Shown here: positions 1 to 64,000 of the stretch, piece after piece
Position numbering within the stretch: position 1 is the stretch's first letter
Layout: each line of letters begins with the position of its first letter
DNA from: a virus
Length of the DNA: 64,000 nucleotides
Strand: one strand, 5' to 3'
IMG/VR virus record: IMGVR_UViG_3300027963_000035
Span: 62,001-126,000 of that record
Position numbers and translations under genes: made by a program
The notes under the pieces: generated by a model
Database searches by the model: none
What the model saw: only the letters and a program-made list of their open reading frames with translations
What the model was told of the DNA's origin: nothing

Positions 1-466
1 TCTTTCTCCAAAATCCTTTTTTTGTTGTTTTATAATCTATAATAAAACATTTTTCATCTTTTATTAAGATTCGGTCTATAACACCTGTGACAAATTTTTC
101 TTTTGGTGGCTCGAGATCATACTTAAAAAAGTATTCTGTTTCTCCATCGAATCCAATTCTGTCATTTAATTTTTTAATATTTGTTAGATGTTCTTTTAAT
201 TTATTTTTATAATCTTTTGTTAGTTCTACTTTCTTATTTTCAAGGAGCAATTCTCCCTTTAAATATGGGTGTAAAAAACTCTCTATCTCCACTTCTCCCT
301 TGTTTTTCACGTATTCTTCTGCTATCTTATGGACAAGTTTTCCGTATAAAAAGTACTCTGGTTCTGGTTCGGGTGACTTGATTTCAAGGTGGTATTTATA
401 TTTGTATGCTTGTTCGCATTGATCCCAAAGTTGTTTTCTGCTAACTGATATGTGTTGTATTTTCAT
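1..466 (-). CDS. PD-(D/E)XK (RecB/Cas4-like) nuclease, C-terminus beyond window
   Basis: This gene runs off the left edge, so only the first 155 codons are visible. The reverse-strand start is the ATG at 466; the divergent primase gene begins 25 bases away. Near the N-terminus is SRKQLWDQC, then GKLVHKIAEEY, and near the visible end GVIDRI followed by FIIDYKTTKKG. Spacing and sequence match the RecB-family PD-(D/E)XK core: a His in the helix, the GxxDRI Asp, and the D-x-K pair. Family knowledge says such proteins are metal-dependent DNA exonucleases used in recombination or DNA degradation. The Cas4-type cysteines lie downstream if present, so a Cas4-like iron-sulfur form cannot be judged. 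Confidence 0.8.
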   Translation of the reverse strand, partial: MKIQHISVSRKQLWDQCEQAYKYKYHLEIKSPEPEPEYFLYGKLVHKIAEEYVKNKGEVEIESFLHPYLKGELLLENKKVELTKDYKNKLKEHLTNIKKLNDRIGFDGETEYFFKYDLEPPKEKFVTGVIDRILIKDEKCFIIDYKTTKKGFWRK

Positions 467-491
467 AAATATATTATAGTATAGTCTAAAC

Positions 492-1550
492 ATGAGTGAT
501 ATTTTTGATAACTTTAAGAAGTGGGCTGAAAAAGCACTGGGCGATATAGTTGTTCACGGATCTGAGATCAGAGTTAATTCTGTTTTCGCAGAAGATTCAA
601 AGCACCATTTGTGGTGCTCTCCCTCTGGCGGTAAAACTAAAAGAAAGAATGGGGTATTCCATTGTTTCAAAACCGATAAGAAGGGAAGCCTGGTAAAATT
701 AATAAAGATAGTAGATAAGTGTTCTTATGAAGATGCCTATCTCACATTAAATGGCAGAAGCAGTATAAGAGAGCTGGAGGATAAACTTTATGACTTCTTT
801 GATAATTTGGATGATGACCAGGAATCTCCTAGTAAAGTTCAAGAAAAAAAGACAATATCCCTCCCAGAGGGAAGTAGCTTAATAAATAGTTTACCAAAAA
901 ATAATTTTTGGAGAAATTTAGCCGTTGAGTATCTAGAGAAAAGAAAGATACCCACTGATGGCCTATACATCTGCAGAACCGCACCATATAAAGCTAGAAT
1001 AGTTATTCCTTACTATGATAGAGATGGAGACTTATTCTATTTTAATGCTAGGCATATTGGTAAGTCTAGCCTCAGATACCTGGGGCCAGATAAGAGTATA
1101 GGTATTGGTAAAGGTGATGTTTTATTTATGGCCGGTGGAAGTTGGCCCGATAAAGATAATTTCGTCTATGTGTGTGAGGGAGAGTTTGATGCTTTGAGTA
1201 TTTTCCACTCTGGGTTAAACTCAATTGCATGTGGTGGAAAAAACCTTAGCGAAAAACAAATGTCTTTGATAAAAGACTATAAAATTGTAATCTGCTTAGA
1301 TAATGATAAAGCGGGTCTCCAGGGCAGTACATCAATGAGTATGATGGCTAGCCAGAACATGCAAACAAATGGATCCGACCAAAGACTGATGTTTGTCAGT
1401 CCGCATAAGCTGTATAAAGACTGGAATGAAATGTATGTTAAAGAGGGGCCAAGGATACTTAAAAATTATATTTTGGCCTCTAGGAAAAATTTAGATTTCC
1501 AGGCACCATTCGGGACGGGCGGAGACTATTTTAAGATCAAAACAATATAA
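492..1550 (+). CDS. DnaG-type DNA primase
   Basis: Makes RNA primers for phage DNA replication. The N-terminus has a zinc-ribbon-like stretch (H38, H39, C42, then H57-C58) in the position of the CHC2 finger of bacterial primases. A Toprim domain follows, with the glutamate motif VCEGEFDAL (E229) and the metal-binding ICLDNDKAG (D270, D272). At 352 residues it has no room for the C-terminal helicase-binding domain of DnaG or for the helicase half of T7 gp4, so the helicase must be a separate gene outside the window. The start ATG has no Shine-Dalgarno; a TATA-rich stretch lies directly upstream and is shared with the divergent nuclease gene. Confidence 0.85.
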   Translation: MSDIFDNFKKWAEKALGDIVVHGSEIRVNSVFAEDSKHHLWCSPSGGKTKRKNGVFHCFKTDKKGSLVKLIKIVDKCSYEDAYLTLNGRSSIRELEDKLYDFFDNLDDDQESPSKVQEKKTISLPEGSSLINSLPKNNFWRNLAVEYLEKRKIPTDGLYICRTAPYKARIVIPYYDRDGDLFYFNARHIGKSSLRYLGPDKSIGIGKGDVLFMAGGSWPDKDNFVYVCEGEFDALSIFHSGLNSIACGGKNLSEKQMSLIKDYKIVICLDNDKAGLQGSTSMSMMASQNMQTNGSDQRLMFVSPHKLYKDWNEMYVKEGPRILKNYILASRKNLDFQAPFGTGGDYFKIKTI

Positions 1551-1561
1551 AGGAATTGATT

Positions 1562-1927
1562 ATGGACTTGGAAAAATTTAGGTATTTTATAGGTAAGCCA
1601 ATAACTGTATTCACTGTTCATATAGGAAGGAAGTTTACAGAAAATCAATTCAATGATTATTTTACTGGCATATGTCAATCGGTTCATATTGATGGAATAG
1701 AAACCTTGCACCCAATAACAGGTTGTAAAAACTTTTTCTTTTTTAGTAATATTGTTGGGATCTGCGAAGAGCAGCAACTAGACCCAGATAATCCTGAGCA
1801 TCAGGAGATAATAAGTGAATTCAATAATAATAAATCTGAAAAGCCAGTTGATAAAAACATAGTCTTCAACAATGGAGATAATATAGATATTAATAATTTA
1901 AATATGCTTTTAAAGCCACAGAGGTAA
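1562..1927 (+). CDS. hypothetical protein
   Basis: A 121-residue protein I do not recognise. The ATG at 1562 is preferred over a TTG six bases upstream because AAAGGA sits about eight bases before it. The first 80 residues look like a compact alpha/beta domain (hydrophobic strands such as ITVFTVHIG). The last 40 are Asn/Asp-rich and probably flexible. It starts 11 bases after the primase stop and is probably cotranscribed with it, which weakly suggests a replication-linked role. It ends exactly where the convergent minus-strand gene ends. Confidence 0.65.
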   Translation: MDLEKFRYFIGKPITVFTVHIGRKFTENQFNDYFTGICQSVHIDGIETLHPITGCKNFFFFSNIVGICEEQQLDPDNPEHQEIISEFNNNKSEKPVDKNIVFNNGDNIDINNLNMLLKPQR

Positions 1928-2662
1928 TTAGAAATCAAAATCAAAATCTGGGTTTTCTGATTTTAATTTATCTATTGCTTTTTTAACTGCCTCGGGAGAG
2001 TCAACTTTTTCTTCTGTGGTCGAGTCCTCAGTGTCTGCTTTTTCTTTTACCTTAGACTTTTTTGCTCTTGGTTTTCTTTGCTTTTTCTCCTTGGTCGCAA
2101 CTTCAGCCGCCGATGTTGCCTTTTCTTTTTCTTTTGGATCCGATGGGCCCACGGTAGGCTCAGATTTTCTAACACCTTCTCCCTCAACTGGAGCTACCGG
2201 AGTCGACTCAGCAGAATAAACCAAATCTAATATTACTTGTTTAAATTTCTTTCCCCAATCATCTATTATTCTGAATAATCTTAGATTCTTGAGATTTTCC
2301 GACTCTTCCTCATTTAGACTATCTTGATTTTTTTCTATAATTGTCTCTAAGATATCACAACTATCTTTAATAGCTCTATATTCTTGAAAAGAAAATTGAT
2401 AACACTCTGATTTTGGCTCATCCGCAGCCTTTGCTGTGTCTTTTTTTGCCTCTGGGTCCTGTTCAACCTGGGCTAGGTTGCCAAATTTACCATATCTAAA
2501 TTTATTCCACCAATTCTTAACGTGGTCCCATACACCCATCTTTCCATCGGGACCTGATGCTACAGGCGATGCCGATGTCAAGAATTTATTTTTGAGTTCT
2601 TTTATTAGTTCATCTATTTTAAGGGATAATTCTAATTTTTTCTTTTCAATATCAGTTATCAT
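1928..2662 (-). CDS. hypothetical charged protein
   Basis: A 244-residue protein of unknown function. An N-terminal helix rich in Lys and Leu (residues 5-28) is followed by a helical, charged middle. Residues 155-215 are low-complexity, rich in Lys, Glu, Ala, Pro and Thr, with a strongly basic patch RKPRAKKSK. The tail ends in an Asp/Phe alternation (DFDFDF). The basic patch could contact DNA, but no family is recognised. A TTAATATATAAGT box sits a few bases upstream of its start, the same element seen before other units here. Confidence 0.65.
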   Translation of the reverse strand: MITDIEKKKLELSLKIDELIKELKNKFLTSASPVASGPDGKMGVWDHVKNWWNKFRYGKFGNLAQVEQDPEAKKDTAKAADEPKSECYQFSFQEYRAIKDSCDILETIIEKNQDSLNEEESENLKNLRLFRIIDDWGKKFKQVILDLVYSAESTPVAPVEGEGVRKSEPTVGPSDPKEKEKATSAAEVATKEKKQRKPRAKKSKVKEKADTEDSTTEEKVDSPEAVKKAIDKLKSENPDFDFDF

Positions 2663-2666
2663 AATA

Positions 2667-2679
2667 ACTTATATATTAA
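2667..2679 (-). promoter_or_regulatory. candidate late-type promoter box
   Basis: On the minus strand this reads TTAATATATAAGT and ends four bases before the start codon of the charged hypothetical gene. It matches the AT box found before several other units (5144, 31385, 36266, 49638, 59381). It resembles the TATAAATA late promoter of T4 in composition and position only. Chance occurrence in AT-rich DNA is a real alternative. Confidence 0.35.
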
Positions 2680-3125
2680 TTAGACTCGGAAATATATTCC
2701 CCGATTTTCTTTAAAGACATGAGGCAACTATCAAATCGGTGGAAATCGCTAGAAAGATACTCTAGGGCCAAACCTTGAAATTTACTATTGACTTCTTCAT
2801 TTTCTACTTCAAAGTATATTGATTTTCCACGTTTTCCAAGAACTTTATACTTGTGCATTAGAATATAAGCAGCAACACCCAGATCTGTTGCAAATCTGGT
2901 ATTTCTAGAATCAAAATTATATTCTTTTATCTTTTTGAGCGACATTATGCAGCTATCAAATCTATGGAATTCGCTAGAAAGATAATCCAAACAAAGCTCG
3001 TCGAATTTCTCTTCATTCTCTACTTCGAAGATTATTTCTTTGCCTTTGCGGCCAACAACACGATAGTTGTGCATTAATATATAGGCTGCTGAGCCTAGGT
3101 CGCTAACACTTTTATTTTTTTCCAT
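2676..3125 (-). CDS. tandem-duplicated small domain protein (DUF5659-like)
   Basis: A 149-residue protein made of two copies of one domain of about 65 residues. Copy 1 runs from DLGSAAYILMHNYRV to FHRFDSCIMSLKKIKEY and copy 2 from DLGVAAYILMHKYKV to FHRFDSCLMSLKKIGEY. The D-L-G-x-A-A-Y-I-L start, a central strand with I-x-F-E-V, and a helix with YLSS-x-FHRFDSC resemble DUF5659, a phage and plasmid domain of unknown function. High identity between the copies indicates recent internal duplication. It lies between the actin-like gene and the charged hypothetical, all on the minus strand. Confidence 0.75.
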   Translation of the reverse strand: MEKNKSVSDLGSAAYILMHNYRVVGRKGKEIIFEVENEEKFDELCLDYLSSEFHRFDSCIMSLKKIKEYNFDSRNTRFATDLGVAAYILMHKYKVLGKRGKSIYFEVENEEVNSKFQGLALEYLSSDFHRFDSCLMSLKKIGEYISESN

Positions 3126-3177
3126 GTAATAATATAGTTATAAAGAAATTTATTTTGTGCTTTTTATGCCTAAAAAT

Positions 3178-3201
3178 GCAATCATCGCCCTTGCGGACGA
3201 T
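3178..3201 (-). terminator. weak hairpin, possible terminator of actin-like gene
   Basis: A short inverted repeat (CATCG and CGATG arms around a partly paired GC-rich centre) lies about 30 bases past the stop of the actin-like gene. On the minus strand it is followed by a run of five T. The stem is short and the T tract offset, so this is a tentative intrinsic terminator. Confidence 0.3.
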
Positions 3202-3232
3202 GAAAGATTTCCTTCCACACATGGCGGATGAA

Positions 3233-4237
3233 TCATTTTGCGTTTTCTGCCGCTAACAAGCAACCCTTCGCAACAGAGTATAAATTATCTTCTGGTTTAA
3301 TAATCTGCCCTATTTTAACTGGTATTTCTGTTTGCTTCAAGCACTCTCCAAGCATTTCTTTGAATCCGTTTGGACTTGCAGTTCCACCAGCAACGACAAA
3401 GTCTACTTCGTCTTCTGTTCTTACGTTTTTCTGAACATTAGCGAAACCTTTTTTGATCTCAGTTACAGTGTGTTCTATCATTAATCTGTACTGAGTCTGT
3501 ATAGCTCTTTCAACAAGAGTTGTCGCAGGTCTTGTTAGATCTATTTTTGTTTTTTCTTTATTGATAAAAGTTGGACTTTCCCCAACGGCTTTTCCGGCCA
3601 TTTTGTCAATCCAATCGCCACTATTCACTATCGAGAAGCTAAATATTGGATTGCCAAACATTGCATAACAAACATTTACCATACCACCGCCAAAAGATGC
3701 TGCTATCCCCGTATATGATTTATGAGCCAGTTCAGCATATATTATAGCCAATGCCTCATTAATGGGCCTAGGATCGACTGAGAAGCCCTTCTCTGATCTA
3801 TATGACTTGAATATGGCTTCTAAGATTTTGCCGTGATAATCGGCGTCAGTCTCTTCGTTTATGGCATTTGCCGGAACGCTATAGTAGAGAAGTTCTTTGT
3901 CTTTTGAAACTTCTCCTATAAGACTGTGGATCATGATGCTCATTATCTGAAACGCATCTTTTTCTTTTGGATTAACACACCCCGCCACCATCGGTCTTTT
4001 TAATTCGAGGCTATTCATGGTATATGCCATGTTGACCGCTGCCTCTCCAAGGGCATAAGCAACCTTATCTCTCTCTATCAAAGGCACTCCGGCTTGTTTC
4101 ATCATATTGAAAACAAATCTGTTCTCCAGCGGGAGCTCTATGAATGCATTCACTTCTTTTTTATAAGAAAAATTATCTGCATCATCTCTTTTGCAATTGA
4201 TTAAATTATAAGTTCCAACATCTGCGCCAATAGCCAT
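3233..4237 (-). CDS. ParM/actin-like ATPase
   Basis: A 334-residue filament-forming ATPase of the actin/ParM/Hsp70 superfamily. The phosphate-1 loop is AIGADVGTYN at the very N-terminus, the phosphate-2 loop is AASFGGGMVNV in the middle, and the adenosine loop is FVVAGGTASPNG near the C-terminus. I place the start at 4237 because GGAG lies seven bases upstream and the superfamily begins with this strand. An upstream in-frame ATG at 4288 lacks a ribosome site and adds 17 charged residues. Family members segregate plasmids or, in some large phages, position or move phage DNA. No ParR or obvious centromere repeat is seen nearby, so the partner is unknown. Confidence 0.8.
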   Translation of the reverse strand: MAIGADVGTYNLINCKRDDADNFSYKKEVNAFIELPLENRFVFNMMKQAGVPLIERDKVAYALGEAAVNMAYTMNSLELKRPMVAGCVNPKEKDAFQIMSIMIHSLIGEVSKDKELLYYSVPANAINEETDADYHGKILEAIFKSYRSEKGFSVDPRPINEALAIIYAELAHKSYTGIAASFGGGMVNVCYAMFGNPIFSFSIVNSGDWIDKMAGKAVGESPTFINKEKTKIDLTRPATTLVERAIQTQYRLMIEHTVTEIKKGFANVQKNVRTEDEVDFVVAGGTASPNGFKEMLGECLKQTEIPVKIGQIIKPEDNLYSVAKGCLLAAENAK

Positions 4238-4238
4238 T

Positions 4239-4358
4239 TTATTTCTCCTTTTTTCTTTTATGGTTCTCAGAAATTCTTCTTTTTCCATCAGTGTCGTAAA
4301 CTACAGGTACAACTGGACCACCGGTAACATTCTTTTTAATTCCATATATCCCAACCAC
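4239..4358 (-). CDS. possible tiny protein upstream of the actin-like gene
   Basis: An open frame of about 39 codons begins at a GTG four bases after the stop of the 76-residue gene and ends one base before the actin-like ATG. GGAAAGG lies about 12 bases upstream of the GTG. The product begins VVGIYGIKKN and ends with the highly basic HKRKKEK. The tight fit between two genes and the protein-like composition support coding; the small size and non-ATG start weaken it. A basic tail next to an actin-like gene would suit a DNA-binding adaptor, but that is speculation. Confidence 0.4.
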   Translation of the reverse strand: MVGIYGIKKNVTGGPVVPVVYDTDGKRRISENHKRKKEK

Positions 4359-4362
4359 TGAA

Positions 4363-4593
4363 TCAACCGCCCTTTCCAAAGTTAATTTTTTCTGTTGGTG
4401 CAAAATCCGGGATTGCCCACTGGACTTTGTCTTCTTCTTTTTTGTTTATTTTTTCTTCAATATTACTCTTTAATATTCCAGCCCCACTAGAGATTTCTCC
4501 CATATTTATATTCAAATCCAAAGAGATAGATATTTTAACCTCTCCATCCTTTGTTATTATTTTTACATCACCTGGTTTAATGAGTTGAGGCAT
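4363..4593 (-). CDS. hypothetical small protein
   Basis: A 76-residue protein of unknown function. The N-terminal half holds beta-strand-like segments (VKIITKDGEVKISISLDLNINM); the rest is charged and probably helical. It starts two bases after the preceding gene and is the second gene of a minus-strand run that leads into the actin-like ATPase, so the products may act together. No family recognised. Confidence 0.6.
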   Translation of the reverse strand: MPQLIKPGDVKIITKDGEVKISISLDLNINMGEISSGAGILKSNIEEKINKKEEDKVQWAIPDFAPTEKINFGKGG

Positions 4594-4595
4594 TA

Positions 4596-5138
4596 TTAAC
4601 TCCCTGATACTACATTCACCGATGCTATTACTTGAACGGGGACTGTTTCTTGGTTATCGTTTGAAAATTCTATTTTTTGGATGTTTAGATCACCTGTATT
4701 GAAGACTTGTGTTTCACTTCCTAAAAGTCCAAAAACTGCATCATTCGATGAATTTATTCTAACGCTGACAGTATCTGACCCTCTGTTTGATATTTGTACG
4801 AACTCGGCAAATTCACTAACACCCAAGTCTACTACATTGTTTTCAAAATCTCCCTCTACTGATAATATGTAAACTCTGGGGGCGTTATTATTTGTTTTAT
4901 CAACATAAACAGACCCGTCATCCTCTAGCACCTCTATGAACGCATCTTCTAATTTGGCTTGTGGATAAGCATATCTTTTCCAGTAATTGGAATCTGTGAA
5001 TATTTGACCATCCTTTAATTCTCTGTGCTTTCCAAGAGGGCCTGTAACATAAATACTTCTTTGAATGCTTATGTCTTCGTTATATATATCTAGCAATCCT
5101 TGGACTGCGTTCTTTAGTTTTACCTTGAATTTACTCAT
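4596..5138 (-). CDS. hypothetical protein, probably beta-rich virion protein
   Basis: A 180-residue protein, first gene of the minus-strand run containing the actin-like ATPase. The N-terminus is basic (KFKVKLKNAVQGLL). From about residue 85 it is beta-rich with many Val, Ser, Asn and Asp residues (VSEFAEFVQI, DTVSVRINSS), typical of small phage structural or decoration proteins. A TTAATATATATAA box lies just upstream of its start. Function not recognised. Confidence 0.6.
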   Translation of the reverse strand: MSKFKVKLKNAVQGLLDIYNEDISIQRSIYVTGPLGKHRELKDGQIFTDSNYWKRYAYPQAKLEDAFIEVLEDDGSVYVDKTNNNAPRVYILSVEGDFENNVVDLGVSEFAEFVQISNRGSDTVSVRINSSNDAVFGLLGSETQVFNTGDLNIQKIEFSNDNQETVPVQVIASVNVVSGS

Positions 5139-5143
5139 ATATG

Positions 5144-5156
5144 TTATATATATTAA
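5144..5156 (-). promoter_or_regulatory. candidate late-type promoter box
   Basis: The minus strand reads TTAATATATATAA five bases before the ATG of the 180-residue gene that heads the actin-gene run. It is the same AT box as at 2667, 31385, 36266, 49638 and 59381. No Shine-Dalgarno lies between the box and the start. Confidence 0.4.
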
Positions 5157-5172
5157 TAAAATAAAAAATTAT

Positions 5173-5547
5173 ATGAACAAACAAAAAGATCTTAAAATTT
5201 TATGGCTTTATTTGGCAAAGAGAGATAAAAAAGGTGTACAGATACTAGCCAAATTATTATGTAGAGAAATTAATCCAATTGCTTTGTCTAGTATTAAAAT
5301 ACTTGGGCTTCCTCCAAGCTGGGAAGGCAAGATAGCCGATACCATCGAACAAAACAAAATATATTGGGAACCATGGGTCCAGACTGCCGAAACTTTTGAT
5401 GAAATAAAACTAAATCTAAAAGCCAGAGGATACTCCAATATCCCAGTCAATGGTAACCCTATGATACTTATAACCCCTCAGGTTGTTGTTAATATAAACA
5501 ATTTCCCAAAACAAAAAAACATGGTCCAGAAGGGGACGATTCAATAA
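5173..5547 (+). CDS. hypothetical protein
   Basis: A 124-residue protein of unknown function. I use the ATG at 5173 because the frame upstream of it runs over the divergent minus-strand gene and reads as random hydrophobic sequence. The protein starts with a helix-rich basic segment (KDLKILWLYLAKRDKKGVQI) and has a loop with LGLPPSWEGKIADTI. Its last codons overlap the end of the convergent 92-residue gene by seven bases. Confidence 0.55.
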   Translation: MNKQKDLKILWLYLAKRDKKGVQILAKLLCREINPIALSSIKILGLPPSWEGKIADTIEQNKIYWEPWVQTAETFDEIKLNLKARGYSNIPVNGNPMILITPQVVVNINNFPKQKNMVQKGTIQ

Positions 5548-5819
5548 ACGTATTTTTTGTTTATGTAAAAAGTTCCTGCGTTAACCTCTAGTCTCAGGAG
5601 ATCTTCCTCACTACCTATGACTGTCCCGCCACTTCTTATGAAATCTTTTTTTATTTCTTTGTGATTTCCCTCGTCTATTGTTATTTTAGTGCCAAGATTT
5701 TTTGTATTTTTTGGATAGACTCTTTCTTGGAGCTTTGGCATAGAGGGAACTTTGTCCTGTTTTATCCACTTATTAAATTCATTCAAAAATGAAAAGTTGT
5801 CGTCAAATGGTGTTTTCAT
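5541..5819 (-). CDS. hypothetical protein
   Basis: A 92-residue protein, not recognised. It is basic and mixed alpha/beta, with a helix around FLNEFNKWIKQDK and a C-terminal beta-like half (GTVIGSEEDLLRLEV). Its start overlaps the end of the upstream DUF115-like gene by 17 bases, which suggests translational coupling. Confidence 0.55.
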   Translation of the reverse strand: MKTPFDDNFSFLNEFNKWIKQDKVPSMPKLQERVYPKNTKNLGTKITIDEGNHKEIKKDFIRSGGTVIGSEEDLLRLEVNAGTFYINKKYVY

Positions 5820-6645
5820 CAGTTATAAATTCTTTCACGTCACTAAGTTGTATGTATCCAGCATTATCTAATTTTTTAGAATGCCCATAATATTTTATAT
5901 CCATTTTACCCTTTAACCAGTGAAGACAGCAATCTATTATTTCTGATATTAAATTTTGTTGAGGATAAGAATATAGGCCGCTTTCTAATTTAACGCTACC
6001 CGGCTTATTTTCAATAAAGGAATCATCACAAGATAACAACAGTAATTTCTTGCACTGAAATCTATATGCAAGATTAATGGCAGCGCATATTACATTTCTA
6101 TAATCATCTATTTGATACATATTTTCTTTTGATCCACTATAGTTCACCCTCTCTTCATTTACTGCATAGTATTTATATTTTATTCCATTGTATCTTTCTA
6201 AAAAAGTATGATTAGTCTTGCTTGAAGCTATGCATCTGGGGAGAGTTCTATTTGTTCTTGGCAAATAATTTAAACATTCATCATATGGATTGTTAACAAC
6301 ATAATAATTTGGAGATTTATTGTTTTTCCATTTCTTTAGAGTTCCATTTACTGCAAGCACGCATACGTTTTGATCTTCTAAGACTTTATGAGAGTTTTCA
6401 AAATCATAACCGTCCGATACTATTGCTACTGTTGGGTGATAGATATTTTCTGAATCTATCCATGAATATCTGTTTTTATTATTGTAGAATTCGTTCTCAA
6501 GAAAAAGAAAGTATTCTTTTTCAGATGTCGTGGAATTTATATCAACGTAAGGACAAGAATAATTACAAAAGTTTCTAACCCAAAAGTTATAACTTGGAGT
6601 CTTTATAAACTCGTTGTTTTTTATTTTTTTAGTTCTAGTTTGCAT
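5803..6645 (-). CDS. DUF115-like Rossmann protein, possible sugar-modification enzyme
   Basis: A 280-residue protein with a central Rossmann-type pattern: AIVSDGYDFEN, then VLAVNGTLKKW, then YYVVNNPYDECLNYL, and later KKLLLLSCDDSF. This order (dinucleotide-like strand, 'what is known or hidden here' strands, then a position-reporting strand) is that of DUF115/MAF-type glycosyltransferases and related sialyltransferase-like phage proteins. I infer a role in surface or fibre sugar modification; no catalytic residue can be named. It sits at the downstream end of the fibre cluster, four bases after the IPS-repeat fibre gene. Confidence 0.5.
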   Translation of the reverse strand: MQTRTKKIKNNEFIKTPSYNFWVRNFCNYSCPYVDINSTTSEKEYFLFLENEFYNNKNRYSWIDSENIYHPTVAIVSDGYDFENSHKVLEDQNVCVLAVNGTLKKWKNNKSPNYYVVNNPYDECLNYLPRTNRTLPRCIASSKTNHTFLERYNGIKYKYYAVNEERVNYSGSKENMYQIDDYRNVICAAINLAYRFQCKKLLLLSCDDSFIENKPGSVKLESGLYSYPQQNLISEIIDCCLHWLKGKMDIKYYGHSKKLDNAGYIQLSDVKEFITDENTI

Positions 6646-6648
6646 ATT

Positions 6649-8988
6649 TCACTTGCAGGGGACTATGCTGACGCAATTTAATTTATCACCTTCGCCAGTT
6701 ACCTTGCTGATATCAAGTTGTATTTTAACATCAATTGGTGCGCCCTTATAAACCATTTCTATTTCTGGTTTCTCAGGCATTACAAGTTGAATAGTATCAG
6801 GTATTGTTCCCTTTAATTCTATTACCGGAGGTATTCCTACGACCTGAATGGTATCAGGTATTCCTTCCGCATTCAATTTAATTTCGGACGGGAAGTCCCC
6901 AATTAATTTTAATCCTATACTTTCTGGAATATCCATATTGACAATTGGAATTGATTTAGGTAATTCCGACGCATCCAAAAGGATGCTAGATGGGATCTTG
7001 GCCTCACTTATTATCTTTATCTCAGAAGGTATGGGCATTATAGGAGGAATAATCTTAATTTCCGATATTCCTTCTATTCTTTCAACTTTTATTGAACTTG
7101 GAATTTCTGATGCGTCTATTTTTATGTCTGGGAATTTAGGGGCAACCACATTAATGACACTCGGTATCCCTATGTCACTGACTTGAATTTCCATTGTGTT
7201 ATCATCCATGCCGTCTAGGCCATTTGGCTTTACCATTCCGTATCCGCCGCCACTTGTGGGACATTGAACAGTAACGGTGCAGTTTAGTTCTGGCACCGGT
7301 CCCCAACTCACTGGAATATAGACTCCGTTCAAACCAGTTGGATCTATTTCTATGGGTGGCAAAGAAGTTCCATTAATATTTATAGAACTTGGTATAGTTG
7401 GTCCGTTGTAATTAATGTTAACCACATCAGGCAAATATATTAGCGGAGAATTTACCGTTATCACTGAAGGTATGCTGTCCTGAACATCTACATTTACAGT
7501 TATTGGATTTATATTTATCACACTAGGTATAGCCGCTCCGGCTGTATTTATATCAATTGATATAGGATCTACAGTTATATGACTTGGTATATTAATAGGA
7601 GATATTGTTATCGTGCTTGGTATTGGTATTCCACTCGATGTTATGTCCACTTGAACTGGATCTATGCTTATTCTTCCCGGTATATTAATTGGGCTAATTT
7701 CAATTTTACTTGGTATATTAAATGGAGTAGGAACAACAATCTCTACCTTTCCAGGTATATTAATTGGTGTTATTGATATTTTTCCTGGTATGTTGATTGG
7801 TGTTATGGTTATTAAAGATGGAACCTTCAGCGGAGGTACTATCTCTATTTTGCTGGGGATACTGGTGCCGGGGGTATTCTGAGCTATATCTAAACACGGG
7901 AAAACAATTGGAGGTATGTTATATTTGTTTGGAACAACTTGAAATGGAGTGATAAGTATAGGAGGAATTTGCGGAGGAGGAGGCACTGGTATATCCAAGC
8001 CATCTGTTATTGTCTGCTTCACCGGCTCTAGAGGAGTTAATCTCTCAGTAGGAGTCAATGTAAGTGAGCAATTATTATTAAATACACTCAGTGTGGGATC
8101 GTAATTAGATCCGATTGAATAAGTGTGTGTTCCCTGATATTCCGTTGTGGTGTATTGTCCATCTCCGAAGTCTAATCTGAAATTGGTACTTGCCGTACTG
8201 TTATCTATTGTTATAGAATATTGAGCTGTTATTCCTGTGGTTAAATTGTTATCTATAATATCGAACGTAAAGTTGACGCTTGGGCAAGAATGATCATCAA
8301 ATATTGTGGGCAATGAGTTTAAATTTCTTATTTTCCAATCTAAAGTGGATTGATTATCTGTAAAATTATAACCTATAAAGTTTTCTAAACTTATTATTGC
8401 ATCTACAATTTGATTGTGGTGTTCTGCCACTACAAATCCTCTGACCTTTGCTCCTGCATAATTTAATTTAGTTTGCTTTCCTCCCATGTTCCTGACACAT
8501 TCTTTAAACTTGCAAACTCTACCCACGACCAGAACGATTCCGCTGGTGTTTGATGAGCCTATGGGAGACAGTGCGGACCCATTCTTTTTGATCGAAAGTT
8601 TAAAATTATTCTGAGTCGCTTCTACAACATAATAATTTGTGCCTACTAAAAACGAGCTAGTTGCTGTTTGAAAATTAACTATAGAACCATCTATCAATCC
8701 GTGATTTTCTTTAACAAACACCCCAGAAGAATTCAGTAAAATATTTGATACATTTACTTCTGGATTGAAATTTAATTCTACTGAGTTGTAATAAAACAAT
8801 TCTCCGTTTATGTTTGCGAATCCATTGTTAGCCCATAACTCTTGAGGAGATGGTTTTATTTCTATGGTTTCTGACCAAGGAGGATTGTCCTTGATTAGTA
8901 TAGATTCAGATGTATTATAAACTAAAAAAAGAGTCTCATCTGAGTCATATTTTCTAGGATACAGTATATTTGGTGGTGGTTTACTCAA
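6649..8988 (-). CDS. tail fibre/adhesin with PKD-like domain and long IPS repeat stalk
   Basis: A 779-residue virion protein. Residues 1-215 share an N-terminal module with the next two upstream genes, including AEHHNQIVDAIISLENFIG. A PKD-like beta domain follows (LDFGDGQYTTTEYQGTHTY). From about residue 330 to 770 the chain is a long array of short Ile/Pro/Ser units such as IPSKIEIVPP, NIPGKISITPI and IPSSIKVE, at roughly 13-20 residue spacing, alternating extended strands with proline turns. That is a plausible rigid beta stalk. The C-terminus holds only a short Cys-containing end (NCVSIVPCK). Function as host-binding or capsid/tail decoration is inferred from composition and context. Confidence 0.7.
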   Translation of the reverse strand: MSKPPPNILYPRKYDSDETLFLVYNTSESILIKDNPPWSETIEIKPSPQELWANNGFANINGELFYYNSVELNFNPEVNVSNILLNSSGVFVKENHGLIDGSIVNFQTATSSFLVGTNYYVVEATQNNFKLSIKKNGSALSPIGSSNTSGIVLVVGRVCKFKECVRNMGGKQTKLNYAGAKVRGFVVAEHHNQIVDAIISLENFIGYNFTDNQSTLDWKIRNLNSLPTIFDDHSCPSVNFTFDIIDNNLTTGITAQYSITIDNSTASTNFRLDFGDGQYTTTEYQGTHTYSIGSNYDPTLSVFNNNCSLTLTPTERLTPLEPVKQTITDGLDIPVPPPPQIPPILITPFQVVPNKYNIPPIVFPCLDIAQNTPGTSIPSKIEIVPPLKVPSLITITPINIPGKISITPINIPGKVEIVVPTPFNIPSKIEISPINIPGRISIDPVQVDITSSGIPIPSTITISPINIPSHITVDPISIDINTAGAAIPSVININPITVNVDVQDSIPSVITVNSPLIYLPDVVNINYNGPTIPSSININGTSLPPIEIDPTGLNGVYIPVSWGPVPELNCTVTVQCPTSGGGYGMVKPNGLDGMDDNTMEIQVSDIGIPSVINVVAPKFPDIKIDASEIPSSIKVERIEGISEIKIIPPIMPIPSEIKIISEAKIPSSILLDASELPKSIPIVNMDIPESIGLKLIGDFPSEIKLNAEGIPDTIQVVGIPPVIELKGTIPDTIQLVMPEKPEIEMVYKGAPIDVKIQLDISKVTGEGDKLNCVSIVPCK
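6690..7990 (-). repeat. IPS/IPG short-period coding repeat
   Basis: In-frame repetition inside the 779-residue fibre gene. The recurring unit centres on I-P-S or I-P-G followed by x-I-x-I or I-x-V and then a Pro. Some units are near-identical in DNA (four consecutive copies around 7670-7810); others are diverged, so the array grew by stepwise duplication followed by drift. Such arrays can lengthen or shorten by recombination. Confidence 0.75.
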
Positions 8989-9006
8989 TTTATTTTTTCC
9001 TATAAA

Positions 9007-11355
9007 TTAATATATGGTAGAAAGCCATTGTTTTCCACTTGGTCTATTACCTATATATTTGAAAGTTAAGTCTATATCGTTGAATTTAATGAATGAATTT
9101 TCGCTATAGTCATAACTTATATATGCATTATGATCCTCATCGCTCGAAGCTAATAAGGTTTGTTTTTGGTCATCAAAGCCAGAGACATTCACATCTTGCA
9201 TACTTCTAAATTGATTAGAATTAGTTCCGGGGCCGCCTGTTATCCAAACATTTGTGTTGGAATTAAATACTCCCACACTACCGGAGTTATTAAACAGGAA
9301 TATCCCGTTAGTCATATTTAATAATTCTCCCTCAGCCTTGGTGGGGCCAGATAGGTCATTTATTTTCTTGATTCCTGTTACTTCATTGACCGTCGTGCCG
9401 GATGTTTTGTAAAATCCTCTGAATCTAAAAAATGTTCCTTGATCTTGATTTCTTAAGATATACCCAGCCCCATCCTTCCAAACAGACCTATAACAACTAT
9501 AGTATTCTTTTGATGCTGGATTTAAGGTGGTTGTGGTGGCTCCAGTATTCCATAAATCAAATATTGAGTTGGCCTTAAGTTCCTCGGCTCCATTTGAATA
9601 TGTTAAATCCGTGTAACTGCTCAGTGATTTGTTTGCTAAAGACAACTTTTGAACAGTCGTGTTTGTTTGAACCGATTTAGGATCAGACAAACCAAACAGG
9701 AAATACAAAGAAGTTTTTGAAGATAAACCAACCCAATTCCATTGTCTGTTTATCTCCGAATTAGCAGACCCCAAAACAGATAAAGATGAATAACAATCTG
9801 TAAAACCTGAATAATTTTGAAGTTTAATTTTTTCTTTGCTAATTGGTTCTGCCGCACCTCGGCCTGTAGACCAATAAACTATGCCAGATGATCCATCGCC
9901 CGACAACACCGCATCAGATTTTGAAAAACCATTATTTCTATTAAATTCTCTTATCTTTCTACATTTCTCTGATCGATAGTAATCGGGATCGGTGCAGGTT
10001 ATATAATTATTATTTCTTATAAAACTATCATCTATTTTTTCTATACTCTTAGTCGATAAAGTTTTAAAAGTTTCGCTAATTAATCCAAATTCATGAGGTG
10101 TTATTGAGTTTGATCCATTATTTATAGTCCACAACCACATATTTAATTTTTCTACAACATCTACTTGATTCTCAAGAGTTGTTATTCTGTAGTTTCCGAA
10201 CTTTGTGTCTACTCTTAATATTACGTCATACAATCCGCCCACACTAAATACTGCTCTTGTAACATTTGAGTTGAAGTGGTTGAGATCATCTGCTATTGAC
10301 CAAGTATAATTTGTTATATCATCATTTGCCTTGGCCCCAGCGTTTGTGACTTGGACATCAATTGGAACGTTGACAGGGGTTCTAAGGTTATTGTTAAAAA
10401 TAAATTGTGTTAATTTTGGAACAAAGATAATTTCGGCTTCATCTGGACAAGCTTCTTTTACATTGATTAATTTATCAAAAACTACTGTATCCTCACCAAA
10501 ATCATTTTCAACTTTAAGAGCGACTGTGTAAATTCCAGGATTGCAATAAATGTATTGTTTTACTTGATTATCAGCGACCGTAAGTCCATCGATTATGGTT
10601 TCGTAGGATAAGGTTTCTTCTGAATCATAATAAAAATCCATATTATTTAATGTTACATCTTTGTCATCACTTGCTTTGTTTATTGGAGCTCCATAGTCAT
10701 TCACTGTGGGTTTTAAATTAAAATACCAAGTGTGCTTTAGTCTCTCGCTAGATCCGTCCGTCCCTAGTCTGAAACTAAGATCGGTAAAATTTACAATCAA
10801 GCCTTTTTTGTTCTGACATTTATCACTTGAAATTGGGGATAAAACTCCGAGTCTTTTATCTACGCTAAACCATGCTTTTGGAATTAAAACTATGCTTCTT
10901 AGATAATTAATTCTTTCCTCTATAGTGCCTGTTAACGGCATTTCCGCCTTGGATCCCTGCAATCCAGCAAATTTTTCTATTGCTATAATAGAATCTTTTA
11001 ACGTATTGTGGTGCTGTGCCATCACATTTTGTGTTACATTAGTTAAATCTTTGTATTTTGCTACACTCTTGAATCCTGGGATTATTTTTATTCCTTCGAA
11101 TGTGGTTGTGGTTTTAGACGTGTATGTAAAAGATATTGCTCTTTCTTCTGGATTAGAGCATTGATCTGTTAATGTTATTATGCCACCGCCTTCTGCAGAC
11201 CCAGGGAATTTAGACATTACGCTGGCGTTCTCATACACAGTGATAGTTGTATCTCCTGGGTTATAGTCCTCAGCGAGTTTTAACCTCAAATAGTCGTGGA
11301 CAACATAAAGGTTTTGATTGTTGTCAAAATCATATGGGTAATTGCTTAGAGTCAT
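9007..11355 (-). CDS. PKD-domain fibre/decoration protein
   Basis: A 782-residue protein in the minus-strand fibre cluster. Residues 15-140 form the N-terminal module shared with its neighbours (GDTTITVYENASVMSKFPG and AQHHNTLKDSIIAIEKFAG). Two PKD-like immunoglobulin folds follow, with GIYTVALKVENDFGEDTVV and GLYDVILRVDTKFGNYR as the conserved closing strands. The C-terminal 350 residues read as a beta-propeller-like or receptor-binding head (repeated short strands with Trp, Gly and Asp) that I do not recognise. The stop is followed 18 bases later by the next gene. Role in adhesion is inferred. Confidence 0.7.
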   Translation of the reverse strand: MTLSNYPYDFDNNQNLYVVHDYLRLKLAEDYNPGDTTITVYENASVMSKFPGSAEGGGIITLTDQCSNPEERAISFTYTSKTTTTFEGIKIIPGFKSVAKYKDLTNVTQNVMAQHHNTLKDSIIAIEKFAGLQGSKAEMPLTGTIEERINYLRSIVLIPKAWFSVDKRLGVLSPISSDKCQNKKGLIVNFTDLSFRLGTDGSSERLKHTWYFNLKPTVNDYGAPINKASDDKDVTLNNMDFYYDSEETLSYETIIDGLTVADNQVKQYIYCNPGIYTVALKVENDFGEDTVVFDKLINVKEACPDEAEIIFVPKLTQFIFNNNLRTPVNVPIDVQVTNAGAKANDDITNYTWSIADDLNHFNSNVTRAVFSVGGLYDVILRVDTKFGNYRITTLENQVDVVEKLNMWLWTINNGSNSITPHEFGLISETFKTLSTKSIEKIDDSFIRNNNYITCTDPDYYRSEKCRKIREFNRNNGFSKSDAVLSGDGSSGIVYWSTGRGAAEPISKEKIKLQNYSGFTDCYSSLSVLGSANSEINRQWNWVGLSSKTSLYFLFGLSDPKSVQTNTTVQKLSLANKSLSSYTDLTYSNGAEELKANSIFDLWNTGATTTTLNPASKEYYSCYRSVWKDGAGYILRNQDQGTFFRFRGFYKTSGTTVNEVTGIKKINDLSGPTKAEGELLNMTNGIFLFNNSGSVGVFNSNTNVWITGGPGTNSNQFRSMQDVNVSGFDDQKQTLLASSDEDHNAYISYDYSENSFIKFNDIDLTFKYIGNRPSGKQWLSTIY

Positions 11356-12789
11356 TTATATTATTTCTATTGTATTTTCTTTTTTGAGAAAGGCCTTTTT
11401 AATTACTTGATTTTTATACAAAACGAAAACGCTGGGTTGTGGTTGAGAGTATTGTTTTTCGTAAATAAAGTATGCAACATGTATGTTTGGATCAATTTCT
11501 CTGTAATTAAGAACGGAATCATTTTCAATCGCACCTATTTTTGCATTACTAACATTGAAGCCTGATAGATTTGCACTGGAGCCTCCGGCTATAGTAGCTA
11601 TAATTTCTGTTCTGTATATTGGAGTGGCTCCGTTTAGATCACAATGTGTTGAAATTTTTTCATCAACCTGCTCAGTATTTGTAGCTGTATCTGTGTAAAG
11701 TATGCCATACTTAATACTATTAATATTCATTGTGTAACAATTAGGCGGCTTCGCAGGGTCGCTATTATTAACAACTAATGCCAACTTCTTACCTTCAAAA
11801 TTATTTTTAACATTTTTTCCGTTTATGATGATTTTATAATTACCCCCAGAAGATAAAGAACCAGAACATTTATGCATTCTTTTGATCAACCTACCAGGTG
11901 AATTAAAGTTCCAATATCTCTCTTGTATGTCTCCGTCTGTTTGATCTATGAACTCAAAAATTGTAGGACCATACCCAGTGTTGGTGTTTAAATAATTTGC
12001 TATTATACCGCCTGATAGGTTGTCTGGTCTAGGATTGTTTATTAAAGATATGTAGAAAAATGGTTGTTTCTCTTCATTTGAAACCAAAACATAGTTGCTC
12101 TTGGTCATTATCGCTTGGCCACCCAACACACTCACAACAGTCAATTCTACACTATAAGAACCCTCTGTTACATAATGGTGTATTGGATTTTTCTCTGTAG
12201 ATGTTGTGCCATCTCCAAAATCCCAAAAATATCTAACTAGTGGCCCCGTGCTAAAATTTTGGAATGTTACAGATAATGGAGGAGCGCCACTTGTTGGATA
12301 TGCTCTGAATAATGGTTTTGGTGTTAAAAATCTATTTTCTTGAGTTTTTAGTATTCCATTAAGAGATATTGGATCTGGACTTTCTATTAATCCCAAATTT
12401 GTCTCTATCTTCATTATTGCATCTTTTACTGCATTATGATGCTCGGCACTAACAGTATTTCCAACTTTAGCGTTTATGTCCCACTGATTCTGCCTTGATC
12501 CTGCAAAACCACGAACTAAGTCTTTAAAGGTGTTTGCAGTTTTTGATCCATAATAAATTAATTCACCTTGTTTATCATTGTCTCCGCTTATTTTAATTAT
12601 TCCCTTGCTCGGAAAGCTGGATGTGTCGCCAACAATTACTCGAGTGCCGGAATAACTTAGACTCTGAGTTAACTTTGTCTCGGCATTATTCCTAACCTCG
12701 TACAGACTCTCCCTGCCATCCAGTGCTTCTGGATATAGTGATAAATCTCCTGTCTGGTAACCGTCTCTTAAGCTATCAATTCTCGCCAT
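11356..12789 (-). CDS. PKD-domain fibre/decoration protein
   Basis: A 477-residue protein. Residues 30-140 carry the shared N-terminal module (TRVIVGDTSSFPSKGIIKIS, then AEHHNAVKDAIMKIETNLG). A textbook PKD domain follows at about residues 160-235, with RYFWDFGDGTTSTEKNPIHH and GSYSVELTVVS. A second beta-rich region fills the C-terminus. PKD domains are extracellular interaction domains, common in phage appendages and surface proteins. Its start overlaps the end of the coiled-coil gene upstream by 14 bases, and the 782-residue paralogue begins directly after its stop, so they form one operon. Confidence 0.75.
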   Translation of the reverse strand: MARIDSLRDGYQTGDLSLYPEALDGRESLYEVRNNAETKLTQSLSYSGTRVIVGDTSSFPSKGIIKISGDNDKQGELIYYGSKTANTFKDLVRGFAGSRQNQWDINAKVGNTVSAEHHNAVKDAIMKIETNLGLIESPDPISLNGILKTQENRFLTPKPLFRAYPTSGAPPLSVTFQNFSTGPLVRYFWDFGDGTTSTEKNPIHHYVTEGSYSVELTVVSVLGGQAIMTKSNYVLVSNEEKQPFFYISLINNPRPDNLSGGIIANYLNTNTGYGPTIFEFIDQTDGDIQERYWNFNSPGRLIKRMHKCSGSLSSGGNYKIIINGKNVKNNFEGKKLALVVNNSDPAKPPNCYTMNINSIKYGILYTDTATNTEQVDEKISTHCDLNGATPIYRTEIIATIAGGSSANLSGFNVSNAKIGAIENDSVLNYREIDPNIHVAYFIYEKQYSQPQPSVFVLYKNQVIKKAFLKKENTIEII

Positions 12790-13444
12790 TATTACCTATC
12801 TTTTCTTGAAACCCTTCTTTTATTTTTAACATGTTACTCTGTAGATAGTTAAGTTTGTTTAAAACTTGTTGTTTAATTGGGACATCATCCGGTAGAGATA
12901 GTGCTGTTTCAACAAGATCTATATCTACATTATTTTGAAGCAATATTTTCAAATTAATTTTTTCTAAAAGTTTAGTACCCCAATATTCTTTTTGTGAATC
13001 TAAGTCGTCAAAGTATTTTAAAGGTTCTGTTTTTTCTATATTCTCAAACGTTTGAATAAAGAACTCACACTCCTCCTCGGTATCCTTTTTCTTGCTCAAT
13101 AGTGATTGCACATTGTTTGAAATATTTGATATATTTCTCTTGATTTGTCTTTTCTTGATTTCTAATTCTCGTAAATCAAGTTCATCTTTTATTTCTTTTT
13201 CTTTACTATCTATTCTTAATAAACTAATATTGTATATCTCCAGATTATCTTTTTCCTCCTCTAACTGGAGATCTACGCTATTTAAAATCTCTTGTCTGGC
13301 CTTTAATTCCCGCAGACACTGCCACATTTTAGCTTGATTTGTGGGTTCTTTTCCAATTAGAAAATATTTCAATTGAAAATAACTGTGCCGAGAGACTACA
13401 TCGTTTTTCAAGAGTTCAGATACTTTTTCTTTTATTTCTGGCAT
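12776..13444 (-). CDS. coiled-coil protein, hypothetical
   Basis: A 222-residue, mostly helical protein. Residues 45-140 are rich in Lys, Glu, Leu and Ile in a heptad-like pattern (EEEKDNLEIYNISLLRIDSK and later IKDELDLRELEIKKRQIKR), which predicts a coiled coil. No enzyme motif is seen. It lies between two fibre genes and overlaps the following PKD gene by 14 bases, so a chaperone or structural adaptor for fibre assembly is the reasonable inference. Confidence 0.6.
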   Translation of the reverse strand: MPEIKEKVSELLKNDVVSRHSYFQLKYFLIGKEPTNQAKMWQCLRELKARQEILNSVDLQLEEEKDNLEIYNISLLRIDSKEKEIKDELDLRELEIKKRQIKRNISNISNNVQSLLSKKKDTEEECEFFIQTFENIEKTEPLKYFDDLDSQKEYWGTKLLEKINLKILLQNNVDIDLVETALSLPDDVPIKQQVLNKLNYLQSNMLKIKEGFQEKIGNNGEN

Positions 13445-13500
13445 TTTTATTTACTCCTAATAGGTATTCTATTATAGTAAAAATGCTAGAACATTGCATT

Positions 13501-15780
13501 TCAAGAAGAAGTTACTATTATGCTGCCGTGCATATTAAAACTATTTTCTGATATATAGTAATAAGTCCCTGGTTCGGATGGCACCCAGGTTATGGTTCCA
13601 TCATCTGTTCCGTTATTATTGATGCCTATTAAATCCGAACCAGAACCAGTAACATCATACTTTTTCAACCATACTGGGTGTCCAGAAGTTGAAATATTTA
13701 GTATTATTGCATCGCCAACCAAGACATTTATTGATAAATTATTCCCAGATAATACCCCATTATTATCTTTACCATTTAGCACATAAGCTGTGCCGGGGAT
13801 GGAGGTAATGTTTACATAGAATGCGTGTGGTCCTGGTCCTTGATTTTGTGGATCCCCGCCTGTTTCTCTTATCTGTCTTGTTTTTGGGCCAAATATGTAG
13901 GGATATGCGGGTGTATTTAAGTCTTCGCTTACAAATGTTAAGAAGTAAGCATATGTGCCATTTGGATATTCTGGCGTCACACAGTATCTTCCATTATACT
14001 CATCTAGGTATGGATTTGGCATGTAGTCTGCTTGGATATAATTATAATCTTCTATAAAAGAGCCCGAAGGATATTCATCGTAAGAGTAACCACGTCCAGA
14101 TTTCTCGGTCGTAGATGTTCTATAGGAGGATAACATTTGCACTACATTGCTGGAGGCGGACATTGAATTAGAATAGCCGTATGGACCATAAATAGGATAT
14201 CCATCAAAGCAGAATCCTACTATTTTTGAATGTCCGTTTCCGTGTCTAAAATGATCTCCCTGGTAGGTGCTTCCACTATAATAGGTATTTTTTCCGTAAA
14301 ACTTATTGACACTCCAACAATTTTTCAAGAATGATCCATCACGATAACTATACATTCCTTCTTCATTTGGACTACCACCACATTCATCAACACCAAATAA
14401 AGAGCTGTTGAGAACAGCATTAAATTGGTATCCCGTTCCTGGTAGGTCGGTCCCCCCGGGCAGTGATCCATACCCTGCAGATGGATTTAATAAAACAACT
14501 CCGTTTACTGTGACTCCCATTGCGCCCAAGCTTGTATCTTGGGGATTTTCCGAGTTATTCAAACCTCCCCTATAAGTAAACAAGAAATTGTGTGTTTGAT
14601 CAGCTATGCTGTTTGAATTCGAGAAGGTTCTAGAAATTAAACCATCATTGAATAATGGATTCCCGGCCAATGCTGGATAAGGGTCCCCATCACTAATTAT
14701 TTGTATCCTATTTCCCGCTGTTATTATATCTGTTATGCTCGGATAATTGCCGGCAACATCCGAGACAGATATTGAATTTAAATTAAATGGCGATAAAGTT
14801 GTTGTGGTCGGCGTCAAAGTTGTGGTGGTCACAGGCCGAGCTGTTGTGGTTGTTGCCGACTGCATTATTTCTATTTCATAGTCTACAAAAATTTTATCAT
14901 AACTTGATAAGGTTGAGGAAAGCATGAATTTTGCTTCATCATTCATCTCTGTGAAATACAAGTTATTCCATTGCGTATTTGGAGCTTTTAATTGTGGCGG
15001 CTGAGTTGTTACCGTGGAGCTAAATGCAGGATAATATATTCCGTCTGAAGCTGAACAATTCTGTGAGCACGATGGTATTCTGACTCCGTTAACATATACT
15101 CTTAAGGTATCTTTTTTGAATTCTTGAATGCCAGATATTTGATATTCTCCGTTTGCAAAAACAGGAGCAACTTCATAAAAATGTTTGTGATCAGTGGCAT
15201 TATTGAGTATGGGTTTAATTACTATGTTTTCATCGGAGGGATTGCTAATTTCCCAATAAATTCCATATGAGTCTTGGAATTCTATCATTCCTCCATCCAC
15301 CGGGGTACTCATGCCTGGAAATTGGAATGTTATATTATTGGCATCGGCAGTTATTTGTGAAAGCTTATCTCTCTCTGCTCTTAACATAACCACGAAATCT
15401 GGTGATGAATTTAAAGTATAACCTAAAGAATTATATTCATCCATTTCTTCTTGTGTTATCTGCTTACTTCCATTTGAGTGGTGTGCTATACTGTGATTGG
15501 CTTGATCTATTGCTCCTGGTTTTAAGTTTCCGTCCTTTTCCAAAGATTGATCTAGTCTCAAAGGGAGACTACCTGAATCACCGGCACCTTCTCTTAGTAT
15601 TTGTGAATTCTGGTTGATCTGACCAGACATTATCTGATCCCTCATCACTAGAGTTTTAATTGGCTTGTTGTCAAAGTCGTAATGATATGGATCATTTGGT
15701 TGATATAATGGAACTCCATAGGCTTCCAAAGAAGGAGGTACAGGTGGTCTTGCTATTGGGGCTATTGTTGTAGTTGGCAT
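13501..15780 (-). CDS. fibre protein with YHYH domain and cupredoxin-like C-terminus
   Basis: A 759-residue virion-type protein. The N-terminal 310 residues are a phage fibre base (AIDQANHSIAHHSNGSKQI, then beta-rich sequence). A Thr-rich linker (TTTTARPVTTTTLTPTTTT) joins it to a YHYH-family domain at about 330-650, recognised by GDHFRHGNGHSKIVGF followed by CFDGYPIYGPYGY. The last 100 residues look like a cupredoxin fold (GHPVWLKK, then PGTYYYISENSFNMHG), but the expected Cys and second His ligands appear replaced, so copper binding is doubtful. YHYH domains are found in secreted bacterial proteins of unknown function. Here I infer host-surface recognition. Confidence 0.7.
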   Translation of the reverse strand: MPTTTIAPIARPPVPPSLEAYGVPLYQPNDPYHYDFDNKPIKTLVMRDQIMSGQINQNSQILREGAGDSGSLPLRLDQSLEKDGNLKPGAIDQANHSIAHHSNGSKQITQEEMDEYNSLGYTLNSSPDFVVMLRAERDKLSQITADANNITFQFPGMSTPVDGGMIEFQDSYGIYWEISNPSDENIVIKPILNNATDHKHFYEVAPVFANGEYQISGIQEFKKDTLRVYVNGVRIPSCSQNCSASDGIYYPAFSSTVTTQPPQLKAPNTQWNNLYFTEMNDEAKFMLSSTLSSYDKIFVDYEIEIMQSATTTTARPVTTTTLTPTTTTLSPFNLNSISVSDVAGNYPSITDIITAGNRIQIISDGDPYPALAGNPLFNDGLISRTFSNSNSIADQTHNFLFTYRGGLNNSENPQDTSLGAMGVTVNGVVLLNPSAGYGSLPGGTDLPGTGYQFNAVLNSSLFGVDECGGSPNEEGMYSYRDGSFLKNCWSVNKFYGKNTYYSGSTYQGDHFRHGNGHSKIVGFCFDGYPIYGPYGYSNSMSASSNVVQMLSSYRTSTTEKSGRGYSYDEYPSGSFIEDYNYIQADYMPNPYLDEYNGRYCVTPEYPNGTYAYFLTFVSEDLNTPAYPYIFGPKTRQIRETGGDPQNQGPGPHAFYVNITSIPGTAYVLNGKDNNGVLSGNNLSINVLVGDAIILNISTSGHPVWLKKYDVTGSGSDLIGINNNGTDDGTITWVPSEPGTYYYISENSFNMHGSIIVTSS

Positions 15781-15798
15781 AAAATTATATAGAATTAG

Positions 15799-16275
15799 TT
15801 AGATGAAATTAATGCGCCAATTCCAGGTTATTTGAATGTCTTTTGTTTTCATTAAATCTGGAAATGCTACCATGCTGTATAAACTCTCATTGGCCATTTC
15901 TAGTGCCATTTCATTTATGGTTTGTCCTATTGCGTCATCAAAAGTCAGTACAGATGTAAAAGTTGCTTGTGTCGGTATATTTGGATCGATACTGGATATT
16001 ATTGGCTTTGATATTACCTCGGATCCAAACAACGACGATCGTTCTGCATTAACAGTTCTTAATTTACCTTCAATCATACCGCCATTGCCAAATATTATTT
16101 TATTTATATAAAAAGGATAATATTGTCCACTAATCTCGTTTGCTAAACTCATAGCAAGGGCAGATTTCCCAGACCTTAATATTGTATTGTTTATTCTGTA
16201 TAGGACTTTATTTTTCTTCCTATCTTCTATAGAAACATCTATAAAGCCTTTTACTTTTTGTTCATTGTTAATCAT
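15799..16275 (-). CDS. baseplate/tail-associated protein, hypothetical
   Basis: A 158-residue protein next to the tail protein I-like gene, overlapping its end by four bases (ATGA-type coupling). It is mixed alpha/beta, with a long middle strand region (INKIIFGNGGMIEGKL) and ends ITWNWRINF, a beta ending common in small tail fibre-attachment proteins. Position between the baseplate wedge genes and the fibres suggests a fibre-attachment or baseplate periphery role; no family is recognised. Confidence 0.6.
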   Translation of the reverse strand: MINNEQKVKGFIDVSIEDRKKNKVLYRINNTILRSGKSALAMSLANEISGQYYPFYINKIIFGNGGMIEGKLRTVNAERSSLFGSEVISKPIISSIDPNIPTQATFTSVLTFDDAIGQTINEMALEMANESLYSMVAFPDLMKTKDIQITWNWRINFI

Positions 16276-19200
16276 AATTCTTTTCTTTCTTTTGTTCCGT
16301 CTAGATTTGTTATAATTATTTGAATGTCTTCACTTTGTTCCGAGAAATCTGCTGGGCCATTTTTTGAATTAGCTTGGGCACTTAAGTTCTGCTTATCAAA
16401 CTTTTCTATTATCTCGTTGCTTGTTCTATTTATTTTTAGTTCTACTTCTTTCATGGTATAGTCATCTACTATTGTGGAGCTGTTTTTTGTGTACTTGTAT
16501 ATACTAACATTATTCTGTATTCCGCTTGTGTCCTGAGTTCCAAAATTATCAAAGACGCCAGATAGACTCATTACTGTTGTGTCTATACCTTCATAATAGT
16601 TTATTTCAGATATAAAGTAGTAGTTTCCATTGGAATTTAAGTATAGGGCATAATCTTCTTTAAAAGAATCTTCGGATGTTGCTTCTTCGTCTTCATTCTT
16701 TATGTTCAACTCTCCCTTTAAATCTCCGCTAATTTTTGCAACTATTCCATTGTAACCAAAATAACCCGATTTCTTTTCTGCTAAATTTTGACGGAATTTT
16801 ACTTGTATGCCCCCCAAATTAGCCCCATAAAACCCAGTAATATAAACATAATTTTCTTCTATCGACGTAACTTTACATAAATTCTCTGTTGATCCACTAT
16901 TGAAACTTAAGAAGTTATTGTAATTCTTTAATATTGTTTTATTTGGTATATTTTCATCGAAAACAACCTTTGAATTATTGGTATATTTTATGTTGCATCT
17001 TGAGATTTTTGATGTTCCCTTTATTATTATCTCTTGATTTAATGAATTTACTATTCGATAATTAGATGAGAGATTGCCATTAATTATTAAATTATTATTA
17101 TTTAATAATAATTTATTTTGATTCATTATTTTGATTAAGTCAAAATAATGATCTTGATTATTTATAGTTAATTTTATTTTATGTATGTCTTCTAAGTTAT
17201 TAAAATTAACTGATGTATCTTCGAGTTCAATCACATCGCTTCGCTCCAAAGAAGCGTTGGAGCTAAATATTTCATTATAGATATCGAAAATAAATGGAGA
17301 ATTATTTATTGGTTCCATTAATAAGTCTCTTCGATCATCGACATTGATTTGATTTTTATTTCCGTCAACAACCCCATACACCCCAGAGTTTATAGAAGAG
17401 AAAACTTCAATGTAACAATCTTCCCCCACTGACAGAGAGCTAAAATTGACATCAGGACAAAACAAAACCTTATCTTTATTATAAAAATTAATTAATTCTG
17501 TTTTTACAAAACTCTTAGTTGTTAGATCGCTTCTTCCTACAACATTCTCTAAAAATTTATTTCTATTAAATAAAGTTGCCCCTCCTGCAACTGAAGACTC
17601 CAGGTAATTGTGTGTTATTAATATCTCGTATTCTTCTAAGGGAGGTGTAACAAATTCACTATTGTTTCCAAATATATTTATTGTTTTAAGAACCGAATGG
17701 AAAGGTGCATTTTCTGTGACTATGTCCTTTACTTCTAATAATCTGTCTGAGGATAGGTTCTCTATTTCTAGATCAACATCGAATTTACCTGACCTACAAT
17801 AAGAGCACGGGTCAATGAAGTCTTTATCTATGTCACAGGGATTTGAAGAGTCCCTTATGCTTCCGTTGTACTCTTCCATGTTATAAACATTTTCAGAATA
17901 CGGGAATTCTGTTCTTACTTTTCCAAAAACTAAATCTTCATGAAATGGATGTCGTTCAACTAATATAGAATCTATTAATGGATCATCTTCTCTTATTAAA
18001 CGAACATTCCAATTTTTAAGCGGATATTGCCTGAAGACTTGTGAATCTTTTAGTATATTATATTCTTCCCTATCGTCTGCGAGAGGAAGCGATTTTATAT
18101 ACCTCTCCAGACTTCTCTCTTTTTCATTTATTGGCTCTTTATGATAATATTCAAACCTTATTATGTCATCTGCTTCTAGTTTGTGTTGAGTTGATATCCA
18201 ATTTAATTGAAATGGATTATCGGTAGATATTTCTACACTTTCATTAAAATTTAAAGATATTTCAACTTTAGATGTTGATTTAATTAAAAATAAATCGGGC
18301 AAATAGTTTTGACCGACTGGATTTAATAGAATTTTTTTTGAAAGAACAAATGATTCTTTCATCTCTGGTGTGTAAAAAAAAGAGTCTATATGGAAATAAG
18401 GCGATTTTATCTGCCAAAAATTCACTAATCTTAATAGTTTCATCCCGGCTTGAGAAAATGATTCTCTCATAGCTTGTATGGATCCTTTTTTCTTAAAAAG
18501 GGGCACCGCTTCTTTTATCTGCCTTCTCCATAAAGTAGGATCTGAACTCTTCAGCTTGAGATCTAAAGTATTTCCAAGATAACTTAAAAGTGATTCGCTT
18601 ATTACATTTGCATCAAATAAATCCACTATCTGATTAGTTAAATCCTCTAAAAATGTAAAACCCTTTGCAACCGATTTATTAAAATTATCTAAAACGTCTG
18701 GCGTTCTATCCTCGTCCGCTATTAGTGTTTTAAACATTTCGGGTAGGTATCTATCTAGTAATTCCTCATATTTCCCCGGAATTGTCTGATGGCTAGGTAT
18801 GCTTGTGTTTAATATCGTTGATCCGTTTAAGTAAAATCTCTCATGAATAGAAAGGGAAGATGCCCCAGCATAAGGGGTCCAGGTATAACATATGAAATAA
18901 TCACCCTCTCTTTTTCCGGAGGGATTCCATGTATAATTAAAAAGTCCCTCTGAGCAATCATCTTTTACAATTAAAGATTTTTCTTGATCTGTTGAAAGCC
19001 AAGCAGGAAAAGTTTCACTTCCAACTATCTCAACTGGCGTTGCTTCTTTATAATAAAAAAAGTCGTTGCCGTTAGGCATTTTGTATTCATAGTTAATTAT
19101 TATCTTATATGAACCTGGATCCTTATTCCAAGTTAAACTAATTTCTCCTGTGTCTAGGTTCACACTTCCGCAATTAACTTTAAATTCAGGAGAAATTCTA

Positions 19201-19583
19201 CCTGTTCTTATATCTGTTAATATGAATCTATTTTTCTTATCTAATGTAAATGTGTTAACTATATTCAGATCCTTAAATATAGTTCCACTTAGAGTTCCGC
19301 TTATAATCGGGGAGTGCTCTGTCATAAACTTAATGACTTTTTCGCCCGACCCAACGCCAGATGTTATTGCTTTGTGAATTTCTCCTTGAATATAATCATG
19401 GTTATAGTAACTCTCAGCAGAATATTCTTTATTATCTGTGCTGGCGAAATCTCTTTCAATAAAATATATTTTTAGTGTATCTACTTTATAGGGATCTATT
19501 GTTTTATTATTGACATCTTTTGTGTTAAATGTAAATAATATTTCATCCGTCACAGAAGGATTTTGATCTATTGTTAATATCAT
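16272..19583 (-). CDS. large baseplate protein with tail protein I-like domain
   Basis: An 1,103-residue baseplate component. At about residues 280-430 lies a region matching phage tail protein I (P2 gpI/TIGR02242-type): YLPEMFKTLIADE, then FTFLEDLTNQIVDLFDA, YLGNTLDLKL, and KKGSIQAMRESFSQAG. These proteins sit beside the J/gp6 wedge protein and connect the baseplate to fibres, which fits its place directly downstream of the gp6-like gene (two bases apart). The N-terminal 270 residues contain beta-sandwich-like sequence, and the 650-residue C-terminal extension is Asn/Ile/Ser-rich and beta-like, unusual for the family and perhaps a fibre docking arm. Confidence 0.75.
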   Translation of the reverse strand: MILTIDQNPSVTDEILFTFNTKDVNNKTIDPYKVDTLKIYFIERDFASTDNKEYSAESYYNHDYIQGEIHKAITSGVGSGEKVIKFMTEHSPIISGTLSGTIFKDLNIVNTFTLDKKNRFILTDIRTGRISPEFKVNCGSVNLDTGEISLTWNKDPGSYKIIINYEYKMPNGNDFFYYKEATPVEIVGSETFPAWLSTDQEKSLIVKDDCSEGLFNYTWNPSGKREGDYFICYTWTPYAGASSLSIHERFYLNGSTILNTSIPSHQTIPGKYEELLDRYLPEMFKTLIADEDRTPDVLDNFNKSVAKGFTFLEDLTNQIVDLFDANVISESLLSYLGNTLDLKLKSSDPTLWRRQIKEAVPLFKKKGSIQAMRESFSQAGMKLLRLVNFWQIKSPYFHIDSFFYTPEMKESFVLSKKILLNPVGQNYLPDLFLIKSTSKVEISLNFNESVEISTDNPFQLNWISTQHKLEADDIIRFEYYHKEPINEKERSLERYIKSLPLADDREEYNILKDSQVFRQYPLKNWNVRLIREDDPLIDSILVERHPFHEDLVFGKVRTEFPYSENVYNMEEYNGSIRDSSNPCDIDKDFIDPCSYCRSGKFDVDLEIENLSSDRLLEVKDIVTENAPFHSVLKTINIFGNNSEFVTPPLEEYEILITHNYLESSVAGGATLFNRNKFLENVVGRSDLTTKSFVKTELINFYNKDKVLFCPDVNFSSLSVGEDCYIEVFSSINSGVYGVVDGNKNQINVDDRRDLLMEPINNSPFIFDIYNEIFSSNASLERSDVIELEDTSVNFNNLEDIHKIKLTINNQDHYFDLIKIMNQNKLLLNNNNLIINGNLSSNYRIVNSLNQEIIIKGTSKISRCNIKYTNNSKVVFDENIPNKTILKNYNNFLSFNSGSTENLCKVTSIEENYVYITGFYGANLGGIQVKFRQNLAEKKSGYFGYNGIVAKISGDLKGELNIKNEDEEATSEDSFKEDYALYLNSNGNYYFISEINYYEGIDTTVMSLSGVFDNFGTQDTSGIQNNVSIYKYTKNSSTIVDDYTMKEVELKINRTSNEIIEKFDKQNLSAQANSKNGPADFSEQSEDIQIIITNLDGTKERKEL

Positions 19584-19585
19584 GA

Positions 19586-21136
19586 CTAATTGTTCTCATA
19601 TGTAAAATTGATCTGTATTGATTCTGGGCGTATAATCTCGTTGAATTTTGGTGTAATTATACTGCTGTTCCCATCGTCTGTGGTAAAAGACACCTCGTAT
19701 CTACTTGGGTCTTTGATATCAGATAGTTGTTTTATTATATCTATATCTCTTAATATTTTACCATAATCCCAATTTGAAATAAGGAAAAAGCTATTAATTC
19801 TTCTGTTTACTTTTTCTCTTACCTCGTCTTCGAATTTTCTATACAATCTGTCCATAAAGATATCCACACTAACAGCGGCGTTCAATACAGTTCCATCTCT
19901 TACACATACGTAATCTGTTATCATCTTTATTTGATCTATGTGACCCTTGAGTTCAGATTTTAGTTGGTCGCTAGCTAGCTCCAGATTACTTTCATCTTGT
20001 TTGGCTAGTATATATAAATCTACTATGTTTGCGGAGCACCCATAATTTCTTAGGACCGCTGTGGCCTTTCCAATCTGACCTTGATATGGACTAGTGAATT
20101 GCTCAGCAATTGTTTTATAGTCAGTGCCAGTTACGGCTCTATTTTGCGTTCTTAAGTATTGAGGGAGTTTCCTTCTTATATCCTCTATTGTATCTCCGTT
20201 GTATCCGTATTCTCCCTTTGTGTAATTATTAAATGTGACTGGAACACTAAGCTCATAACCAGTTGGATTAATAATAGTTTGAGTTTCAACAGATCCTGCA
20301 ACTATATTTCCGATGGTTCCGCCGCCTGTTCTGTACACTACCTCAATCACAGAGCCGCCAGAGGGCACCAGGCCTGCCCTGTTGTTGCCGAATATAACGA
20401 AAGCCGAATAATTGGAATCAAACTCTACTCTGTACTCCCTTCTGGGTTGGCTATCTGTAAAATAGTCCACCTTATTCCAGGAAACTCCGTCCACATAAAC
20501 TCTTATACTATCATATATTACCGATGGGTATGCCAAGCTTACTGTTTGATTTGGCGATCCGGTTCCATCTACTGTGTCTAATCTTGTTGTTCCTTCAAGG
20601 CCAACTACGCTTGCATTAACAAAGCCGCCTGCTGGAACCACTATGCTTTGATCAAATATTGGATTATTATTAGCATCTGCGGGGAATAATTCTATTCTTA
20701 TTAGTTGGTCGCCCGATGTTGTTGTTATATCAAATGGAGATGGTATATTTAAATCAAAATTTAAAACATTATTTATTTTGGCTGTCCAAAGTGATCGGGA
20801 ACAAATTGGCGGTTGAGGATTAAACCCTATTAATTTGCATAGTCTAAATGCATTCTCTACTTCTGTGACTGTGTCTATAAAGATTTCATTGGCAATTTGA
20901 TCCATTTTAAAACTAAGAGTATCTGCAAGAAACGCCCAGTTTTCTATCAGCATAATTGCCACAGAAGATTCTACGAAATCATTAAATTCTGTGGGGAACT
21001 TTTGCCTTATATATTCCACAAGTCTGGTCTTCATGGACCAGAAATCCTGATTAGTATAATTTAAATTAAATATATTGGGTTTACTTATGTTCTGTGATTG
21101 AGCATACGGGGTTATATCAAATGGGCAATTATTCAT
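19586..21136 (-). CDS. baseplate wedge protein, gp6/J-like
   Basis: A 516-residue baseplate wedge protein of the Baseplate_J/T4 gp6 family. The N-terminal helical domain has the family pattern FWSMKTRLVEYIRQKFP, then SVAIMLIENWAFLADTLSFK and LCKLIGFNPQPP. A beta domain follows (IYDSIRVYVDGVSWNKV), then GGGTIGNIVAGSV, and the conserved LRTQNRAVTGTDYKTIAEQF that marks baseplate J proteins. In T4, gp6 forms the inner iris ring of the baseplate. The operon order gp25-like, gp6-like, tail I-like is the usual one in contractile systems. Confidence 0.88.
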   Translation of the reverse strand: MNNCPFDITPYAQSQNISKPNIFNLNYTNQDFWSMKTRLVEYIRQKFPTEFNDFVESSVAIMLIENWAFLADTLSFKMDQIANEIFIDTVTEVENAFRLCKLIGFNPQPPICSRSLWTAKINNVLNFDLNIPSPFDITTTSGDQLIRIELFPADANNNPIFDQSIVVPAGGFVNASVVGLEGTTRLDTVDGTGSPNQTVSLAYPSVIYDSIRVYVDGVSWNKVDYFTDSQPRREYRVEFDSNYSAFVIFGNNRAGLVPSGGSVIEVVYRTGGGTIGNIVAGSVETQTIINPTGYELSVPVTFNNYTKGEYGYNGDTIEDIRRKLPQYLRTQNRAVTGTDYKTIAEQFTSPYQGQIGKATAVLRNYGCSANIVDLYILAKQDESNLELASDQLKSELKGHIDQIKMITDYVCVRDGTVLNAAVSVDIFMDRLYRKFEDEVREKVNRRINSFFLISNWDYGKILRDIDIIKQLSDIKDPSRYEVSFTTDDGNSSIITPKFNEIIRPESIQINFTYENN

Positions 21137-21150
21137 ATTATAATATAGTC

Positions 21151-21567
21151 TTAGGTTAAAGGAATTTGCAACCTTAATTCTTGAACTTCAGATATTTGAT
21201 CTGGATCTACAAATATAATTTTTATGCTTAATATATTTTCTATATCCTCGTAAGTATCGTAAGAATTTAGGTCACTTCTAGATGCTTGGCTCGAAACTTC
21301 TATTTGATTTACTACTATTCTGGGTTCCCACTTCTCTATAGAAGATATTATCATATTCCTGGCCAATGTCTCCAGAGCAGTATCATTTTGTTCAAATATT
21401 AGTCTTTTAAGAGGCGTTCCAAAATCTGGCAGGAATACACGTTCTCCTGGATTGGTTAGCAATAAAACCAACAAGTCAGATTTTATCTGATTTACTCCGC
21501 TTTGAGTTCTAAAAAATCCATGAGGACCTTTGGTAATTGGATATGGTGATCCTAAAAATTTATTCAT
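21151..21567 (-). CDS. baseplate wedge protein gp25-like
   Basis: A 138-residue GPW/gp25-family protein. The key region is VNQIKSDLLVLLLTNPGERV followed by FLPDFGTPLKRLIFEQND, which includes the conserved N-P-G-E-R and F-G-x-x-L. gp25 is a universally conserved component that links the baseplate wedge to the sheath and primes sheath assembly in contractile injection systems. Length is normal for the family. It lies 12 bases after the spike gene and 14 before the gp6-like gene. Confidence 0.92.
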   Translation of the reverse strand: MNKFLGSPYPITKGPHGFFRTQSGVNQIKSDLLVLLLTNPGERVFLPDFGTPLKRLIFEQNDTALETLARNMIISSIEKWEPRIVVNQIEVSSQASRSDLNSYDTYEDIENILSIKIIFVDPDQISEVQELRLQIPLT

Positions 21568-21578
21568 ATTTGTAATTT

Positions 21579-23708
21579 CTAACTAGTTGGGCAGTTCACC
21601 AGTGGCTCTAGCATGAATATGCTCGCCGCCGGAGCCGACTTACTGGCGCTTGCAAAAACTCTATCGCTAAGTCTTACGCATCCGTTTACGTAAACTAATG
21701 CCGGACCCACACAAGGTGCAGGAGATCCATCCTCTGCGACACAGTCTTTACCTGCTAACAGGTATATATTTTCATCGGCTAAGAATAAATGAGATTTTTT
21801 AGTAACATTTATGTAATAATCTTCCGTAGACACGAGTTTTAATCTACTGACTATTTGGATATAATCTGATGGATTCTTTTCCTTGTCTCCCACTATATCT
21901 ATCTTATCTTTACAGGTAGATATTATATATCTTCCTCCTGCTCTCAAGAATATCAACGATCTCTCGGGAGATTGGCTTTCCTGCATTCTTAAGAAATGAG
22001 GTCCACAATCATTCGTATATTGAGGAGCTTTTATTTGTATGTATTGTTGTTGAGTTTCTGGTTCCTGTATATTGGAATCACTCATCATTATTTCTAGTCC
22101 ATAACCACTTCTAATTTTAACATACGCTTTTTTAGCCTTGGCTTCGGGTTTTCCGCCTTCTTTTCTACATGGAGAACATTGTTCGTTTGTATCATCACAC
22201 ATATCTATAGTGTGATTAGATGTGCTTTGTAGATGAATTCCTCTCTGACTACCGGCGATGTTGGGAGGACATCCAGGGCAGTTGGCACTTCCTACTGTAT
22301 GATCATTTAATTCTATTTTATTTCCTGTAGCACTTTTTATTCTTATGTAATTATTTTCGGCTCTTAATTTTGAATTGTTCAGACCAGTTTTTTCAACATC
22401 GCTCATTTCTATTAAATGACCTGTGGCTGATTTCCAATATGATCTTCCTGCAAAATTATCATTGCATCCAAAATCGAATGGCTTTATTGATCGCTCCCAC
22501 CCCAGAGTTCCTCCTGGTTCTTCTACGCTATCATCCATCACAAATGTATGTCCGCTTATGCTTGTGAATTGTATTCCTGTTTGAGGTAGATCGCATTTAT
22601 TATTTTGGGGGGTGCCTGGACCTTTATATGGTCTGCATTCATTTTCGTGTTTGAAATATGGATTGTCGCCTGACTGACTATCTGGATACTTTGATGATGG
22701 ATGCCCTGTGCTTGGATGTCCACCAATTACCTTGCTATTACTTTTTCTCCCAGAGCAACTTGTTTTTTCTTTGGGATTATATGAAAGAGCCCCAGCAGTA
22801 TCTGTTTGAGCCTCTTCTCCATTTTGAAATCTTGAGATTGAACCATATATTTTTGCCGTATCGTCAGACGGACTTCCTTCATCTTGACCTTCTACGCAAC
22901 TTACATCTCCTGGCTTGGCTCCACAACTTGGGTGTGCCCATTGCCCTGCATAATGAATATGATCATCTTTAAACATCATCCAATTTCCACAACTGGACAT
23001 TATTTCCAATCTTTTCCATCTTCTATTACATTTTGGATCTCCATCCACCATTTTTACCATATGTTTTTCTGGTGTTTTAAATCCATAAATATTTGGATAT
23101 GTTATTCTTTTTTGAGCCTCTGTATCGTTTGAAAAATCAACTATTGAATTTAGATCAAATCCGTTATAGCTCTCAGTATTCCATGGAGGTAAAACTTGTG
23201 ACTCATCATTTCTACCGGCGAGATATCCTTTTCTATGACCCTTATGTATATCTTGGTATTCTTTGATATTACCTGTCCAAGAGTCTCTTCCTTGTCCTCT
23301 ATCTCTATTCCATACTGTTCCGTGATAGTACGGGGATTCCCTATTTCCTCCTTCGAAAGAAACAACCACAGCCGACCCTGCCGGTGGAACCCAATTCAAT
23401 CCGCAGTCATCAAATCCCCCCATGCTTGATATTGGCATTGCCCAAGGAAGCTCATCAACAGGAGTTTTTGGATTATGTAATAATGGACAAAAGAATCGTA
23501 TTCTGTTCATTTTCCATATATCAATTGTCTCAACACAGAGTGCTATGTAAACACCAAATAAAGTCTCATCTTGCATGTGTATCTTCAATCCATCGTTCAA
23601 TTCACTTTGAACAACGGATTTGGTTTCATATCTCATTGCACCAAATCGTTCTTCTATTGTTGCAAGTCTGAGTTCGATCGCTTTTAATTCTTTATCATTG
23701 ACAAACAT
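21579..23708 (-). CDS. baseplate central spike protein, gp5/VgrG-like
   Basis: A 709-residue central-spike candidate. After a short helix, residues 35-170 read as the OB-fold of gp5 (KIHMQDETLFGVYIALCVET, then VPPAGSAVVVSFEGG and SPYYHGTVWN). The second half carries repeated strand units with a G-H-x-I-x-M-x-D pattern (GHTFVMDDS, GHLIEMSD, GNKIELND, NHTIDMCDD, GLEIMMSD), as in the beta-helical gp5/VgrG needle. I see no lysozyme catalytic domain inserted as in T4 gp5. It follows the hub gene by 14 bases and precedes gp25. Confidence 0.82.
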   Translation of the reverse strand: MFVNDKELKAIELRLATIEERFGAMRYETKSVVQSELNDGLKIHMQDETLFGVYIALCVETIDIWKMNRIRFFCPLLHNPKTPVDELPWAMPISSMGGFDDCGLNWVPPAGSAVVVSFEGGNRESPYYHGTVWNRDRGQGRDSWTGNIKEYQDIHKGHRKGYLAGRNDESQVLPPWNTESYNGFDLNSIVDFSNDTEAQKRITYPNIYGFKTPEKHMVKMVDGDPKCNRRWKRLEIMSSCGNWMMFKDDHIHYAGQWAHPSCGAKPGDVSCVEGQDEGSPSDDTAKIYGSISRFQNGEEAQTDTAGALSYNPKEKTSCSGRKSNSKVIGGHPSTGHPSSKYPDSQSGDNPYFKHENECRPYKGPGTPQNNKCDLPQTGIQFTSISGHTFVMDDSVEEPGGTLGWERSIKPFDFGCNDNFAGRSYWKSATGHLIEMSDVEKTGLNNSKLRAENNYIRIKSATGNKIELNDHTVGSANCPGCPPNIAGSQRGIHLQSTSNHTIDMCDDTNEQCSPCRKEGGKPEAKAKKAYVKIRSGYGLEIMMSDSNIQEPETQQQYIQIKAPQYTNDCGPHFLRMQESQSPERSLIFLRAGGRYIISTCKDKIDIVGDKEKNPSDYIQIVSRLKLVSTEDYYINVTKKSHLFLADENIYLLAGKDCVAEDGSPAPCVGPALVYVNGCVRLSDRVFASASKSAPAASIFMLEPLVNCPTS

Positions 23709-23722
23709 TGGTTGGTTATCCT

Positions 23723-25381
23723 TTATTTTCTATCACATCTATCTGGATCAGTCTCGGTACGGATACTGAAGGCTGGGCCATCGTCTCCTCCTCCTAATTT
23801 AGCATCGGGCTGCAACTCTGCTCCCGGTACCGCTAGGAATAACTTTAATGTAGTAGAAAATTGTCCTTCTCTTATTTGATGACTTATTCCATTTATTTGC
23901 CAATTTTTGTTGCTAAACACAGGATTGCATAATGGTTGAGATAACCAATCTATATTTGTTGCTCTTGTAATCGGATCTGACCCAGCTCGTTCATAATCAT
24001 CTACTGTATTATACTTTTTTATATGAAAGGGATTAATTACAACAAGAGCCAAGGATTTGCCTTTCATTCCCACGGGAAAGCAATAGCTGGGATCTCCAAG
24101 TATTCTTAATTCTGCCTCAATACTGTTCAGTCCTTCCATGTGACTATTGGCTGCTTGATGTGCTGCATCGGCTGCCGCCGTTTCTTTGGCTTGATTACTT
24201 GGATCTCTATAGTGCATTTGAGACCCTCCAGGTGCTGAATTTGTACTTGTTCCGCCTTTTGCACGCTTATCATCGCAATTGGTATTTCCTTCCATTTTGG
24301 CATATTTGCCACTTACTGCTGATTGTGCGCCACCCGATTTAGAAGAAAATGCAAATTGCCAGTTAACACTAGGATTGAAACTCAGAACGGGACTAAGATC
24401 TCCTCCGTTTACTATATATGTTCCAATGTTCCTGTCTTCGCATTTTATACTCTTATCGCATAGATCTGGGCCAGGGTCTTCTTGTATTATTATGGTTCCC
24501 GCTACTTTAGGATCTTTTCCTTCATTTTTACCATCCCAATGCATTACCAATCCCTTGTTATTTGTTGTCGTTAAAGGAGCTATCCACCTCCTAACAGCGG
24601 CTAATTTATTTTGTTGATTGGTGGTCCAGACAGATTTTGGTCCATTACCATTATCATCTCCGTCTTTCCCTCCATTCCCATCTGAGATTTTGAATTTAAA
24701 TTCACTTTTTCCATCTGCGCTTAAGAATTTTACTTTTAGTTGAGGGCCTGGTTCTTTTTTTTCAAATAAATCTTTTATAGCTTGTTTTAAATCAACTTTC
24801 TTTTGATCACTTCCTATAACGCATTCGACTCTTGCTTCGGCTATTCTTGTTTGTGCATCTGTTGCTTCTATTGTATATTTTATTTTACCTTGTTCGTAAG
24901 CTATTTTTGCACTTATTGGTATTAACCTTATCCATCCTCCATCTCCTCCGTGCAATGTAGATACTGATACCTTATCGAATCCCTTTGACAGAGTACCGCA
25001 CACTGAACCTTCTTTCTCCACTATCCATCCAAAATCTAATACAAAATTCATTGTCCCATCTTCTGTCGAATCGTAAAGAGATTTATTTAGAGCTGTGAAT
25101 GCTCTTTCAAAACTTCCTCCCATTTCATCAAATATCTCAATAACACAGCCCATGCCCTCTGATGTTCCAAATTCCATCGACTTTATAACAGCGGTATTTC
25201 CACTTTTTGGATAAGAATTATTTCCAACTGTTAACACATCTACACCAAATTTTTTACTAAACAATCTTAACTCAACAAAAGGTGCGAAAGAGTGGCCCCT
25301 TATTGGTTTTTTCACAGTATCTATTGTTGCATTGCACCCGTATTTTTGAATTCCTTCAAGAAAATTTTGATTTACTGGCAT
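23723..25381 (-). CDS. baseplate hub protein, gp27/gpD-like
   Basis: A 552-residue protein between the gp53-like and spike genes, the normal place of the hub (gp27/P2 gpD/VgrG-N). The first 180 residues have the hub's beta-barrel pattern (VELRLFSKKFGVDVLTVG, then EFGTSEGMGCVIEIFDEM). A middle section with Gly/Asp-rich sequence and a C-terminal domain (LGDPSYCFPVGMKGKSLAL, then HQIREGQFSTTLKL) complete it. I start at the ATG at 25381 rather than the GTG two codons upstream, since AAAGG precedes it. The hub forms the channel that carries DNA from the tail tube to the spike. Confidence 0.68.
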   Translation of the reverse strand: MPVNQNFLEGIQKYGCNATIDTVKKPIRGHSFAPFVELRLFSKKFGVDVLTVGNNSYPKSGNTAVIKSMEFGTSEGMGCVIEIFDEMGGSFERAFTALNKSLYDSTEDGTMNFVLDFGWIVEKEGSVCGTLSKGFDKVSVSTLHGGDGGWIRLIPISAKIAYEQGKIKYTIEATDAQTRIAEARVECVIGSDQKKVDLKQAIKDLFEKKEPGPQLKVKFLSADGKSEFKFKISDGNGGKDGDDNGNGPKSVWTTNQQNKLAAVRRWIAPLTTTNNKGLVMHWDGKNEGKDPKVAGTIIIQEDPGPDLCDKSIKCEDRNIGTYIVNGGDLSPVLSFNPSVNWQFAFSSKSGGAQSAVSGKYAKMEGNTNCDDKRAKGGTSTNSAPGGSQMHYRDPSNQAKETAAADAAHQAANSHMEGLNSIEAELRILGDPSYCFPVGMKGKSLALVVINPFHIKKYNTVDDYERAGSDPITRATNIDWLSQPLCNPVFSNKNWQINGISHQIREGQFSTTLKLFLAVPGAELQPDAKLGGGDDGPAFSIRTETDPDRCDRK

Positions 25382-25393
25382 GTTCACCGGCCT

Positions 25394-25720
25394 TTAAAAT
25401 AATATATTGTTTGGTATGACTATATTTTCGCCGCTCTTAAATTCAAAAATATCTTTCATCCCATTGGCTTCTAATATTTTCCACCAAAAATCAGGAGTTC
25501 CGTAAGCTTGATTTGACATCAAGTCAGGTCTATACTCATATCCCTTTGTTATAACTGCATACCTATCACTCTTACTTGGAATATAATTCTTCTTTTTATA
25601 TGTTTTAAATGTTAAAAGTTTATTTTCTGTATAATACACGACCCCACTCTCTGCATATCTGCTTGAGAATCCTACAAATTTAGAAGGCTGTATATTTGTT
25701 TCTTCATAATAGTTTGACAT
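25394..25720 (-). CDS. baseplate wedge protein gp53-like (LysM)
   Basis: A 108-residue protein with the gp53 signature: YEYRPDLMSNQAYGTPDFWW then KILEANGMKD and GENIVIPNNIL. The YGTP-x-x-WW core is characteristic of gp53, which crosslinks wedges through a LysM-like fold in the T4 baseplate. Length is shorter than T4 gp53 but typical of compact homologues. It lies between the 177-residue gene and the hub gene, with gaps of 2 and 12 bases. Confidence 0.82.
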   Translation of the reverse strand: MSNYYEETNIQPSKFVGFSSRYAESGVVYYTENKLLTFKTYKKKNYIPSKSDRYAVITKGYEYRPDLMSNQAYGTPDFWWKILEANGMKDIFEFKSGENIVIPNNILF

Positions 25721-25722
25721 TT

Positions 25723-26256
25723 TTATCCACCTACCCTGAATATTCTTCCTTGTCCGGGCAAATCACTACTTTCATAAACAACTTCCCATGTCATATCCAC
25801 ACTAAATTTATAAGGAAGTTTTGTCTCGCTATCCCAAGCAACATCTGTTGGATATTTTACGCTGTATGTCCTCAGAACTGCGCAGGTGTCAAGTATTTCA
25901 CCGCCGGGCTTTAACAAATGTCCACATCTTAAAGCACATACTGGCGGCGGTGCGTATGGTTCAAAATTACCTACTCTCGGGTAAACTGCACTTTCAATTG
26001 TTCTTAAAGCAGTTAAATTTTTTTGTATGTCGCTATCTTGTGTTACTACAAAATAAGCAGTCCAATTTATGGATCTATTTTCTGAGTGACTATAGGTTTT
26101 CATGGGAAAACTTCGACCAATCACTGGCTCATCGTTGTAAGCAGCAGATTTACTATCTGATATATCGGGTAGCACATTCATGTATATTGTGCGTCCCTCT
26201 ATTTTAATATAACAGTCTTTTATATTATTAAGTATTTTTCCTGTTGTTGCATTCAT
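25723..26256 (-). CDS. tail tube/baseplate junction candidate
   Basis: A 177-residue beta-rich protein directly downstream of the tape measure. Strands such as CYIKIEGRTIYMNVLP and RSINWTAYFVVTQDSD, and LPYKFSVDMTWEVVYES, suggest a tube-like or connector fold. In other contractile phages this place is held by tail-terminator or tube-baseplate adaptor proteins (T4 gp48/gp54, P2 gpU types). Sequence alone does not decide which. A short Cys-containing segment (CALRCGHLLKPGGEILDTC) is unusual for a phage tail protein. Confidence 0.55.
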   Translation of the reverse strand: MNATTGKILNNIKDCYIKIEGRTIYMNVLPDISDSKSAAYNDEPVIGRSFPMKTYSHSENRSINWTAYFVVTQDSDIQKNLTALRTIESAVYPRVGNFEPYAPPPVCALRCGHLLKPGGEILDTCAVLRTYSVKYPTDVAWDSETKLPYKFSVDMTWEVVYESSDLPGQGRIFRVGG

Positions 26257-26259
26257 TTT

Positions 26260-29200
26260 TTAGCCTACTGTTCCTATGCTTGTTATTCCCTTAGATGCGC
26301 CTTGTCCGTGTTTACCTGTTTTCCATTTATAATATTTTGGAGGACTAGAGGAAACATAATTGGTCGCAGTGCTGGCTGCTGATTGCCCACCCTCTCCCGA
26401 TCCTTGTGATGGTTTCATGAATCCCACCATCTGCTGTAATAGAGTTATCATATTTTCTAATTTTTCAACTTGAGTCTGACCGGATTCTGCAATTGTGCTA
26501 AGTTCGGAAGTTTCCGCTGTTGCCGCTCCCGAAGTCACAGCGTCTCTTTGTAAAGACTCACCAATATCGGTAACCCGTGCGGTTGACGCCGGAACTGATC
26601 CGCTTGTAGTATTGTTTAATGGATATATCGGACTTGGCATACTCATCTTATTGGCCGTAGCAGCCCCTGTTTCTGCTGCTTTATTTGCACCTCCGAAGAA
26701 CCCGGCAATTTTCCCTCCTGCCCATCCGGCAGCAGATGCAAGTGTTCTGGCTGGTAGTGTTGCTGCATCCAGAGCAAACTTACCTACTGATAATGCGCCT
26801 TTGCCTATCATCTTCCAGCCATCAATATATTTTTGACCTAACCACATGGCGCCCTCACCAACAGTTTTTGCCCCATCCCACAGTTTAGACCCTAGATTTT
26901 TTGCACCTTCCCATAATGTTGATCCAAGATTTTTTGCACCTTCCCACGCACTGCTTGCTATTGACTTTGCACCTTCCCATGCACTACTCGCTAGTTTTCC
27001 TGCACCGCTTATTAATCCGTCCCCAAAGAAGTCGATACCTGCCGATAGAACTGGCCCTATAAAAGGAATCGCACCAGCTAGCCCACTTGCTAATTCTTTT
27101 ACCGCTCCTCCAACGTTTCCTTGAACCAATGCCGACAAAGCAAAACCAGCGCCGGCTAATGCGCCTATTCCCGGTAATTTTTTCAATAAACTTTTACCCA
27201 CTCCGCCCAATCCGGCTTTTGCTATAAAACCTCCGGCCTTGCCGAACATGCTTCCCATCAAACCGCCGCCCTTACTAAATAATGAACCTGCCTTGGCAGC
27301 AACTCCGCTTGCTTTGCCAAATAACCCACTCATTAAGCCTGTTCCTTTACTCAAAATTCCTCCGGCTTTGCTTGCTCCACCAGCTTTACCAAACATGCTT
27401 CCTACTATCCCTTTGCCAGACTTAATGCCTGAATCAACCTTGCTTTTTAATCCTCCTAAGAATCCTTTACTCGACTTGCCAGCTATTTTTTCAGCTGCAT
27501 TGCCTAAACTTTTTGTATTTTGATTCTTTAAATTTTTCATTCCTTTTAATAGAGGAATTTCAAGAGATTGTGCTGCCTCTGCACTGCAAGCACATGCATC
27601 ATCTCCTCCTCCATCTAATAGGGATCCAAACATAGATCCTACTCCACCAAGTAATTTGCCTGCTTTTCCTTTAATCCCACCAAGCAGATTACCGGCTGTT
27701 CCTAATGCTGCGTTCTTTCCTTTATTGGCGACTCCTAATACTCCTCTGCCAGCGGATGTTGATTTTACTTGACTTGTTAAACCCTTTCCAAGAGACGATA
27801 GTATTCCTCCTCCTTGTTCTCTTGACCTTGAGTACCCCTTAGCAAGAGGACTAAATGTTTCTTTTATTTTTGATCCTATTCCTTTAAAGAAATCTCCTAT
27901 CTTGGCGGCACCACCCGTCCCGGTCATACTTGAGAATCCTTTTGCAATTGATGAGAAAAATCCTTCTTGAGCTTGTCTGGCACCTGAGAATCCTTTTACA
28001 AAACCTGAAAATAAATTGGAGGTCAAGTTCATAGCCTGCCCAGCTACACTCTTTACTCCATTGAAAGAACTTGTTAATATTCCTGATAAACTCGACATTG
28101 CCTTCATAGCTAAACTTGGCAAACCAGTAACATAGCCTATAATTGTATAGGCCATCACAGAGAATATAGAAACCATCGCAGTTGCTAGATCAGGTATTAT
28201 CGAATGACCTACAAGCGTGTCATAGAGCCAAAAGAATGGAGCGAATATAGCCTTGACTAAATTAGAGGCCCAAGTTATTAATCCATTGAAAAAGTTTATT
28301 ATCATATACACAGGCGCTGTAAAGGCTTTCCAAATTCCTTTTGTTATTCTTGATAAATCAAAAGTTAATAAACCTTCAAAAAATTCAAGTACTCCAAATC
28401 CTATATCATAAATAAGTTCAAATACGGGACCAAATACATAGGAAATTAAACTAGCAATTGCTCCTATTATTCTTAAAGCATATGCAATAGGTTCCACGAT
28501 TACAGTCACTATTGCTCCTATTAACATTCCAACTGTCTTCAAAACAAATCTTAATATTTTGCCTATTGCCCCGAACATCTTGGAGAATATAGTAAACAGA
28601 CTACCAGTTTCTTCTAGTGTGGCATTGAAATCAAATATCGGATTAAGTATTGCGTATATTACATCGCCAATTGCGGTTAGTATTGATCCGAAGGGCGCCA
28701 ATGCGTAATATACAAGTTCTCCCACACCCATTAAGACATCACCAATAGTAGTGATTACACCCCAAATAGCTCCTGCTATTGCATCTATAATTCCCATTAC
28801 AACACTTAATATGGGTATCATTTTATTAAACTTTGCCAATGCTATAGTCAGCGTTCCTGTCGATCCTAACAGACTGTCAAAAATTCCAAAAGTTAAATAA
28901 TTTAATGCTCCTGTAACAGCGCCCGCACCCTTAGCAGCATAATATTCGGCAGTAGTTAATTTTTCTTGAGAGATTCCAAATATTTCAGCAGCTTGCTCCC
29001 CTGCTGCCATACTTCCCATTATAGCTCCTGCTATACCTACCAATATCGCCGCCCCTGCTGCTATCCCGGGCAGTGCTGCTACTATGGCACTCGCCGCCGT
29101 TCCACCTGCGCCGCCGGCGCTAGCTGTGCCATAGATTATTGCCTCTAATTTATTAATCTGATAATCTGTGGCTTTGCCCATTATGTCTGCTATGCCACCG

Positions 29201-31308
29201 GCAGCGCCAAAAACCCCTGTCAATGTCTTAGCCAAACCAGACTGATTTAATAGTCCGCCTATAACTCCGAGAGATGTTACTCTTAAGGTATCGTTCAATT
29301 CATTTAAAGATTGATTTACATCGGTCAACGCATCTACTTGACTCTTTTCTTTTACGCCAAGTTCTGCATTGGCATCACCCATTGTTTTAACTAGTTCTCT
29401 ATATGACTTGGGATCTTTTAAGGCGTTCTCTATTTGACTCGAAGTTATATTTAATTCTTTTTTCTTAGCCTTTTTTAAGCCTTCATTTATACCCTTTAAC
29501 GCAGTCTCTATAGATTGTTTCGCAACACCCTTAGAGTCAGTTGCAGTTATGCCAAGAGCTTTTAAGTCTTTGTCCATTCCTGGAAGTTTTGATCCAAATT
29601 TATCAAATGCTGCATCCATATTTCCAGCACTCTTAGCAACTTCGTCAAGTTGCGACATTATGTCTAAAGAACCTCCTGTGGTTAATGATCTTTGCTGATC
29701 CAGAAGGAGATTTTTTTCACCCAGAGTTAAGTTTTGTTTTTGCTTGGTTGTTATGTCACTTAATTTTTCGTCTAGTCCCTTTGAGGCTTCTCTTGTTGCT
29801 TCTATGCTCTTCTGGAATTCTCCCAATCCCATGCCATACCCAGATCTTAATTGTGCATCTAGTGTGGACTTCTGTTCATCGCTCATGTTGGCTATTTGAT
29901 CTAAGGAGGTTACTCCAAAGTTGCCAAGGATGCTTTCCATTCCTCCTGCTAGCTTTTTCATTCCTTCTTTAGTGCTCAATAGAGTGCCCGACATGAGTTC
30001 ACTTGTTGCTCCCATAGCGCCTGCAGCCTGATATAACAATGCCTTTTGTTGAGATGATGCTTCCATCAATCCACTCAATCCTTTGGTTGCAACACCTGCT
30101 ATTGAGCCCATCTGCTCGGATACTCCAAATTTTTCTGCGCTAGCCATCATTTCGACCATATTAGAAGCGGCAGACGTAGTTAATCTGGCTCCATTTCTTA
30201 GATTTTTTATAAATTGATCACTTTGTTTGACTGCGTTAGCAAGATTATCTCCTGTTACTCCTGTATTCCTTGCCGTTTCCTTTATGCTTCTTCCGAATTG
30301 TGCTAATTGATTTTCAGTCATACCTGTCGATAAAGCCATCCCGGAGAAAGTATCCCCTAACACTCCAGCTTCCACGCCTATCATCTTCTCTGTGTTTAAC
30401 TGGGTTTTAGATACATTTAAAGCTGCTTTTTGATCTTTGAATCCTTTCTTTAGATTAGAAATATAAGATGCTTGTGTCTTATCTCTTTCAAAACCTGTTA
30501 TTTTTGAAACCCTTCCTATATCTTCATAGGTTTTCTGCAAGCTTCTTGAATTTTTTGTGACGCCTTCTGTTTCATATGCAACCGCTCTGACACTCTGAGA
30601 GAATTCTCTTTCTTTCTTGACAATGCCATCTGTGACTTTGCTGAAAGCCGTATACCCAAGCATCGTTTCCTGAGACACTGCCAGGCTTCTGGATATATCT
30701 CCAATTGATTGCTTTTTTCTTCTGAGTGAGTTTAAGGCTGCGAGTTGATCTGGATCTTCTCTTCCGTAGCCTCCATATCCACCACCACCACCACCACCAC
30801 CACCACCTCCACCTCCACCACCTCCACCGGTTCCTCCACTACCTGTCCCACCTGTCATTGCACCAAAACCTTTTCTCAGGCTCTTTGCCAACGATTTCAT
30901 TATTTCCCCTAATTTGAAATCGTGTGTAAATATACTTCCCTTTTTTAGCCCGTGCTCAGCCAGTTTGGTCATCGAAGCTTCCATCTTCTTGTTTCCGGGA
31001 TTTTTTCTTCCCATGTCTCTAGGTAGCATAGGTCCGAATTTATTATTGCCGCCACTCGATGCTTTAGTGGATGATTTCAAAAAATCACCAACTGCAACCG
31101 CTAATTTTTTTGTTTCTTGTATCGATGACCGAAACTCTTTAGAAAGAGTTTCCATATCTTTTAGTAATTTAGTTGTGGGATCATTATCGTTTTTTTTGCC
31201 AAATGGCTTTGCTGGACCCGTGTCTTGTTTTGCTAATGATGAAATTAATCCACGGAGATCCTGCGCATTTAATCCCGAATCAATATTTCTCCCTAGATTG
31301 TCTATCAT
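26260..31308 (-). CDS. tail tape measure protein
   Basis: A 1,682-residue protein that sets tail length and leaves the tube during DNA injection. It heads the minus-strand baseplate operon. Residues 1-140 are charged helices, followed by a run of about 20 Gly with few interruptions (around residues 160-182). A long helical region follows to about 730. From about 755 to 1,100 there are several strong hydrophobic segments (ALPGIAAGAAILVGIAGAIM and VVMGIIDAIAGAIWGVI), likely pore-forming. After 1,140 the chain is Gly/Lys/Ala/Phe-rich with tandem motifs (GSMFGKAGG, and SSAWEGAK four times). I see no peptidase or muramidase motif. Confidence 0.88.
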   Translation of the reverse strand: MIDNLGRNIDSGLNAQDLRGLISSLAKQDTGPAKPFGKKNDNDPTTKLLKDMETLSKEFRSSIQETKKLAVAVGDFLKSSTKASSGGNNKFGPMLPRDMGRKNPGNKKMEASMTKLAEHGLKKGSIFTHDFKLGEIMKSLAKSLRKGFGAMTGGTGSGGTGGGGGGGGGGGGGGGGGYGGYGREDPDQLAALNSLRRKKQSIGDISRSLAVSQETMLGYTAFSKVTDGIVKKEREFSQSVRAVAYETEGVTKNSRSLQKTYEDIGRVSKITGFERDKTQASYISNLKKGFKDQKAALNVSKTQLNTEKMIGVEAGVLGDTFSGMALSTGMTENQLAQFGRSIKETARNTGVTGDNLANAVKQSDQFIKNLRNGARLTTSAASNMVEMMASAEKFGVSEQMGSIAGVATKGLSGLMEASSQQKALLYQAAGAMGATSELMSGTLLSTKEGMKKLAGGMESILGNFGVTSLDQIANMSDEQKSTLDAQLRSGYGMGLGEFQKSIEATREASKGLDEKLSDITTKQKQNLTLGEKNLLLDQQRSLTTGGSLDIMSQLDEVAKSAGNMDAAFDKFGSKLPGMDKDLKALGITATDSKGVAKQSIETALKGINEGLKKAKKKELNITSSQIENALKDPKSYRELVKTMGDANAELGVKEKSQVDALTDVNQSLNELNDTLRVTSLGVIGGLLNQSGLAKTLTGVFGAAGGIADIMGKATDYQINKLEAIIYGTASAGGAGGTAASAIVAALPGIAAGAAILVGIAGAIMGSMAAGEQAAEIFGISQEKLTTAEYYAAKGAGAVTGALNYLTFGIFDSLLGSTGTLTIALAKFNKMIPILSVVMGIIDAIAGAIWGVITTIGDVLMGVGELVYYALAPFGSILTAIGDVIYAILNPIFDFNATLEETGSLFTIFSKMFGAIGKILRFVLKTVGMLIGAIVTVIVEPIAYALRIIGAIASLISYVFGPVFELIYDIGFGVLEFFEGLLTFDLSRITKGIWKAFTAPVYMIINFFNGLITWASNLVKAIFAPFFWLYDTLVGHSIIPDLATAMVSIFSVMAYTIIGYVTGLPSLAMKAMSSLSGILTSSFNGVKSVAGQAMNLTSNLFSGFVKGFSGARQAQEGFFSSIAKGFSSMTGTGGAAKIGDFFKGIGSKIKETFSPLAKGYSRSREQGGGILSSLGKGLTSQVKSTSAGRGVLGVANKGKNAALGTAGNLLGGIKGKAGKLLGGVGSMFGSLLDGGGDDACACSAEAAQSLEIPLLKGMKNLKNQNTKSLGNAAEKIAGKSSKGFLGGLKSKVDSGIKSGKGIVGSMFGKAGGASKAGGILSKGTGLMSGLFGKASGVAAKAGSLFSKGGGLMGSMFGKAGGFIAKAGLGGVGKSLLKKLPGIGALAGAGFALSALVQGNVGGAVKELASGLAGAIPFIGPVLSAGIDFFGDGLISGAGKLASSAWEGAKSIASSAWEGAKNLGSTLWEGAKNLGSKLWDGAKTVGEGAMWLGQKYIDGWKMIGKGALSVGKFALDAATLPARTLASAAGWAGGKIAGFFGGANKAAETGAATANKMSMPSPIYPLNNTTSGSVPASTARVTDIGESLQRDAVTSGAATAETSELSTIAESGQTQVEKLENMITLLQQMVGFMKPSQGSGEGGQSAASTATNYVSSSPPKYYKWKTGKHGQGASKGITSIGTVG
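26846..27010 (-). repeat. tandem WEGAK repeats in tape measure
   Basis: An in-frame repeat of 11-12 residues in the tape measure: SSAWEGAKSIA, SSAWEGAKNLG, STLWEGAKNLG, SKLWDGAKTVG. The copies are close to identical at DNA level. Tape-measure repeats commonly have 11-residue period linked to helical packing in the tail tube. Further GSMFGKAGG-type repeats lie at 27190-27440. Confidence 0.7.
30779..30831 (-). repeat. poly-glycine tract in tape measure
   Basis: A tract of CCA/CCT triplets on the plus strand, encoding a nearly unbroken run of Gly in the tape measure. Triplet runs of this kind are prone to slippage in whole codons, so length may vary between isolates. It probably acts as a flexible hinge between the N-terminal helices and the main helical body. 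Confidence 0.7.
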
Positions 31309-31384
31309 TTATTAAAAAATTACTTAGAGTTGAGTACAAAACATATATATCAATATAATAATTTATTTTAAATTATATCTTGTT

Positions 31385-31397
31385 TTAATATATATAT
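31385..31397 (+). promoter_or_regulatory. candidate late-type promoter box
   Basis: Reads TTAATATATATAT and ends two bases before the ATG at 31400. No Shine-Dalgarno is present, so transcription from this box would give a nearly leaderless message or start with the box inside the leader. It belongs to the same set as 2667, 5144, 36266, 49638 and 59381. Confidence 0.35.
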
Positions 31398-31399
31398 TT

Positions 31400-32083
31400 A
31401 TGAAAAAATTCATCGAGTGGGTTGAAGCAAACGAATCATTTTTTGGTAATCTTGCAACTGATATTGGTAAGATCGGAGGTATAGTTGCAAATACGATTCA
31501 AGGAAAAGAAAATGATCTACACAATGTTATGCGAGGAGATATTGTAAAAACTCCTCAAGGACAAAGAACTGTTGGTGGAATTAAAAATACAATTGTCAAT
31601 CCTTTGAAATATGGTGCATGTGGCGGAAGATCTTGTAGTAGAGGATCGGCCCCATCCTATGACTTTGACAGTGTGGATACTTCCCAGGGACATCAGCAGC
31701 TAGTTAACATCAAAGAAGCAGCTGTTTTTATCGAACAAAATACATATAACAGATTCATAGAAGAAAGAAAGTTAGAATCTAAAGTAAAATATCTTCCGCA
31801 AGAACTTGCGATACATGTTCATATACAAGGAGACTCTTCAACTGTAGGAAGTATCGAGGCCCTTGTTCAAAAGATTTATAATGAACTTAAAATAGATCCT
31901 TCTGTTAAATACGAACCTAATCTAATAACTGTAGGCCAGCAATTAGTTAAAAATAAAAAATCTGGTATTACAATCAACATACCAGCAGCAAAAACTGGCA
32001 GTTCTAGGCCTATAGCAACGCCGCCAAGTGTTGGTGTTGGTGCCGCCGCAGCCAGAAGACGAGATGCTGCCCGTAGACGATAA
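31400..32083 (+). CDS. virion protein with capsid-targeting-like N-terminus
   Basis: A 227-residue protein of unknown function. It begins MKKFIEWVEANESFFGN, which matches the tag form F-x-x-W-V-x-x-x-E followed by a small residue that recurs in this window and resembles the T4 prohead targeting peptide. The middle has helices and a Cys-containing loop (GACGGRSC). The C-terminal tail is Ala/Arg-rich (AAAARRRDAARRR), suited to DNA binding. Packaged, DNA-bound internal proteins of T4 have this layout (tag plus basic body). It is transcribed divergently from the tape measure. Confidence 0.55.
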   Translation: MKKFIEWVEANESFFGNLATDIGKIGGIVANTIQGKENDLHNVMRGDIVKTPQGQRTVGGIKNTIVNPLKYGACGGRSCSRGSAPSYDFDSVDTSQGHQQLVNIKEAAVFIEQNTYNRFIEERKLESKVKYLPQELAIHVHIQGDSSTVGSIEALVQKIYNELKIDPSVKYEPNLITVGQQLVKNKKSGITINIPAAKTGSSRPIATPPSVGVGAAAARRRDAARRR

Positions 32084-32117
32084 TTTTTATTCAGAATAAT
32101 CTATATTAAGATTAATC

Positions 32118-33809
32118 ATGAATAAAAATATTACCCTTGTCACAGGTCTTTGGGATCTTAATCGAGAAAGCTTAGACGGCTGGGCACAAAGAAACTTTAG
32201 CGACTACAAGGCCAGATTTTTTGAGATGTTGGAAGTTGATGCTCAAATGTGTATTTGGATTCCAAAATCTCTGGAGCAGGAGGTTTTGGATATAAGAAAG
32301 GATAAGCCAACAAGAATATATTTTAAAGAAAATGAAGACTTTAAAACTTGGAATCCTTTCTTTGATAAAATACAAGAAATAAGAAAAAATGAGGAATGGC
32401 TATCTAGAGCAGGTTGGCTTAGAGAATCCCCTCAAGCAGCGTTGGAATTTTACAATCCAATGATGTTCACAAAAATGTTCATGTTAAATGATTCGTCCAT
32501 TTACAATCCATTTAAATCTGATTATTTCTTTTGGATAGATGGAGGATTGACAAATACAGTCCACCAGGGAACTTTTACACATGATAAGGTTCTCGATAAT
32601 CTTGATAATTATTGTAAAATTCAAAAGAAGTTTGTGCACATAACATATCCATATACCGCTAACGATGAAATACATGGCTTTGAAAGAAATGCTATGGCAA
32701 AATATTGCGGTGTTAATTATGTAGATTATGTTGCAAGAGGGGGATTCTTTGGCGGAAGAAAAGAACTAGTATCTCAAATTAATAGCCTTTATTATGGGGT
32801 TATGGAATCAACCCTCAGAGAAGGGAATATGGGCGCAGATGAGTGTTTATTTACAATACTATGCCATAGGCACCCTGCTTTGATTCATAGATACGAAATA
32901 CCGGGAAACGGTTTAGTTTATCCTTTCTTTGAGAATCTTAAAGAATTTACAAACGAGAAGGTAAAAGAAAATAAATTAAATTGTCAATCAGATACAGATA
33001 ACACTGCGCTTTACGTAATAACTTTTAACAGCCCCAATCAATTTAGAACATTATTAAAAAGCATGGAAGCATACGACTCTGATTTTCTTATAAAACCCAA
33101 GAAAAGATTTCTTCTCAATAACTCAACAGACTTGTCGAAGAATGATGAATACATCAAACTATGTGAAGAATATAATTTCGAGCATATTAAAAAAGATAAC
33201 TTGGGGATATGTGGTGGCCGACAATTCATAGCAGATCATGCGGAACAAAACGAATTTGATTTTCATTGGTTTTTCGAAGATGATATGTTCTTCTATTCAA
33301 ATAAAAATGAACCTCTTTGTAAAAATGGCTTCAATAGAATAACAGAGAATCTTTATTCTAAGTCAATGGAAATAGCAAACAAAGAAAGTTTTGATTTTTT
33401 AAAATTAAACTATACTGAGTTTTTCGGAGACAATGGAACTCAATGGAGTTGGTATAACGTGTCCCAAGATGTCAGAGAAAAGTATTGGCCAAATAATAAA
33501 AAGCTTCCTCAATTAGGAACCGATCCAAATGCTCCTAAGACTGTTTATAATAACATAAAAAGTCATCGAGGAGTTCCGTATACAAATGGAGAAGTTTACT
33601 ATTGCAATTGGCCCCAAGTAGTCTCCAGAGAAGGAAACAAAAAAATGTTTTTAGAAACTACTTGGGCTCATTCATACGAACAAACTTGGATGAGTTATAT
33701 TTACCAAGAAACTAAAAAAGGTAATATTCAAGGTGGACTTTTGCTCATGACACCAACCGAACACAATAGATTCGAACACTACTCGGCAGAATTAAGAAAA
33801 GAATCTTGA
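32118..33809 (+). CDS. two-domain glycosyltransferase (HtrL/YibB-like plus GT-A)
   Basis: A 563-residue probable glycosyltransferase fusion. Residues 1-285 match the HtrL/YibB family: ITLVTGLWDLNRESL at the start, then NPMMFTKMFMLNDSSI and DYFFWIDGGLTNTVH. Residues 295-520 form a second GT-A-like domain: ALYVITFNSPNQFRTLLKSM at its start and the metal-binding FFEDDMFFY near residue 387. YibB-like proteins belong to lipopolysaccharide clusters in enterobacteria. The fusion of two such domains is unusual. I infer transfer of two sugars onto fibre stalks or host surface glycan. The start ATG lacks a clear Shine-Dalgarno. Confidence 0.72.
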   Translation: MNKNITLVTGLWDLNRESLDGWAQRNFSDYKARFFEMLEVDAQMCIWIPKSLEQEVLDIRKDKPTRIYFKENEDFKTWNPFFDKIQEIRKNEEWLSRAGWLRESPQAALEFYNPMMFTKMFMLNDSSIYNPFKSDYFFWIDGGLTNTVHQGTFTHDKVLDNLDNYCKIQKKFVHITYPYTANDEIHGFERNAMAKYCGVNYVDYVARGGFFGGRKELVSQINSLYYGVMESTLREGNMGADECLFTILCHRHPALIHRYEIPGNGLVYPFFENLKEFTNEKVKENKLNCQSDTDNTALYVITFNSPNQFRTLLKSMEAYDSDFLIKPKKRFLLNNSTDLSKNDEYIKLCEEYNFEHIKKDNLGICGGRQFIADHAEQNEFDFHWFFEDDMFFYSNKNEPLCKNGFNRITENLYSKSMEIANKESFDFLKLNYTEFFGDNGTQWSWYNVSQDVREKYWPNNKKLPQLGTDPNAPKTVYNNIKSHRGVPYTNGEVYYCNWPQVVSREGNKKMFLETTWAHSYEQTWMSYIYQETKKGNIQGGLLLMTPTEHNRFEHYSAELRKES

Positions 33810-33851
33810 AATAAAATATATTAATTGTTATAATACAAAAAAGGAAAAATA

Positions 33852-34715
33852 ATGAGTGAAAAATTATTGACTATCGGAATGGCGACCTATGATGATTATG
33901 ATGGAGTGTATTTCTCTCTCCAAGCACTTCGCATGTATCACGAAGTATGCAACACTGATCAGGTTGAATTTTTAGTCATAGATAATAACCCAAAAGGTAA
34001 ACATGCCGAACCGGTTAAATCTTTTGTTAATAGTTGGGCCAGAGGAAGATATATCCCATATGAAGAAAAGAAAAGCACTGCAGTAAGAAATGAAATATTC
34101 AAGCAAGCAAAGGGCAAGTATACCATATCAATGGATTGCCACGTTTTATTTCAAAAGGGTGCAATAGAAAGTCTTTTGAAATATTATGAACAAAACCCTG
34201 ATTGCAAAAACATAGTTCAGGGACCTCTTCTTTATGACGATTTGCGAAATGAATCTACAAGCTTTTCTCCGGTCTGGAATCATTCCATGTATGGGACCTG
34301 GCACACAGATCATGAAAACTTGAAAAAAGGTGAGCCTTTTGAGATTCTCATGCATGGTCTTGGTGTTTTTTCATGCGAGACCAAGAATTGGGTCGGATTC
34401 AACCAGCACTTTAAGGGATTTGGCGGAGAAGAAGGTTATATTCATGAAAAATTTAGAACACGTGGGGGCAAAGCAATTTGTATCCCTCAATTAAAGTGGG
34501 TTCACCGGTTTGGTAGGCCCGAAGGCGTTAAATACCCTCTTGTTCTAGAGGATAGAATTTGGAATTATTTTGTAGGTTGGCTTGAATTAACATGCAACCC
34601 GGAACATGAAATGATAAAAGGAGCTTACAATCACTTCAAAGATAAGATACCTGCGGGAAGCATAGACAAGATTCTAAACAATGCTAAAAAGCTGGTCCTA
34701 GAATCACCAGGCTGA
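33852..34715 (+). CDS. family 2-like glycosyltransferase
   Basis: A 287-residue GT-A protein. The N-terminus LTIGMATYDDYDGVYFSLQA and VEFLVIDNNPKGKH is the nucleotide-sugar binding fold of GT2. STAVRNEIFKQAKGKYTISM follows, then D95-C-H97 where the usual DXD would be, a variation that makes activity less certain. A clear AAGGAAAAATA leader precedes the ATG at 33852. It is the second glycosyltransferase of this run, 42 bases after the first. Substrate unknown. Confidence 0.75.
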   Translation: MSEKLLTIGMATYDDYDGVYFSLQALRMYHEVCNTDQVEFLVIDNNPKGKHAEPVKSFVNSWARGRYIPYEEKKSTAVRNEIFKQAKGKYTISMDCHVLFQKGAIESLLKYYEQNPDCKNIVQGPLLYDDLRNESTSFSPVWNHSMYGTWHTDHENLKKGEPFEILMHGLGVFSCETKNWVGFNQHFKGFGGEEGYIHEKFRTRGGKAICIPQLKWVHRFGRPEGVKYPLVLEDRIWNYFVGWLELTCNPEHEMIKGAYNHFKDKIPAGSIDKILNNAKKLVLESPG

Positions 34716-35909
34716 TGTTGAATATATCTTTTTCCACTTATTAACTTTGTTATCAGAAAGTCCGCAAGGAGTTGAAACCTGCTGGTAATTATTTCTTTCT
34801 GCTTGATACATGCTGATAAGATGTGCGATATCTTCTACTTCTCTTGATTCCCACCCCGCTGATAGTAAAGCAAATTTAACTTGTTCTATTGCTTTATCTT
34901 TCATCAACCAAGCAGAAGTTAAAAATCTATCATTGTAAGCTTTTTCTGGCACGTCGTCCACAGCTAAATTATCTAAAGGATAAACTGTATTTAAAAGACC
35001 TGTGTTTTTATACATATCCAAATATTTTCTGTCATTTATTTCGGGATTCTCGAGACCAAGAATGTATTCCCTTTTATAGTTTTTATTTAGATCGTTTATT
35101 TTTCCCATAGATTCGATGTGATCTTCAGGGATGTCTTCATTTCCGTATCTGGCTTGCATTCTTATATATCTATGTGCTGTCATTGGGTCATCTTCAACTC
35201 TTTTTGAGAACTTCCCGATAGAGATTATTTGACCATTTTTAAGATGATGAGCACCACCATAAACATCAAGTAGTTCTGTGTTTTCTCCTTCACTATTTTT
35301 AAGTGGAATATACATTGCATTTATTGTAAAGTCTCTTGATGCTGCATCGTCTTCTAAGCTTGATGTTGCTGAAAATCCATCAACATTTAAATTCCTATTC
35401 TTAATGGATTTTGACAAAGGAGATAATTCAAAGTTTTCTCCGTTAATAACAACTGTGAATTCTACGGGCTTATTTTTATCATCCATCCTACTGGCAAAGA
35501 AACTCTTGTTACTTCTCGGAGTCTGAGTTTCCTCAAAACCATTTCCCTTTAAAATTAATTTAATTTCGCTTGATGTGGCATCTGTTACAAGATCATAGTT
35601 TCTCGGGGTCTTTCCTTTTAGATGATCACGAACTGCCCCACCTGTTAAGTAGACGACTTTCTTTTTAAGTTTTGGTTCAACCTCACCATCTGTTTTATCC
35701 ATGGTGGTGTAACCAACACCTATTTGTGGGCTATTTTCGAAAGCTTTTATAAGCAATCTTAAACTGGGGTGGTTGTCTTTATCGATTACGAATGGTTGGA
35801 AATCTTCTACTCCTGGATTCCTAGCCAATTTAACTTTTGAAACTACCGGAATATTGTTCTCTTTGTAGTTGTTCTCTTTGTATAAAACGTAATCTTGAAA
35901 TTTTCCCAT
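34704..35909 (-). CDS. CCA/poly(A) polymerase-type nucleotidyltransferase (first copy)
   Basis: A 401-residue class II nucleotidyltransferase of the tRNA CCA-adding/PcnB superfamily. Motifs: GGAVRD (residues 90-95), NYDLVTD (D106, D110), then SRDFTINAMYIPL and KRVEDDPMTAHRYIRMQ. The C-terminal half is helical as in the family. The N-terminal 85 residues are extra and start MGKFQDYVLYKENNYKENN, similar to the capsid-targeting tag. CCA-adding enzymes repair tRNA 3' ends; poly(A) polymerases tail RNA. The two cannot be told apart here. A second, diverged copy is at 61304. Its end overlaps the convergent glycosyltransferase by 12 bases. Confidence 0.78.
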   Translation of the reverse strand: MGKFQDYVLYKENNYKENNIPVVSKVKLARNPGVEDFQPFVIDKDNHPSLRLLIKAFENSPQIGVGYTTMDKTDGEVEPKLKKKVVYLTGGAVRDHLKGKTPRNYDLVTDATSSEIKLILKGNGFEETQTPRSNKSFFASRMDDKNKPVEFTVVINGENFELSPLSKSIKNRNLNVDGFSATSSLEDDAASRDFTINAMYIPLKNSEGENTELLDVYGGAHHLKNGQIISIGKFSKRVEDDPMTAHRYIRMQARYGNEDIPEDHIESMGKINDLNKNYKREYILGLENPEINDRKYLDMYKNTGLLNTVYPLDNLAVDDVPEKAYNDRFLTSAWLMKDKAIEQVKFALLSAGWESREVEDIAHLISMYQAERNNYQQVSTPCGLSDNKVNKWKKIYSTSAW

Positions 35910-35954
35910 TTTTTCACCTTTTGTTATTGTTATATATTGTTTTAATTTATTTTT

Positions 35955-36230
35955 TCACACTGAAGGGCTTTGTATTCCCAATTTATACAATAGATATGAA
36001 GCAACAACCACCCAGAATATCTTGACTATAAAATCAATCAGTTGATCCCAATTTTGTTGAGATCTTGATGTCCTAAGATTAATTCCTTCCATTTTAATTT
36101 CAAATTCTTGAATTTTCTTTGAGAAAGAATCCATCTCCGATGACATTTCTTTTATTTTATCTTCAAAATGCTCGATTTTGTGCTCGATGCGACCCAAGTC
36201 CCCAGATTGATTTTTTCTTTTTTCGACCAT
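35955..36230 (-). CDS. coiled-coil membrane protein, XhlA/holin-like candidate
   Basis: A 91-residue protein. Residues 10-50 are a strongly heptad-patterned coiled coil (EHKIEHFEDKIKEMSSEMDS), and residues 64-86 form one membrane segment (FIVKIFWVVVASYLLYKLGI). This coiled coil plus C-terminal membrane helix is the layout of XhlA-type and other accessory holin proteins. A membrane-anchored structural role is equally possible. No endolysin gene is adjacent, which weakens the lysis reading. Confidence 0.5.
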   Translation of the reverse strand: MVEKRKNQSGDLGRIEHKIEHFEDKIKEMSSEMDSFSKKIQEFEIKMEGINLRTSRSQQNWDQLIDFIVKIFWVVVASYLLYKLGIQSPSV

Positions 36231-36265
36231 TTTTTGTTATATACTTAAACTTTATAAACTTTCAC

Positions 36266-36278
36266 TAATATATATAGT
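36266..36278 (+). promoter_or_regulatory. candidate late-type promoter box
   Basis: Reads TAATATATATAGT and ends one base before the ATG at 36280, with no Shine-Dalgarno. Same element as 49638 and 59381, where the 11-mer TAATATATAGT is exact. It would drive the plus-strand run 36280-39412. Confidence 0.4.
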
Positions 36279-36279
36279 T

Positions 36280-36753
36280 ATGGAAAATCAAGATCAAATT
36301 ATAATAAGTCAAATAGATGATGCAAAAGAATTAATACCTCAAATGAACGTAGACCTTCCGTCCGTTCAGAATCAAAATGATCTCTCTCACATAGTTTCTG
36401 ATGAAGAATTGGCTGGAGTCTACAGCGAGATTCTAAATAATATAAGAGAAGATAGAAAACAAATAGATGAATTTATAGGTAATTTTGCCGATCTCGTAAT
36501 AAATGAGGGCGACAGCACCAGTGCAAGCAAAGAAGCTCTTGTAAGTTTGGTTAAGATAAAAAGCGATGTAGCGGATAAAATGGCTAAAATGGCAGATTTA
36601 ATGACAAGAATAAAGTTAAAAGATAAGGATACCTTCCCTAAATACTTAGCAGCCAATCAAAATAATACAATAAATATAAATTCAGGAAACAATAAAAGAC
36701 AGTTACTAGAAGCGATAAATAAAGCAAAGAAAGAAGCAAAAGATGAAAATTAA
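36280..36753 (+). CDS. hypothetical protein, possible small terminase or head-assembly protein
   Basis: A 157-residue helical protein. Sequence such as YSEILNNIREDRKQIDEFIG and KEALVSLVKIKSDVADKMAK followed by MADLMTRIKLKDKDTFPKYL gives a long amphipathic helical bundle. The C-terminus is basic (NNKRQLLEAINKAKKEAK). Size and helical layout fit a small terminase subunit, but no large terminase is adjacent, so this is only a guess. Its last 11 bases overlap the next gene. Confidence 0.5.
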   Translation: MENQDQIIISQIDDAKELIPQMNVDLPSVQNQNDLSHIVSDEELAGVYSEILNNIREDRKQIDEFIGNFADLVINEGDSTSASKEALVSLVKIKSDVADKMAKMADLMTRIKLKDKDTFPKYLAANQNNTININSGNNKRQLLEAINKAKKEAKDEN

Positions 36754-38053
36754 TACTTTAAATTGGTTTAATGAAGAACTTGGAAATCCAGGCGAAGCCG
36801 CAGGAGGACAGCCTCCTTCCGATGCTACTGGCGGCAATCAGGTGGTGATGCAAAACAACACCTCCGAAGAACCACCACAGGACCAAAATACAGATGGGGC
36901 CCCAGAGGAGACAGAGATAGAACTCCCAAAACAAGATTCTCCGCAAGATTTATCGCAAGAACCACAATCTCCCGACATCCCAGAAGAACAAGAGGAATCA
37001 GAAGATTTTGAAACTTGGAAAATAAGCTATTTTAAAAATCTAGTTAAAGGCGACACAAGTCTTTTATTAAATGATATTCATAAAATCAGGGATTATGATT
37101 TAGAGGCTTATCCAAGAAAGTTTGTTGAAGACAATTTACAGATTCTTTTTTTAAGACAAAATTCTAATATAGAAAAAGCTGGTAAGGATATAAGAAAATC
37201 TATCAGACAGGAATTGGATAACAATAATCCCTCGATGTCAGTTGTCAACCACATCTTCACCTCACTTCAGAGTTATTCTGATTTAACAAATGTATTTATT
37301 AAGCTGAAGGGAACACTGGGCATGAAGAGTGACCTTCACAGAAAATATTTGGCCTCATTATTAGGTGCGGCCCAAGTTGGCAGTGGAGGAAACTCCGAAG
37401 ATATCATTTACAATGAAAGAACATATTCAATAAAGATATCAACAAGATTCAATGAAAAATGGGGAATGATAGATTTAGGAAAATGGTCCTTAAGGGAAGA
37501 CGACCCAGAAAGATTTTTGGAGGATCCCGAACTCAAGAGGCTAGAAGAAGGCAGCCCAGAAGAGAGAGATGTTCTAAGAAGAAGAGTTATCATGGAAGCT
37601 ATTGCAGATAATTTCAAGCAAAGATCTTTCCTCATAAACGTAGTGGGAGTAGATGGAACCGTTTATTTTGTAGGTTTAGATCTCGGAAGCTGTCTAAGCA
37701 CCGCTTATGCAGACGGTAAATTGTCAGTAAGAACAATACAGTCGGAAAACAGTGAGGCTATGATAGATGATGATGGAAATGTTGTTCCGTATGTAGATTT
37801 AAAGATCAAGTATTTATATGAAACAGGGGAGATTGATGAGAATGGATTTCCTAAAAAAGGAGAGTCCGACTTCATTGAGAGGATAGATGGAATTTTATTT
37901 GTGACAGCTCAACTAGATACTCTTAAGCAGGCTGCTGCAAGTTTTCCTGGAGTCATTGTTAAAGAACTTCCCTTTAACGGTAACCCATCAGACTTGAAAG
38001 TCATACAGAGATGTGTGCCCAGTGCAGCTGAAATAATTTTAAGGAACTGCTAA
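36743..38053 (+). CDS. virion protein with capsid-targeting-like N-terminus
   Basis: A 436-residue protein. It starts MKINTLNWFNEELGNPG, a tag-like peptide with aromatic-aromatic-x-E-E and then G. Residues 20-90 are a Pro/Gln/Glu-rich acidic linker. The folded part begins around residue 95 and ends with a beta-rich domain (SFLINVVGVDGTVYFVGLDL, then IDGILFVTAQLDTLKQAA). No known family. The sequence of tag, disordered acidic linker and folded domain resembles a packaged protein whose linker is cut or flexible in the head. It overlaps the upstream gene by 11 bases. Confidence 0.55.
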   Translation: MKINTLNWFNEELGNPGEAAGGQPPSDATGGNQVVMQNNTSEEPPQDQNTDGAPEETEIELPKQDSPQDLSQEPQSPDIPEEQEESEDFETWKISYFKNLVKGDTSLLLNDIHKIRDYDLEAYPRKFVEDNLQILFLRQNSNIEKAGKDIRKSIRQELDNNNPSMSVVNHIFTSLQSYSDLTNVFIKLKGTLGMKSDLHRKYLASLLGAAQVGSGGNSEDIIYNERTYSIKISTRFNEKWGMIDLGKWSLREDDPERFLEDPELKRLEEGSPEERDVLRRRVIMEAIADNFKQRSFLINVVGVDGTVYFVGLDLGSCLSTAYADGKLSVRTIQSENSEAMIDDDGNVVPYVDLKIKYLYETGEIDENGFPKKGESDFIERIDGILFVTAQLDTLKQAAASFPGVIVKELPFNGNPSDLKVIQRCVPSAAEIILRNC

Positions 38054-38063
38054 GGGATTAAAA

Positions 38064-38570
38064 ATGTATAAATTTTTTGATTATATTAACCAATCGGAAA
38101 TGCAGGCTCATAGGAAGCTTAAGATAATAAGCGATCTATTGAAGAGTCAAAAGATAAAAAATAAACTATTTGACTCGGACCAAGAACCTCATATTTTTGT
38201 ATTTTCAACTAATCCCGATACTTATTTTCAAGGAGTTAGAGTATATCCTATTGCTAATTCTATAGCATTCAAGGTTCAAAACAAGACGAATACTCATCCT
38301 TATGGAAAGCCATATCTGCTGGACTTTGAGAAAATGTATAATAATCTCATGGGACAAAAAGATGCAACAGAAGATGACTGTGCAAAAAATATAATTGAAT
38401 ACATATGTGCTGAACTTAAAAAATTCTTCACTATGAGTGCCAAATATCAATATGAAAAGAATCCTGAAAACATTAAATTAATGGTCAGATCACAAGGAAC
38501 AGACTACTCAACTAAGTTGTTTGGTGGTGCATCCGGAGATTATTCCTCTAAAGTTTACAATGGGTATTAA
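38064..38570 (+). CDS. virion-type hypothetical protein with tag-like N-terminus
   Basis: A 168-residue protein starting MYKFFDYINQSEMQAHRK, a weaker match to the tag (F-F-D-Y-I-x-x-x-E). The middle is alpha/beta (PHIFVFSTNPDTYFQGVRVY, then NSIAFKVQNKT); the C-terminus is Gly/Ser/Tyr-rich (STKLFGGASGDYSSKVYNGY) and may be extended. No family recognised. It is 10 bases after the 436-residue gene and one base before the next. Confidence 0.55.
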   Translation: MYKFFDYINQSEMQAHRKLKIISDLLKSQKIKNKLFDSDQEPHIFVFSTNPDTYFQGVRVYPIANSIAFKVQNKTNTHPYGKPYLLDFEKMYNNLMGQKDATEDDCAKNIIEYICAELKKFFTMSAKYQYEKNPENIKLMVRSQGTDYSTKLFGGASGDYSSKVYNGY

Positions 38571-38571
38571 A

Positions 38572-38958
38572 ATGATAAGTTTAAATGATTATAAAAATTC
38601 TAAAAGCGTCAAGAGCCTAGTTCAGAAAATGTTTGAGGCACGCCAAGTGGCTCATGTTCACCATTTACAAACTAAAAGTTATAGTCAACATAAAGCCTTA
38701 AATGGATTTTATGATGGTATTCTGGATCTAGCGGATTCTTTTATTGAAACATATCAAGGTCAATATGGAATATTAAACGGATATGGAGATATTAGTATTT
38801 CTGATGTTGATATTGAAGATTATCTCCAAGATTGTGCAAAGATATTCATGCTTGGAAAAGATAGCATGAATGATAAAGACACTCATCTCAAAAATATTAT
38901 GGATGAGGTTGTAGCGCTAACTTACAGAACAATATATAAGATAAAGTATTTAAAGTAA
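38572..38958 (+). CDS. Dps/ferritin-like helical hypothetical (DUF5856-like)
   Basis: A 128-residue helical protein. I start at the ATG at 38572, one base after the preceding stop; a longer frame overlaps that gene and looks non-native. The helix AHVHHLQTKSYSQHKALNGF, then YDGILDLADSFIETYQGQYG, has the spacing of His, Asp and Glu seen at the start of Dps-like four-helix bundles and of DUF5856, a phage family of unknown function. Metal binding is possible, but I cannot show a complete ferroxidase site. Confidence 0.6.
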   Translation: MISLNDYKNSKSVKSLVQKMFEARQVAHVHHLQTKSYSQHKALNGFYDGILDLADSFIETYQGQYGILNGYGDISISDVDIEDYLQDCAKIFMLGKDSMNDKDTHLKNIMDEVVALTYRTIYKIKYLK

Positions 38959-38977
38959 CTCCAATTAAAGGAGAAAG

Positions 38978-39412
38978 ATGGACCTTATACAGGATGTTAA
39001 AAAAGGTAGTTTAGTTTCTTTTAACTACATGTTCCATAAGGCTGGTCATGATCCCAATCCAAATGTAATGGTAACAGCCGCAGACTCTTTTTATGTTTGG
39101 GGAATCAACGTTCATTATTTAACTTTCCCATATATAAGAAATCTATTACAAAAAAATTGTAATAATATTATGTTTGGTTACCCAAATATAAAGAGCGACA
39201 AATTTGTAACTTCGGCTTTTAGACAATACAAGAAAAATGGTATAAGGTCTTTAAAAAAACTTGATTGTGAATTTGTGTTAAATTTATTGGGATCTGCAAG
39301 GGCTCTCACTCCGGGAGAAGTTGAGGCTATAAGAAATACAATTAATGATCAAGTGAATCAGGCCATTAATCAAGTATCTGCGTTGAATCCCAATTCTAAT
39401 ATTTTAAGATAA
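38978..39412 (+). CDS. hypothetical phage protein
   Basis: A 144-residue protein with a beta-rich start (DLIQDVKKGSLVSFNYMFHK) and a conserved-looking VWGINVHYLTFPYIRNLL, then RQYKKNGIRSLKKLDCEF, and a helical C-terminus. Sequences with the G-I-N-x-H-Y-L pattern are familiar from T4-like phages but have no function I can name. AAAGGAGA about six bases upstream is a good ribosome site. Its 3' end overlaps the convergent SNF2 gene by 43 bases. Confidence 0.6.
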   Translation: MDLIQDVKKGSLVSFNYMFHKAGHDPNPNVMVTAADSFYVWGINVHYLTFPYIRNLLQKNCNNIMFGYPNIKSDKFVTSAFRQYKKNGIRSLKKLDCEFVLNLLGSARALTPGEVEAIRNTINDQVNQAINQVSALNPNSNILR

Positions 39413-42285
39413 TCGCTAAATGATACCGCTTCCTCCATAGATTTGGAGGCAGCCTTTGCTATTAAATTCTTAATTTCTTCATCTATTTTATTTGCTTCTA
39501 CTTGAGTATCAATTAGCTTCTGTAGCAGCTTTTCATCGGCCTGAACATCTTGGTATTCTTTTCTGTATCTTTGGATAATTTCTGCAAGCTTCCTTTTACG
39601 CTGAACTGCTTCATAGATTTCGGTGTCTAGACCCGGTGCTAGTGTATAATCTATCTTAACGGAGTGGTTGGTGTTGATTCTGTATATTCTTCCCTCACTC
39701 TGCTCAGAGCTTTCAGGAGTCCAATCAAAGTCATTGACGATCATATTCTGAGCTGCGTTGGGAAAACTTATCCCAGTTCCACCCATTTTCATACTCATTA
39801 CAAGTGCTTTTGCATTGGGATCATTTGTAAATAGTTCTTTAACCTTTTCTCTTTCTGCTTTCTTTGTGCTAGAAAGGTATGTTATTACTTTAAAATTAGG
39901 ATTAATTTCTTTTAATTTAGCTGATAACTTGTTGTTTATTTGTTCGCCGGATTGAACGAAGTTTGTAAATATGACAACTTTACTTGCTGCGTAATTGTTT
40001 TCTGATTTTTCTTTATTTGAATTTATTATTTTCAAGGCTTTATCTACTGTGGAATCCACCTTTAGATGAGCAAGGATTTCTCTTGAGGCTATTAATTCTG
40101 ATATTGCTAAATTGGGATCCTTATAAGCCTTGAGTTTTTCTTTTAATTTTTTACTAAATTCTGATGTGTCTACGTCAGTTGTGTATGCATTAACTTCAAG
40201 ATTGGGCATTTCTCTTAATTCATTCTTTGTTCTTCTGACATAGACTCCCGATAGATTTAACCATCGATTTAGTTTCTCAGCGGCTTTGATCTTATCTCTA
40301 AATGTTCCTTCAATATAACTTCCACCATAACCACCGGGCACCATGCCCGCAAAATCTTTTTTAAACTTTCCTTCTTTTATGGAGCCGAGTGGGTGGCCGA
40401 TCATAATCAATTGATTCTTTACGTCCATAGGCTTGTTTGCACTTATTGTTGCACTGGCGCCCCATTTATAAGGTATGTTCTGAGTTGCGACGAGTATGTT
40501 CTGGCTTCTTTTGGACGTGCTGTGTTTTAGTTTGTGAAGTTCATCAAATATTGCTATTTCAAAATTTGTCCCGCTGACTGACTTGACAACATTATCCACT
40601 TGTTTTCCACTTGAAAAATTGTCGTAGTACAGAACGGTCCACTTCTTTGGATTCAATGCATCAGTTGAGATTTCGGATTTATCTCCTACAACATTTTTTA
40701 TCTCATCTACCCACTGCTGTTGAACCGATTTCAATGTAATCACAAGAGTTTTTGCGCCAGGAGTGTCTTGCATCTTCAACTCCGCAGCACTTATAAGCAT
40801 TGCAGTTTTTCCATATCCTGTTTCATCACCAAGTATTGCGTGATGTCTGCCGTACAAGAAGGTCACTCCATCTTTTTGCTGATCATATAATTCAAACTTA
40901 GATTCAGGTAGTTTTTCTTCTATTTTATCTTTTAATCCTTCTGGAACTTCCCCTTCGTATTTTGTCTTTTTGACTCCGCCATTTTTAAGTTTAGTTTGTA
41001 GGATTAGTTTAAGACTATTTGGGTTCTGCGTGTAATTGTCTGTTATTTCAAACATGTAACCGAATTTTTTAAGTGTTGCACCAAAAGATACATATTGTTT
41101 AAAATTACCCCTAACGATATAAGAATAGTTGTCTCTATCCCATTCGTAATTTGGAAATGTGTATTGCACAAGTTCCCTAAGGAACTCTTTTTGTTGAGGA
41201 GATACTCTTGTGTATAATATTTTTATATGAAGTTTATCGTCTCTTCCCTTGGAAGGATCTGTAAACTCTATTCTCTCACTGGCAGGCGCACTCTCGGATC
41301 CTTTTGTTGGTTTTTCTTCTTCTGAAGGATCGTCCGCAGATTGAACTGATAATTGATTCTTTTCCACAAAATCATCTATTGGTTTGGCATCTATTCCAAA
41401 TTCACTGAACTTTTTGATTACTTGGTCGTGAATCTTTCTATCCAATGATAATAAGAATCTTGTTGGGTTTCTTTCGTATGCCATTCCACTTGGAGAAAGT
41501 CCTGCTGCCTTAACCGCATCAAATAAGGCTTTACTTTTTTCAAACGGAACATTAAACTGTATGGCAAGCCTTTTGCCATATCTCTGGGTTTCTTCTACTC
41601 CTATAACATTAACATCTGAGGATGATCCGGTGTTTATTCCCGGGGCGGCAACTGCAGCCGATGCTCCTATTTTTTTAACGCCTATCTTTTTCTCACCCGC
41701 TACTAGTTCCACTATCTCATCAATGACTTCGGGCGAAACATAGTATGTATCTAGTGTGTTTTTATCTTGACTGAAGTATCGCCATGCTTCATATTGATGT
41801 TTTCCAAATTTATTTAAAGTTTTTTGGAGATTCTTTTTTTGTACTATTATCGCTTCTATTCTCCTGGATAGAGCTTTATCTATGCCTCCGGGAATTAAAA
41901 CTTTCACCTTGCCGTATTGTTTAGGAGCATTGTTATCAATTGTTATTTTGTCATCTTCTTGATCATGGAGCGACAATGAGTCTTTTATGTCTTTATTAAC
42001 TGCTGCCTTGATATCTTCATAATGAGTTACTTGGGTCTTTTTATATCTGTTTAATATTGATAAAATATTATTTGCCATTGCAACGGGTATGGTGTCTTCA
42101 TGATATTTTGGATCGCTAGTTATTCTCTTAAAAGACATAAAATCAGGCTTATTAAATCCTGTATCATCATATTCTACTGGGGCTCCTCTGCTGAACATTC
42201 CATCAAATGTGGATTTAAGCAATTGTATGCCAGGACCACCGACAAGATTTTCTTGATTCTCTACATAATTTTTAAATAAACTCAT
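39370..42285 (-). CDS. SNF2-family helicase/ATPase, probably virion-packaged
   Basis: A 971-residue SF2 DNA translocase of the SNF2 family. Walker A is ILGDETGYGKTAML (about residue 490), the DEAD-box position reads IFDELHKLKH (about 580), and the C-terminal lobe has KVVIFTNFVQSGEQINNKL, then MGGTGISFPNAAQNMIVNDF and SEGRIYRINTNH (motifs V/VI). The first 430 residues are a phage-specific domain set with HARP-like stretches. The N-terminus MSLFKNYVENQENLVGGPG matches the tag form seen here. Phage P1 DarB is a known packaged SNF2/methyltransferase protein that protects injected DNA; a similar early role is inferred. Confidence 0.85.
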   Translation of the reverse strand: MSLFKNYVENQENLVGGPGIQLLKSTFDGMFSRGAPVEYDDTGFNKPDFMSFKRITSDPKYHEDTIPVAMANNILSILNRYKKTQVTHYEDIKAAVNKDIKDSLSLHDQEDDKITIDNNAPKQYGKVKVLIPGGIDKALSRRIEAIIVQKKNLQKTLNKFGKHQYEAWRYFSQDKNTLDTYYVSPEVIDEIVELVAGEKKIGVKKIGASAAVAAPGINTGSSSDVNVIGVEETQRYGKRLAIQFNVPFEKSKALFDAVKAAGLSPSGMAYERNPTRFLLSLDRKIHDQVIKKFSEFGIDAKPIDDFVEKNQLSVQSADDPSEEEKPTKGSESAPASERIEFTDPSKGRDDKLHIKILYTRVSPQQKEFLRELVQYTFPNYEWDRDNYSYIVRGNFKQYVSFGATLKKFGYMFEITDNYTQNPNSLKLILQTKLKNGGVKKTKYEGEVPEGLKDKIEEKLPESKFELYDQQKDGVTFLYGRHHAILGDETGYGKTAMLISAAELKMQDTPGAKTLVITLKSVQQQWVDEIKNVVGDKSEISTDALNPKKWTVLYYDNFSSGKQVDNVVKSVSGTNFEIAIFDELHKLKHSTSKRSQNILVATQNIPYKWGASATISANKPMDVKNQLIMIGHPLGSIKEGKFKKDFAGMVPGGYGGSYIEGTFRDKIKAAEKLNRWLNLSGVYVRRTKNELREMPNLEVNAYTTDVDTSEFSKKLKEKLKAYKDPNLAISELIASREILAHLKVDSTVDKALKIINSNKEKSENNYAASKVVIFTNFVQSGEQINNKLSAKLKEINPNFKVITYLSSTKKAEREKVKELFTNDPNAKALVMSMKMGGTGISFPNAAQNMIVNDFDWTPESSEQSEGRIYRINTNHSVKIDYTLAPGLDTEIYEAVQRKRKLAEIIQRYRKEYQDVQADEKLLQKLIDTQVEANKIDEEIKNLIAKAASKSMEEAVSFSDYLKILELGFNADT

Positions 42286-43012
42286 GATGAAATATATATG
42301 AGTTTAATTTGAATTTTGGCCTCAAAACTTTTCTTTTAACATTTTTAAATTTTAGTAATCTTTCCCAATTATGTGTGTATGTATGGAATATTATCGCATC
42401 CATATATTCAAAGTCATTGATATTTTCTGGTATCTTAACATGATTTCTTTTAAAATAATTTTTATTTATATTATCATCATGAACTATTTGACTCATTAGG
42501 AATTCTTCCCTCACCCATTTATTATATCTCTCAAGCCAAACCCATAGTTCGGGGTGGGTTTCTTTTATTTTATTGAGCTTATCATTAAAGTCTTTGTATA
42601 TTTTTTTGTTAGATCCATTTCTAAACAATAGCACGCCTGAATTAATGGGCTTAAATAATTTAAAGTCTGCACTATAGGCCCACTTGTTCTCACAGCCCAC
42701 AATATCTTCTGGGTATTTATTTATTATTTTTTCTATATCATCAAATATAAAAGTGTCACTATCTATGTAAAATATATTGTCAAAGTCCAAATCGGCTAGA
42801 TATTGTTTGTTTGCTGGGAAGTATTCTGGGTCTATGTTCTTCACATACTTTGTTTCAACCATCAATTCTTCTGGAAACATGGTCTCATCATGTGTGCAAA
42901 AACATATTATTCTTATATTTTTGTTGAATTTTCTAAGCATTTTGATGCTATTAAGAGCCATTTTATGGTAATTTAGATTACCGTTTATTATGTAAACTAC
43001 CACAGAAGTCAT
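42272..43012 (-). CDS. glycosyltransferase family 8-like
   Basis: A 246-residue GT-A enzyme. The start VVVYIINGNLNYHKMALNSI is the nucleotide-sugar strand, FYIDSDTFIF holds the DXD metal site (D84, D86), and NSGVLLFRNG follows in the position typical of GT8-like enzymes. The C-terminus is basic (KNVKRKVLRPKFKL), often a membrane-association tail. Its end overlaps the SNF2 start by 14 bases, so the two are co-translated. Likely one of the enzymes that sugar-coat fibres or host surface; acceptor unknown. Confidence 0.72.
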   Translation of the reverse strand: MTSVVVYIINGNLNYHKMALNSIKMLRKFNKNIRIICFCTHDETMFPEELMVETKYVKNIDPEYFPANKQYLADLDFDNIFYIDSDTFIFDDIEKIINKYPEDIVGCENKWAYSADFKLFKPINSGVLLFRNGSNKKIYKDFNDKLNKIKETHPELWVWLERYNKWVREEFLMSQIVHDDNINKNYFKRNHVKIPENINDFEYMDAIIFHTYTHNWERLLKFKNVKRKVLRPKFKLNSYIFHHEFI

Positions 43013-43033
43013 AAACTAATTATAGTTCAAATT

Positions 43034-44368
43034 TCAAGGACTTCCGCCATCTATATCCCCCCAAACTGGGTAGTTACCTTCGATCACCAATACTTTTCCC
43101 GGAGATCCTAGTCCGGCATTTGATATGCTATTTAGATTTTGACTATATGGCATGGCATCTGTTATCCCATAGCCAGCGAGAGTGGTTGGATTTGATCCTC
43201 CTACAACTCTACCATAATAATCCACTATGACCTTTGAATAAGGGCCGGAAACTAATCCGGGTATGACGGCTAGATCAATACCAGAAGGAGTTACGACTAT
43301 CCTACCCAGAGTTCCTCTGGCCGAAAAAGAATTCCCAGTCCTAGTCAACCCATCTCCAGCAGTTAATTGGTTGGCTCCATTAAACAAACTAAAGACTAAA
43401 TCTGTTACTCCCAAGTTGATGGTGTCGTTGGTTATTAACAGCCAACCAGTGTCCATATTTGCTGTGCCCTCTGACGCAAAGACAAAAAGTCCAGTAGTAA
43501 CATTATTGTTAGAATTAGCGTCAGAAGATCTCGCCCAGGCGCCTATTTTAACATCATATATTCCGTTTTCATATGGAAGAATTTGATTCTTAACCAACAC
43601 CCTGTCGCCAGCTACTAAAGAAATATTATCTATTGTTTGAAGACCGGTTAGATTTATATCAGCCGTTGTTGCAGCCCTGACAGATTGCTTTATATCAAAA
43701 CTTCTTCTTGAATTATCGACATATTCTTCGGTTGCTATTTTTTTATTATTTGAATAGAAACTTCCCGATGATCTTATATCCCCGACTGAAGTTAATGCCC
43801 CGGTTAAAGATAGATGTCCCAATCCAGACAAATTTAAATTACTATCGACAAATAATGGTTTATTTACGGTGGCTGTTCCTGGAGTTACCTCGTGAAGATA
43901 GTTTAATTCTGCTGCCGTCGAATTAACAGTAACAGATCCAACCCTAAAAGTCCCAGTTATATCAACCATACCAGCAAATGTATTGCTATACTGTGAGGCA
44001 AATACATTGTTTTGATTTTTTCTCGCATATTGTTCGAGTATTGCTGACCCGCCCACTGCCCCTGTTGCACCTGTAAGGCTCGACCTGGTTATAATTTCAT
44101 CATCGTTTACATACGCTTTACCTGTTCCGTTGGGCCGAAGGTATATATTTCCATTAACATCCTGAGAACTTATTGTGTTGCCATTTACGTAGATATTATC
44201 GAATTGTTTAGAAGAATAGGGAAGATTGTTCCATCGAGATATTCCATTGCCTGTTTTCTTTCTATTTGTGTCTGTTTCTAGGCCCTCTTCCCCCTCAAGA
44301 AGCAAAGGATTAACCAGTGCCCAGTTAGACGATAATGCTCTTTTTAATTGAATTAATGTATCGGCCAT
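43034..44368 (-). CDS. tail fibre protein
   Basis: A 444-residue phage fibre. The N-terminus (MADTLIQLKRALSSNWALVN, then LLLEGEEGLETDTNRKKTGN) is the fibre-attachment module found in many phage fibres. The middle is strongly beta-helical (DINLTGLQTIDNISLVAGDR and VLVKNQILPYENGIYDV, the typical virion fibre repeat), and the end is GLVSGPYSKVIVDYYGRVVG followed by AGYGITDAM, a common fibre C-terminal domain. It is flanked by glycosyltransferases, in line with a modified fibre. AAAGGT lies upstream of the start. Confidence 0.85.
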   Translation of the reverse strand: MADTLIQLKRALSSNWALVNPLLLEGEEGLETDTNRKKTGNGISRWNNLPYSSKQFDNIYVNGNTISSQDVNGNIYLRPNGTGKAYVNDDEIITRSSLTGATGAVGGSAILEQYARKNQNNVFASQYSNTFAGMVDITGTFRVGSVTVNSTAAELNYLHEVTPGTATVNKPLFVDSNLNLSGLGHLSLTGALTSVGDIRSSGSFYSNNKKIATEEYVDNSRRSFDIKQSVRAATTADINLTGLQTIDNISLVAGDRVLVKNQILPYENGIYDVKIGAWARSSDANSNNNVTTGLFVFASEGTANMDTGWLLITNDTINLGVTDLVFSLFNGANQLTAGDGLTRTGNSFSARGTLGRIVVTPSGIDLAVIPGLVSGPYSKVIVDYYGRVVGGSNPTTLAGYGITDAMPYSQNLNSISNAGLGSPGKVLVIEGNYPVWGDIDGGSP

Positions 44369-44385
44369 TTTTACCTTTCAGAATC

Positions 44386-44398
44386 TAAAATATATAGT
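44386..44398 (+). promoter_or_regulatory. candidate late-type promoter box
   Basis: Reads TAAAATATATAGT between the divergent fibre gene and the plus-strand fusion gene at 44443. Its last bases ATATATAGT match the boxes at 36266 and 49638. Orientation suits the fusion gene, leaving a leader of about 44 bases. Confidence 0.3.
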
Positions 44399-44442
44399 TG
44401 TATTTTTCTTTAAAAATAATTAATAAGTAACTAATATAATTT

Positions 44443-46728
44443 ATGAAAAAAATAGTAGTTGCTCAATTTTATACAAAGAATCTATCCTATGGAAAATTTT
44501 CAGAGGAAATAAACAAAAAGTACTGTGAAGAAAAAGGGTACACTTATCATGTTGAGAAAGACACGGATAAGATAAAAACCTATATAGAAGACAGGGCGCA
44601 TACTTGGGCTAAACCCAGATTAATATCAGATGTAATGAAAAAGTATGATTGTGATTATGTTTTATTTTTAGATATGGATGCCGTTGTCTCAGATAATACA
44701 ATAAGAATAGAAGAATTTATAGATGATGACTTTGATCTAATAGCAACAGAGGACTATAGCTCACACAGCAAAATGAATGCTGGGGTTCTATTGTTTAAGA
44801 ACTCCGAATGGTCCAGAAACTTTATGAATGATTGGTGGGAAGCTGGAAATTATTTGAGAGGCGGAGATTGTTCATTTTTGGTAACAAACAATAATCAAGA
44901 AGGTTATTTTAAAAACAATCTTTGGCACGATCAAACTTGTTTAACTGTTCTCTACGACAGAAGTTCCAATGTTAGGAATAAAGTCAAGATAATAACCAAT
45001 AGAAGTTTAAATTGGCGTGAATACAATGATGGAAATTTTATTTTTCATGCCTTCGGATACGGACATATCAGAAATAGAAAAATAGATAAAATCTATTATG
45101 ATGTATTCAATATAAAAATGGACCCCAACAATAAGAGCTTAGCAGATATATCGGAATTTTACCATACTGATAAGGAATCATCTCATAAGTATATTTCTAA
45201 TTATTATGAAGATTTATTCAATCCAATAAAAGAAAATTTAAAAAGATTTTGTGAAATAGGCACAGATGGCGAGTCTCTTAAAATGTGGCGTGACTTTTTC
45301 AATAATGCCGAAATTATTGGATGTGACATTAACCCAATAAAAATTAATGAAAAGAGAATTAACTGTGTCCAGATGGATCAAAGCAAGGAAGAAGATCTTG
45401 AGAAATTTGCTTTAACTCAAGAAGATTTTGATGTCATATTGGATGATGCTTCTCATAAAATGAGAGATCAACAAATAACTTTTGCCAAACTTTTTAGGAA
45501 ACTAAAACCAGGCGGGTTATTTATTATAGAGAACCTACAGACCAGTCATGAAGCTAAGATGTCTGGGAAGCAAATATTTAATTGGGGAGATCCTAATAAA
45601 ACCACCACTCTTGAGATGCTTCAAAATTTAATATTATTAAACAACAATGTCCAATCAGATTACATATCTGATGCCGATAAAGAATATCTTAAAAACAATA
45701 TTGATTATTGTAAATTGTTGTATGAGCGGGGAGAAGAATTATCGAGTGTGACATCTGTTATTAAAAAACGAGTTAGTCCTTCTCAAATAGAAAAGACTGG
45801 CTTAGAAGGTAAAACTTTTGACAATGAAGATCTTTCTAACTCTAATGAAGATCTTCATAGTGCTAATTATGGCGGCAAGGATGTTAAAGATATTCTAACT
45901 AGAAAAATGATAAATGGAAGTTTGTCAATTGTCGTTGGAAACGAATTGTTTGGAGATCCAAATCCAGGAGTCTTCAAGAGTTTGGTTGTTAATTATAAAA
46001 ACGAAACCATGACGATCCCAGAGGGAAAAAAATTGGTATTAGGTAAAAAAGATTCCTCCCACAAGAGTCTTTCGGATATCTCTAAAAAATACCCCACCGA
46101 CAAAGATTTTACTCACAATTACTACGAATCTGTTTACGAAGAATTTTTTTACCCAATAAAAGACAATGTGAAGCTTGTTTGTGAAATTGGAATTGGTGGT
46201 TTTTTAAAGGAAGCAGGATGGGAGCCTGGAAATTCGCTAAGGGTTTGGCGTGATTATTTTAAAAATGCTCAAATTTTAGGACTGGATATTGTGAGACATC
46301 AATTGAGAGATTTGGAGAGAATAACTATAGACTGGTTGGATCAATCCAAAAAAGAACTTGTTTCCGACTATGCTGCTAAATTAAGAGAATACGACATCAT
46401 CATAGATGATGGTTCTCACAATATACATGACCAACAGATAACCTTCGTTTCTTTTATGAAATCATTAAAGAGTGGAGGGCTATTTATAATAGAAGATCTG
46501 CATTCTAGCATAGAGGTGAAAATACCAGAAAAACGTGATGTTTGGGGTTGGGGAGATCCGACAAAAATCACTACATTGGAATTGTTAGAAAATTTTATAG
46601 ATAAAAAAGAAATAATATCAGATTATTTAGATGAAGAAGAAAAAGAATATTTAAAGAATAATATAAAATCTATTCAAATTTTTAAATTAGGTCCTACTAG
46701 CATTACCTCCGTAATAGTAAAGACATAA
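44443..46728 (+). CDS. glycosyltransferase-methyltransferase fusion (GT34-like plus two methyltransferase domains)
   Basis: A 761-residue multidomain enzyme. Residues 1-230: GT-A domain of the GMA12/MNN10 (GT34) type, with LFLDMDAVVSD (DXD at 77-79). Residues 235-440: a class I methyltransferase, RFCEIGTDGESLKMWRDFF then EIIGCDI and the DVILDDASHKMRDQQITF core, close to macrocin/MycE-like sugar O-methyltransferases. Residues 475-540: a small module with DVKDILTRKMINGSLSIVVG and FGDPNPGVFKSL, resembling DUF3395. Residues 545-760: a second methyltransferase (VCEIGIGG, then DIIIDDGSHNIHDQQITF). It would add and then methylate a sugar. The two methyltransferase copies are clear duplicates. Confidence 0.78.
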   Translation: MKKIVVAQFYTKNLSYGKFSEEINKKYCEEKGYTYHVEKDTDKIKTYIEDRAHTWAKPRLISDVMKKYDCDYVLFLDMDAVVSDNTIRIEEFIDDDFDLIATEDYSSHSKMNAGVLLFKNSEWSRNFMNDWWEAGNYLRGGDCSFLVTNNNQEGYFKNNLWHDQTCLTVLYDRSSNVRNKVKIITNRSLNWREYNDGNFIFHAFGYGHIRNRKIDKIYYDVFNIKMDPNNKSLADISEFYHTDKESSHKYISNYYEDLFNPIKENLKRFCEIGTDGESLKMWRDFFNNAEIIGCDINPIKINEKRINCVQMDQSKEEDLEKFALTQEDFDVILDDASHKMRDQQITFAKLFRKLKPGGLFIIENLQTSHEAKMSGKQIFNWGDPNKTTTLEMLQNLILLNNNVQSDYISDADKEYLKNNIDYCKLLYERGEELSSVTSVIKKRVSPSQIEKTGLEGKTFDNEDLSNSNEDLHSANYGGKDVKDILTRKMINGSLSIVVGNELFGDPNPGVFKSLVVNYKNETMTIPEGKKLVLGKKDSSHKSLSDISKKYPTDKDFTHNYYESVYEEFFYPIKDNVKLVCEIGIGGFLKEAGWEPGNSLRVWRDYFKNAQILGLDIVRHQLRDLERITIDWLDQSKKELVSDYAAKLREYDIIIDDGSHNIHDQQITFVSFMKSLKSGGLFIIEDLHSSIEVKIPEKRDVWGWGDPTKITTLELLENFIDKKEIISDYLDEEEKEYLKNNIKSIQIFKLGPTSITSVIVKT

Positions 46729-46729
46729 A

Positions 46730-47950
46730 ATGACAGAAAAAATTAATTTTATAGAAAGTGCCGTTTATGGAAGTAAGGATGTCACAGATATACTTAATGA
46801 TAAAATAAAGAAAGGATTATCTTTTGTATTAGTGGGAAATGATTTATTTGGAGATCCTACTCCCGGAGTATTTAAATATCTAGATTTAATTCACGACGGC
46901 AAAAAATTAAAGATCCCAGAAAATCAAACTTTAATTTTAAGTGATCATGTGTTGGAGGAAGAGGGTGATAAAAGCGTAATAGTTGTCATATTTTGTTGGG
47001 CAGTAAATGATTGGAAAGATAGACTTATCGCAAAGATAAATAGAATGATAAATTCTGGATTGTATGACGCTGCCGATGAGATTTATTTAACCATAACGGA
47101 TACCAACAATCAAGAAGAAGACATAAGAACAACTTTTAATAAATATAATAAATTAATAATAGAATACCACACAGATAATATACCAGAATATTGGGGAATA
47201 AAGAAAATAGATGATTTAGGAAAAACTAGAAATAATACAAATTTATTATACAGTCATGTAAAAGGTGTTTATAATAAATTTAAGAATTTTTCAACGAAAG
47301 AAATATCTCAACAAAAAATAAACAGCATAAATGACTGGGCTGAATCACTTGATTACTTCACAATTGATAGGTGGAAGGATTGTGTTGATAAATTAAACAA
47401 TGGATTCGATACAGTTGGCGTCACAAATATATTTGGCTGGTGGTGGGGTAATTTTTGGTGGACCAAATCTTCTCATATAAAGAAAAACATAGAATACAAA
47501 TACAGGGATAGGTGGTATGGAGAGGCGTGGCTACATGAGGGCAACATAAGTCCAAGCGAAATAAAGAAATATGAGATGTGGCACTATGAGTTTGATCCAC
47601 AAGGAACCGACTGCCCTAGATTTTTTTATGATGGATCATATTCATTTGAAGAAAAAAAACCAGAAATTATTTCAGCGTTTTTTGGTTTTGATGGTATCCA
47701 GCGAGATGAAGCCCAGCCACCAGGTCCTGAAAATTTAGTCGATGTTACAAATAAAGTTAAAGATTTGATCTCGGAAAAAGAGTTGAGTTTTGTTGCCGAT
47801 GAGCATGTTTTGTGCATATCTGACCCCAGTATAAATTCATTGCCTCCACACAATAAATGTTTAATAATAAACTATAAACTACCTGATATACCAGATAGAA
47901 CATTTAGATTAAAAACTTTTTCTGGGTTCAGGACAAAAATAGGTTGGTGA
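46730..47950 (+). CDS. glycosyltransferase-like protein with duplicated DUF3395-like modules
   Basis: A 406-residue protein, one base after the fusion gene. Residues 8-70 repeat its small module (YGSKDVTDILNDKIKKGLSF, then GNDLFGDPTPGVFKYL), and a degenerate copy ends the protein (VDVTNKVKDLISEKELSFV, then CISDPSINSLPPHNK). The middle 95-320 reads as a glycosyltransferase-like alpha/beta domain (KSVIVVIFCWAVNDWKDRLI, then NIFGWWWGNFWWTKSSHIKK), of the kind found in capsule-type clusters. The shared module suggests the two proteins dock to the same partner or glycan. No DXD is certain. Confidence 0.62.
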   Translation: MTEKINFIESAVYGSKDVTDILNDKIKKGLSFVLVGNDLFGDPTPGVFKYLDLIHDGKKLKIPENQTLILSDHVLEEEGDKSVIVVIFCWAVNDWKDRLIAKINRMINSGLYDAADEIYLTITDTNNQEEDIRTTFNKYNKLIIEYHTDNIPEYWGIKKIDDLGKTRNNTNLLYSHVKGVYNKFKNFSTKEISQQKINSINDWAESLDYFTIDRWKDCVDKLNNGFDTVGVTNIFGWWWGNFWWTKSSHIKKNIEYKYRDRWYGEAWLHEGNISPSEIKKYEMWHYEFDPQGTDCPRFFYDGSYSFEEKKPEIISAFFGFDGIQRDEAQPPGPENLVDVTNKVKDLISEKELSFVADEHVLCISDPSINSLPPHNKCLIINYKLPDIPDRTFRLKTFSGFRTKIGW

Positions 47951-47981
47951 TATTTTAATTAGTTCTGCATATATAATTATT

Positions 47982-48302
47982 ATGAACTTCTACAAACTAA
48001 ACAAATTGATAAACGAAATGGCTCCCCCTGCTGTTGGACTTCAACAACCTATGGCAACCAATTCTTCCAACGACGTAACCCCAGGACAAAATACACAACA
48101 ACCTGCTCCCGAGGTTCATTCAAAACAGCAAATGAATAAAAACCTAGCTAAGATTTCCAGCAATCTTGGCGAAAAAGGAAATAAATATCAAAAACTGATT
48201 CAGTTTGTGGGAAGAAACCCTGAGATGCTTGCTCTTCTCGATGATTTATTAGGCAACGTCGGTGGCATGCAGGGATCTAAATTTGGAAATATTTACAAGT
48301 AA
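47982..48302 (+). CDS. small virion protein with capsid-targeting-like N-terminus
   Basis: A 106-residue protein starting MNFYKLNKLINEMAPPAVG: F-Y-K-L-x-K-L-I-N-E, followed by a Pro/Gln/Asn-rich linker up to about residue 48 and a helical C-terminus (NKYQKLIQFVGRNPEMLALL). L-I-N-E then a small hydrophobic residue fits the T4 gp21 cleavage rule (hydrophobic-x-E). No family recognised. ATATAATTATT before the ATG has no Shine-Dalgarno. Confidence 0.55.
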   Translation: MNFYKLNKLINEMAPPAVGLQQPMATNSSNDVTPGQNTQQPAPEVHSKQQMNKNLAKISSNLGEKGNKYQKLIQFVGRNPEMLALLDDLLGNVGGMQGSKFGNIYK

Positions 48303-48303
48303 T

Positions 48304-48753
48304 TTAATCTCCAAATACTGCACACCAATAAATTTTACCTTCTGCTGAGAAGTACCCAAAACCTATATGTCCATACTCCGATGACATAATATTGGATCTA
48401 TGACCATAGGATCCCATCCAAGCTTTGACTACCTCCTCAGGCGTTCTTTGCCCAAAGGCAATGTTTTCCGCACAAGCATTATGATCCTTTAATAAAACCG
48501 ATATATTGGAATGTCTGAGAGTATTATTATTTGCCATATATTCGGCATGATTCTGGGCATATTTATTTAAACCATCATCTAATTCCAATGATTTTATGCC
48601 TCTACTATTTCTTTCAAAATTATGTAATTTAAGCAATATTAAAGTTACAGAAGCTTTCTGTGACTTTTGTTGTGTCTCTGGAGGTTTTTCTGGAATATTG
48701 GGTTCTTTATAACATCCCGCCAGTAAACAAATCGATAATAACAATTTCTTCAT
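48304..48753 (-). CDS. CAP/SCP-family lipoprotein
   Basis: A 149-residue exported lipoprotein. MKKLLLSICLLAGC is a lipoprotein signal with lipobox LAGC (Cys14). The mature part is a CAP (SCP/PR-1) domain: HNFERNSRGIKSLELDDGLN, then AQNHAEYMANNNTLRHSN, CAENIAFG, WMGSYGHRSNIM and GHIGFGYF. Candidate CAP-tetrad residues are H81, E96 and H118. CAP proteins are extracellular; bacterial members have no settled function. A lipobox points to lipidation in the host envelope, so superinfection interference or envelope change is a fair guess. The stop is two bases from the convergent gene's end. Confidence 0.82.
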   Translation of the reverse strand: MKKLLLSICLLAGCYKEPNIPEKPPETQQKSQKASVTLILLKLHNFERNSRGIKSLELDDGLNKYAQNHAEYMANNNTLRHSNISVLLKDHNACAENIAFGQRTPEEVVKAWMGSYGHRSNIMSSEYGHIGFGYFSAEGKIYWCAVFGD

Positions 48754-48821
48754 TTTTGCCTCCTTGCAAGTATGAAATTGATCTATATTTATATATGCAT
48801 CAAATACAGGTAACTTAAAAA

Positions 48822-49265
48822 CTATTTTTTAATATGTTTTATGTTCCATATGCCACCGTCTCCTGAATCTGGAACAAAATCCTTATTTTTCGTGTAAGAA
48901 GGTTTTCCGGGTATTTTTTTTATGCTCCAGGGCTTTCCTTCTCCATATTTTGCCGAGAACCCATCTTTATTACTTTTTGGCTCAGAGGATTCGCCACCTA
49001 TGCCCTTTATACTCCACAAACCAGACTCGCCGCTATTTAATTTTGTATTTGACTCCCCAGGTATATGAGTTATATCAAACGATGTCTTATCTGTTGAATT
49101 GTAGATTCTTTCGTCTACGGACAGGTAAAAGATTGCATCCGCACTTCTTGTGAGGTACCACTGGGGCGGGTATAATCCTATTCCACCGTATCCCAATGGA
49201 TACAAACCAGTTTTGCCGCCAGGATTAGAACCTTCACTTATAAGCCAATCTTTAAAATTTAACAT
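48822..49265 (-). CDS. repeat protein with capsid-targeting-like N-terminus
   Basis: A 147-residue protein. MLNFKDWLISEGSNPGGKTG is one of the best tag matches (F-K-D-W-L-I-S-E then G). The rest is built from a loose repeat of about 25-30 residues, each with a W/F-x-I-K/T-x-I-x-G core: SFDITHIPGES, GLWSIKGIGGES, KPWSIKKIPGKPS and GIWNIKHIKK. No family recognised. A repetitive, probably extended protein packaged in the head or attached to it is inferred. Confidence 0.6.
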   Translation of the reverse strand: MLNFKDWLISEGSNPGGKTGLYPLGYGGIGLYPPQWYLTRSADAIFYLSVDERIYNSTDKTSFDITHIPGESNTKLNSGESGLWSIKGIGGESSEPKSNKDGFSAKYGEGKPWSIKKIPGKPSYTKNKDFVPDSGDGGIWNIKHIKK

Positions 49266-49270
49266 ATAAT

Positions 49271-49633
49271 TTATCTATAAATTTTATTTAGTTTTTCTCT
49301 CCAATTTTTAGCATCTTCTAATATATTTGGATTAAATCTAACCCAATTTTTTAGATGGCCGAAAAATAGATGGCAGTTAAATGTGGGCGTTTCACATAAA
49401 ACTATAAAATTATCATTATCAAGTTCTTTTGTTGGGTCCACATGAACAGGCACTATATGATGCACAACCAAATTTTTTGTTGCGCCACATACGGCACATT
49501 CTTTACGCTCAATCGGAAGTGATTCAAGATAATTTTTTCTGACCGTCCTCCACTTCCCAGATCTTGGTGCAGATAAAGCTTGAATTTCTTCTTTTGATAA
49601 TTTAAAGAATATACTTTTAATAAAGTTGAACAT
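49271..49633 (-). CDS. HNH endonuclease
   Basis: A 120-residue HNH nuclease. The core is CAVCGATKNLVVHHIVPVHV, then DNDNFIVLCETPTFNCHLFF, with zinc Cys at 46, 49 and 80 (and possibly 87), the catalytic HH at 58-59 and N75. The fold nicks or cuts DNA; phage HNH proteins act in DNA packaging, as homing enzymes or in DNA repair. It is free-standing (no intron or neighbour split seen), so homing is possible but not shown. It lies five bases after the repeat protein's start on the same strand. Confidence 0.82.
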   Translation of the reverse strand: MFNFIKSIFFKLSKEEIQALSAPRSGKWRTVRKNYLESLPIERKECAVCGATKNLVVHHIVPVHVDPTKELDNDNFIVLCETPTFNCHLFFGHLKNWVRFNPNILEDAKNWREKLNKIYR

Positions 49634-49637
49634 CTAA

Positions 49638-49648
49638 TAATATATAGT
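49638..49648 (+). promoter_or_regulatory. candidate late-type promoter box
   Basis: The 11-mer TAATATATAGT, five bases before the ATG of the HD hydrolase. The identical 11-mer occurs on the minus strand at 59381-59391 before mscL. No Shine-Dalgarno is visible. Confidence 0.4.
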
Positions 49649-49653
49649 ATATC

Positions 49654-50472
49654 ATGAATTTTAAACTTTGGCTTGTCGAATCTAGTCTTAGGGATTTACT
49701 TAAGGATGTCCCTCAAAATCCCGAACACCACGCAGAGGGCGATGTTTTTAAACATACTAGAATGGTTAGAAACTCTCTTGATATTGCTAAAAGACTACTT
49801 AAGAAAGAGCAAGGAATTTTTCCCTTTTCAAAAATAAACTTTGATCTGTCTGATAAAGAGGAAAAGATTCTTAAGATTTGTGCTTGGCTTCACGATATTG
49901 GAAAAGCAAGTGCGACAACTGTAGACGGCATTCATTGGAAAGATGCCGCCGACACATCCGGTAAGATATCAGCACACCAGCACGATCAATCCCACCATTA
50001 CGAGCCAATGATAGATAAGCTTGGTTCAATGTGGAGTCCTATGTTATCGGCACTATCCCCTGATGAAATACAAGATATATACTTCTGTATTGATTATCAC
50101 ATGAGTCTTGGAAATGGATCTTTTTCCAAGAAGGTGTCTTCTGTTGTTTTCGATCAAGATGGAAATTATAAAAATGAAAGAAAAGTTAAACTTCTTCTTT
50201 ATATAATAACAATGGATTGGACTGGAAGAATATCTGGGAATAAGGGCGGTGAAAATGGGGCGCTAGACGCCATACAAGGTTTTAAAAATTCTGCGTATAA
50301 ATTATTAGAAAAAAATAAAATTATTAATAGCAGAAAGAAAACTTCCATAGATGATCCAAAAGAATTTATCTTATCCTTAAAAGGCAAGCCGATAGAAGTT
50401 ATCAAAAAAGCATTTATTAATAAATTCGGTAGAGAAATATCTGATGATGAGATTTCTTTAGTTGATTTTTAA
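49654..50472 (+). CDS. HD-domain phosphohydrolase, tagged
   Basis: A 272-residue HD-superfamily hydrolase. Metal ligands: H34 in DVFKHTRMVRNS and the H80-D81 doublet in CAWLHDIGKAS; a further His stretch HQHDQSHHYEPM and CIDYHMSLG supply the rest. The first residues MNFKLWLVESSLRD match the tag form (F-K-L-W-L-V-E then S). HD proteins hydrolyse phosphate esters in nucleotides, (p)ppGpp or 2',3'-cyclic ends; many CCA-adding enzymes carry an HD domain, so functional linkage with the two nucleotidyltransferases is possible. Exact substrate unknown. Confidence 0.78.
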   Translation: MNFKLWLVESSLRDLLKDVPQNPEHHAEGDVFKHTRMVRNSLDIAKRLLKKEQGIFPFSKINFDLSDKEEKILKICAWLHDIGKASATTVDGIHWKDAADTSGKISAHQHDQSHHYEPMIDKLGSMWSPMLSALSPDEIQDIYFCIDYHMSLGNGSFSKKVSSVVFDQDGNYKNERKVKLLLYIITMDWTGRISGNKGGENGALDAIQGFKNSAYKLLEKNKIINSRKKTSIDDPKEFILSLKGKPIEVIKKAFINKFGREISDDEISLVDF

Positions 50473-50499
50473 TTATTTTTGCATTATAATAATATCATT

Positions 50500-50931
50500 A
50501 TGCTACAAGAAATAATATACTCTTGGCAAGATTTTGATTCAGATATGAGAATCTTATCTGGTCGTGTATCTGGGTCGGGTGTAATGCCTGATTTCATAAT
50601 TGGTATTAAACGAGGAGGATTAGTTCCTTCTATTAAATTCAGCCACATACTCTCTGTTCCTCTTAGAGTTGCAACAATTTATAAAGATAATATAACCATA
50701 GAATTAGAAGATGTGTCTAAATCTTCTAATCTACTATTGGTAGACGAAATTTGTGATAGCGGGGATACTCTACAAAGAATAAGATCACGTCTGACTTCAG
50801 AAGGTTTTTCAAACATATATTCGGCATGCCTGTTCTACAATATAAGACAATCTTTTACAGTAGACTACACTGCAAGAAAAATAGATCGAGAAAAAGAAAA
50901 TAGATGGATAGTTTTTCCTTGGGAAAACTAA
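50500..50931 (+). CDS. phosphoribosyltransferase
   Basis: A 143-residue PRTase of the hypoxanthine/xanthine-guanine type. The PRPP-binding loop is LLLVDEICDSGDTLQ (residues 78-92), and the N-terminal IIGIKRGGLVPSI holds the flexible-loop and PPi-binding pattern. The start at 50500 replaces an upstream in-frame ATG seven codons earlier, because the PRTase core begins here. It salvages a purine base, or regulates phage nucleotide supply. It is 27 bases after the HD gene, on the same strand. Confidence 0.8.
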   Translation: MLQEIIYSWQDFDSDMRILSGRVSGSGVMPDFIIGIKRGGLVPSIKFSHILSVPLRVATIYKDNITIELEDVSKSSNLLLVDEICDSGDTLQRIRSRLTSEGFSNIYSACLFYNIRQSFTVDYTARKIDREKENRWIVFPWEN

Positions 50932-51018
50932 TTCTTTAAGTTTCTTTTTGGTACGGTATCTTGAATATCCATCCTGTGAGGAGTAGTATTTCTCCACACA
51001 CTATACCAAGGTGCCGCA

Positions 51019-51552
51019 ATGAATTTGGAATCGTTTGATTTTGATATCAACAAATATAAAATTGAAGACAATTCTTCTAAGACAAAGAAAAAGAAGCGAA
51101 AATATTACCCATTATATGAAAACTATGATAATGGCAGTGAAAAGTATTACAAGAGAATAGTGGATGAAGATCCTGTTTGGGATGGTACTCGAATCTTTTT
51201 CATGAATGACACTGGCTATCTTTCTTACTTGATGAAGCATCCTTTATTGAAGAAGTTTCAAAATATAGATTGCACCGTTTTTGAATCTAAGAATACAAGT
51301 AAACTGGACATTGATTTCGCCAAATTCAAGCCCGATATAATTGTTGCTGTCGGTAAGTCCGCACCATTTGCTCTCAAATTGAATGATAAGATCCCTGTCG
51401 TGCTAGTTGATCCCGAAGGATTTTTCATGGACGAAGAACGCAAGTCAATCATCCTGAACTCTAAGAGAGACATATACGACCAGCTAAGGACTATTATTGA
51501 CTTCATAGAGACAGATGTTTCACCAGACAAATATCCTCTTTATGCTTTTTAA
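51019..51552 (+). CDS. hypothetical protein, possible alpha/beta-hydrolase-like
   Basis: A 177-residue protein. The first 40 residues are Lys-rich (SSKTKKKKRKYYPLYENYD), then an alpha/beta pattern: GTRIFFMNDTG, DIIVAVGKSAPFALKLND, PVVLVDPEGF. GKSAP after a strand is where a YqiA/UPF0227-type hydrolase has its G-x-S-x-G nucleophile; the last Gly is missing. The match is weak. AAGGTGCCGCA upstream of the ATG is a fair ribosome site. Codon use is slightly more GC-containing than the neighbours, which may hint at later acquisition. Confidence 0.5.
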   Translation: MNLESFDFDINKYKIEDNSSKTKKKKRKYYPLYENYDNGSEKYYKRIVDEDPVWDGTRIFFMNDTGYLSYLMKHPLLKKFQNIDCTVFESKNTSKLDIDFAKFKPDIIVAVGKSAPFALKLNDKIPVVLVDPEGFFMDEERKSIILNSKRDIYDQLRTIIDFIETDVSPDKYPLYAF

Positions 51553-52646
51553 TTTTTTCGGATTAATATCCACTTGTTTTTATTGATTTCTAATAATTCT
51601 ATATTTTCTTTAATATTGTCTGTGATCTCTGAGCCGGGATAGATTTCAAATATTCTGTCTCTGTACAAATCGGAATCGGGAATATATGCCAAACCATTTT
51701 CTTTTAAAGAAGATATGTGTTCTCTGAATACAGCCTCTTCAGGTTGATGTTCTAGATTATAATCAAAATTATAAAACATCAATCTGGACAATGCCCCCTC
51801 CCCAAATGGGCAGCATTGCCTGTGTTCATATTGGCATCTTGTTTGACCCGTATAATATTCCCAATTATAAATATCTTTTTCATAAGAATACCAAAATGGT
51901 GTTCCTCCCCAATCCCAATTCCAAGTCTTGACGGGGAATAGTTTTCCAAAATTTGCGGGACTGTTCACCACAACTTTTCTATCTACTGGATTTCCGCCAT
52001 AGTAATAATCTAATATATTATTTACAAAATATTGTCTTTTGCCATTTGTGTAATGAATAGAGAATAGTTTTTCACCAAGTATGTAAAAACAAGATAATAA
52101 ATTAGTGACTTTTGTTTTAAACTTTTTAATTGCTAAAAAATTAAAAAAAGCAATATCTTCTAATGTTATATTTGAGGTATTTTCAAATTTTATAAATTCT
52201 CGACAAACTTCTTTGGACATTAAAATTCCACCGCCGCCACCAAATTTTGCCCTCAATACATCGAATCCTTCCATCTCCTTCATTAAATCATCTATCACGT
52301 AATGATTTAAATAAGATCCATCGTCTGTCCTGAATATGTAATCAAACTCTTCGTTTTTTAACGACCATAGTACAGCCTCTTTCAATCTTTCAATCATAAA
52401 CGACCCCAGTCCAGTATTGGGATAGTCGTAAGATTCATTAGCTATTAAGTGTAGTATCTTGTTGTCTTTATCATAAGATACTTCTTTGTTGCCTCCATCA
52501 AAAAATATCACTTTGTGGCCCAAAGACTCTATTTTTGGGACCCATGTCTCTAAACAAGACATTTTTCGTGTCAGTCCAGGATTCTCTATTTTAATCCCAC
52601 TCCCATTATAATATTTGCTAGTATAGGCTAAAAAAAGTATTTTCAC
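51549..52646 (-). CDS. glycosyltransferase
   Basis: A 365-residue GT-A-like enzyme. Strands ILFLAYTSKYYNGSG and KVIFFDGG start it, FDYIFRTDDGSYLNHYVIDD holds the acidic metal site (DD at 108-109), and GGGGGILMSKEVCREFI follows as the sugar-binding segment. The C-terminal 150 residues (WNWDWGGTPFWYSYEKDIYN, and Cys/His-rich CQYEHRQCC) are unlike common GTs. The Fringe/GT31 group has such a layout; a similar role in adding a sugar to a protein or surface glycan is inferred. Its stop overlaps the convergent gene by four bases. Confidence 0.65.
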   Translation of the reverse strand: MKILFLAYTSKYYNGSGIKIENPGLTRKMSCLETWVPKIESLGHKVIFFDGGNKEVSYDKDNKILHLIANESYDYPNTGLGSFMIERLKEAVLWSLKNEEFDYIFRTDDGSYLNHYVIDDLMKEMEGFDVLRAKFGGGGGILMSKEVCREFIKFENTSNITLEDIAFFNFLAIKKFKTKVTNLLSCFYILGEKLFSIHYTNGKRQYFVNNILDYYYGGNPVDRKVVVNSPANFGKLFPVKTWNWDWGGTPFWYSYEKDIYNWEYYTGQTRCQYEHRQCCPFGEGALSRLMFYNFDYNLEHQPEEAVFREHISSLKENGLAYIPDSDLYRDRIFEIYPGSEITDNIKENIELLEINKNKWILIRKN

Positions 52647-52689
52647 TTAATAACATAGTAATTTTAGATGAAAACAATATATATCCTTA

Positions 52690-54078
52690 ATGACAGACAC
52701 ACTAAGAACAAGAACAGATATATTATCCTTATTTTACAATAATTCTTCTGGCGATATATCCGCCCAGGATATGAGAGATTTTGTAACTAGTATTTTCTTA
52801 TCTGCCGATAATCAATTGGTAATAGGCTCTTTGAATACAAGTGACCTTGGTGCGGATCAAAGTGGAATCAAGGTAAATGCGGCAACCCCTAAAACCATAT
52901 TATTCGACTATACCAAACATTCTTGGACAAGTAGTGAAAGCTTTAATTTAAGTCTTTATAAGTCATATAAAATTGATGGGGACTTAGTGTTGGATCAATA
53001 CTCCCTGGGAGATACCGTTAGTTATTCTAAACTAACGCAAGTCGGAACCATTCTCTCTGGCACGTGGGAAGCCACCCCAGTTGATGTTTCTTGGGGAGGA
53101 ACAGGCAGATCATCTCTTAATCTAGGCAGCTTCTTAGTCGGTGATGGAGCCAATCCGGTAAGTGTAACAGACGATGTTGTTTGGAGTAAATCGGAAAAAT
53201 CTCTTCATGTTAAGGGCTATGTATCTATAGAGAATAATAGTGATCCGTTCTCAGAAAATCAGAATTCAATAATTTTAGAAAAAAGAAACAATCTATCTAA
53301 AAGCATAACGTACTCGGGCACGGCAACAACAATTGGAAATAGCGAAAAAACTTTTTTTGAATTTGATGTCCCTGATAATCTTTTGGCCAAGTTTAGAATA
53401 TCATGTAGCGGCACTAACTTCGACAGAAATGCCGCAATATCATCTGATATAGAAGTGACATATAGGAGATCAATAAACCCTGATACTCCATTAAGTCCAA
53501 CTCAATACATATATCTTGTGGGCGAAGAAAATAAATCATTAAATACTGATAATGACGATTGGGATGTTAACATTAGAGTTGAAGATGATAAGATTAGATT
53601 AAAGGTTTTGGGGAGCGATGTTAATTGGATAGCTGAAATAGATGTTCACTTCATGTACACTCCGACAGTTACTACAACCACGATTGGCCCGACCACAACC
53701 ACACTAGAGCCGACAACCACAACCACGACCACCACAGGACCAACAACAACCATGGCACCAACCACTACCACAACCACTACGACAACAACTGTTTTCTTGA
53801 ATACATCTATTACTACTGTGTTGGGGGCAAATCCCCTATCACCTAGTTACTGGTTCGTGGAATCTACTGGGGTCACAGTAACATCGGAAAGCGAAACTAT
53901 ATTTGAGTTTAATGCTTTAAGTAGCTCGGGAATTCCATATAACATGGATATTAAAGCAGAAGGAATTTTAATAGCTTCTGTGTCTTTTTCTCCAAGCTAC
54001 TTATCTTTGCCATTTAGAATCACAAAATCAGGAAGCACTTATTCTGGATTTTTTACAAATGGCGACGTGAATTTTTAA
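52690..54078 (+). CDS. tail fibre/adhesin with Thr-rich linker
   Basis: A 462-residue virion adhesin. The N-terminus MTDTLRTRTDILSLFYNNSS and GDISAQDMRDFVTSIFLS is a phage fibre-attachment module. A beta-rich body follows (FLVGDGANPVSVTDDVVWSK). At about 335-372 a Thr-rich linker (TTTTLEPTTTTTTTTGPTTT) leads to a C-terminal beta domain of about 90 residues (VLGANPLSPSYWFVES), plausibly the receptor-binding tip. The poly-Thr codons alternate ACA/ACC/ACG, so the tract is probably functional, not simple slippage. ATATATATCC precedes the ATG. Confidence 0.72.
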   Translation: MTDTLRTRTDILSLFYNNSSGDISAQDMRDFVTSIFLSADNQLVIGSLNTSDLGADQSGIKVNAATPKTILFDYTKHSWTSSESFNLSLYKSYKIDGDLVLDQYSLGDTVSYSKLTQVGTILSGTWEATPVDVSWGGTGRSSLNLGSFLVGDGANPVSVTDDVVWSKSEKSLHVKGYVSIENNSDPFSENQNSIILEKRNNLSKSITYSGTATTIGNSEKTFFEFDVPDNLLAKFRISCSGTNFDRNAAISSDIEVTYRRSINPDTPLSPTQYIYLVGEENKSLNTDNDDWDVNIRVEDDKIRLKVLGSDVNWIAEIDVHFMYTPTVTTTTIGPTTTTLEPTTTTTTTTGPTTTMAPTTTTTTTTTTVFLNTSITTVLGANPLSPSYWFVESTGVTVTSESETIFEFNALSSSGIPYNMDIKAEGILIASVSFSPSYLSLPFRITKSGSTYSGFFTNGDVNF

Positions 54079-54111
54079 TTTTATGTGCTTCACTTTGAGG
54101 TTAGAACTAAA

Positions 54112-57096
54112 ATGATAATTAATAAATTATATCAAATAATAAGTTCAAGAGAAAGTTATAATCTATCCGGTTTATCTCAAGTCGATATAGTATATGGAGA
54201 ATCCGCTAGTGGCAATAATCTTTTATCTTGGACCCCAACAGGACTTCCTGGATTTAGTACGTTGGGTCCTGAAAAATCATACATAATAAAAAATGCAAGT
54301 AATTTTTCTGATTATATTTTGAATATTAATTCAAATTCTCCTGATCAAAGTGGAGCTATAAATAAAAAATTTCAATTTATTACCTACAAAGCGGAATCTA
54401 ATTTTAATATTTCCAACCTTTCATCCGAAGTAAAGAATAGGATCACCGCAATTATTGCAGAATCCCCCAGTGGAAATAATTTGTTATCTTGGACGCCCAG
54501 TGGATTTCCTGGCTTTTCTCAGCTTGTTTGTGGAAAAACATACCTTGTAATAAGCAGGTCAAATAATTTTTCTCCTTATGATTTAGATTTGCCTCCCCCT
54601 CAAGTCTCATATCCAGTGTCCGCCTATTATGTTGGTGGATATTTTAGATTAAAAAATCCAAACACAAACAACTACACCTCTAATTTATCGTCTTCTTATT
54701 TTTATGAATCAGATATTGGTGACTATAATCTAATTGATAGAAAATTTTCCGGAACATCATTTGACTTTAATTATTCTAACTCAATCGATAAAGCAAAAGA
54801 AGACTTTCCCGAATTCACAGAAGTTGATTATGCATCATTTGAAGTTGTGTTAATTGACTCTTCTAGTAAAGTTGTCGGATGGGCCACCACTAGCACAGAT
54901 GCAGCAGAAGTTCCTACTCATGGAGCCGGGGGTTCTTATTTAAATATAAGATTATTTGATTTTCCAACAATATATGATGAAGAATCTTGGACATTGGGAT
55001 CCTTATCCAGCGGACCTTCTTCTATTGTTTTTAATAATATTAGTCCATATAAGATATTATCCCCCTCTGTTGTTTCCACCCCTACTCCCACGCTTACTCC
55101 CACGCTTACTCCCACATTAACCCTAACACCAACTCTCACAAGAACAAATACTAGAACCCCAACTGCAACACTTACAAGCACACCTACGCTAACAAGTACT
55201 CAGACGCTCACTTCAACTAATACTCAAACTCCAACTTTAACCTCAACCAACACTCAAGCATCTACTCCCACTTATACTCCTATTCCGACAAATACTCCAA
55301 CTTTAACAATAACCCCCACACTAACAGAGACTCCAACTTTAACAAGTACTCCCACACTAACAGAGACTCCAACTTTAACAAATACCCCCACATTAACAGA
55401 AACTTCTGCCCCAACGAATACTCCTACTCCTACGAATACTCCTACTCCTACGAATACTCCTACATTAACAAACACACAAACATCAACAAGTACTCCTACA
55501 CTAACTCCCACAATAAGTTTAACAAACACCAATACTCAAACACCAATTAAAACCAGTACTCCGACTTTAACAAATACTCCTACACTAACAGAAACTCCCA
55601 CTTTAACTAGTACTCCCACTTTAACAAATACTCCGACAATAACTGGCACTCAAACCCTGACCAGTACTCAAACATTAATTTTAACTCAGACGGCAACCTT
55701 AACAAGCACTCCAACACTCACTCCGACTTTAACTCCCACACTAACTAATACTCCTACTTTAACGGGAACTCCAACTTTAACTAGTTCTCAAACACCGACC
55801 AATACTAGCACTCCTACACAAACTAGTACCACAACATTAACTAACACTCCAACTTTAACATTAACTAGCACTCCAACTTTAACCAACACTAGAACATCAA
55901 CTAATACTCCAACATTAACTAACACCAAAACATTAACTAACACTCCAACATTAACTAGAACCAACACCAGAACTCCCACCAATACTCAAACTCCTACTTC
56001 AACTAAAACCCCAACATTAACCCAAACAGTAACAGGCACATATTTGTCTTCTGTTAATGGGTTAGTTCTACATCTAGATGCCGGGGATATATCGAGTTAC
56101 CCTGGCACTGGCTATGTGTGGAGAGATCTTAGCGGTCTTGGTAATCACGCAACACTCATAAGTCAGCCAATTTATAGTGCTAATCATGGTGGAATTTTGA
56201 TATTTAATTCCAATAGCACCACTCAATGGGCGGAGGTTACCAACAATGCTTCGATCAATAATTTGAGCGGTGACTTTGCTTATGAAATATGGGTTTATCC
56301 AAAGAATGGAGGTTTTACTTATGGTAAAATCTTTGGTAAAGGAAAATACTCGGCGGGGGCCGGATTCAATGGTGTTTTAAACAATATAAATAGTAATACC
56401 ACCGAGTGGCAATACCAAGATGCCGGCGGCAATCCGATTTCTCTCTTGACGGACAGTACTGATTTTAATACTTGGGTTCATCTCGTATACACCAGAACTA
56501 AGGGCGTGTTTAGATTATATAAAAATTCAGTAAAAATGTTTACCGATAATAGCCCGTTGATAAATAATTATGACTTTAGTAGCAATTATCCTCTTAGAAT
56601 TGCAGCCAACAGCCAACCAGTTCCAGATTGGTCACAACAAAGAGTAGGGGTATTTAAACAATACAATAGGGGATTATCTGCAGTCGAGGTTCTTCAAAAT
56701 TTCGAGATGTTGCGAGGTCGTTATGATATACCCTTCCCGACACCAACTCCAACAAAAACTTTAACTCCTACACCTACAATCACATTGACGGCAACGCCCA
56801 CATATACGCCGAATGTTATTTTTACTGATCCTATTAATCTAAGATCAAGATATGGTGCACCAAGTACACTGGCGTGGGATCAGAGAAACCTAGACTATAT
56901 AGCCAGCATAGAATCACCTAGGAATTATAAAATATTATCCGTATCTCAAAAAGCACCCGGATCAGGAAATAAATCAAATTACACGAGTTGCGGAGACAAT
57001 AATCACTGTTATTGGAATGGAAGTGGCTGGACTTTGGTAGGTGCTTGCTCGTCCAACTGGATCGGCAGCATGACACTAACTAAGATTTGCTGTTAA
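54112..57096 (+). CDS. large adhesin with Thr-Pro repeat stalk and LamG-like domain
   Basis: A 994-residue fibre or adhesin. I choose the ATG at 54112 (GAGG 12 bases upstream) over a GTG nine codons earlier. Residues 15-150 hold two copies of a module with [19 protein letters not shown] and [20 protein letters not shown] beta domain follows to about 320. Residues 321-643 are a Thr-Pro stalk with [11 protein letters not shown] units. A LamG/concanavalin-like domain is at about 648-880 ([20 protein letters not shown], then [18 protein letters not shown]), then a second short Thr-Pro stretch and a Cys-containing C-terminal domain (residues 900-994). LamG domains bind glycans, so host-surface binding is likely. 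Confidence 0.75.
55075..56037 (+). repeat. Thr-Pro coding repeat array
   Basis: About 320 codons of TPTLT-type hexa- or pentapeptide repeats. Exact DNA repeats occur, for instance CCTACGAATACTCCTACT three times at 55423-55470. The reverse strand therefore contains long Val/Gly open frames, which are artefacts. Such a stalk is likely O-glycosylated and extended, and its length may vary between isolates. Confidence 0.85.
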
Positions 57097-57099
57097 TAA

Positions 57100-57735
57100 T
57101 TATTTGAAAAAAGCAACGATAGAGCAGCGGGCATTGGCCCCAGAATCTTCGTCTACTCTATTTATTTGATGCCAAACCCCACCTCTTGTTGCAACAATTC
57201 TGTTGGGCTTTGGTTGAATATAATACCCACATGCAACATAGTTCATTATTTTATCTGTCCACCAAGTCTCTAAAGGTCCGCCTACATTTTCCTTTTTATA
57301 CTCTATGTTTGGGGTCTCGGCCAACATTAACTCGCCACCCCATCCTGCTCCCCAATAGGGATGAGTATAAAATATAACTGCTGCTGTATAGCCAGTGTCG
57401 TTGTGCCAATTTATTTTAGTTCCTCTTCCATAGATATATGCTCTTAAAAAGACTTCTTTCCATTTGCCAAAAATTTCTGGATGGTTATTATTAATTTCGT
57501 TTATTTTTTCATAAACCTTATCAAGTGGGTTTTTGAATGGGTAATCTTTAGCATTATATTCCTTACTCCCCATGGGATTCCCGTCAGTCAATTTCCAAAC
57601 TTTCATGAATCCATTTGAGTTTATAGAAGAATAATCTATGGTTTGAAACCAATCCCACATAACTTTAAACTCTTCTGGAGTGAGGACGTTATCGTAGATT
57701 ACGAATTTATCTTCATTTTGTAATATTTTATCCAT
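57100..57735 (-). CDS. 2-oxoglutarate/Fe(II) oxygenase
   Basis: A 211-residue dioxygenase of the 2OG-Fe(II) superfamily. The metal triad is H111 and D113 in INWHNDTGYTAAV and H189 in GGVWHQINRV; R203 in NARCSIVAFF binds 2-oxoglutarate. The core length and double-stranded beta-helix spacing are typical of prolyl-4-hydroxylase-like and other phage 2OG oxygenases. Substrate unknown; hydroxylation of proline in the neighbouring Thr-Pro fibre is an attractive but untested idea, and DNA or small-molecule substrates are equally possible. It converges with the fibre gene with three bases between stops. Confidence 0.82.
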   Translation of the reverse strand: MDKILQNEDKFVIYDNVLTPEEFKVMWDWFQTIDYSSINSNGFMKVWKLTDGNPMGSKEYNAKDYPFKNPLDKVYEKINEINNNHPEIFGKWKEVFLRAYIYGRGTKINWHNDTGYTAAVIFYTHPYWGAGWGGELMLAETPNIEYKKENVGGPLETWWTDKIMNYVACGYYIQPKPNRIVATRGGVWHQINRVDEDSGANARCSIVAFFK

Positions 57736-57790
57736 TCTTTAATTATAGATTATTTTTAGTTCAAATCAATATATATTAAAAAGGATAAAA

Positions 57791-58141
57791 ATGAACGATA
57801 TATTAAAACTCGCCGGTTTAACTGAACAAGTTGAAAAATTTAATAATTTCTCAGAAAAAAGATTTGATGGTGCAAAAAAGATATCTGAGATGGCTGAAGA
57901 AAAAGGTGGTCCCGCCCTTCTTACACATTATCACTTTGCCGTCAAACTTCCCTACTACAAAAAAGCCTTAGAAGGAAAGATGGACTTTGAAAAAAGCAAA
58001 GAAGAATATAAAAAGCTTTGTGAAAAACTTCATTCAATGATGGATAAAATAGAAGATGTAAACCAAAAAACATTCCAGGAACTACTTGGTAAAATGGAAG
58101 TTTTAGGAGAACTATTAATACAAGAAAAAAATTCTAAATGA
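57791..58141 (+). CDS. hypothetical helical protein
   Basis: A 116-residue helical protein starting MNDILKLAGLTEQVEKFN. The rest is three or four amphipathic helices rich in Lys and Glu. AAAAAGGATAAAA immediately before the ATG is the strong leader type also seen at 62688 and 63385. Its last codon overlaps the next gene's start by four bases (translational coupling). No family recognised; the helical build resembles small packaged or scaffolding proteins. Confidence 0.6.
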   Translation: MNDILKLAGLTEQVEKFNNFSEKRFDGAKKISEMAEEKGGPALLTHYHFAVKLPYYKKALEGKMDFEKSKEEYKKLCEKLHSMMDKIEDVNQKTFQELLGKMEVLGELLIQEKNSK

Positions 58142-58959
58142 ACTTCAAAGATTTTATCAACGAGTCGCCTGTAACCAATTTTGAACTAATGGGTCAATGG
58201 GGACCTGAAGCTAAGAGAAAATACGGATATAACACACAAGACTCGGGAATACTAGAAAATCCCAAGGCGGTTGAAAAAATACATAAGCACTGGAGCAACA
58301 GCAAGAGTAATTTTGAATTTTACTTTTTAAGAAGTTTTAAGGCAAGTAAACATGTCGAAGTCGGTCAAGTGACCCCGGAATGGGTTAAAGAGAATTTAGA
58401 AGTTGATATAAAGCCAAAAGAAGATTCTATAACCGTTATATTCACAAATAATACTGGGGCAGAAAAAATACCTATGACAGCTTGGTCCATGGCACATAGA
58501 TTAGGCCATGCGATTAGACGTGATAAAACTTTTGAAAGACATTTTAATGAAGAAGTCAGAAGAGACTTCGATGAAATATTACAATATGTATATGGAATAA
58601 GCACAGACAGATATAACACCCTGCGGCCAGACTATGAGAAGCAGAGAAAAGCAATCTTCTTAGCTGTAGGCACTATGAAAAGTGCAAGAAATAATATCCT
58701 GAGGAATAGTGATGAGTTCGTATATGAACTATTGGCCCAGTATATTATATCAGGTAAAATAACATTCAATGACCTTCCTAAAAGCCTCATAATAGACAGA
58801 AAGATGGCCTGGGGCAGACCCAACTATAGAACAAAGAATATGGTAGATGAAACAGCATACAGAGAATATAATGAAATGCTACACAATAATGCCGTTAAAT
58901 ACGAATATAATCTTGATACTATCTTCAATGGTCTTGAGGGATTGATGTTTGTAATGTGA
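58138..58959 (+). CDS. tagged protein with a degenerate zinc-peptidase-like motif
   Basis: A 273-residue protein starting MNFKDFINESPVTNF, a clear tag match (F-K-D-F-I-N-E then S). TAWSMAHRLGHAIRR has H120-x-x-x-H124 in the position of a zincin helix, but the catalytic Glu of HExxH is replaced by Arg. NSDEFVYELLAQYI, about 75 residues later, holds a possible third Glu ligand. It could be an inactive zincin or a metal-binding structural protein. It ends inside the convergent mscL gene (35-base overlap). Confidence 0.55.
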   Translation: MNFKDFINESPVTNFELMGQWGPEAKRKYGYNTQDSGILENPKAVEKIHKHWSNSKSNFEFYFLRSFKASKHVEVGQVTPEWVKENLEVDIKPKEDSITVIFTNNTGAEKIPMTAWSMAHRLGHAIRRDKTFERHFNEEVRRDFDEILQYVYGISTDRYNTLRPDYEKQRKAIFLAVGTMKSARNNILRNSDEFVYELLAQYIISGKITFNDLPKSLIIDRKMAWGRPNYRTKNMVDETAYREYNEMLHNNAVKYEYNLDTIFNGLEGLMFVM

Positions 58960-59377
58960 TATCAGAGGTGCAATAAGGACATTTTTTCGCTTCAGGGTCT
59001 ATTTCTTTGCAACAATACTCACATTTTTTACCTTTTATGGGCTCTTCTTTTCTTTTTAATCTACCCAATCCCTTTTGACAAATTAAATACAAAATAAAAG
59101 AAATTAAAATAAAATCTACAAGCACACCTATCATTCTTCCCACTTCAAACTCAAGTCCGTTAAACGGAATGAATGCCCAGTTTCTCCATCCATCTCCTGT
59201 CTTTGAAACTAAAAACTTAAAAATAGGCATTAATAGATAGTCAGATATTCCATTTATAACTTTATTGAAAGAATTTCCAAGTATAACCCCAACAGCAAAC
59301 TTCATCATATCTTCACGAAATGCGAAGTCTCTATATTCCTTTATATTTTTACTATTGAGAAAATCTCTTTCATCCAT
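58925..59377 (-). CDS. mscL: large-conductance mechanosensitive channel with C-terminal zinc ribbon
   Basis: A 150-residue MscL-like channel. The first membrane helix MKFAVGVILGNSFNKVINGI matches the MscL family pattern (A-V-G-V-I-I-G-x-x-F-x-K-I), and the second is IGVLVDFILISFILYLI. The N-terminal S1 helix is present (EYRDFAFREDMM). After TM2 comes a basic linker and a zinc ribbon, KCEYCCKEIDPEAKKCPYC, not found in standard MscL. Start at 59377 follows the exact TAATATATAGT box; an earlier ATG six codons upstream would overlap it. MscL opens at high membrane tension and vents solutes. Phage copies are rare; roles in osmotic survival or release are inferred. Confidence 0.85.
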   Translation of the reverse strand: MDERDFLNSKNIKEYRDFAFREDMMKFAVGVILGNSFNKVINGISDYLLMPIFKFLVSKTGDGWRNWAFIPFNGLEFEVGRMIGVLVDFILISFILYLICQKGLGRLKRKEEPIKGKKCEYCCKEIDPEAKKCPYCTSDITLQTSIPQDH

Positions 59378-59380
59378 ACT

Positions 59381-59391
59381 ACTATATATTA
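59381..59391 (-). promoter_or_regulatory. candidate late-type promoter box
   Basis: On the minus strand reads TAATATATAGT, identical to the box at 49638. It ends three bases before the mscL ATG at 59377. The same short region must also serve the divergent structured element and caspase-like gene on the plus strand. Confidence 0.4.
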
Positions 59392-59409
59392 ACATACAAC
59401 ATTGTTTGG

Positions 59410-59476
59410 TGTTCCGGGTATGGGAACAAAGGTGTTGACCTTGGCAGGAAAGCAGAAATGCTTTCCTGTTTTTTTT
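59410..59476 (+). terminator. three-hairpin element with intrinsic terminator upstream of the caspase-like gene
   Basis: Three successive inverted repeats: TGTTCC/GGAACA with a seven-base loop (59410-59428), AAGGT/ACCTT with a GTTG loop (59429-59442), and CAGGAAAGC/GCTTTCCTG with a six-base loop (59445-59468). The last is followed by eight T (59469-59476), which is a textbook Rho-independent terminator. It ends 13 bases before the caspase-like ATG. No plus-strand gene ends just upstream (the nearest ends at 58959), so it is either the end of a small RNA or a leader attenuator of the caspase-like gene. Confidence 0.75.
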
Positions 59477-59489
59477 ACTATACTATGTT

Positions 59490-60428
59490 ATGAAAACCTT
59501 AATTTATTTAATTATATTCTTACTAACCTCCTCTAGTCTATTTGCTGAAGTCAAAGAAACAGGATTATCTTTTGATTATGGTGAAAGTAATCTCGCAGGG
59601 TTGTTTACAATGACTAATGAAAATGGTAGGCTGAAAAACCTTGAATTAATAGACGGAGTTTTTTCTGATGGTAAACTTGGGTTCAAATCAGAGAAATATC
59701 ATAACGTTAGTTCCACAGAGATATATAAAAAAATATCGGAGTTAACAGGCAAGTTGAGTGATAATGGAACTCTATTGCTTTACTTGAATAGTCACGGAGG
59801 AGGTAGTAATCAAAATTTTGCAATGACAGCTGCTGGAGGAAGTTTTAAATTTAGCAAAGCTTTAAAAGCAATAGCATCTGTGAAAAAAGTAAAGAGATTG
59901 GTTGTTCTTATAGATACATGCCATGCTGCAGGAGGGATACAAGAAGGATTTGATGTTAATGGTGAATTACTTAGAAATCTCCAGAGTGCAAAACCTGCAT
60001 CGGTACTTCCTGAACTTCCAAAAGAGTATAGGAGCAACACAAGACCATTTATTGGAATATTTGATATTCTGAAGAATAACGATGTAGACTATGGCGAGGA
60101 CAGCGGAGCATATGAAGAAGCTCTTATTATAAGCTCGTCTAGCGTAGAAGATTTATCCATAAGAGGTGTTTTTGCAAGTAGGCTAAAAACAACTTTCGAT
60201 AAAGTCAAAAATAACAGAGATGTAACAGTGGGACAATTTTTGAAAATGTTTGCAGATAGTCACTCTCAATCCGGACAACAACCATATTATAAAGTCGTAC
60301 CTGATAAAAGTATGTTAAATGAATTTTTATTCAGAAACTACCCAGCAGAAGAAATACCAATATATGACTATAAAACAAGAGAAAAAATCCCAGGTAAGGG
60401 AAATATTTTAATACCTAGTCAAGAATAG
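59490..60428 (+). CDS. secreted caspase-like (C14) peptidase
   Basis: A 312-residue caspase/metacaspase-like cysteine peptidase with a signal peptide (MKTLIYLIIFLLTSSSLFAE). The catalytic His is H102 in LLYLNSHGGGSNQ and the catalytic Cys is C144 in VVLIDTCHAAGG, the normal order and spacing. Downstream SSSVEDLSIRGVFASRL and SGQQPYYKVVP match the family's later strands. It should act in the periplasm or outside. The 3' end overlaps the convergent zinc peptidase gene by 21 bases. A terminator hairpin sits in its leader. No effector domain other than the peptidase is visible. Confidence 0.82.
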   Translation: MKTLIYLIIFLLTSSSLFAEVKETGLSFDYGESNLAGLFTMTNENGRLKNLELIDGVFSDGKLGFKSEKYHNVSSTEIYKKISELTGKLSDNGTLLLYLNSHGGGSNQNFAMTAAGGSFKFSKALKAIASVKKVKRLVVLIDTCHAAGGIQEGFDVNGELLRNLQSAKPASVLPELPKEYRSNTRPFIGIFDILKNNDVDYGEDSGAYEEALIISSSSVEDLSIRGVFASRLKTTFDKVKNNRDVTVGQFLKMFADSHSQSGQQPYYKVVPDKSMLNEFLFRNYPAEEIPIYDYKTREKIPGKGNILIPSQE

Positions 60429-61058
60429 TTTAAAAACTTTTTTATATTTATTGTGCAGTTCTTTTTTTGTTCTGACGCTCTTGCATAACTCAGCATCCAT
60501 TTCTGTAGCCATATATGCTTGAATTTCATCTTTAATAACTTTGGGATTATATCCAAGGTCGGTTAAACATTTTTTCATTTTATTGAAATCTTTTTTACTT
60601 ATTGTGTTGGTTATATCGTCCATCTGATTTTTATAAGCCTCATCAGAATAATAAAATGCATGACAAAGCTCATGTCTAAATGTGACGCTGTTAAGTGATC
60701 TGATTCCTATAATATATCCTATTTCTTTTTTGTTTATACTTGATATTTTTCTTAGTATTTCATTCATTATCAAATCATATGGAGTCTCAACAACACTTTT
60801 TTTCTGACAGTCTACAGCGGTCTTTAAAGGTAAATTAAAACCAGACCAGTCAGAAGCATAGGTGAAACTGTCCCCGTGCTTTTTACTATACCATCTATAA
60901 TAATCAAAAATAGAGAATGCCTTGCCGGCGAACTCTTCATTTTTTGATTCATAATATTCTTGGACACGGCAGAATAAATTTGCTCTATCGTAATTATCTT
61001 TTATAATTACCGCAAAAATTCTTGGATATATTTGTTTTAAACTATATTCAATATTCAT
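60408..61058 (-). CDS. zinc metallopeptidase (HExxH)
   Basis: A 216-residue protein with a full zincin motif FRHELCHAFYYSDEAYK (H129, E130, H133), and a likely third ligand E178 in IKDEIQAYMATE, spaced as in gluzincins. No signal peptide is seen, so it should act in the cytoplasm or virion. Family not recognised beyond the fold. It converges on the caspase-like gene, overlapping by 21 bases; a possible regulatory pairing of the two peptidases is speculative. Confidence 0.7.
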   Translation of the reverse strand: MNIEYSLKQIYPRIFAVIIKDNYDRANLFCRVQEYYESKNEEFAGKAFSIFDYYRWYSKKHGDSFTYASDWSGFNLPLKTAVDCQKKSVVETPYDLIMNEILRKISSINKKEIGYIIGIRSLNSVTFRHELCHAFYYSDEAYKNQMDDITNTISKKDFNKMKKCLTDLGYNPKVIKDEIQAYMATEMDAELCKSVRTKKELHNKYKKVFKLFLTRY

Positions 61059-61094
61059 GAATATAATTCTATATGTTTATTGACAAACAGTCAA

Positions 61095-61298
61095 CTAGTA
61101 AAATATATTTCGGTATACAAACCAGAAGAATTGTATTATGGAGCATATTGCAGATATTACCATGATCATAGTAATTACCCCAATTGTGCATCCTCCTGCT
61201 ATTACAAATGATTTCTTCTTCTGATGATTTAAATACAAGTAAGAAAAAAGACAAGAAAAGAAAACTATTATCGGTAACGTGTAAATTAAATTATTCAT
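61095..61298 (-). CDS. small two-helix membrane protein
   Basis: A 67-residue protein with two membrane segments: residues 5-24 (IYTLPIIVFFSCLFSYLYL) and 35-58 (AGGCTIGVITMIMVISAICS), linked by a short basic loop (NHQKKK). It starts five bases after the stop of the nucleotidyltransferase gene, so the two are probably cotranscribed. A second overlapping frame here is much less protein-like. Holin-like topology is possible, but there is no lysis gene nearby to support it. Confidence 0.5.
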   Translation of the reverse strand: MNNLIYTLPIIVFFSCLFSYLYLNHQKKKSFVIAGGCTIGVITMIMVISAICSIIQFFWFVYRNIFY

Positions 61299-61303
61299 AT
61301 AAA

Positions 61304-62536
61304 TTATGTATTATTTCTAAAATTAGAATATTCATCATCATTCATTCTGTCGCTTATTTCTTTTCCTTTTAAATGCATATAATCTTCTGATTTTGTGACT
61401 TGCTTATACATTAAAAAATATTTGATCTCTCTCTGTAGACCACTTATCTTACCAAATTCCATAAAAGATTTTTTAAGCTTGTCGCTTAAATTATCCCTCA
61501 TCCTTATCATTCTTATGATATTAGATTTATTTAAATCATAAGCTACTTTTAGAATAAACGCAACTGTGTCTGCTATTTCATTTGAATATTTTAATTCATT
61601 TAGTTTTGATCTTAATTTATTTGGATCATTATTTTTAAAAATTAGACTCATCACCGCAATTGGATCGTGAGAATCTATCTCTGAGCTTAAATCAACATTC
61701 AATCCGGGAAAAATTGTTGACAATAAATCTAACGCCTTATAGTTCATAATATAATTTTTAACATTCTTGCATTTACTCAACCCCGACAAAAATTCATTTG
61801 CAATTCTTTCTCCACTAACACCTTTTAAATCTTTGAATTTCTCAACTGCACTTATTGTTTTTTGATCTAAATGACTTGTAATAATGTCATCGTTGAATCT
61901 AGAGAAGAATCTAACAAGTCTCAACACTCTAAGTTTATCCTCTCTGAATCTTTCCTCGGGATCACCAACACTTCTAACAGAAAGATTCTTTATATCTTTG
62001 AATCCCTCGCCCTCTCCTTTGTGATCGAGGTTATAATCACGGATTTGCTTATCTTTTAAATCATAAAAGAGGGCGTTAATGTTGAGATCTCTGCGTTTTG
62101 CATCCAAACCCGGGCTGCTATATGAGACTTTATCGGGTCTTCTTCCATCTCCTTTTTCTGGATCGTAAAACTCGGTCCTGAATGTTGCTATTTCGAATTC
62201 TTTTCCATTTATAATGGCGCTTATTACACCAAAACTTTCTCCTTTTGGAAAAACTTTTATTCCATTCTCTACTGCTTCTTTAGAACTCAGTATTTTGATC
62301 ACCTGATCCGGTGTTTGATCCGTTGCCAGGTCAACATCTTTCGGATTATACGGAACATGCTTTTGATGAAATATGTGATACAAGTAATCTCTTATTGCGC
62401 CACCAACTGCGTATAATTTTGCTCCAAATTTTTTAAATATATCACTTAAAATGTCTACTTCTGATGGCATTGGTATGGAAGCACTCATTGCATGGTACTG
62501 TTCTTCCTCTTTTAGTAGCCAATTTTTGAATTTCAT
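61304..62536 (-). CDS. tRNA CCA/poly(A) nucleotidyltransferase (second copy), tagged
   Basis: A 410-residue class II nucleotidyltransferase. GGAIRD is at residues 45-50 and DVDLATD at 67-73 (D67, D69), then KRRDLNINALFYD and RFREDKLRVLRLVRF as the nucleotide and RNA-binding motifs. The C-terminal helical part is long. The start at 62536 gives MKFKNWLLKEEEQ, which fits the capsid tag; an ATG 27 codons upstream would add a hydrophobic stretch that overlaps intergenic DNA. It is only distantly similar to the copy at 34704. It adds CCA to tRNA or A-tails to RNA; the exact activity is not decidable by eye. Confidence 0.82.
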   Translation of the reverse strand: MKFKNWLLKEEEQYHAMSASIPMPSEVDILSDIFKKFGAKLYAVGGAIRDYLYHIFHQKHVPYNPKDVDLATDQTPDQVIKILSSKEAVENGIKVFPKGESFGVISAIINGKEFEIATFRTEFYDPEKGDGRRPDKVSYSSPGLDAKRRDLNINALFYDLKDKQIRDYNLDHKGEGEGFKDIKNLSVRSVGDPEERFREDKLRVLRLVRFFSRFNDDIITSHLDQKTISAVEKFKDLKGVSGERIANEFLSGLSKCKNVKNYIMNYKALDLLSTIFPGLNVDLSSEIDSHDPIAVMSLIFKNNDPNKLRSKLNELKYSNEIADTVAFILKVAYDLNKSNIIRMIRMRDNLSDKLKKSFMEFGKISGLQREIKYFLMYKQVTKSEDYMHLKGKEISDRMNDDEYSNFRNNT

Positions 62537-62687
62537 GTTATTTTTGCTCAACATTTGATGGTTTCCAATATATACTATGGAAATAGTAATAAAATTGATC
62601 AAAATCACTAAAATCAATTGAATATTAGCTTAAAATATACAAATATAAAAGTAAAATTGCTTTACATAGGCCAAAAAAGGATAAAAA

Positions 62688-63317
62688 ATGAAAATTTTCA
62701 AGAGCTTAGTCTTAATTTTGTTGATTTCTTGTGCAATTTTGTGTTTTTTAAATGAAAATCACACCAAACAGAGCAATATCAAGCAATCTTTTGAGGTAAA
62801 TAAGCCCTATCTTAGTGTTTTGAAGGATTTTTCAACAAAAAATTCACTAGAAAAAATAGTTGAGCAAAACAATGCTGTTCTACTGGACAAAAAATGGGAG
62901 TATTTAAATCTTGAAGTGGTGAGAATCCGCAAACCAAGACAATGGAACGTTGATGGAAGATTAATTTTTACTATTGAGACCAAGGATAGCGACTTGGGCA
63001 AACAAAAATTAAAGTTTTATCAAGATATTAATCTAAAAAACAACGTTATGATCATAAAAACTAGTCTAGTTTCACCTGGCAAGAACATAATTGTATGTGA
63101 AAGAACTATAAAATTCTTTGAAGAAGACCAAAAAGATAAAACCTTAGTTGAAATCGAGAGTAAACTCTTGGTAAAGAAAATGGTTCCAAAGTTTTTTATT
63201 AAGAATATGGATAAAAAAGTTGATGAAAACAATATGAAAGAAGTCGAGAACTTAAAGAATAATATTTTAGAAGCAACTAAAGGCCAAAATGCCATAATTA
63301 GCATACCAATCAATTGA
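62688..63317 (+). CDS. signal/anchor-bearing hypothetical protein
   Basis: A 209-residue protein of unknown function. Residues 1-22 form a signal or membrane anchor (MKIFKSLVLILLISCAILCF). The rest is an alternating beta domain (WEYLNLEVVRIRKP, RLIFTIETKDSD) and a long C-terminal helix, an order reminiscent of SRPBCC lipid-binding domains, but the match is weak. GGATAAAAA precedes the ATG. It is in the accessory region with MscL and the secreted peptidase, so an envelope role is likely. Confidence 0.5.
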   Translation: MKIFKSLVLILLISCAILCFLNENHTKQSNIKQSFEVNKPYLSVLKDFSTKNSLEKIVEQNNAVLLDKKWEYLNLEVVRIRKPRQWNVDGRLIFTIETKDSDLGKQKLKFYQDINLKNNVMIIKTSLVSPGKNIIVCERTIKFFEEDQKDKTLVEIESKLLVKKMVPKFFIKNMDKKVDENNMKEVENLKNNILEATKGQNAIISIPIN

Positions 63318-63338
63318 ATATTCTCTAAAATATTACTA

Positions 63339-63359
63339 TATAAGATTAAGCATCTTATA
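63339..63359. promoter_or_regulatory. perfect 8-bp inverted repeat
   Basis: TATAAGAT and ATCTTATA around the five-base spacer TAAGC, in the 67-base gap between two plus-strand genes. It has no T tract, so it is not a standard terminator. It could be a protein-binding operator, an RNA hairpin or chance in AT-rich DNA. Confidence 0.35.
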
Positions 63360-63384
63360 CAATCAAAGCAAAATGAGGATAAAA

Positions 63385-64000
63385 ATGTCTTTTTTTCAAA
63401 ATTTATTTAATTCGGAATTCAGGGGAAACTGGACCTTAGACGATAAGAAATATTCACTAACGTTCACATGTCCTGCAAATAAAAATAGCTCTAATTTTCA
63501 ATCAACTTATAATGTTGGTCCATGGGATTTAGACGGTAAAGAAATTTTGACATTAAATTACGCATATGACACCGAATTTAGAAATTACTCAGCTCTTTCA
63601 ATTGATGTGTCGGGAACAAATTCATCGGCTACGACACCAAAAGAAATTTGTGATGCATTGAACTCAAATGTAACATTCTCAAGTATGTTTTATGCCAATG
63701 TGAATGGATCCGCTGTAGTTATTACTGCTAAACAAAACAGAAATACAAGAGAAATAAAGTTATGGATAAGCAATACCGGGGCTGAACAATTGTTGGGCTT
63801 TAATAAAAAGGCTGGGGTTTCTGAATTACCCTCTTATTTTGCAAGACACACAATCGAAAACAGATTTAATTTTCCTGATTCGGCTGGACAACTCGTTCTT
63901 CTTGATGAAAATGATTCGGCAGATCAAGATATCATAGAGAGTGCCGGATTCTCGCCTTCCGATATGAAACAAGACTGGGAATTGATAGCAGGCAGAGCAT
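63385..64000 (+). CDS. virion-type structural protein, truncated by window end
   Basis: A gene that runs off the right edge; 205 codons visible. AGGATAAAA lies before the ATG, the leader used by the two preceding strong starts. The N-terminus is MSFFQNLFNSEFRGNWTLDD (a possible weak tag). Beta-rich sequence follows (PWDLDGKEILTLNYAYDTEF, VVITAKQNRNTREIKLWISN). Composition is that of a phage head or tail structural protein; no family recognised. Confidence 0.5.
   Translation, partial: MSFFQNLFNSEFRGNWTLDDKKYSLTFTCPANKNSSNFQSTYNVGPWDLDGKEILTLNYAYDTEFRNYSALSIDVSGTNSSATTPKEICDALNSNVTFSSMFYANVNGSAVVITAKQNRNTREIKLWISNTGAEQLLGFNKKAGVSELPSYFARHTIENRFNFPDSAGQLVLLDENDSADQDIIESAGFSPSDMKQDWELIAGRA

Follow-up and report, generated by a model that had tools for sequence, protein, structure and literature searches.

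Giant phages such as phiKZ and SPN3US carry inner-body and ejection proteins which are cut by the phages' own prohead protease. In phage T4, the three classical internal proteins (IPI, IPII and IPIII) combine unrelated bodies with a common leader, opening with M-K-T-[FY]-x-E-F with aromatic residues at positions 4 and 7, and their processing involves the S77 protease gp21 and a hydrophobic-x-E site. According to excerpts of one source, the first 10 residues of IPIII suffice as a capsid-targeting sequence (CTS), with residues 4 and 7 serving targeting and residues 8 and 10 processing, and T4 additionally packages the ADP-ribosyltransferase Alt, which is processed and acts on the host (PMC9026906). 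The T4 internal-protein principle, as outlined in parts of two further sources, concerns a few anti-restriction proteins (PMC3012670, PMC12373910). Among cyanophages, the T4-GC190 product is named in an extract of PMC3037559 as a virion protein of S-SM1 and as undetected in an S-PM2 virion study.

Here we describe an N-terminal tag that, in a giant phage and its uncultured relatives, is shared by some one to three dozen proteins of each genome with otherwise unrelated bodies. The window analysed is a stretch of 64,000 nt, positions 62,001 to 126,000 of the 251-kb record IMGVR_UViG_3300027963_000035. A sequence-only reading had listed ten proteins in it with openings of this kind, and all ten N-termini are present where they had been placed. 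The tag itself is real, but the list was incomplete, as about 20 further tagged genes lie in the record outside the window; the tag is a genome-wide and clade-wide feature and not peculiar to the window. Very probably, the opening is a T4-type CTS belonging to a system that is expanded several-fold, in which cargo proteins would be packed, cut and injected.

A megablast search of 18 kb of the window against a phage collection returned no nucleotide relatives. Related records were found via the S77 prohead protease of the record, and the presence of the protease in them is therefore no independent test. Six of the 11 other related records (136-595 kb, several of them fragments) were picked by length. 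The longer record G001, with a gp21 100% and a SNF2 protein 99% identical to those of the window record, was excluded as near-identical, and G005, G008, G009 and G010 also lie outside the six-relative set. Genes were called with a simple purpose-made caller, which covers 73.7% of the record, misses some starts and short genes, and picks starts partly by Shine-Dalgarno score.

The tag follows the consensus M-K-[TSN]-F-K-[EQ]-[WFY]-L-E-N-x-E, with aromatic residues at positions 4 and 7. In the record, the pattern occurs at 23/237 gene starts compared with 4/939 internal methionines (Fisher 3e-13); for called starts only, 18 matches stand against 1.9 expected from 2000 shuffles (sd 1.4, never more than 10). 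Each of the six relatives has 13-35 matches and all six are enriched; the pooled counts, for called starts only, are 127/2177 against 59/9337 internal methionines (p ~1e-49). By position, the aromatic pattern is commonest at residue 4, where it occurs in 66/1639 proteins; positions 20-80 average 3.9. Internal-methionine rates predict about 15 false tags among 162, 8 of these in W01. The 171 tagged proteins, among them 32 from the record that were listed by hand with weak ones included, fall into 140 body families, and the tag is mostly kept while orthologue bodies drift to about 30% identity. Since each record has 13-35 matches, borne by proteins that are mostly unrelated, the tag may be read as a portable address for a virion-carried toolkit.

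The ten openings were scored with a weight matrix derived solely from the pattern-matched tags of the six other genomes, with 886 internal methionines as control. Eight of the ten openings (31400, 34704-35909 minus, 38064, 42285 minus, 49265 minus, 49654, 58138 and 62536 minus; Table 1) are supported by it, with 0-2/886 internal methionines scoring as high. The opening at 36743 scores weakly (2.1; 28/886 as high) and is upheld through its orthologues only, being accepted as a tag variant because all 16 sequences of an alignment (its own and 15 relatives; consensus MxxxxLEDWLxE) share W8. The opening at 47982 is not supported (102/886 internal methionines score as high), although a TATATA box adjoins its ATG and INE occurs in it. 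That the whole set could be a short motif picked by eye from an AT-rich, Lys/Asn/Phe-rich proteome is hardly credible: the motif is indeed short, was first spotted by reading and fails in this one case, but the internal-methionine and shuffle controls, the matrix from other genomes and the conservation among orthologues refute chance for the set as a whole, and phiKZ and the cultured S77 phage immuto (1/180) lack enrichment at similar GC.

Table 1. Tagged genes of the window and boxes adjoining them (window coordinates)
Feature	Position	Strand	Opening	Basis
TATATA-type box (candidate late -10 element) abutting ATG of 31400	31387..31399	+		sequence; box enrichment
Tagged protein, 227 aa	31400..32083	+	MKKFIEWVEANESFF...	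matrix 15.5, 0/886 internal Met as high
CCA1, tagged PolyA_pol-family nucleotidyltransferase	34704..35909	-	MGKFQDYVLYKE	Pfam E 1.2e-19
Tag-variant protein, 436 aa, conserved neighbour of CCA1	36743..38053	+	MKINTLNWFNEE	orthologue alignment
Tagged protein, 168 aa, conserved neighbour	38064..38570	+	MYKFFDYINQSE	matrix 7.2, 2/886 as high
Tagged SNF2-type helicase/ATPase, 971 aa	39370..42285	-	MSLFKNYVENQE	Pfam SNF2-rel_dom 1.8e-11, Helicase_C 1.6e-12
TATATA-type box abutting ATG of SNF2 gene	42286..42300	-		sequence
Tagged protein, 147 aa, no body assignment	48822..49265	-	MLNFKDWLISEGSN	matrix 15.7, 0/886
TATATA-type box abutting ATG of 49654	49639..49653	+		sequence
Tagged HD-like protein, 272 aa	49654..50472	+	MNFKLWLVESS	matrix 13.8; phrog_6931 E 6.6e-8
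Tagged protein, 273 aa, no body assignment	58138..58959	+	MNFKDFINESPV	matrix 10.0
CCA2, tagged PolyA_pol-family nucleotidyltransferase	61304..62536	-	MKFKNWLLKEEE	Pfam E 2.6e-22, phrog_2244 E 4.5e-38

Orthologues frequently share the tag. The 38064 protein matches the pattern in 20/21 contigs, a set that includes close duplicates, a nearly identical relative of the window and the record of G006 itself, and CCA1 matches in 11/17 contigs with an orthologue, the remaining six being read as variants; its G004 orthologue is untagged. CCA2 (matrix score 17.8, 0/886 as high) has a tagged orthologue in G007 and the SNF2 protein one in G006, where the orthologue of 58138 carries, close to its start, NFKNFILSE, which the strict pattern does not cover.

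The bodies had been described as unrelated, which applies to the list except for its two nucleotidyltransferases, which are homologous to each other. Both belong to the PolyA_pol family, as proposed (PF01743, 71.3 bits for CCA1 and 79.9 for CCA2, cut-off 23), and differ in the GG...DxD motif, which we take to be catalytic in CCA-adding and PolyA_pol enzymes: it is intact in CCA2 (DVD), whereas CCA1 of the window record has Asn for the first Asp (NYD), as do G006 and one G007 copy. The CCA1 motif is SYD in G004, but the first Asp is present in G002 (DID) and in both G003 and W01 (DYD). The assignment of the SNF2 ATPase is borne out, with SNF2-rel_dom at 44.1 bits (cut-off 24.9) and Helicase_C at 48.1 (cut-off 23.5); a PADLOC search of ten proteins gave helicase-type matches for it and, for the kinase, a single P-loop match. 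For the supposed HD hydrolase, Pfam (E 0.086, 13.6 bits, cut-off 22) and NCBIfam HDIG both remain below the curated cut-offs, leaving phrog_6931 as the only convincing match; this PHROG also offers a possible HD-kinase link. The body of the 31400 protein has no Pfam match at E 0.1. The predicted structures of the 436-aa protein (AF2, mean pLDDT 69, below 50 for residues 1-85) and the 168-aa protein (mean pLDDT 75) match nothing in the PDB at an E-value of 0.001 or lower.

The gp21-like protease on which the earlier reading depended is encoded in the record, as an S77 prohead protease at record positions 41113-41802, minus strand (E 2e-28; phrog_207 E 1.5e-49), as well as in all six relatives, which were found through it. 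Two small tagged proteins adjoin the protease gene cluster (record 43776-44408). In the alignment of major capsid proteins (MCP), the T4 stretch FLTE-A is aligned with L[IMF]NE in 7/7 genomes, which suggests that the capsid cleavage site of the clade keeps the form hydrophobic-x-E. The same form is in excess at +5..+12 of the tags, in 96/162, where one kind of shuffle gives 65 (sd 5.5) and a second 61 (sd 4.4), and with one tag per family in 79/133 compared with 53 and 50. The residue after it (n=105) is most commonly N (23), followed by E (12), S (12) and G (8), so that the proposed rule of S or G after the Glu does not hold. Glu in the tags peaks at residues 9 and 12 (+5 and +8), and at residue 10 (+6), the T4 processing position, it is raised 1.8-fold only and is not conserved.

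Any conserved amphipathic N-terminal helix could address its protein to a place other than the head, be it the membrane, a compartment for replication or a different phage assembly, and 66/162 tags have no hydrophobic-x-E within +5..+12. We consider such an address elsewhere improbable, since the key residues agree with the proven T4 CTS, the T4 matches are known internal proteins, and a tagged cyanophage protein is, in the extract of PMC3037559, reported in virions; the hydrophobic-x-E excess and the two small tagged proteins beside the protease genes likewise speak for the head. Taken with the aromatic residues at 4 and 7 and the gp21 homologue, these points make the identification of the openings as T4-type CTSs well supported.

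In T4 itself, the pattern finds two N-termini among 224 genes, those of IPII and IPIII, and misses IPI, without enrichment by counts (2/224 against 9/991 internal methionines, p 0.63). Compared with the three classical T4 proteins, the 13-35 matches per record here are far more numerous, tryptophan is commonest at position 7 (74/162 tags), Glu is mostly at 9 or 12 instead of 10, and large enzymes are among the cargo. The cyanophage T4-GC190 product, a putative cytidylyltransferase, similarly carries the tag on an enzyme-like protein in P-SSM2, S-SM1 (MKKFSAFLNEA) and S-SM2, but P-SSM2 has only three clear tags and weak enrichment (4/215 against 5/934, p 0.07). Homologues of the tagged record proteins 17744 (in immuto and P-SSM2) and 45156 (in immuto) fail the pattern. 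The proposed system resembles phiKZ and SPN3US as giant phages with many protease-processed, ejected head proteins, although phiKZ differs in having no Pfam S77 match.

A second feature of many tagged genes is a TATATA/ATAAATA box at -20..-4, present in 46/170 tagged and 70/1505 untagged genes, with motif and window chosen after the sequences had been inspected and p values thus post hoc; the three T4 ip genes have none there. Shine-Dalgarno sequences are less frequent in tagged (64/170) than in untagged genes (986/1505), a difference biased by the caller's choice of starts. The box could mean that selection acts on mRNA, with leaderless late genes sharing start-region codons and the peptide being irrelevant; this is very unlikely and we reject it, because the tag persists where the box is rare or absent, as in G006 (box in 0/13 tagged and 16/101 untagged genes) and in G002 (2/24 tagged genes; GC 0.49), and the amino acids are conserved over GC 0.35-0.49. 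No gp55 was identified among the ten T4 proteins matched at E 1e-4, only some of which were named, so that the term late promoter is based on sequence form and position. One T4 match first read as the late sigma factor gp55 is the homing endonuclease MobC.

Under the CTS reading, the tag would form a short amphipathic helix with aromatic residues at 4 and 7 that binds the prohead core, and the attached protein would therefore be enclosed as the shell forms. At the tag's end, the gp21-type protease would then cut after hydrophobic-x-E; the proteins released in this way would stay beside the DNA inside the head and pass with it into the next host, as an early toolkit. Some large cargo proteins (971 and 1191 aa) would need to exit through the tail, which we count against this explanation.

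Tagged cargo includes nucleotidyltransferases, kinase-like, HAD-SAK and 2H RNA-repair enzymes, SNF2 and NADAR; few tagged bodies have PHROG or Pfam names. For the relatives only, 110 of 127 tagged proteins of 80 aa or more (17 weak-looking ones, at least three of them plausible, were dropped by eye) were compared descriptively with 110 length-matched untagged ones, with 25 of 27 and 25 of 63 Pfam families listed, respectively; 3 more tagged proteins cross boundaries of retrieved stretches. Untagged orthologues exist for CCA1 (G004), the kinase (G002, G003, W01) and DUF5662 (W01). A tagged ART-PolyVal-like protein of G002, below the family cut-off, can be likened by description to T4 Alt, but the clear and best ART-PolyVal match (G004) is untagged. 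In the window record, neither PF09414 nor PF09511 finds a T4-type RNA ligase, and HAD_SAK_1 was not found; relatives have PF09511 (G001, G003, W01) and PF09414 (G002, W01). Three matches to PF23474 (Acb1) are all below cut-off, and bS21 (PF01165) occurs in 2/8 records, the window record not being one of them.

A wider and tentative reading, to which we give somewhat less than even chances, is that the clade, a widespread one of huge phages, carries a virion-borne and ready-made RNA (tRNA) repair and anti-defence kit behind one portable CTS, its genes often under single late promoters with the mRNA starting at the ATG, by which damage to host RNA could be repaired before phage expression. Proposed members are the nucleotidyltransferases, a polynucleotide-kinase-like enzyme, a HAD-SAK phosphatase, a 2H phosphoesterase, NADAR and an ADP-ribosyltransferase-like protein; the reading is weighted down because members without the tag exist in several cargo families and the tagging of HAD-SAK is incomplete.

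If the CTS reading is correct, a one-line pattern would suffice to predict from the genome of an uncultured huge phage which proteins it injects, and well over a hundred mostly nameless families would become candidate effectors of the first minutes of infection. Furthermore, the tags would provide a large natural set for mapping prohead-core recognition, and the T4 internal-protein principle would be widened to large, enzyme-rich cargo including RNA-repair families.

An N-terminal tag likened to the capsid-targeting sequence (CTS) of T4 is present and conserved in the virus record and its relatives. The whole record (251,265 bases, of which the window is 62001-126000; genes called with a simple script) was searched with a pattern modelled on the leader of the T4 internal proteins, namely M, one to three residues, an aromatic residue, two residues, a second aromatic residue and L, I, V or M. 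The pattern was matched at the N-terminus of 23 of the 237 genes, versus 4 of 939 internal methionines (Fisher 3e-13), and at called starts only there were 18 matches versus 1.9 expected from shuffled N-termini. Six relative records, taken from eleven others that were all found through gp21, gave 24/277 starts versus 8/1487 internal methionines (G002), 22/431 versus 11/1825 (G003), 24/161 versus 5/796 (G004), 13/125 versus 1/595 (G006), 21/144 versus 1/711 (G007) and 35/802 versus 29/2878 (W01, LR756511, 595 kb). Scored by a weight matrix built solely from the relatives, 23 listed record starts outrank all but one of 886 internal methionines. This matrix supports eight of the ten genes in the window claimed as tagged by the sequence-only reading; the gene starting at 36743 draws its support from 15 relatives only, and that at 47982 gains none. 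The earlier observation was real and its interpretation broadly correct, while covering only part of the tag set. Tags also imply starts unlike those from the gene caller at two loci, and start calls in the clade could be corrected by this means.

Features of the window and of the whole record
Feature	Coordinates	Strand	Remark
Conserved cluster	window 34704-38570		168-aa and 436-aa proteins, CCA1
CCA1	window 34704-35909	minus	PolyA_pol-family nucleotidyltransferase
436-aa protein	window 36743-38053	plus	neighbour of CCA1
168-aa protein	window 38064-38570	plus	neighbour of CCA1
Gene at 47982	window 47967-48302
HD-like protein	window 49654-50472		below Pfam cut-off
CCA2	window 61304-62536	minus	second PolyA_pol-family nucleotidyltransferase
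Boxes	window 31387-31399, 42286-42300, 49639-49653		upstream of tagged genes
Called gene	record 10131-10451		tag at 10182
Called gene	record 31493-31801		tag at 31349
S77 protease	record 41113-41802
Tagged protein	record 142656-143222	plus	second tag-like stretch in C-terminal part (ESFNSWLINNHPEIMEE)
P-loop kinase (AAA_33)	record 182372-182863	minus
T4-like protein	record 240405-242579	minus	similar to large T4 protein at T4 12-2189 (E 7e-27), by position presumably rIIA

The consensus of 162 tags reads M-K-[TSN]-F-K-[EQ]-[WFY]-L-E-N-x-E. Counted from the first aromatic residue, enrichment of Glu reaches 4.8-fold at +5 and +8, positions left free by the pattern, and drops to 1.4-1.6-fold just after. 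An aromatic pair beginning at residue 4 is found in 66 of 1639 proteins, versus 3.9 per position at residues 20-80. The T4 leaders read MKTYQEFIAEA (IPII and IPIII) and MKTFKEFTSTT (IPI). For IPIII, targeting is assigned to residues 4 and 7 and processing to residues 8 and 10, the first ten residues being sufficient, as described in section 2.6 of PMC9026906. Set against these roles, the clade tag matches in its targeting residues, whereas its processing Glu is placed differently.

The tag is portable and is carried by many unrelated bodies: BLAST of the bodies sorted 171 tagged proteins into 140 families. Among orthologues, with near-duplicate contigs counted, the strict pattern is found for CCA1 in 11 of 17 contigs, the remaining six reading as variants, and for the neighbouring 168-aa protein in 20 of 21; body identities across these contigs drop to about 30%. 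Homologues without a tag are CCA1 of G004, the P-loop kinase in G002, G003 and W01, and DUF5662 in W01, and several other homologues of tagged proteins fit the tag only loosely. In the kinase, residues 14-147 show a weak alignment (E 7e-5) to residues 2-143 of T4 PseT, so that the tag has been added N-terminally to the domain.

Homology shows both the protease and the capsid cleavage site. The S77 protease gene lies in one cluster with the major capsid gene, and seven capsid proteins of the clade, aligned with T4 gp23, have L-[IMF]-N-E at the place of FLTE, after which gp23 is cut. Small core-like tagged proteins lie at record 43776-44408. Within the tags, hydrophobic-x-E occurs in 96 of 162, versus 65 (sd 5.5) after shuffling residues within tags and 61 (sd 4.4) after shuffling columns; with one tag per body family the values are 79/133 versus 53 and 50. 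The motif lies mostly at +5 to +8, and 66 of the 162 tags have none within +5 to +12.

Other phages served as controls. The pattern matches 2 of 224 T4 genes, namely IPII and IPIII, and misses IPI; by counts alone T4 shows no enrichment over internal methionines (9/991, p 0.63). P-SSM2 has 4/215 matches versus 5/934 (p 0.07), three of them clear tags, and neither immuto (1/180) nor phiKZ (3/295) is enriched. T4, P-SSM2 and immuto each have an S77 protease, and none was detected in phiKZ, so such a protease does not by itself bring many tags. One P-SSM2 match is T4-GC190, whose S-SM2 member starts MKSFFQFLSEA and whose sole S-SM1 match starts MKKFSAFLNEA. PMC3037559 lists T4-GC190, a putative citidylyltransferase, with the virion proteins of S-SM1 and states that it had been missed in S-PM2 virions. 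The S-SM1 detection gives experimental data on a tagged protein that was not part of the starting set.

The tagged cargo of the record comprises an SNF2 ATPase (window 39370-42285), CCA1 and CCA2, the P-loop kinase, DUF5662 and the HD-like protein. In a set of 110 tagged proteins of the relatives, the families matched are PolyA_pol (5), AAA_33, HAD_SAK_1 and DUF5661 (2 each) and, once each, 2_5_RNA_ligase2, tRNA_lig_CPD, NADAR, NUDIX, ART-PolyVal, SNF2 and AdoMet_dc, among others, one protein being able to match several families. A comparison set of 110 untagged proteins of matched length gave 63 families; the 25 of these that were listed include replication, structural and peptidase families and, once each, PolyA_pol, RNA_ligase, PARP and AdoMet_dc, so that the two sets differ in degree. 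For ART-PolyVal, the clear match (G004) is untagged and the tagged one (G002) falls below the cut-off. HAD_SAK_1, found in four of eight records and always within about 1 kb of CCA1, is part of the clade-conserved cluster in those four. Its G003 and W01 copies fit the pattern, the G007 copy reads as tagged from a second Met, and 1 of 5 further contigs passes. The DxD site of CCA1 reads NYD in the record, G006 and one G007 copy and SYD in G004, the Asp being kept in G002, G003 and W01. Without this first Asp, CCA1 of the record may be inactive; it might bind RNA without catalysis, alongside CCA2, whose motif is intact. An RNA-repair role has already been proposed for jumbo-phage CCA enzymes (PMC7824862), and among the papers listed in literature searches, mostly open-access ones, no description of a packaged form was found. 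The two halves of phrog_6931 are matched by the HD-like protein (N-terminal) and the kinase (C-terminal), hinting that these act together.

Upstream, a TATATA or ATAAATA box, a motif picked after viewing the sequences, lies at -20 to -4 in 46 of 170 tagged versus 70 of 1505 untagged genes, most often beginning 10-13 bases upstream of the ATG. It precedes many tagged genes in the record, G003, G004, G007 and W01, is weak in G002 (2/24 tagged) and is found in 0/13 tagged and 16/101 untagged genes of G006. Several box-bearing "untagged" genes resemble tag variants. In T4, the late -10 box (TATAAATA) reaches from about -13 to -6, so the mRNA of a boxed gene would begin at or near the ATG. The place of the box suggests single late promoters yielding leaderless mRNA; no gp55 homologue was identified. 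The gene at 47982 is preceded by a TATATA box in the customary position and contains, close to its start, the INE motif known from the capsid site; it may carry a divergent tag.

On the T4 model, the tag would bind the core, and the protein would be enclosed in the head, cleaved and injected. The T4 CTS also brings foreign proteins into the head (reported in PMC3012670 and PMC9958956), and T4 Ip1-3, described as sharing only the leader, inhibit GmrSD enzymes (PMC12373910). By analogy with Ip1-3, and because the named cargo leans towards RNA repair and ADP-ribose, these proteins may act early against host defences. The principle was known before; what appears new is its scale, its enzyme cargo and the clade.
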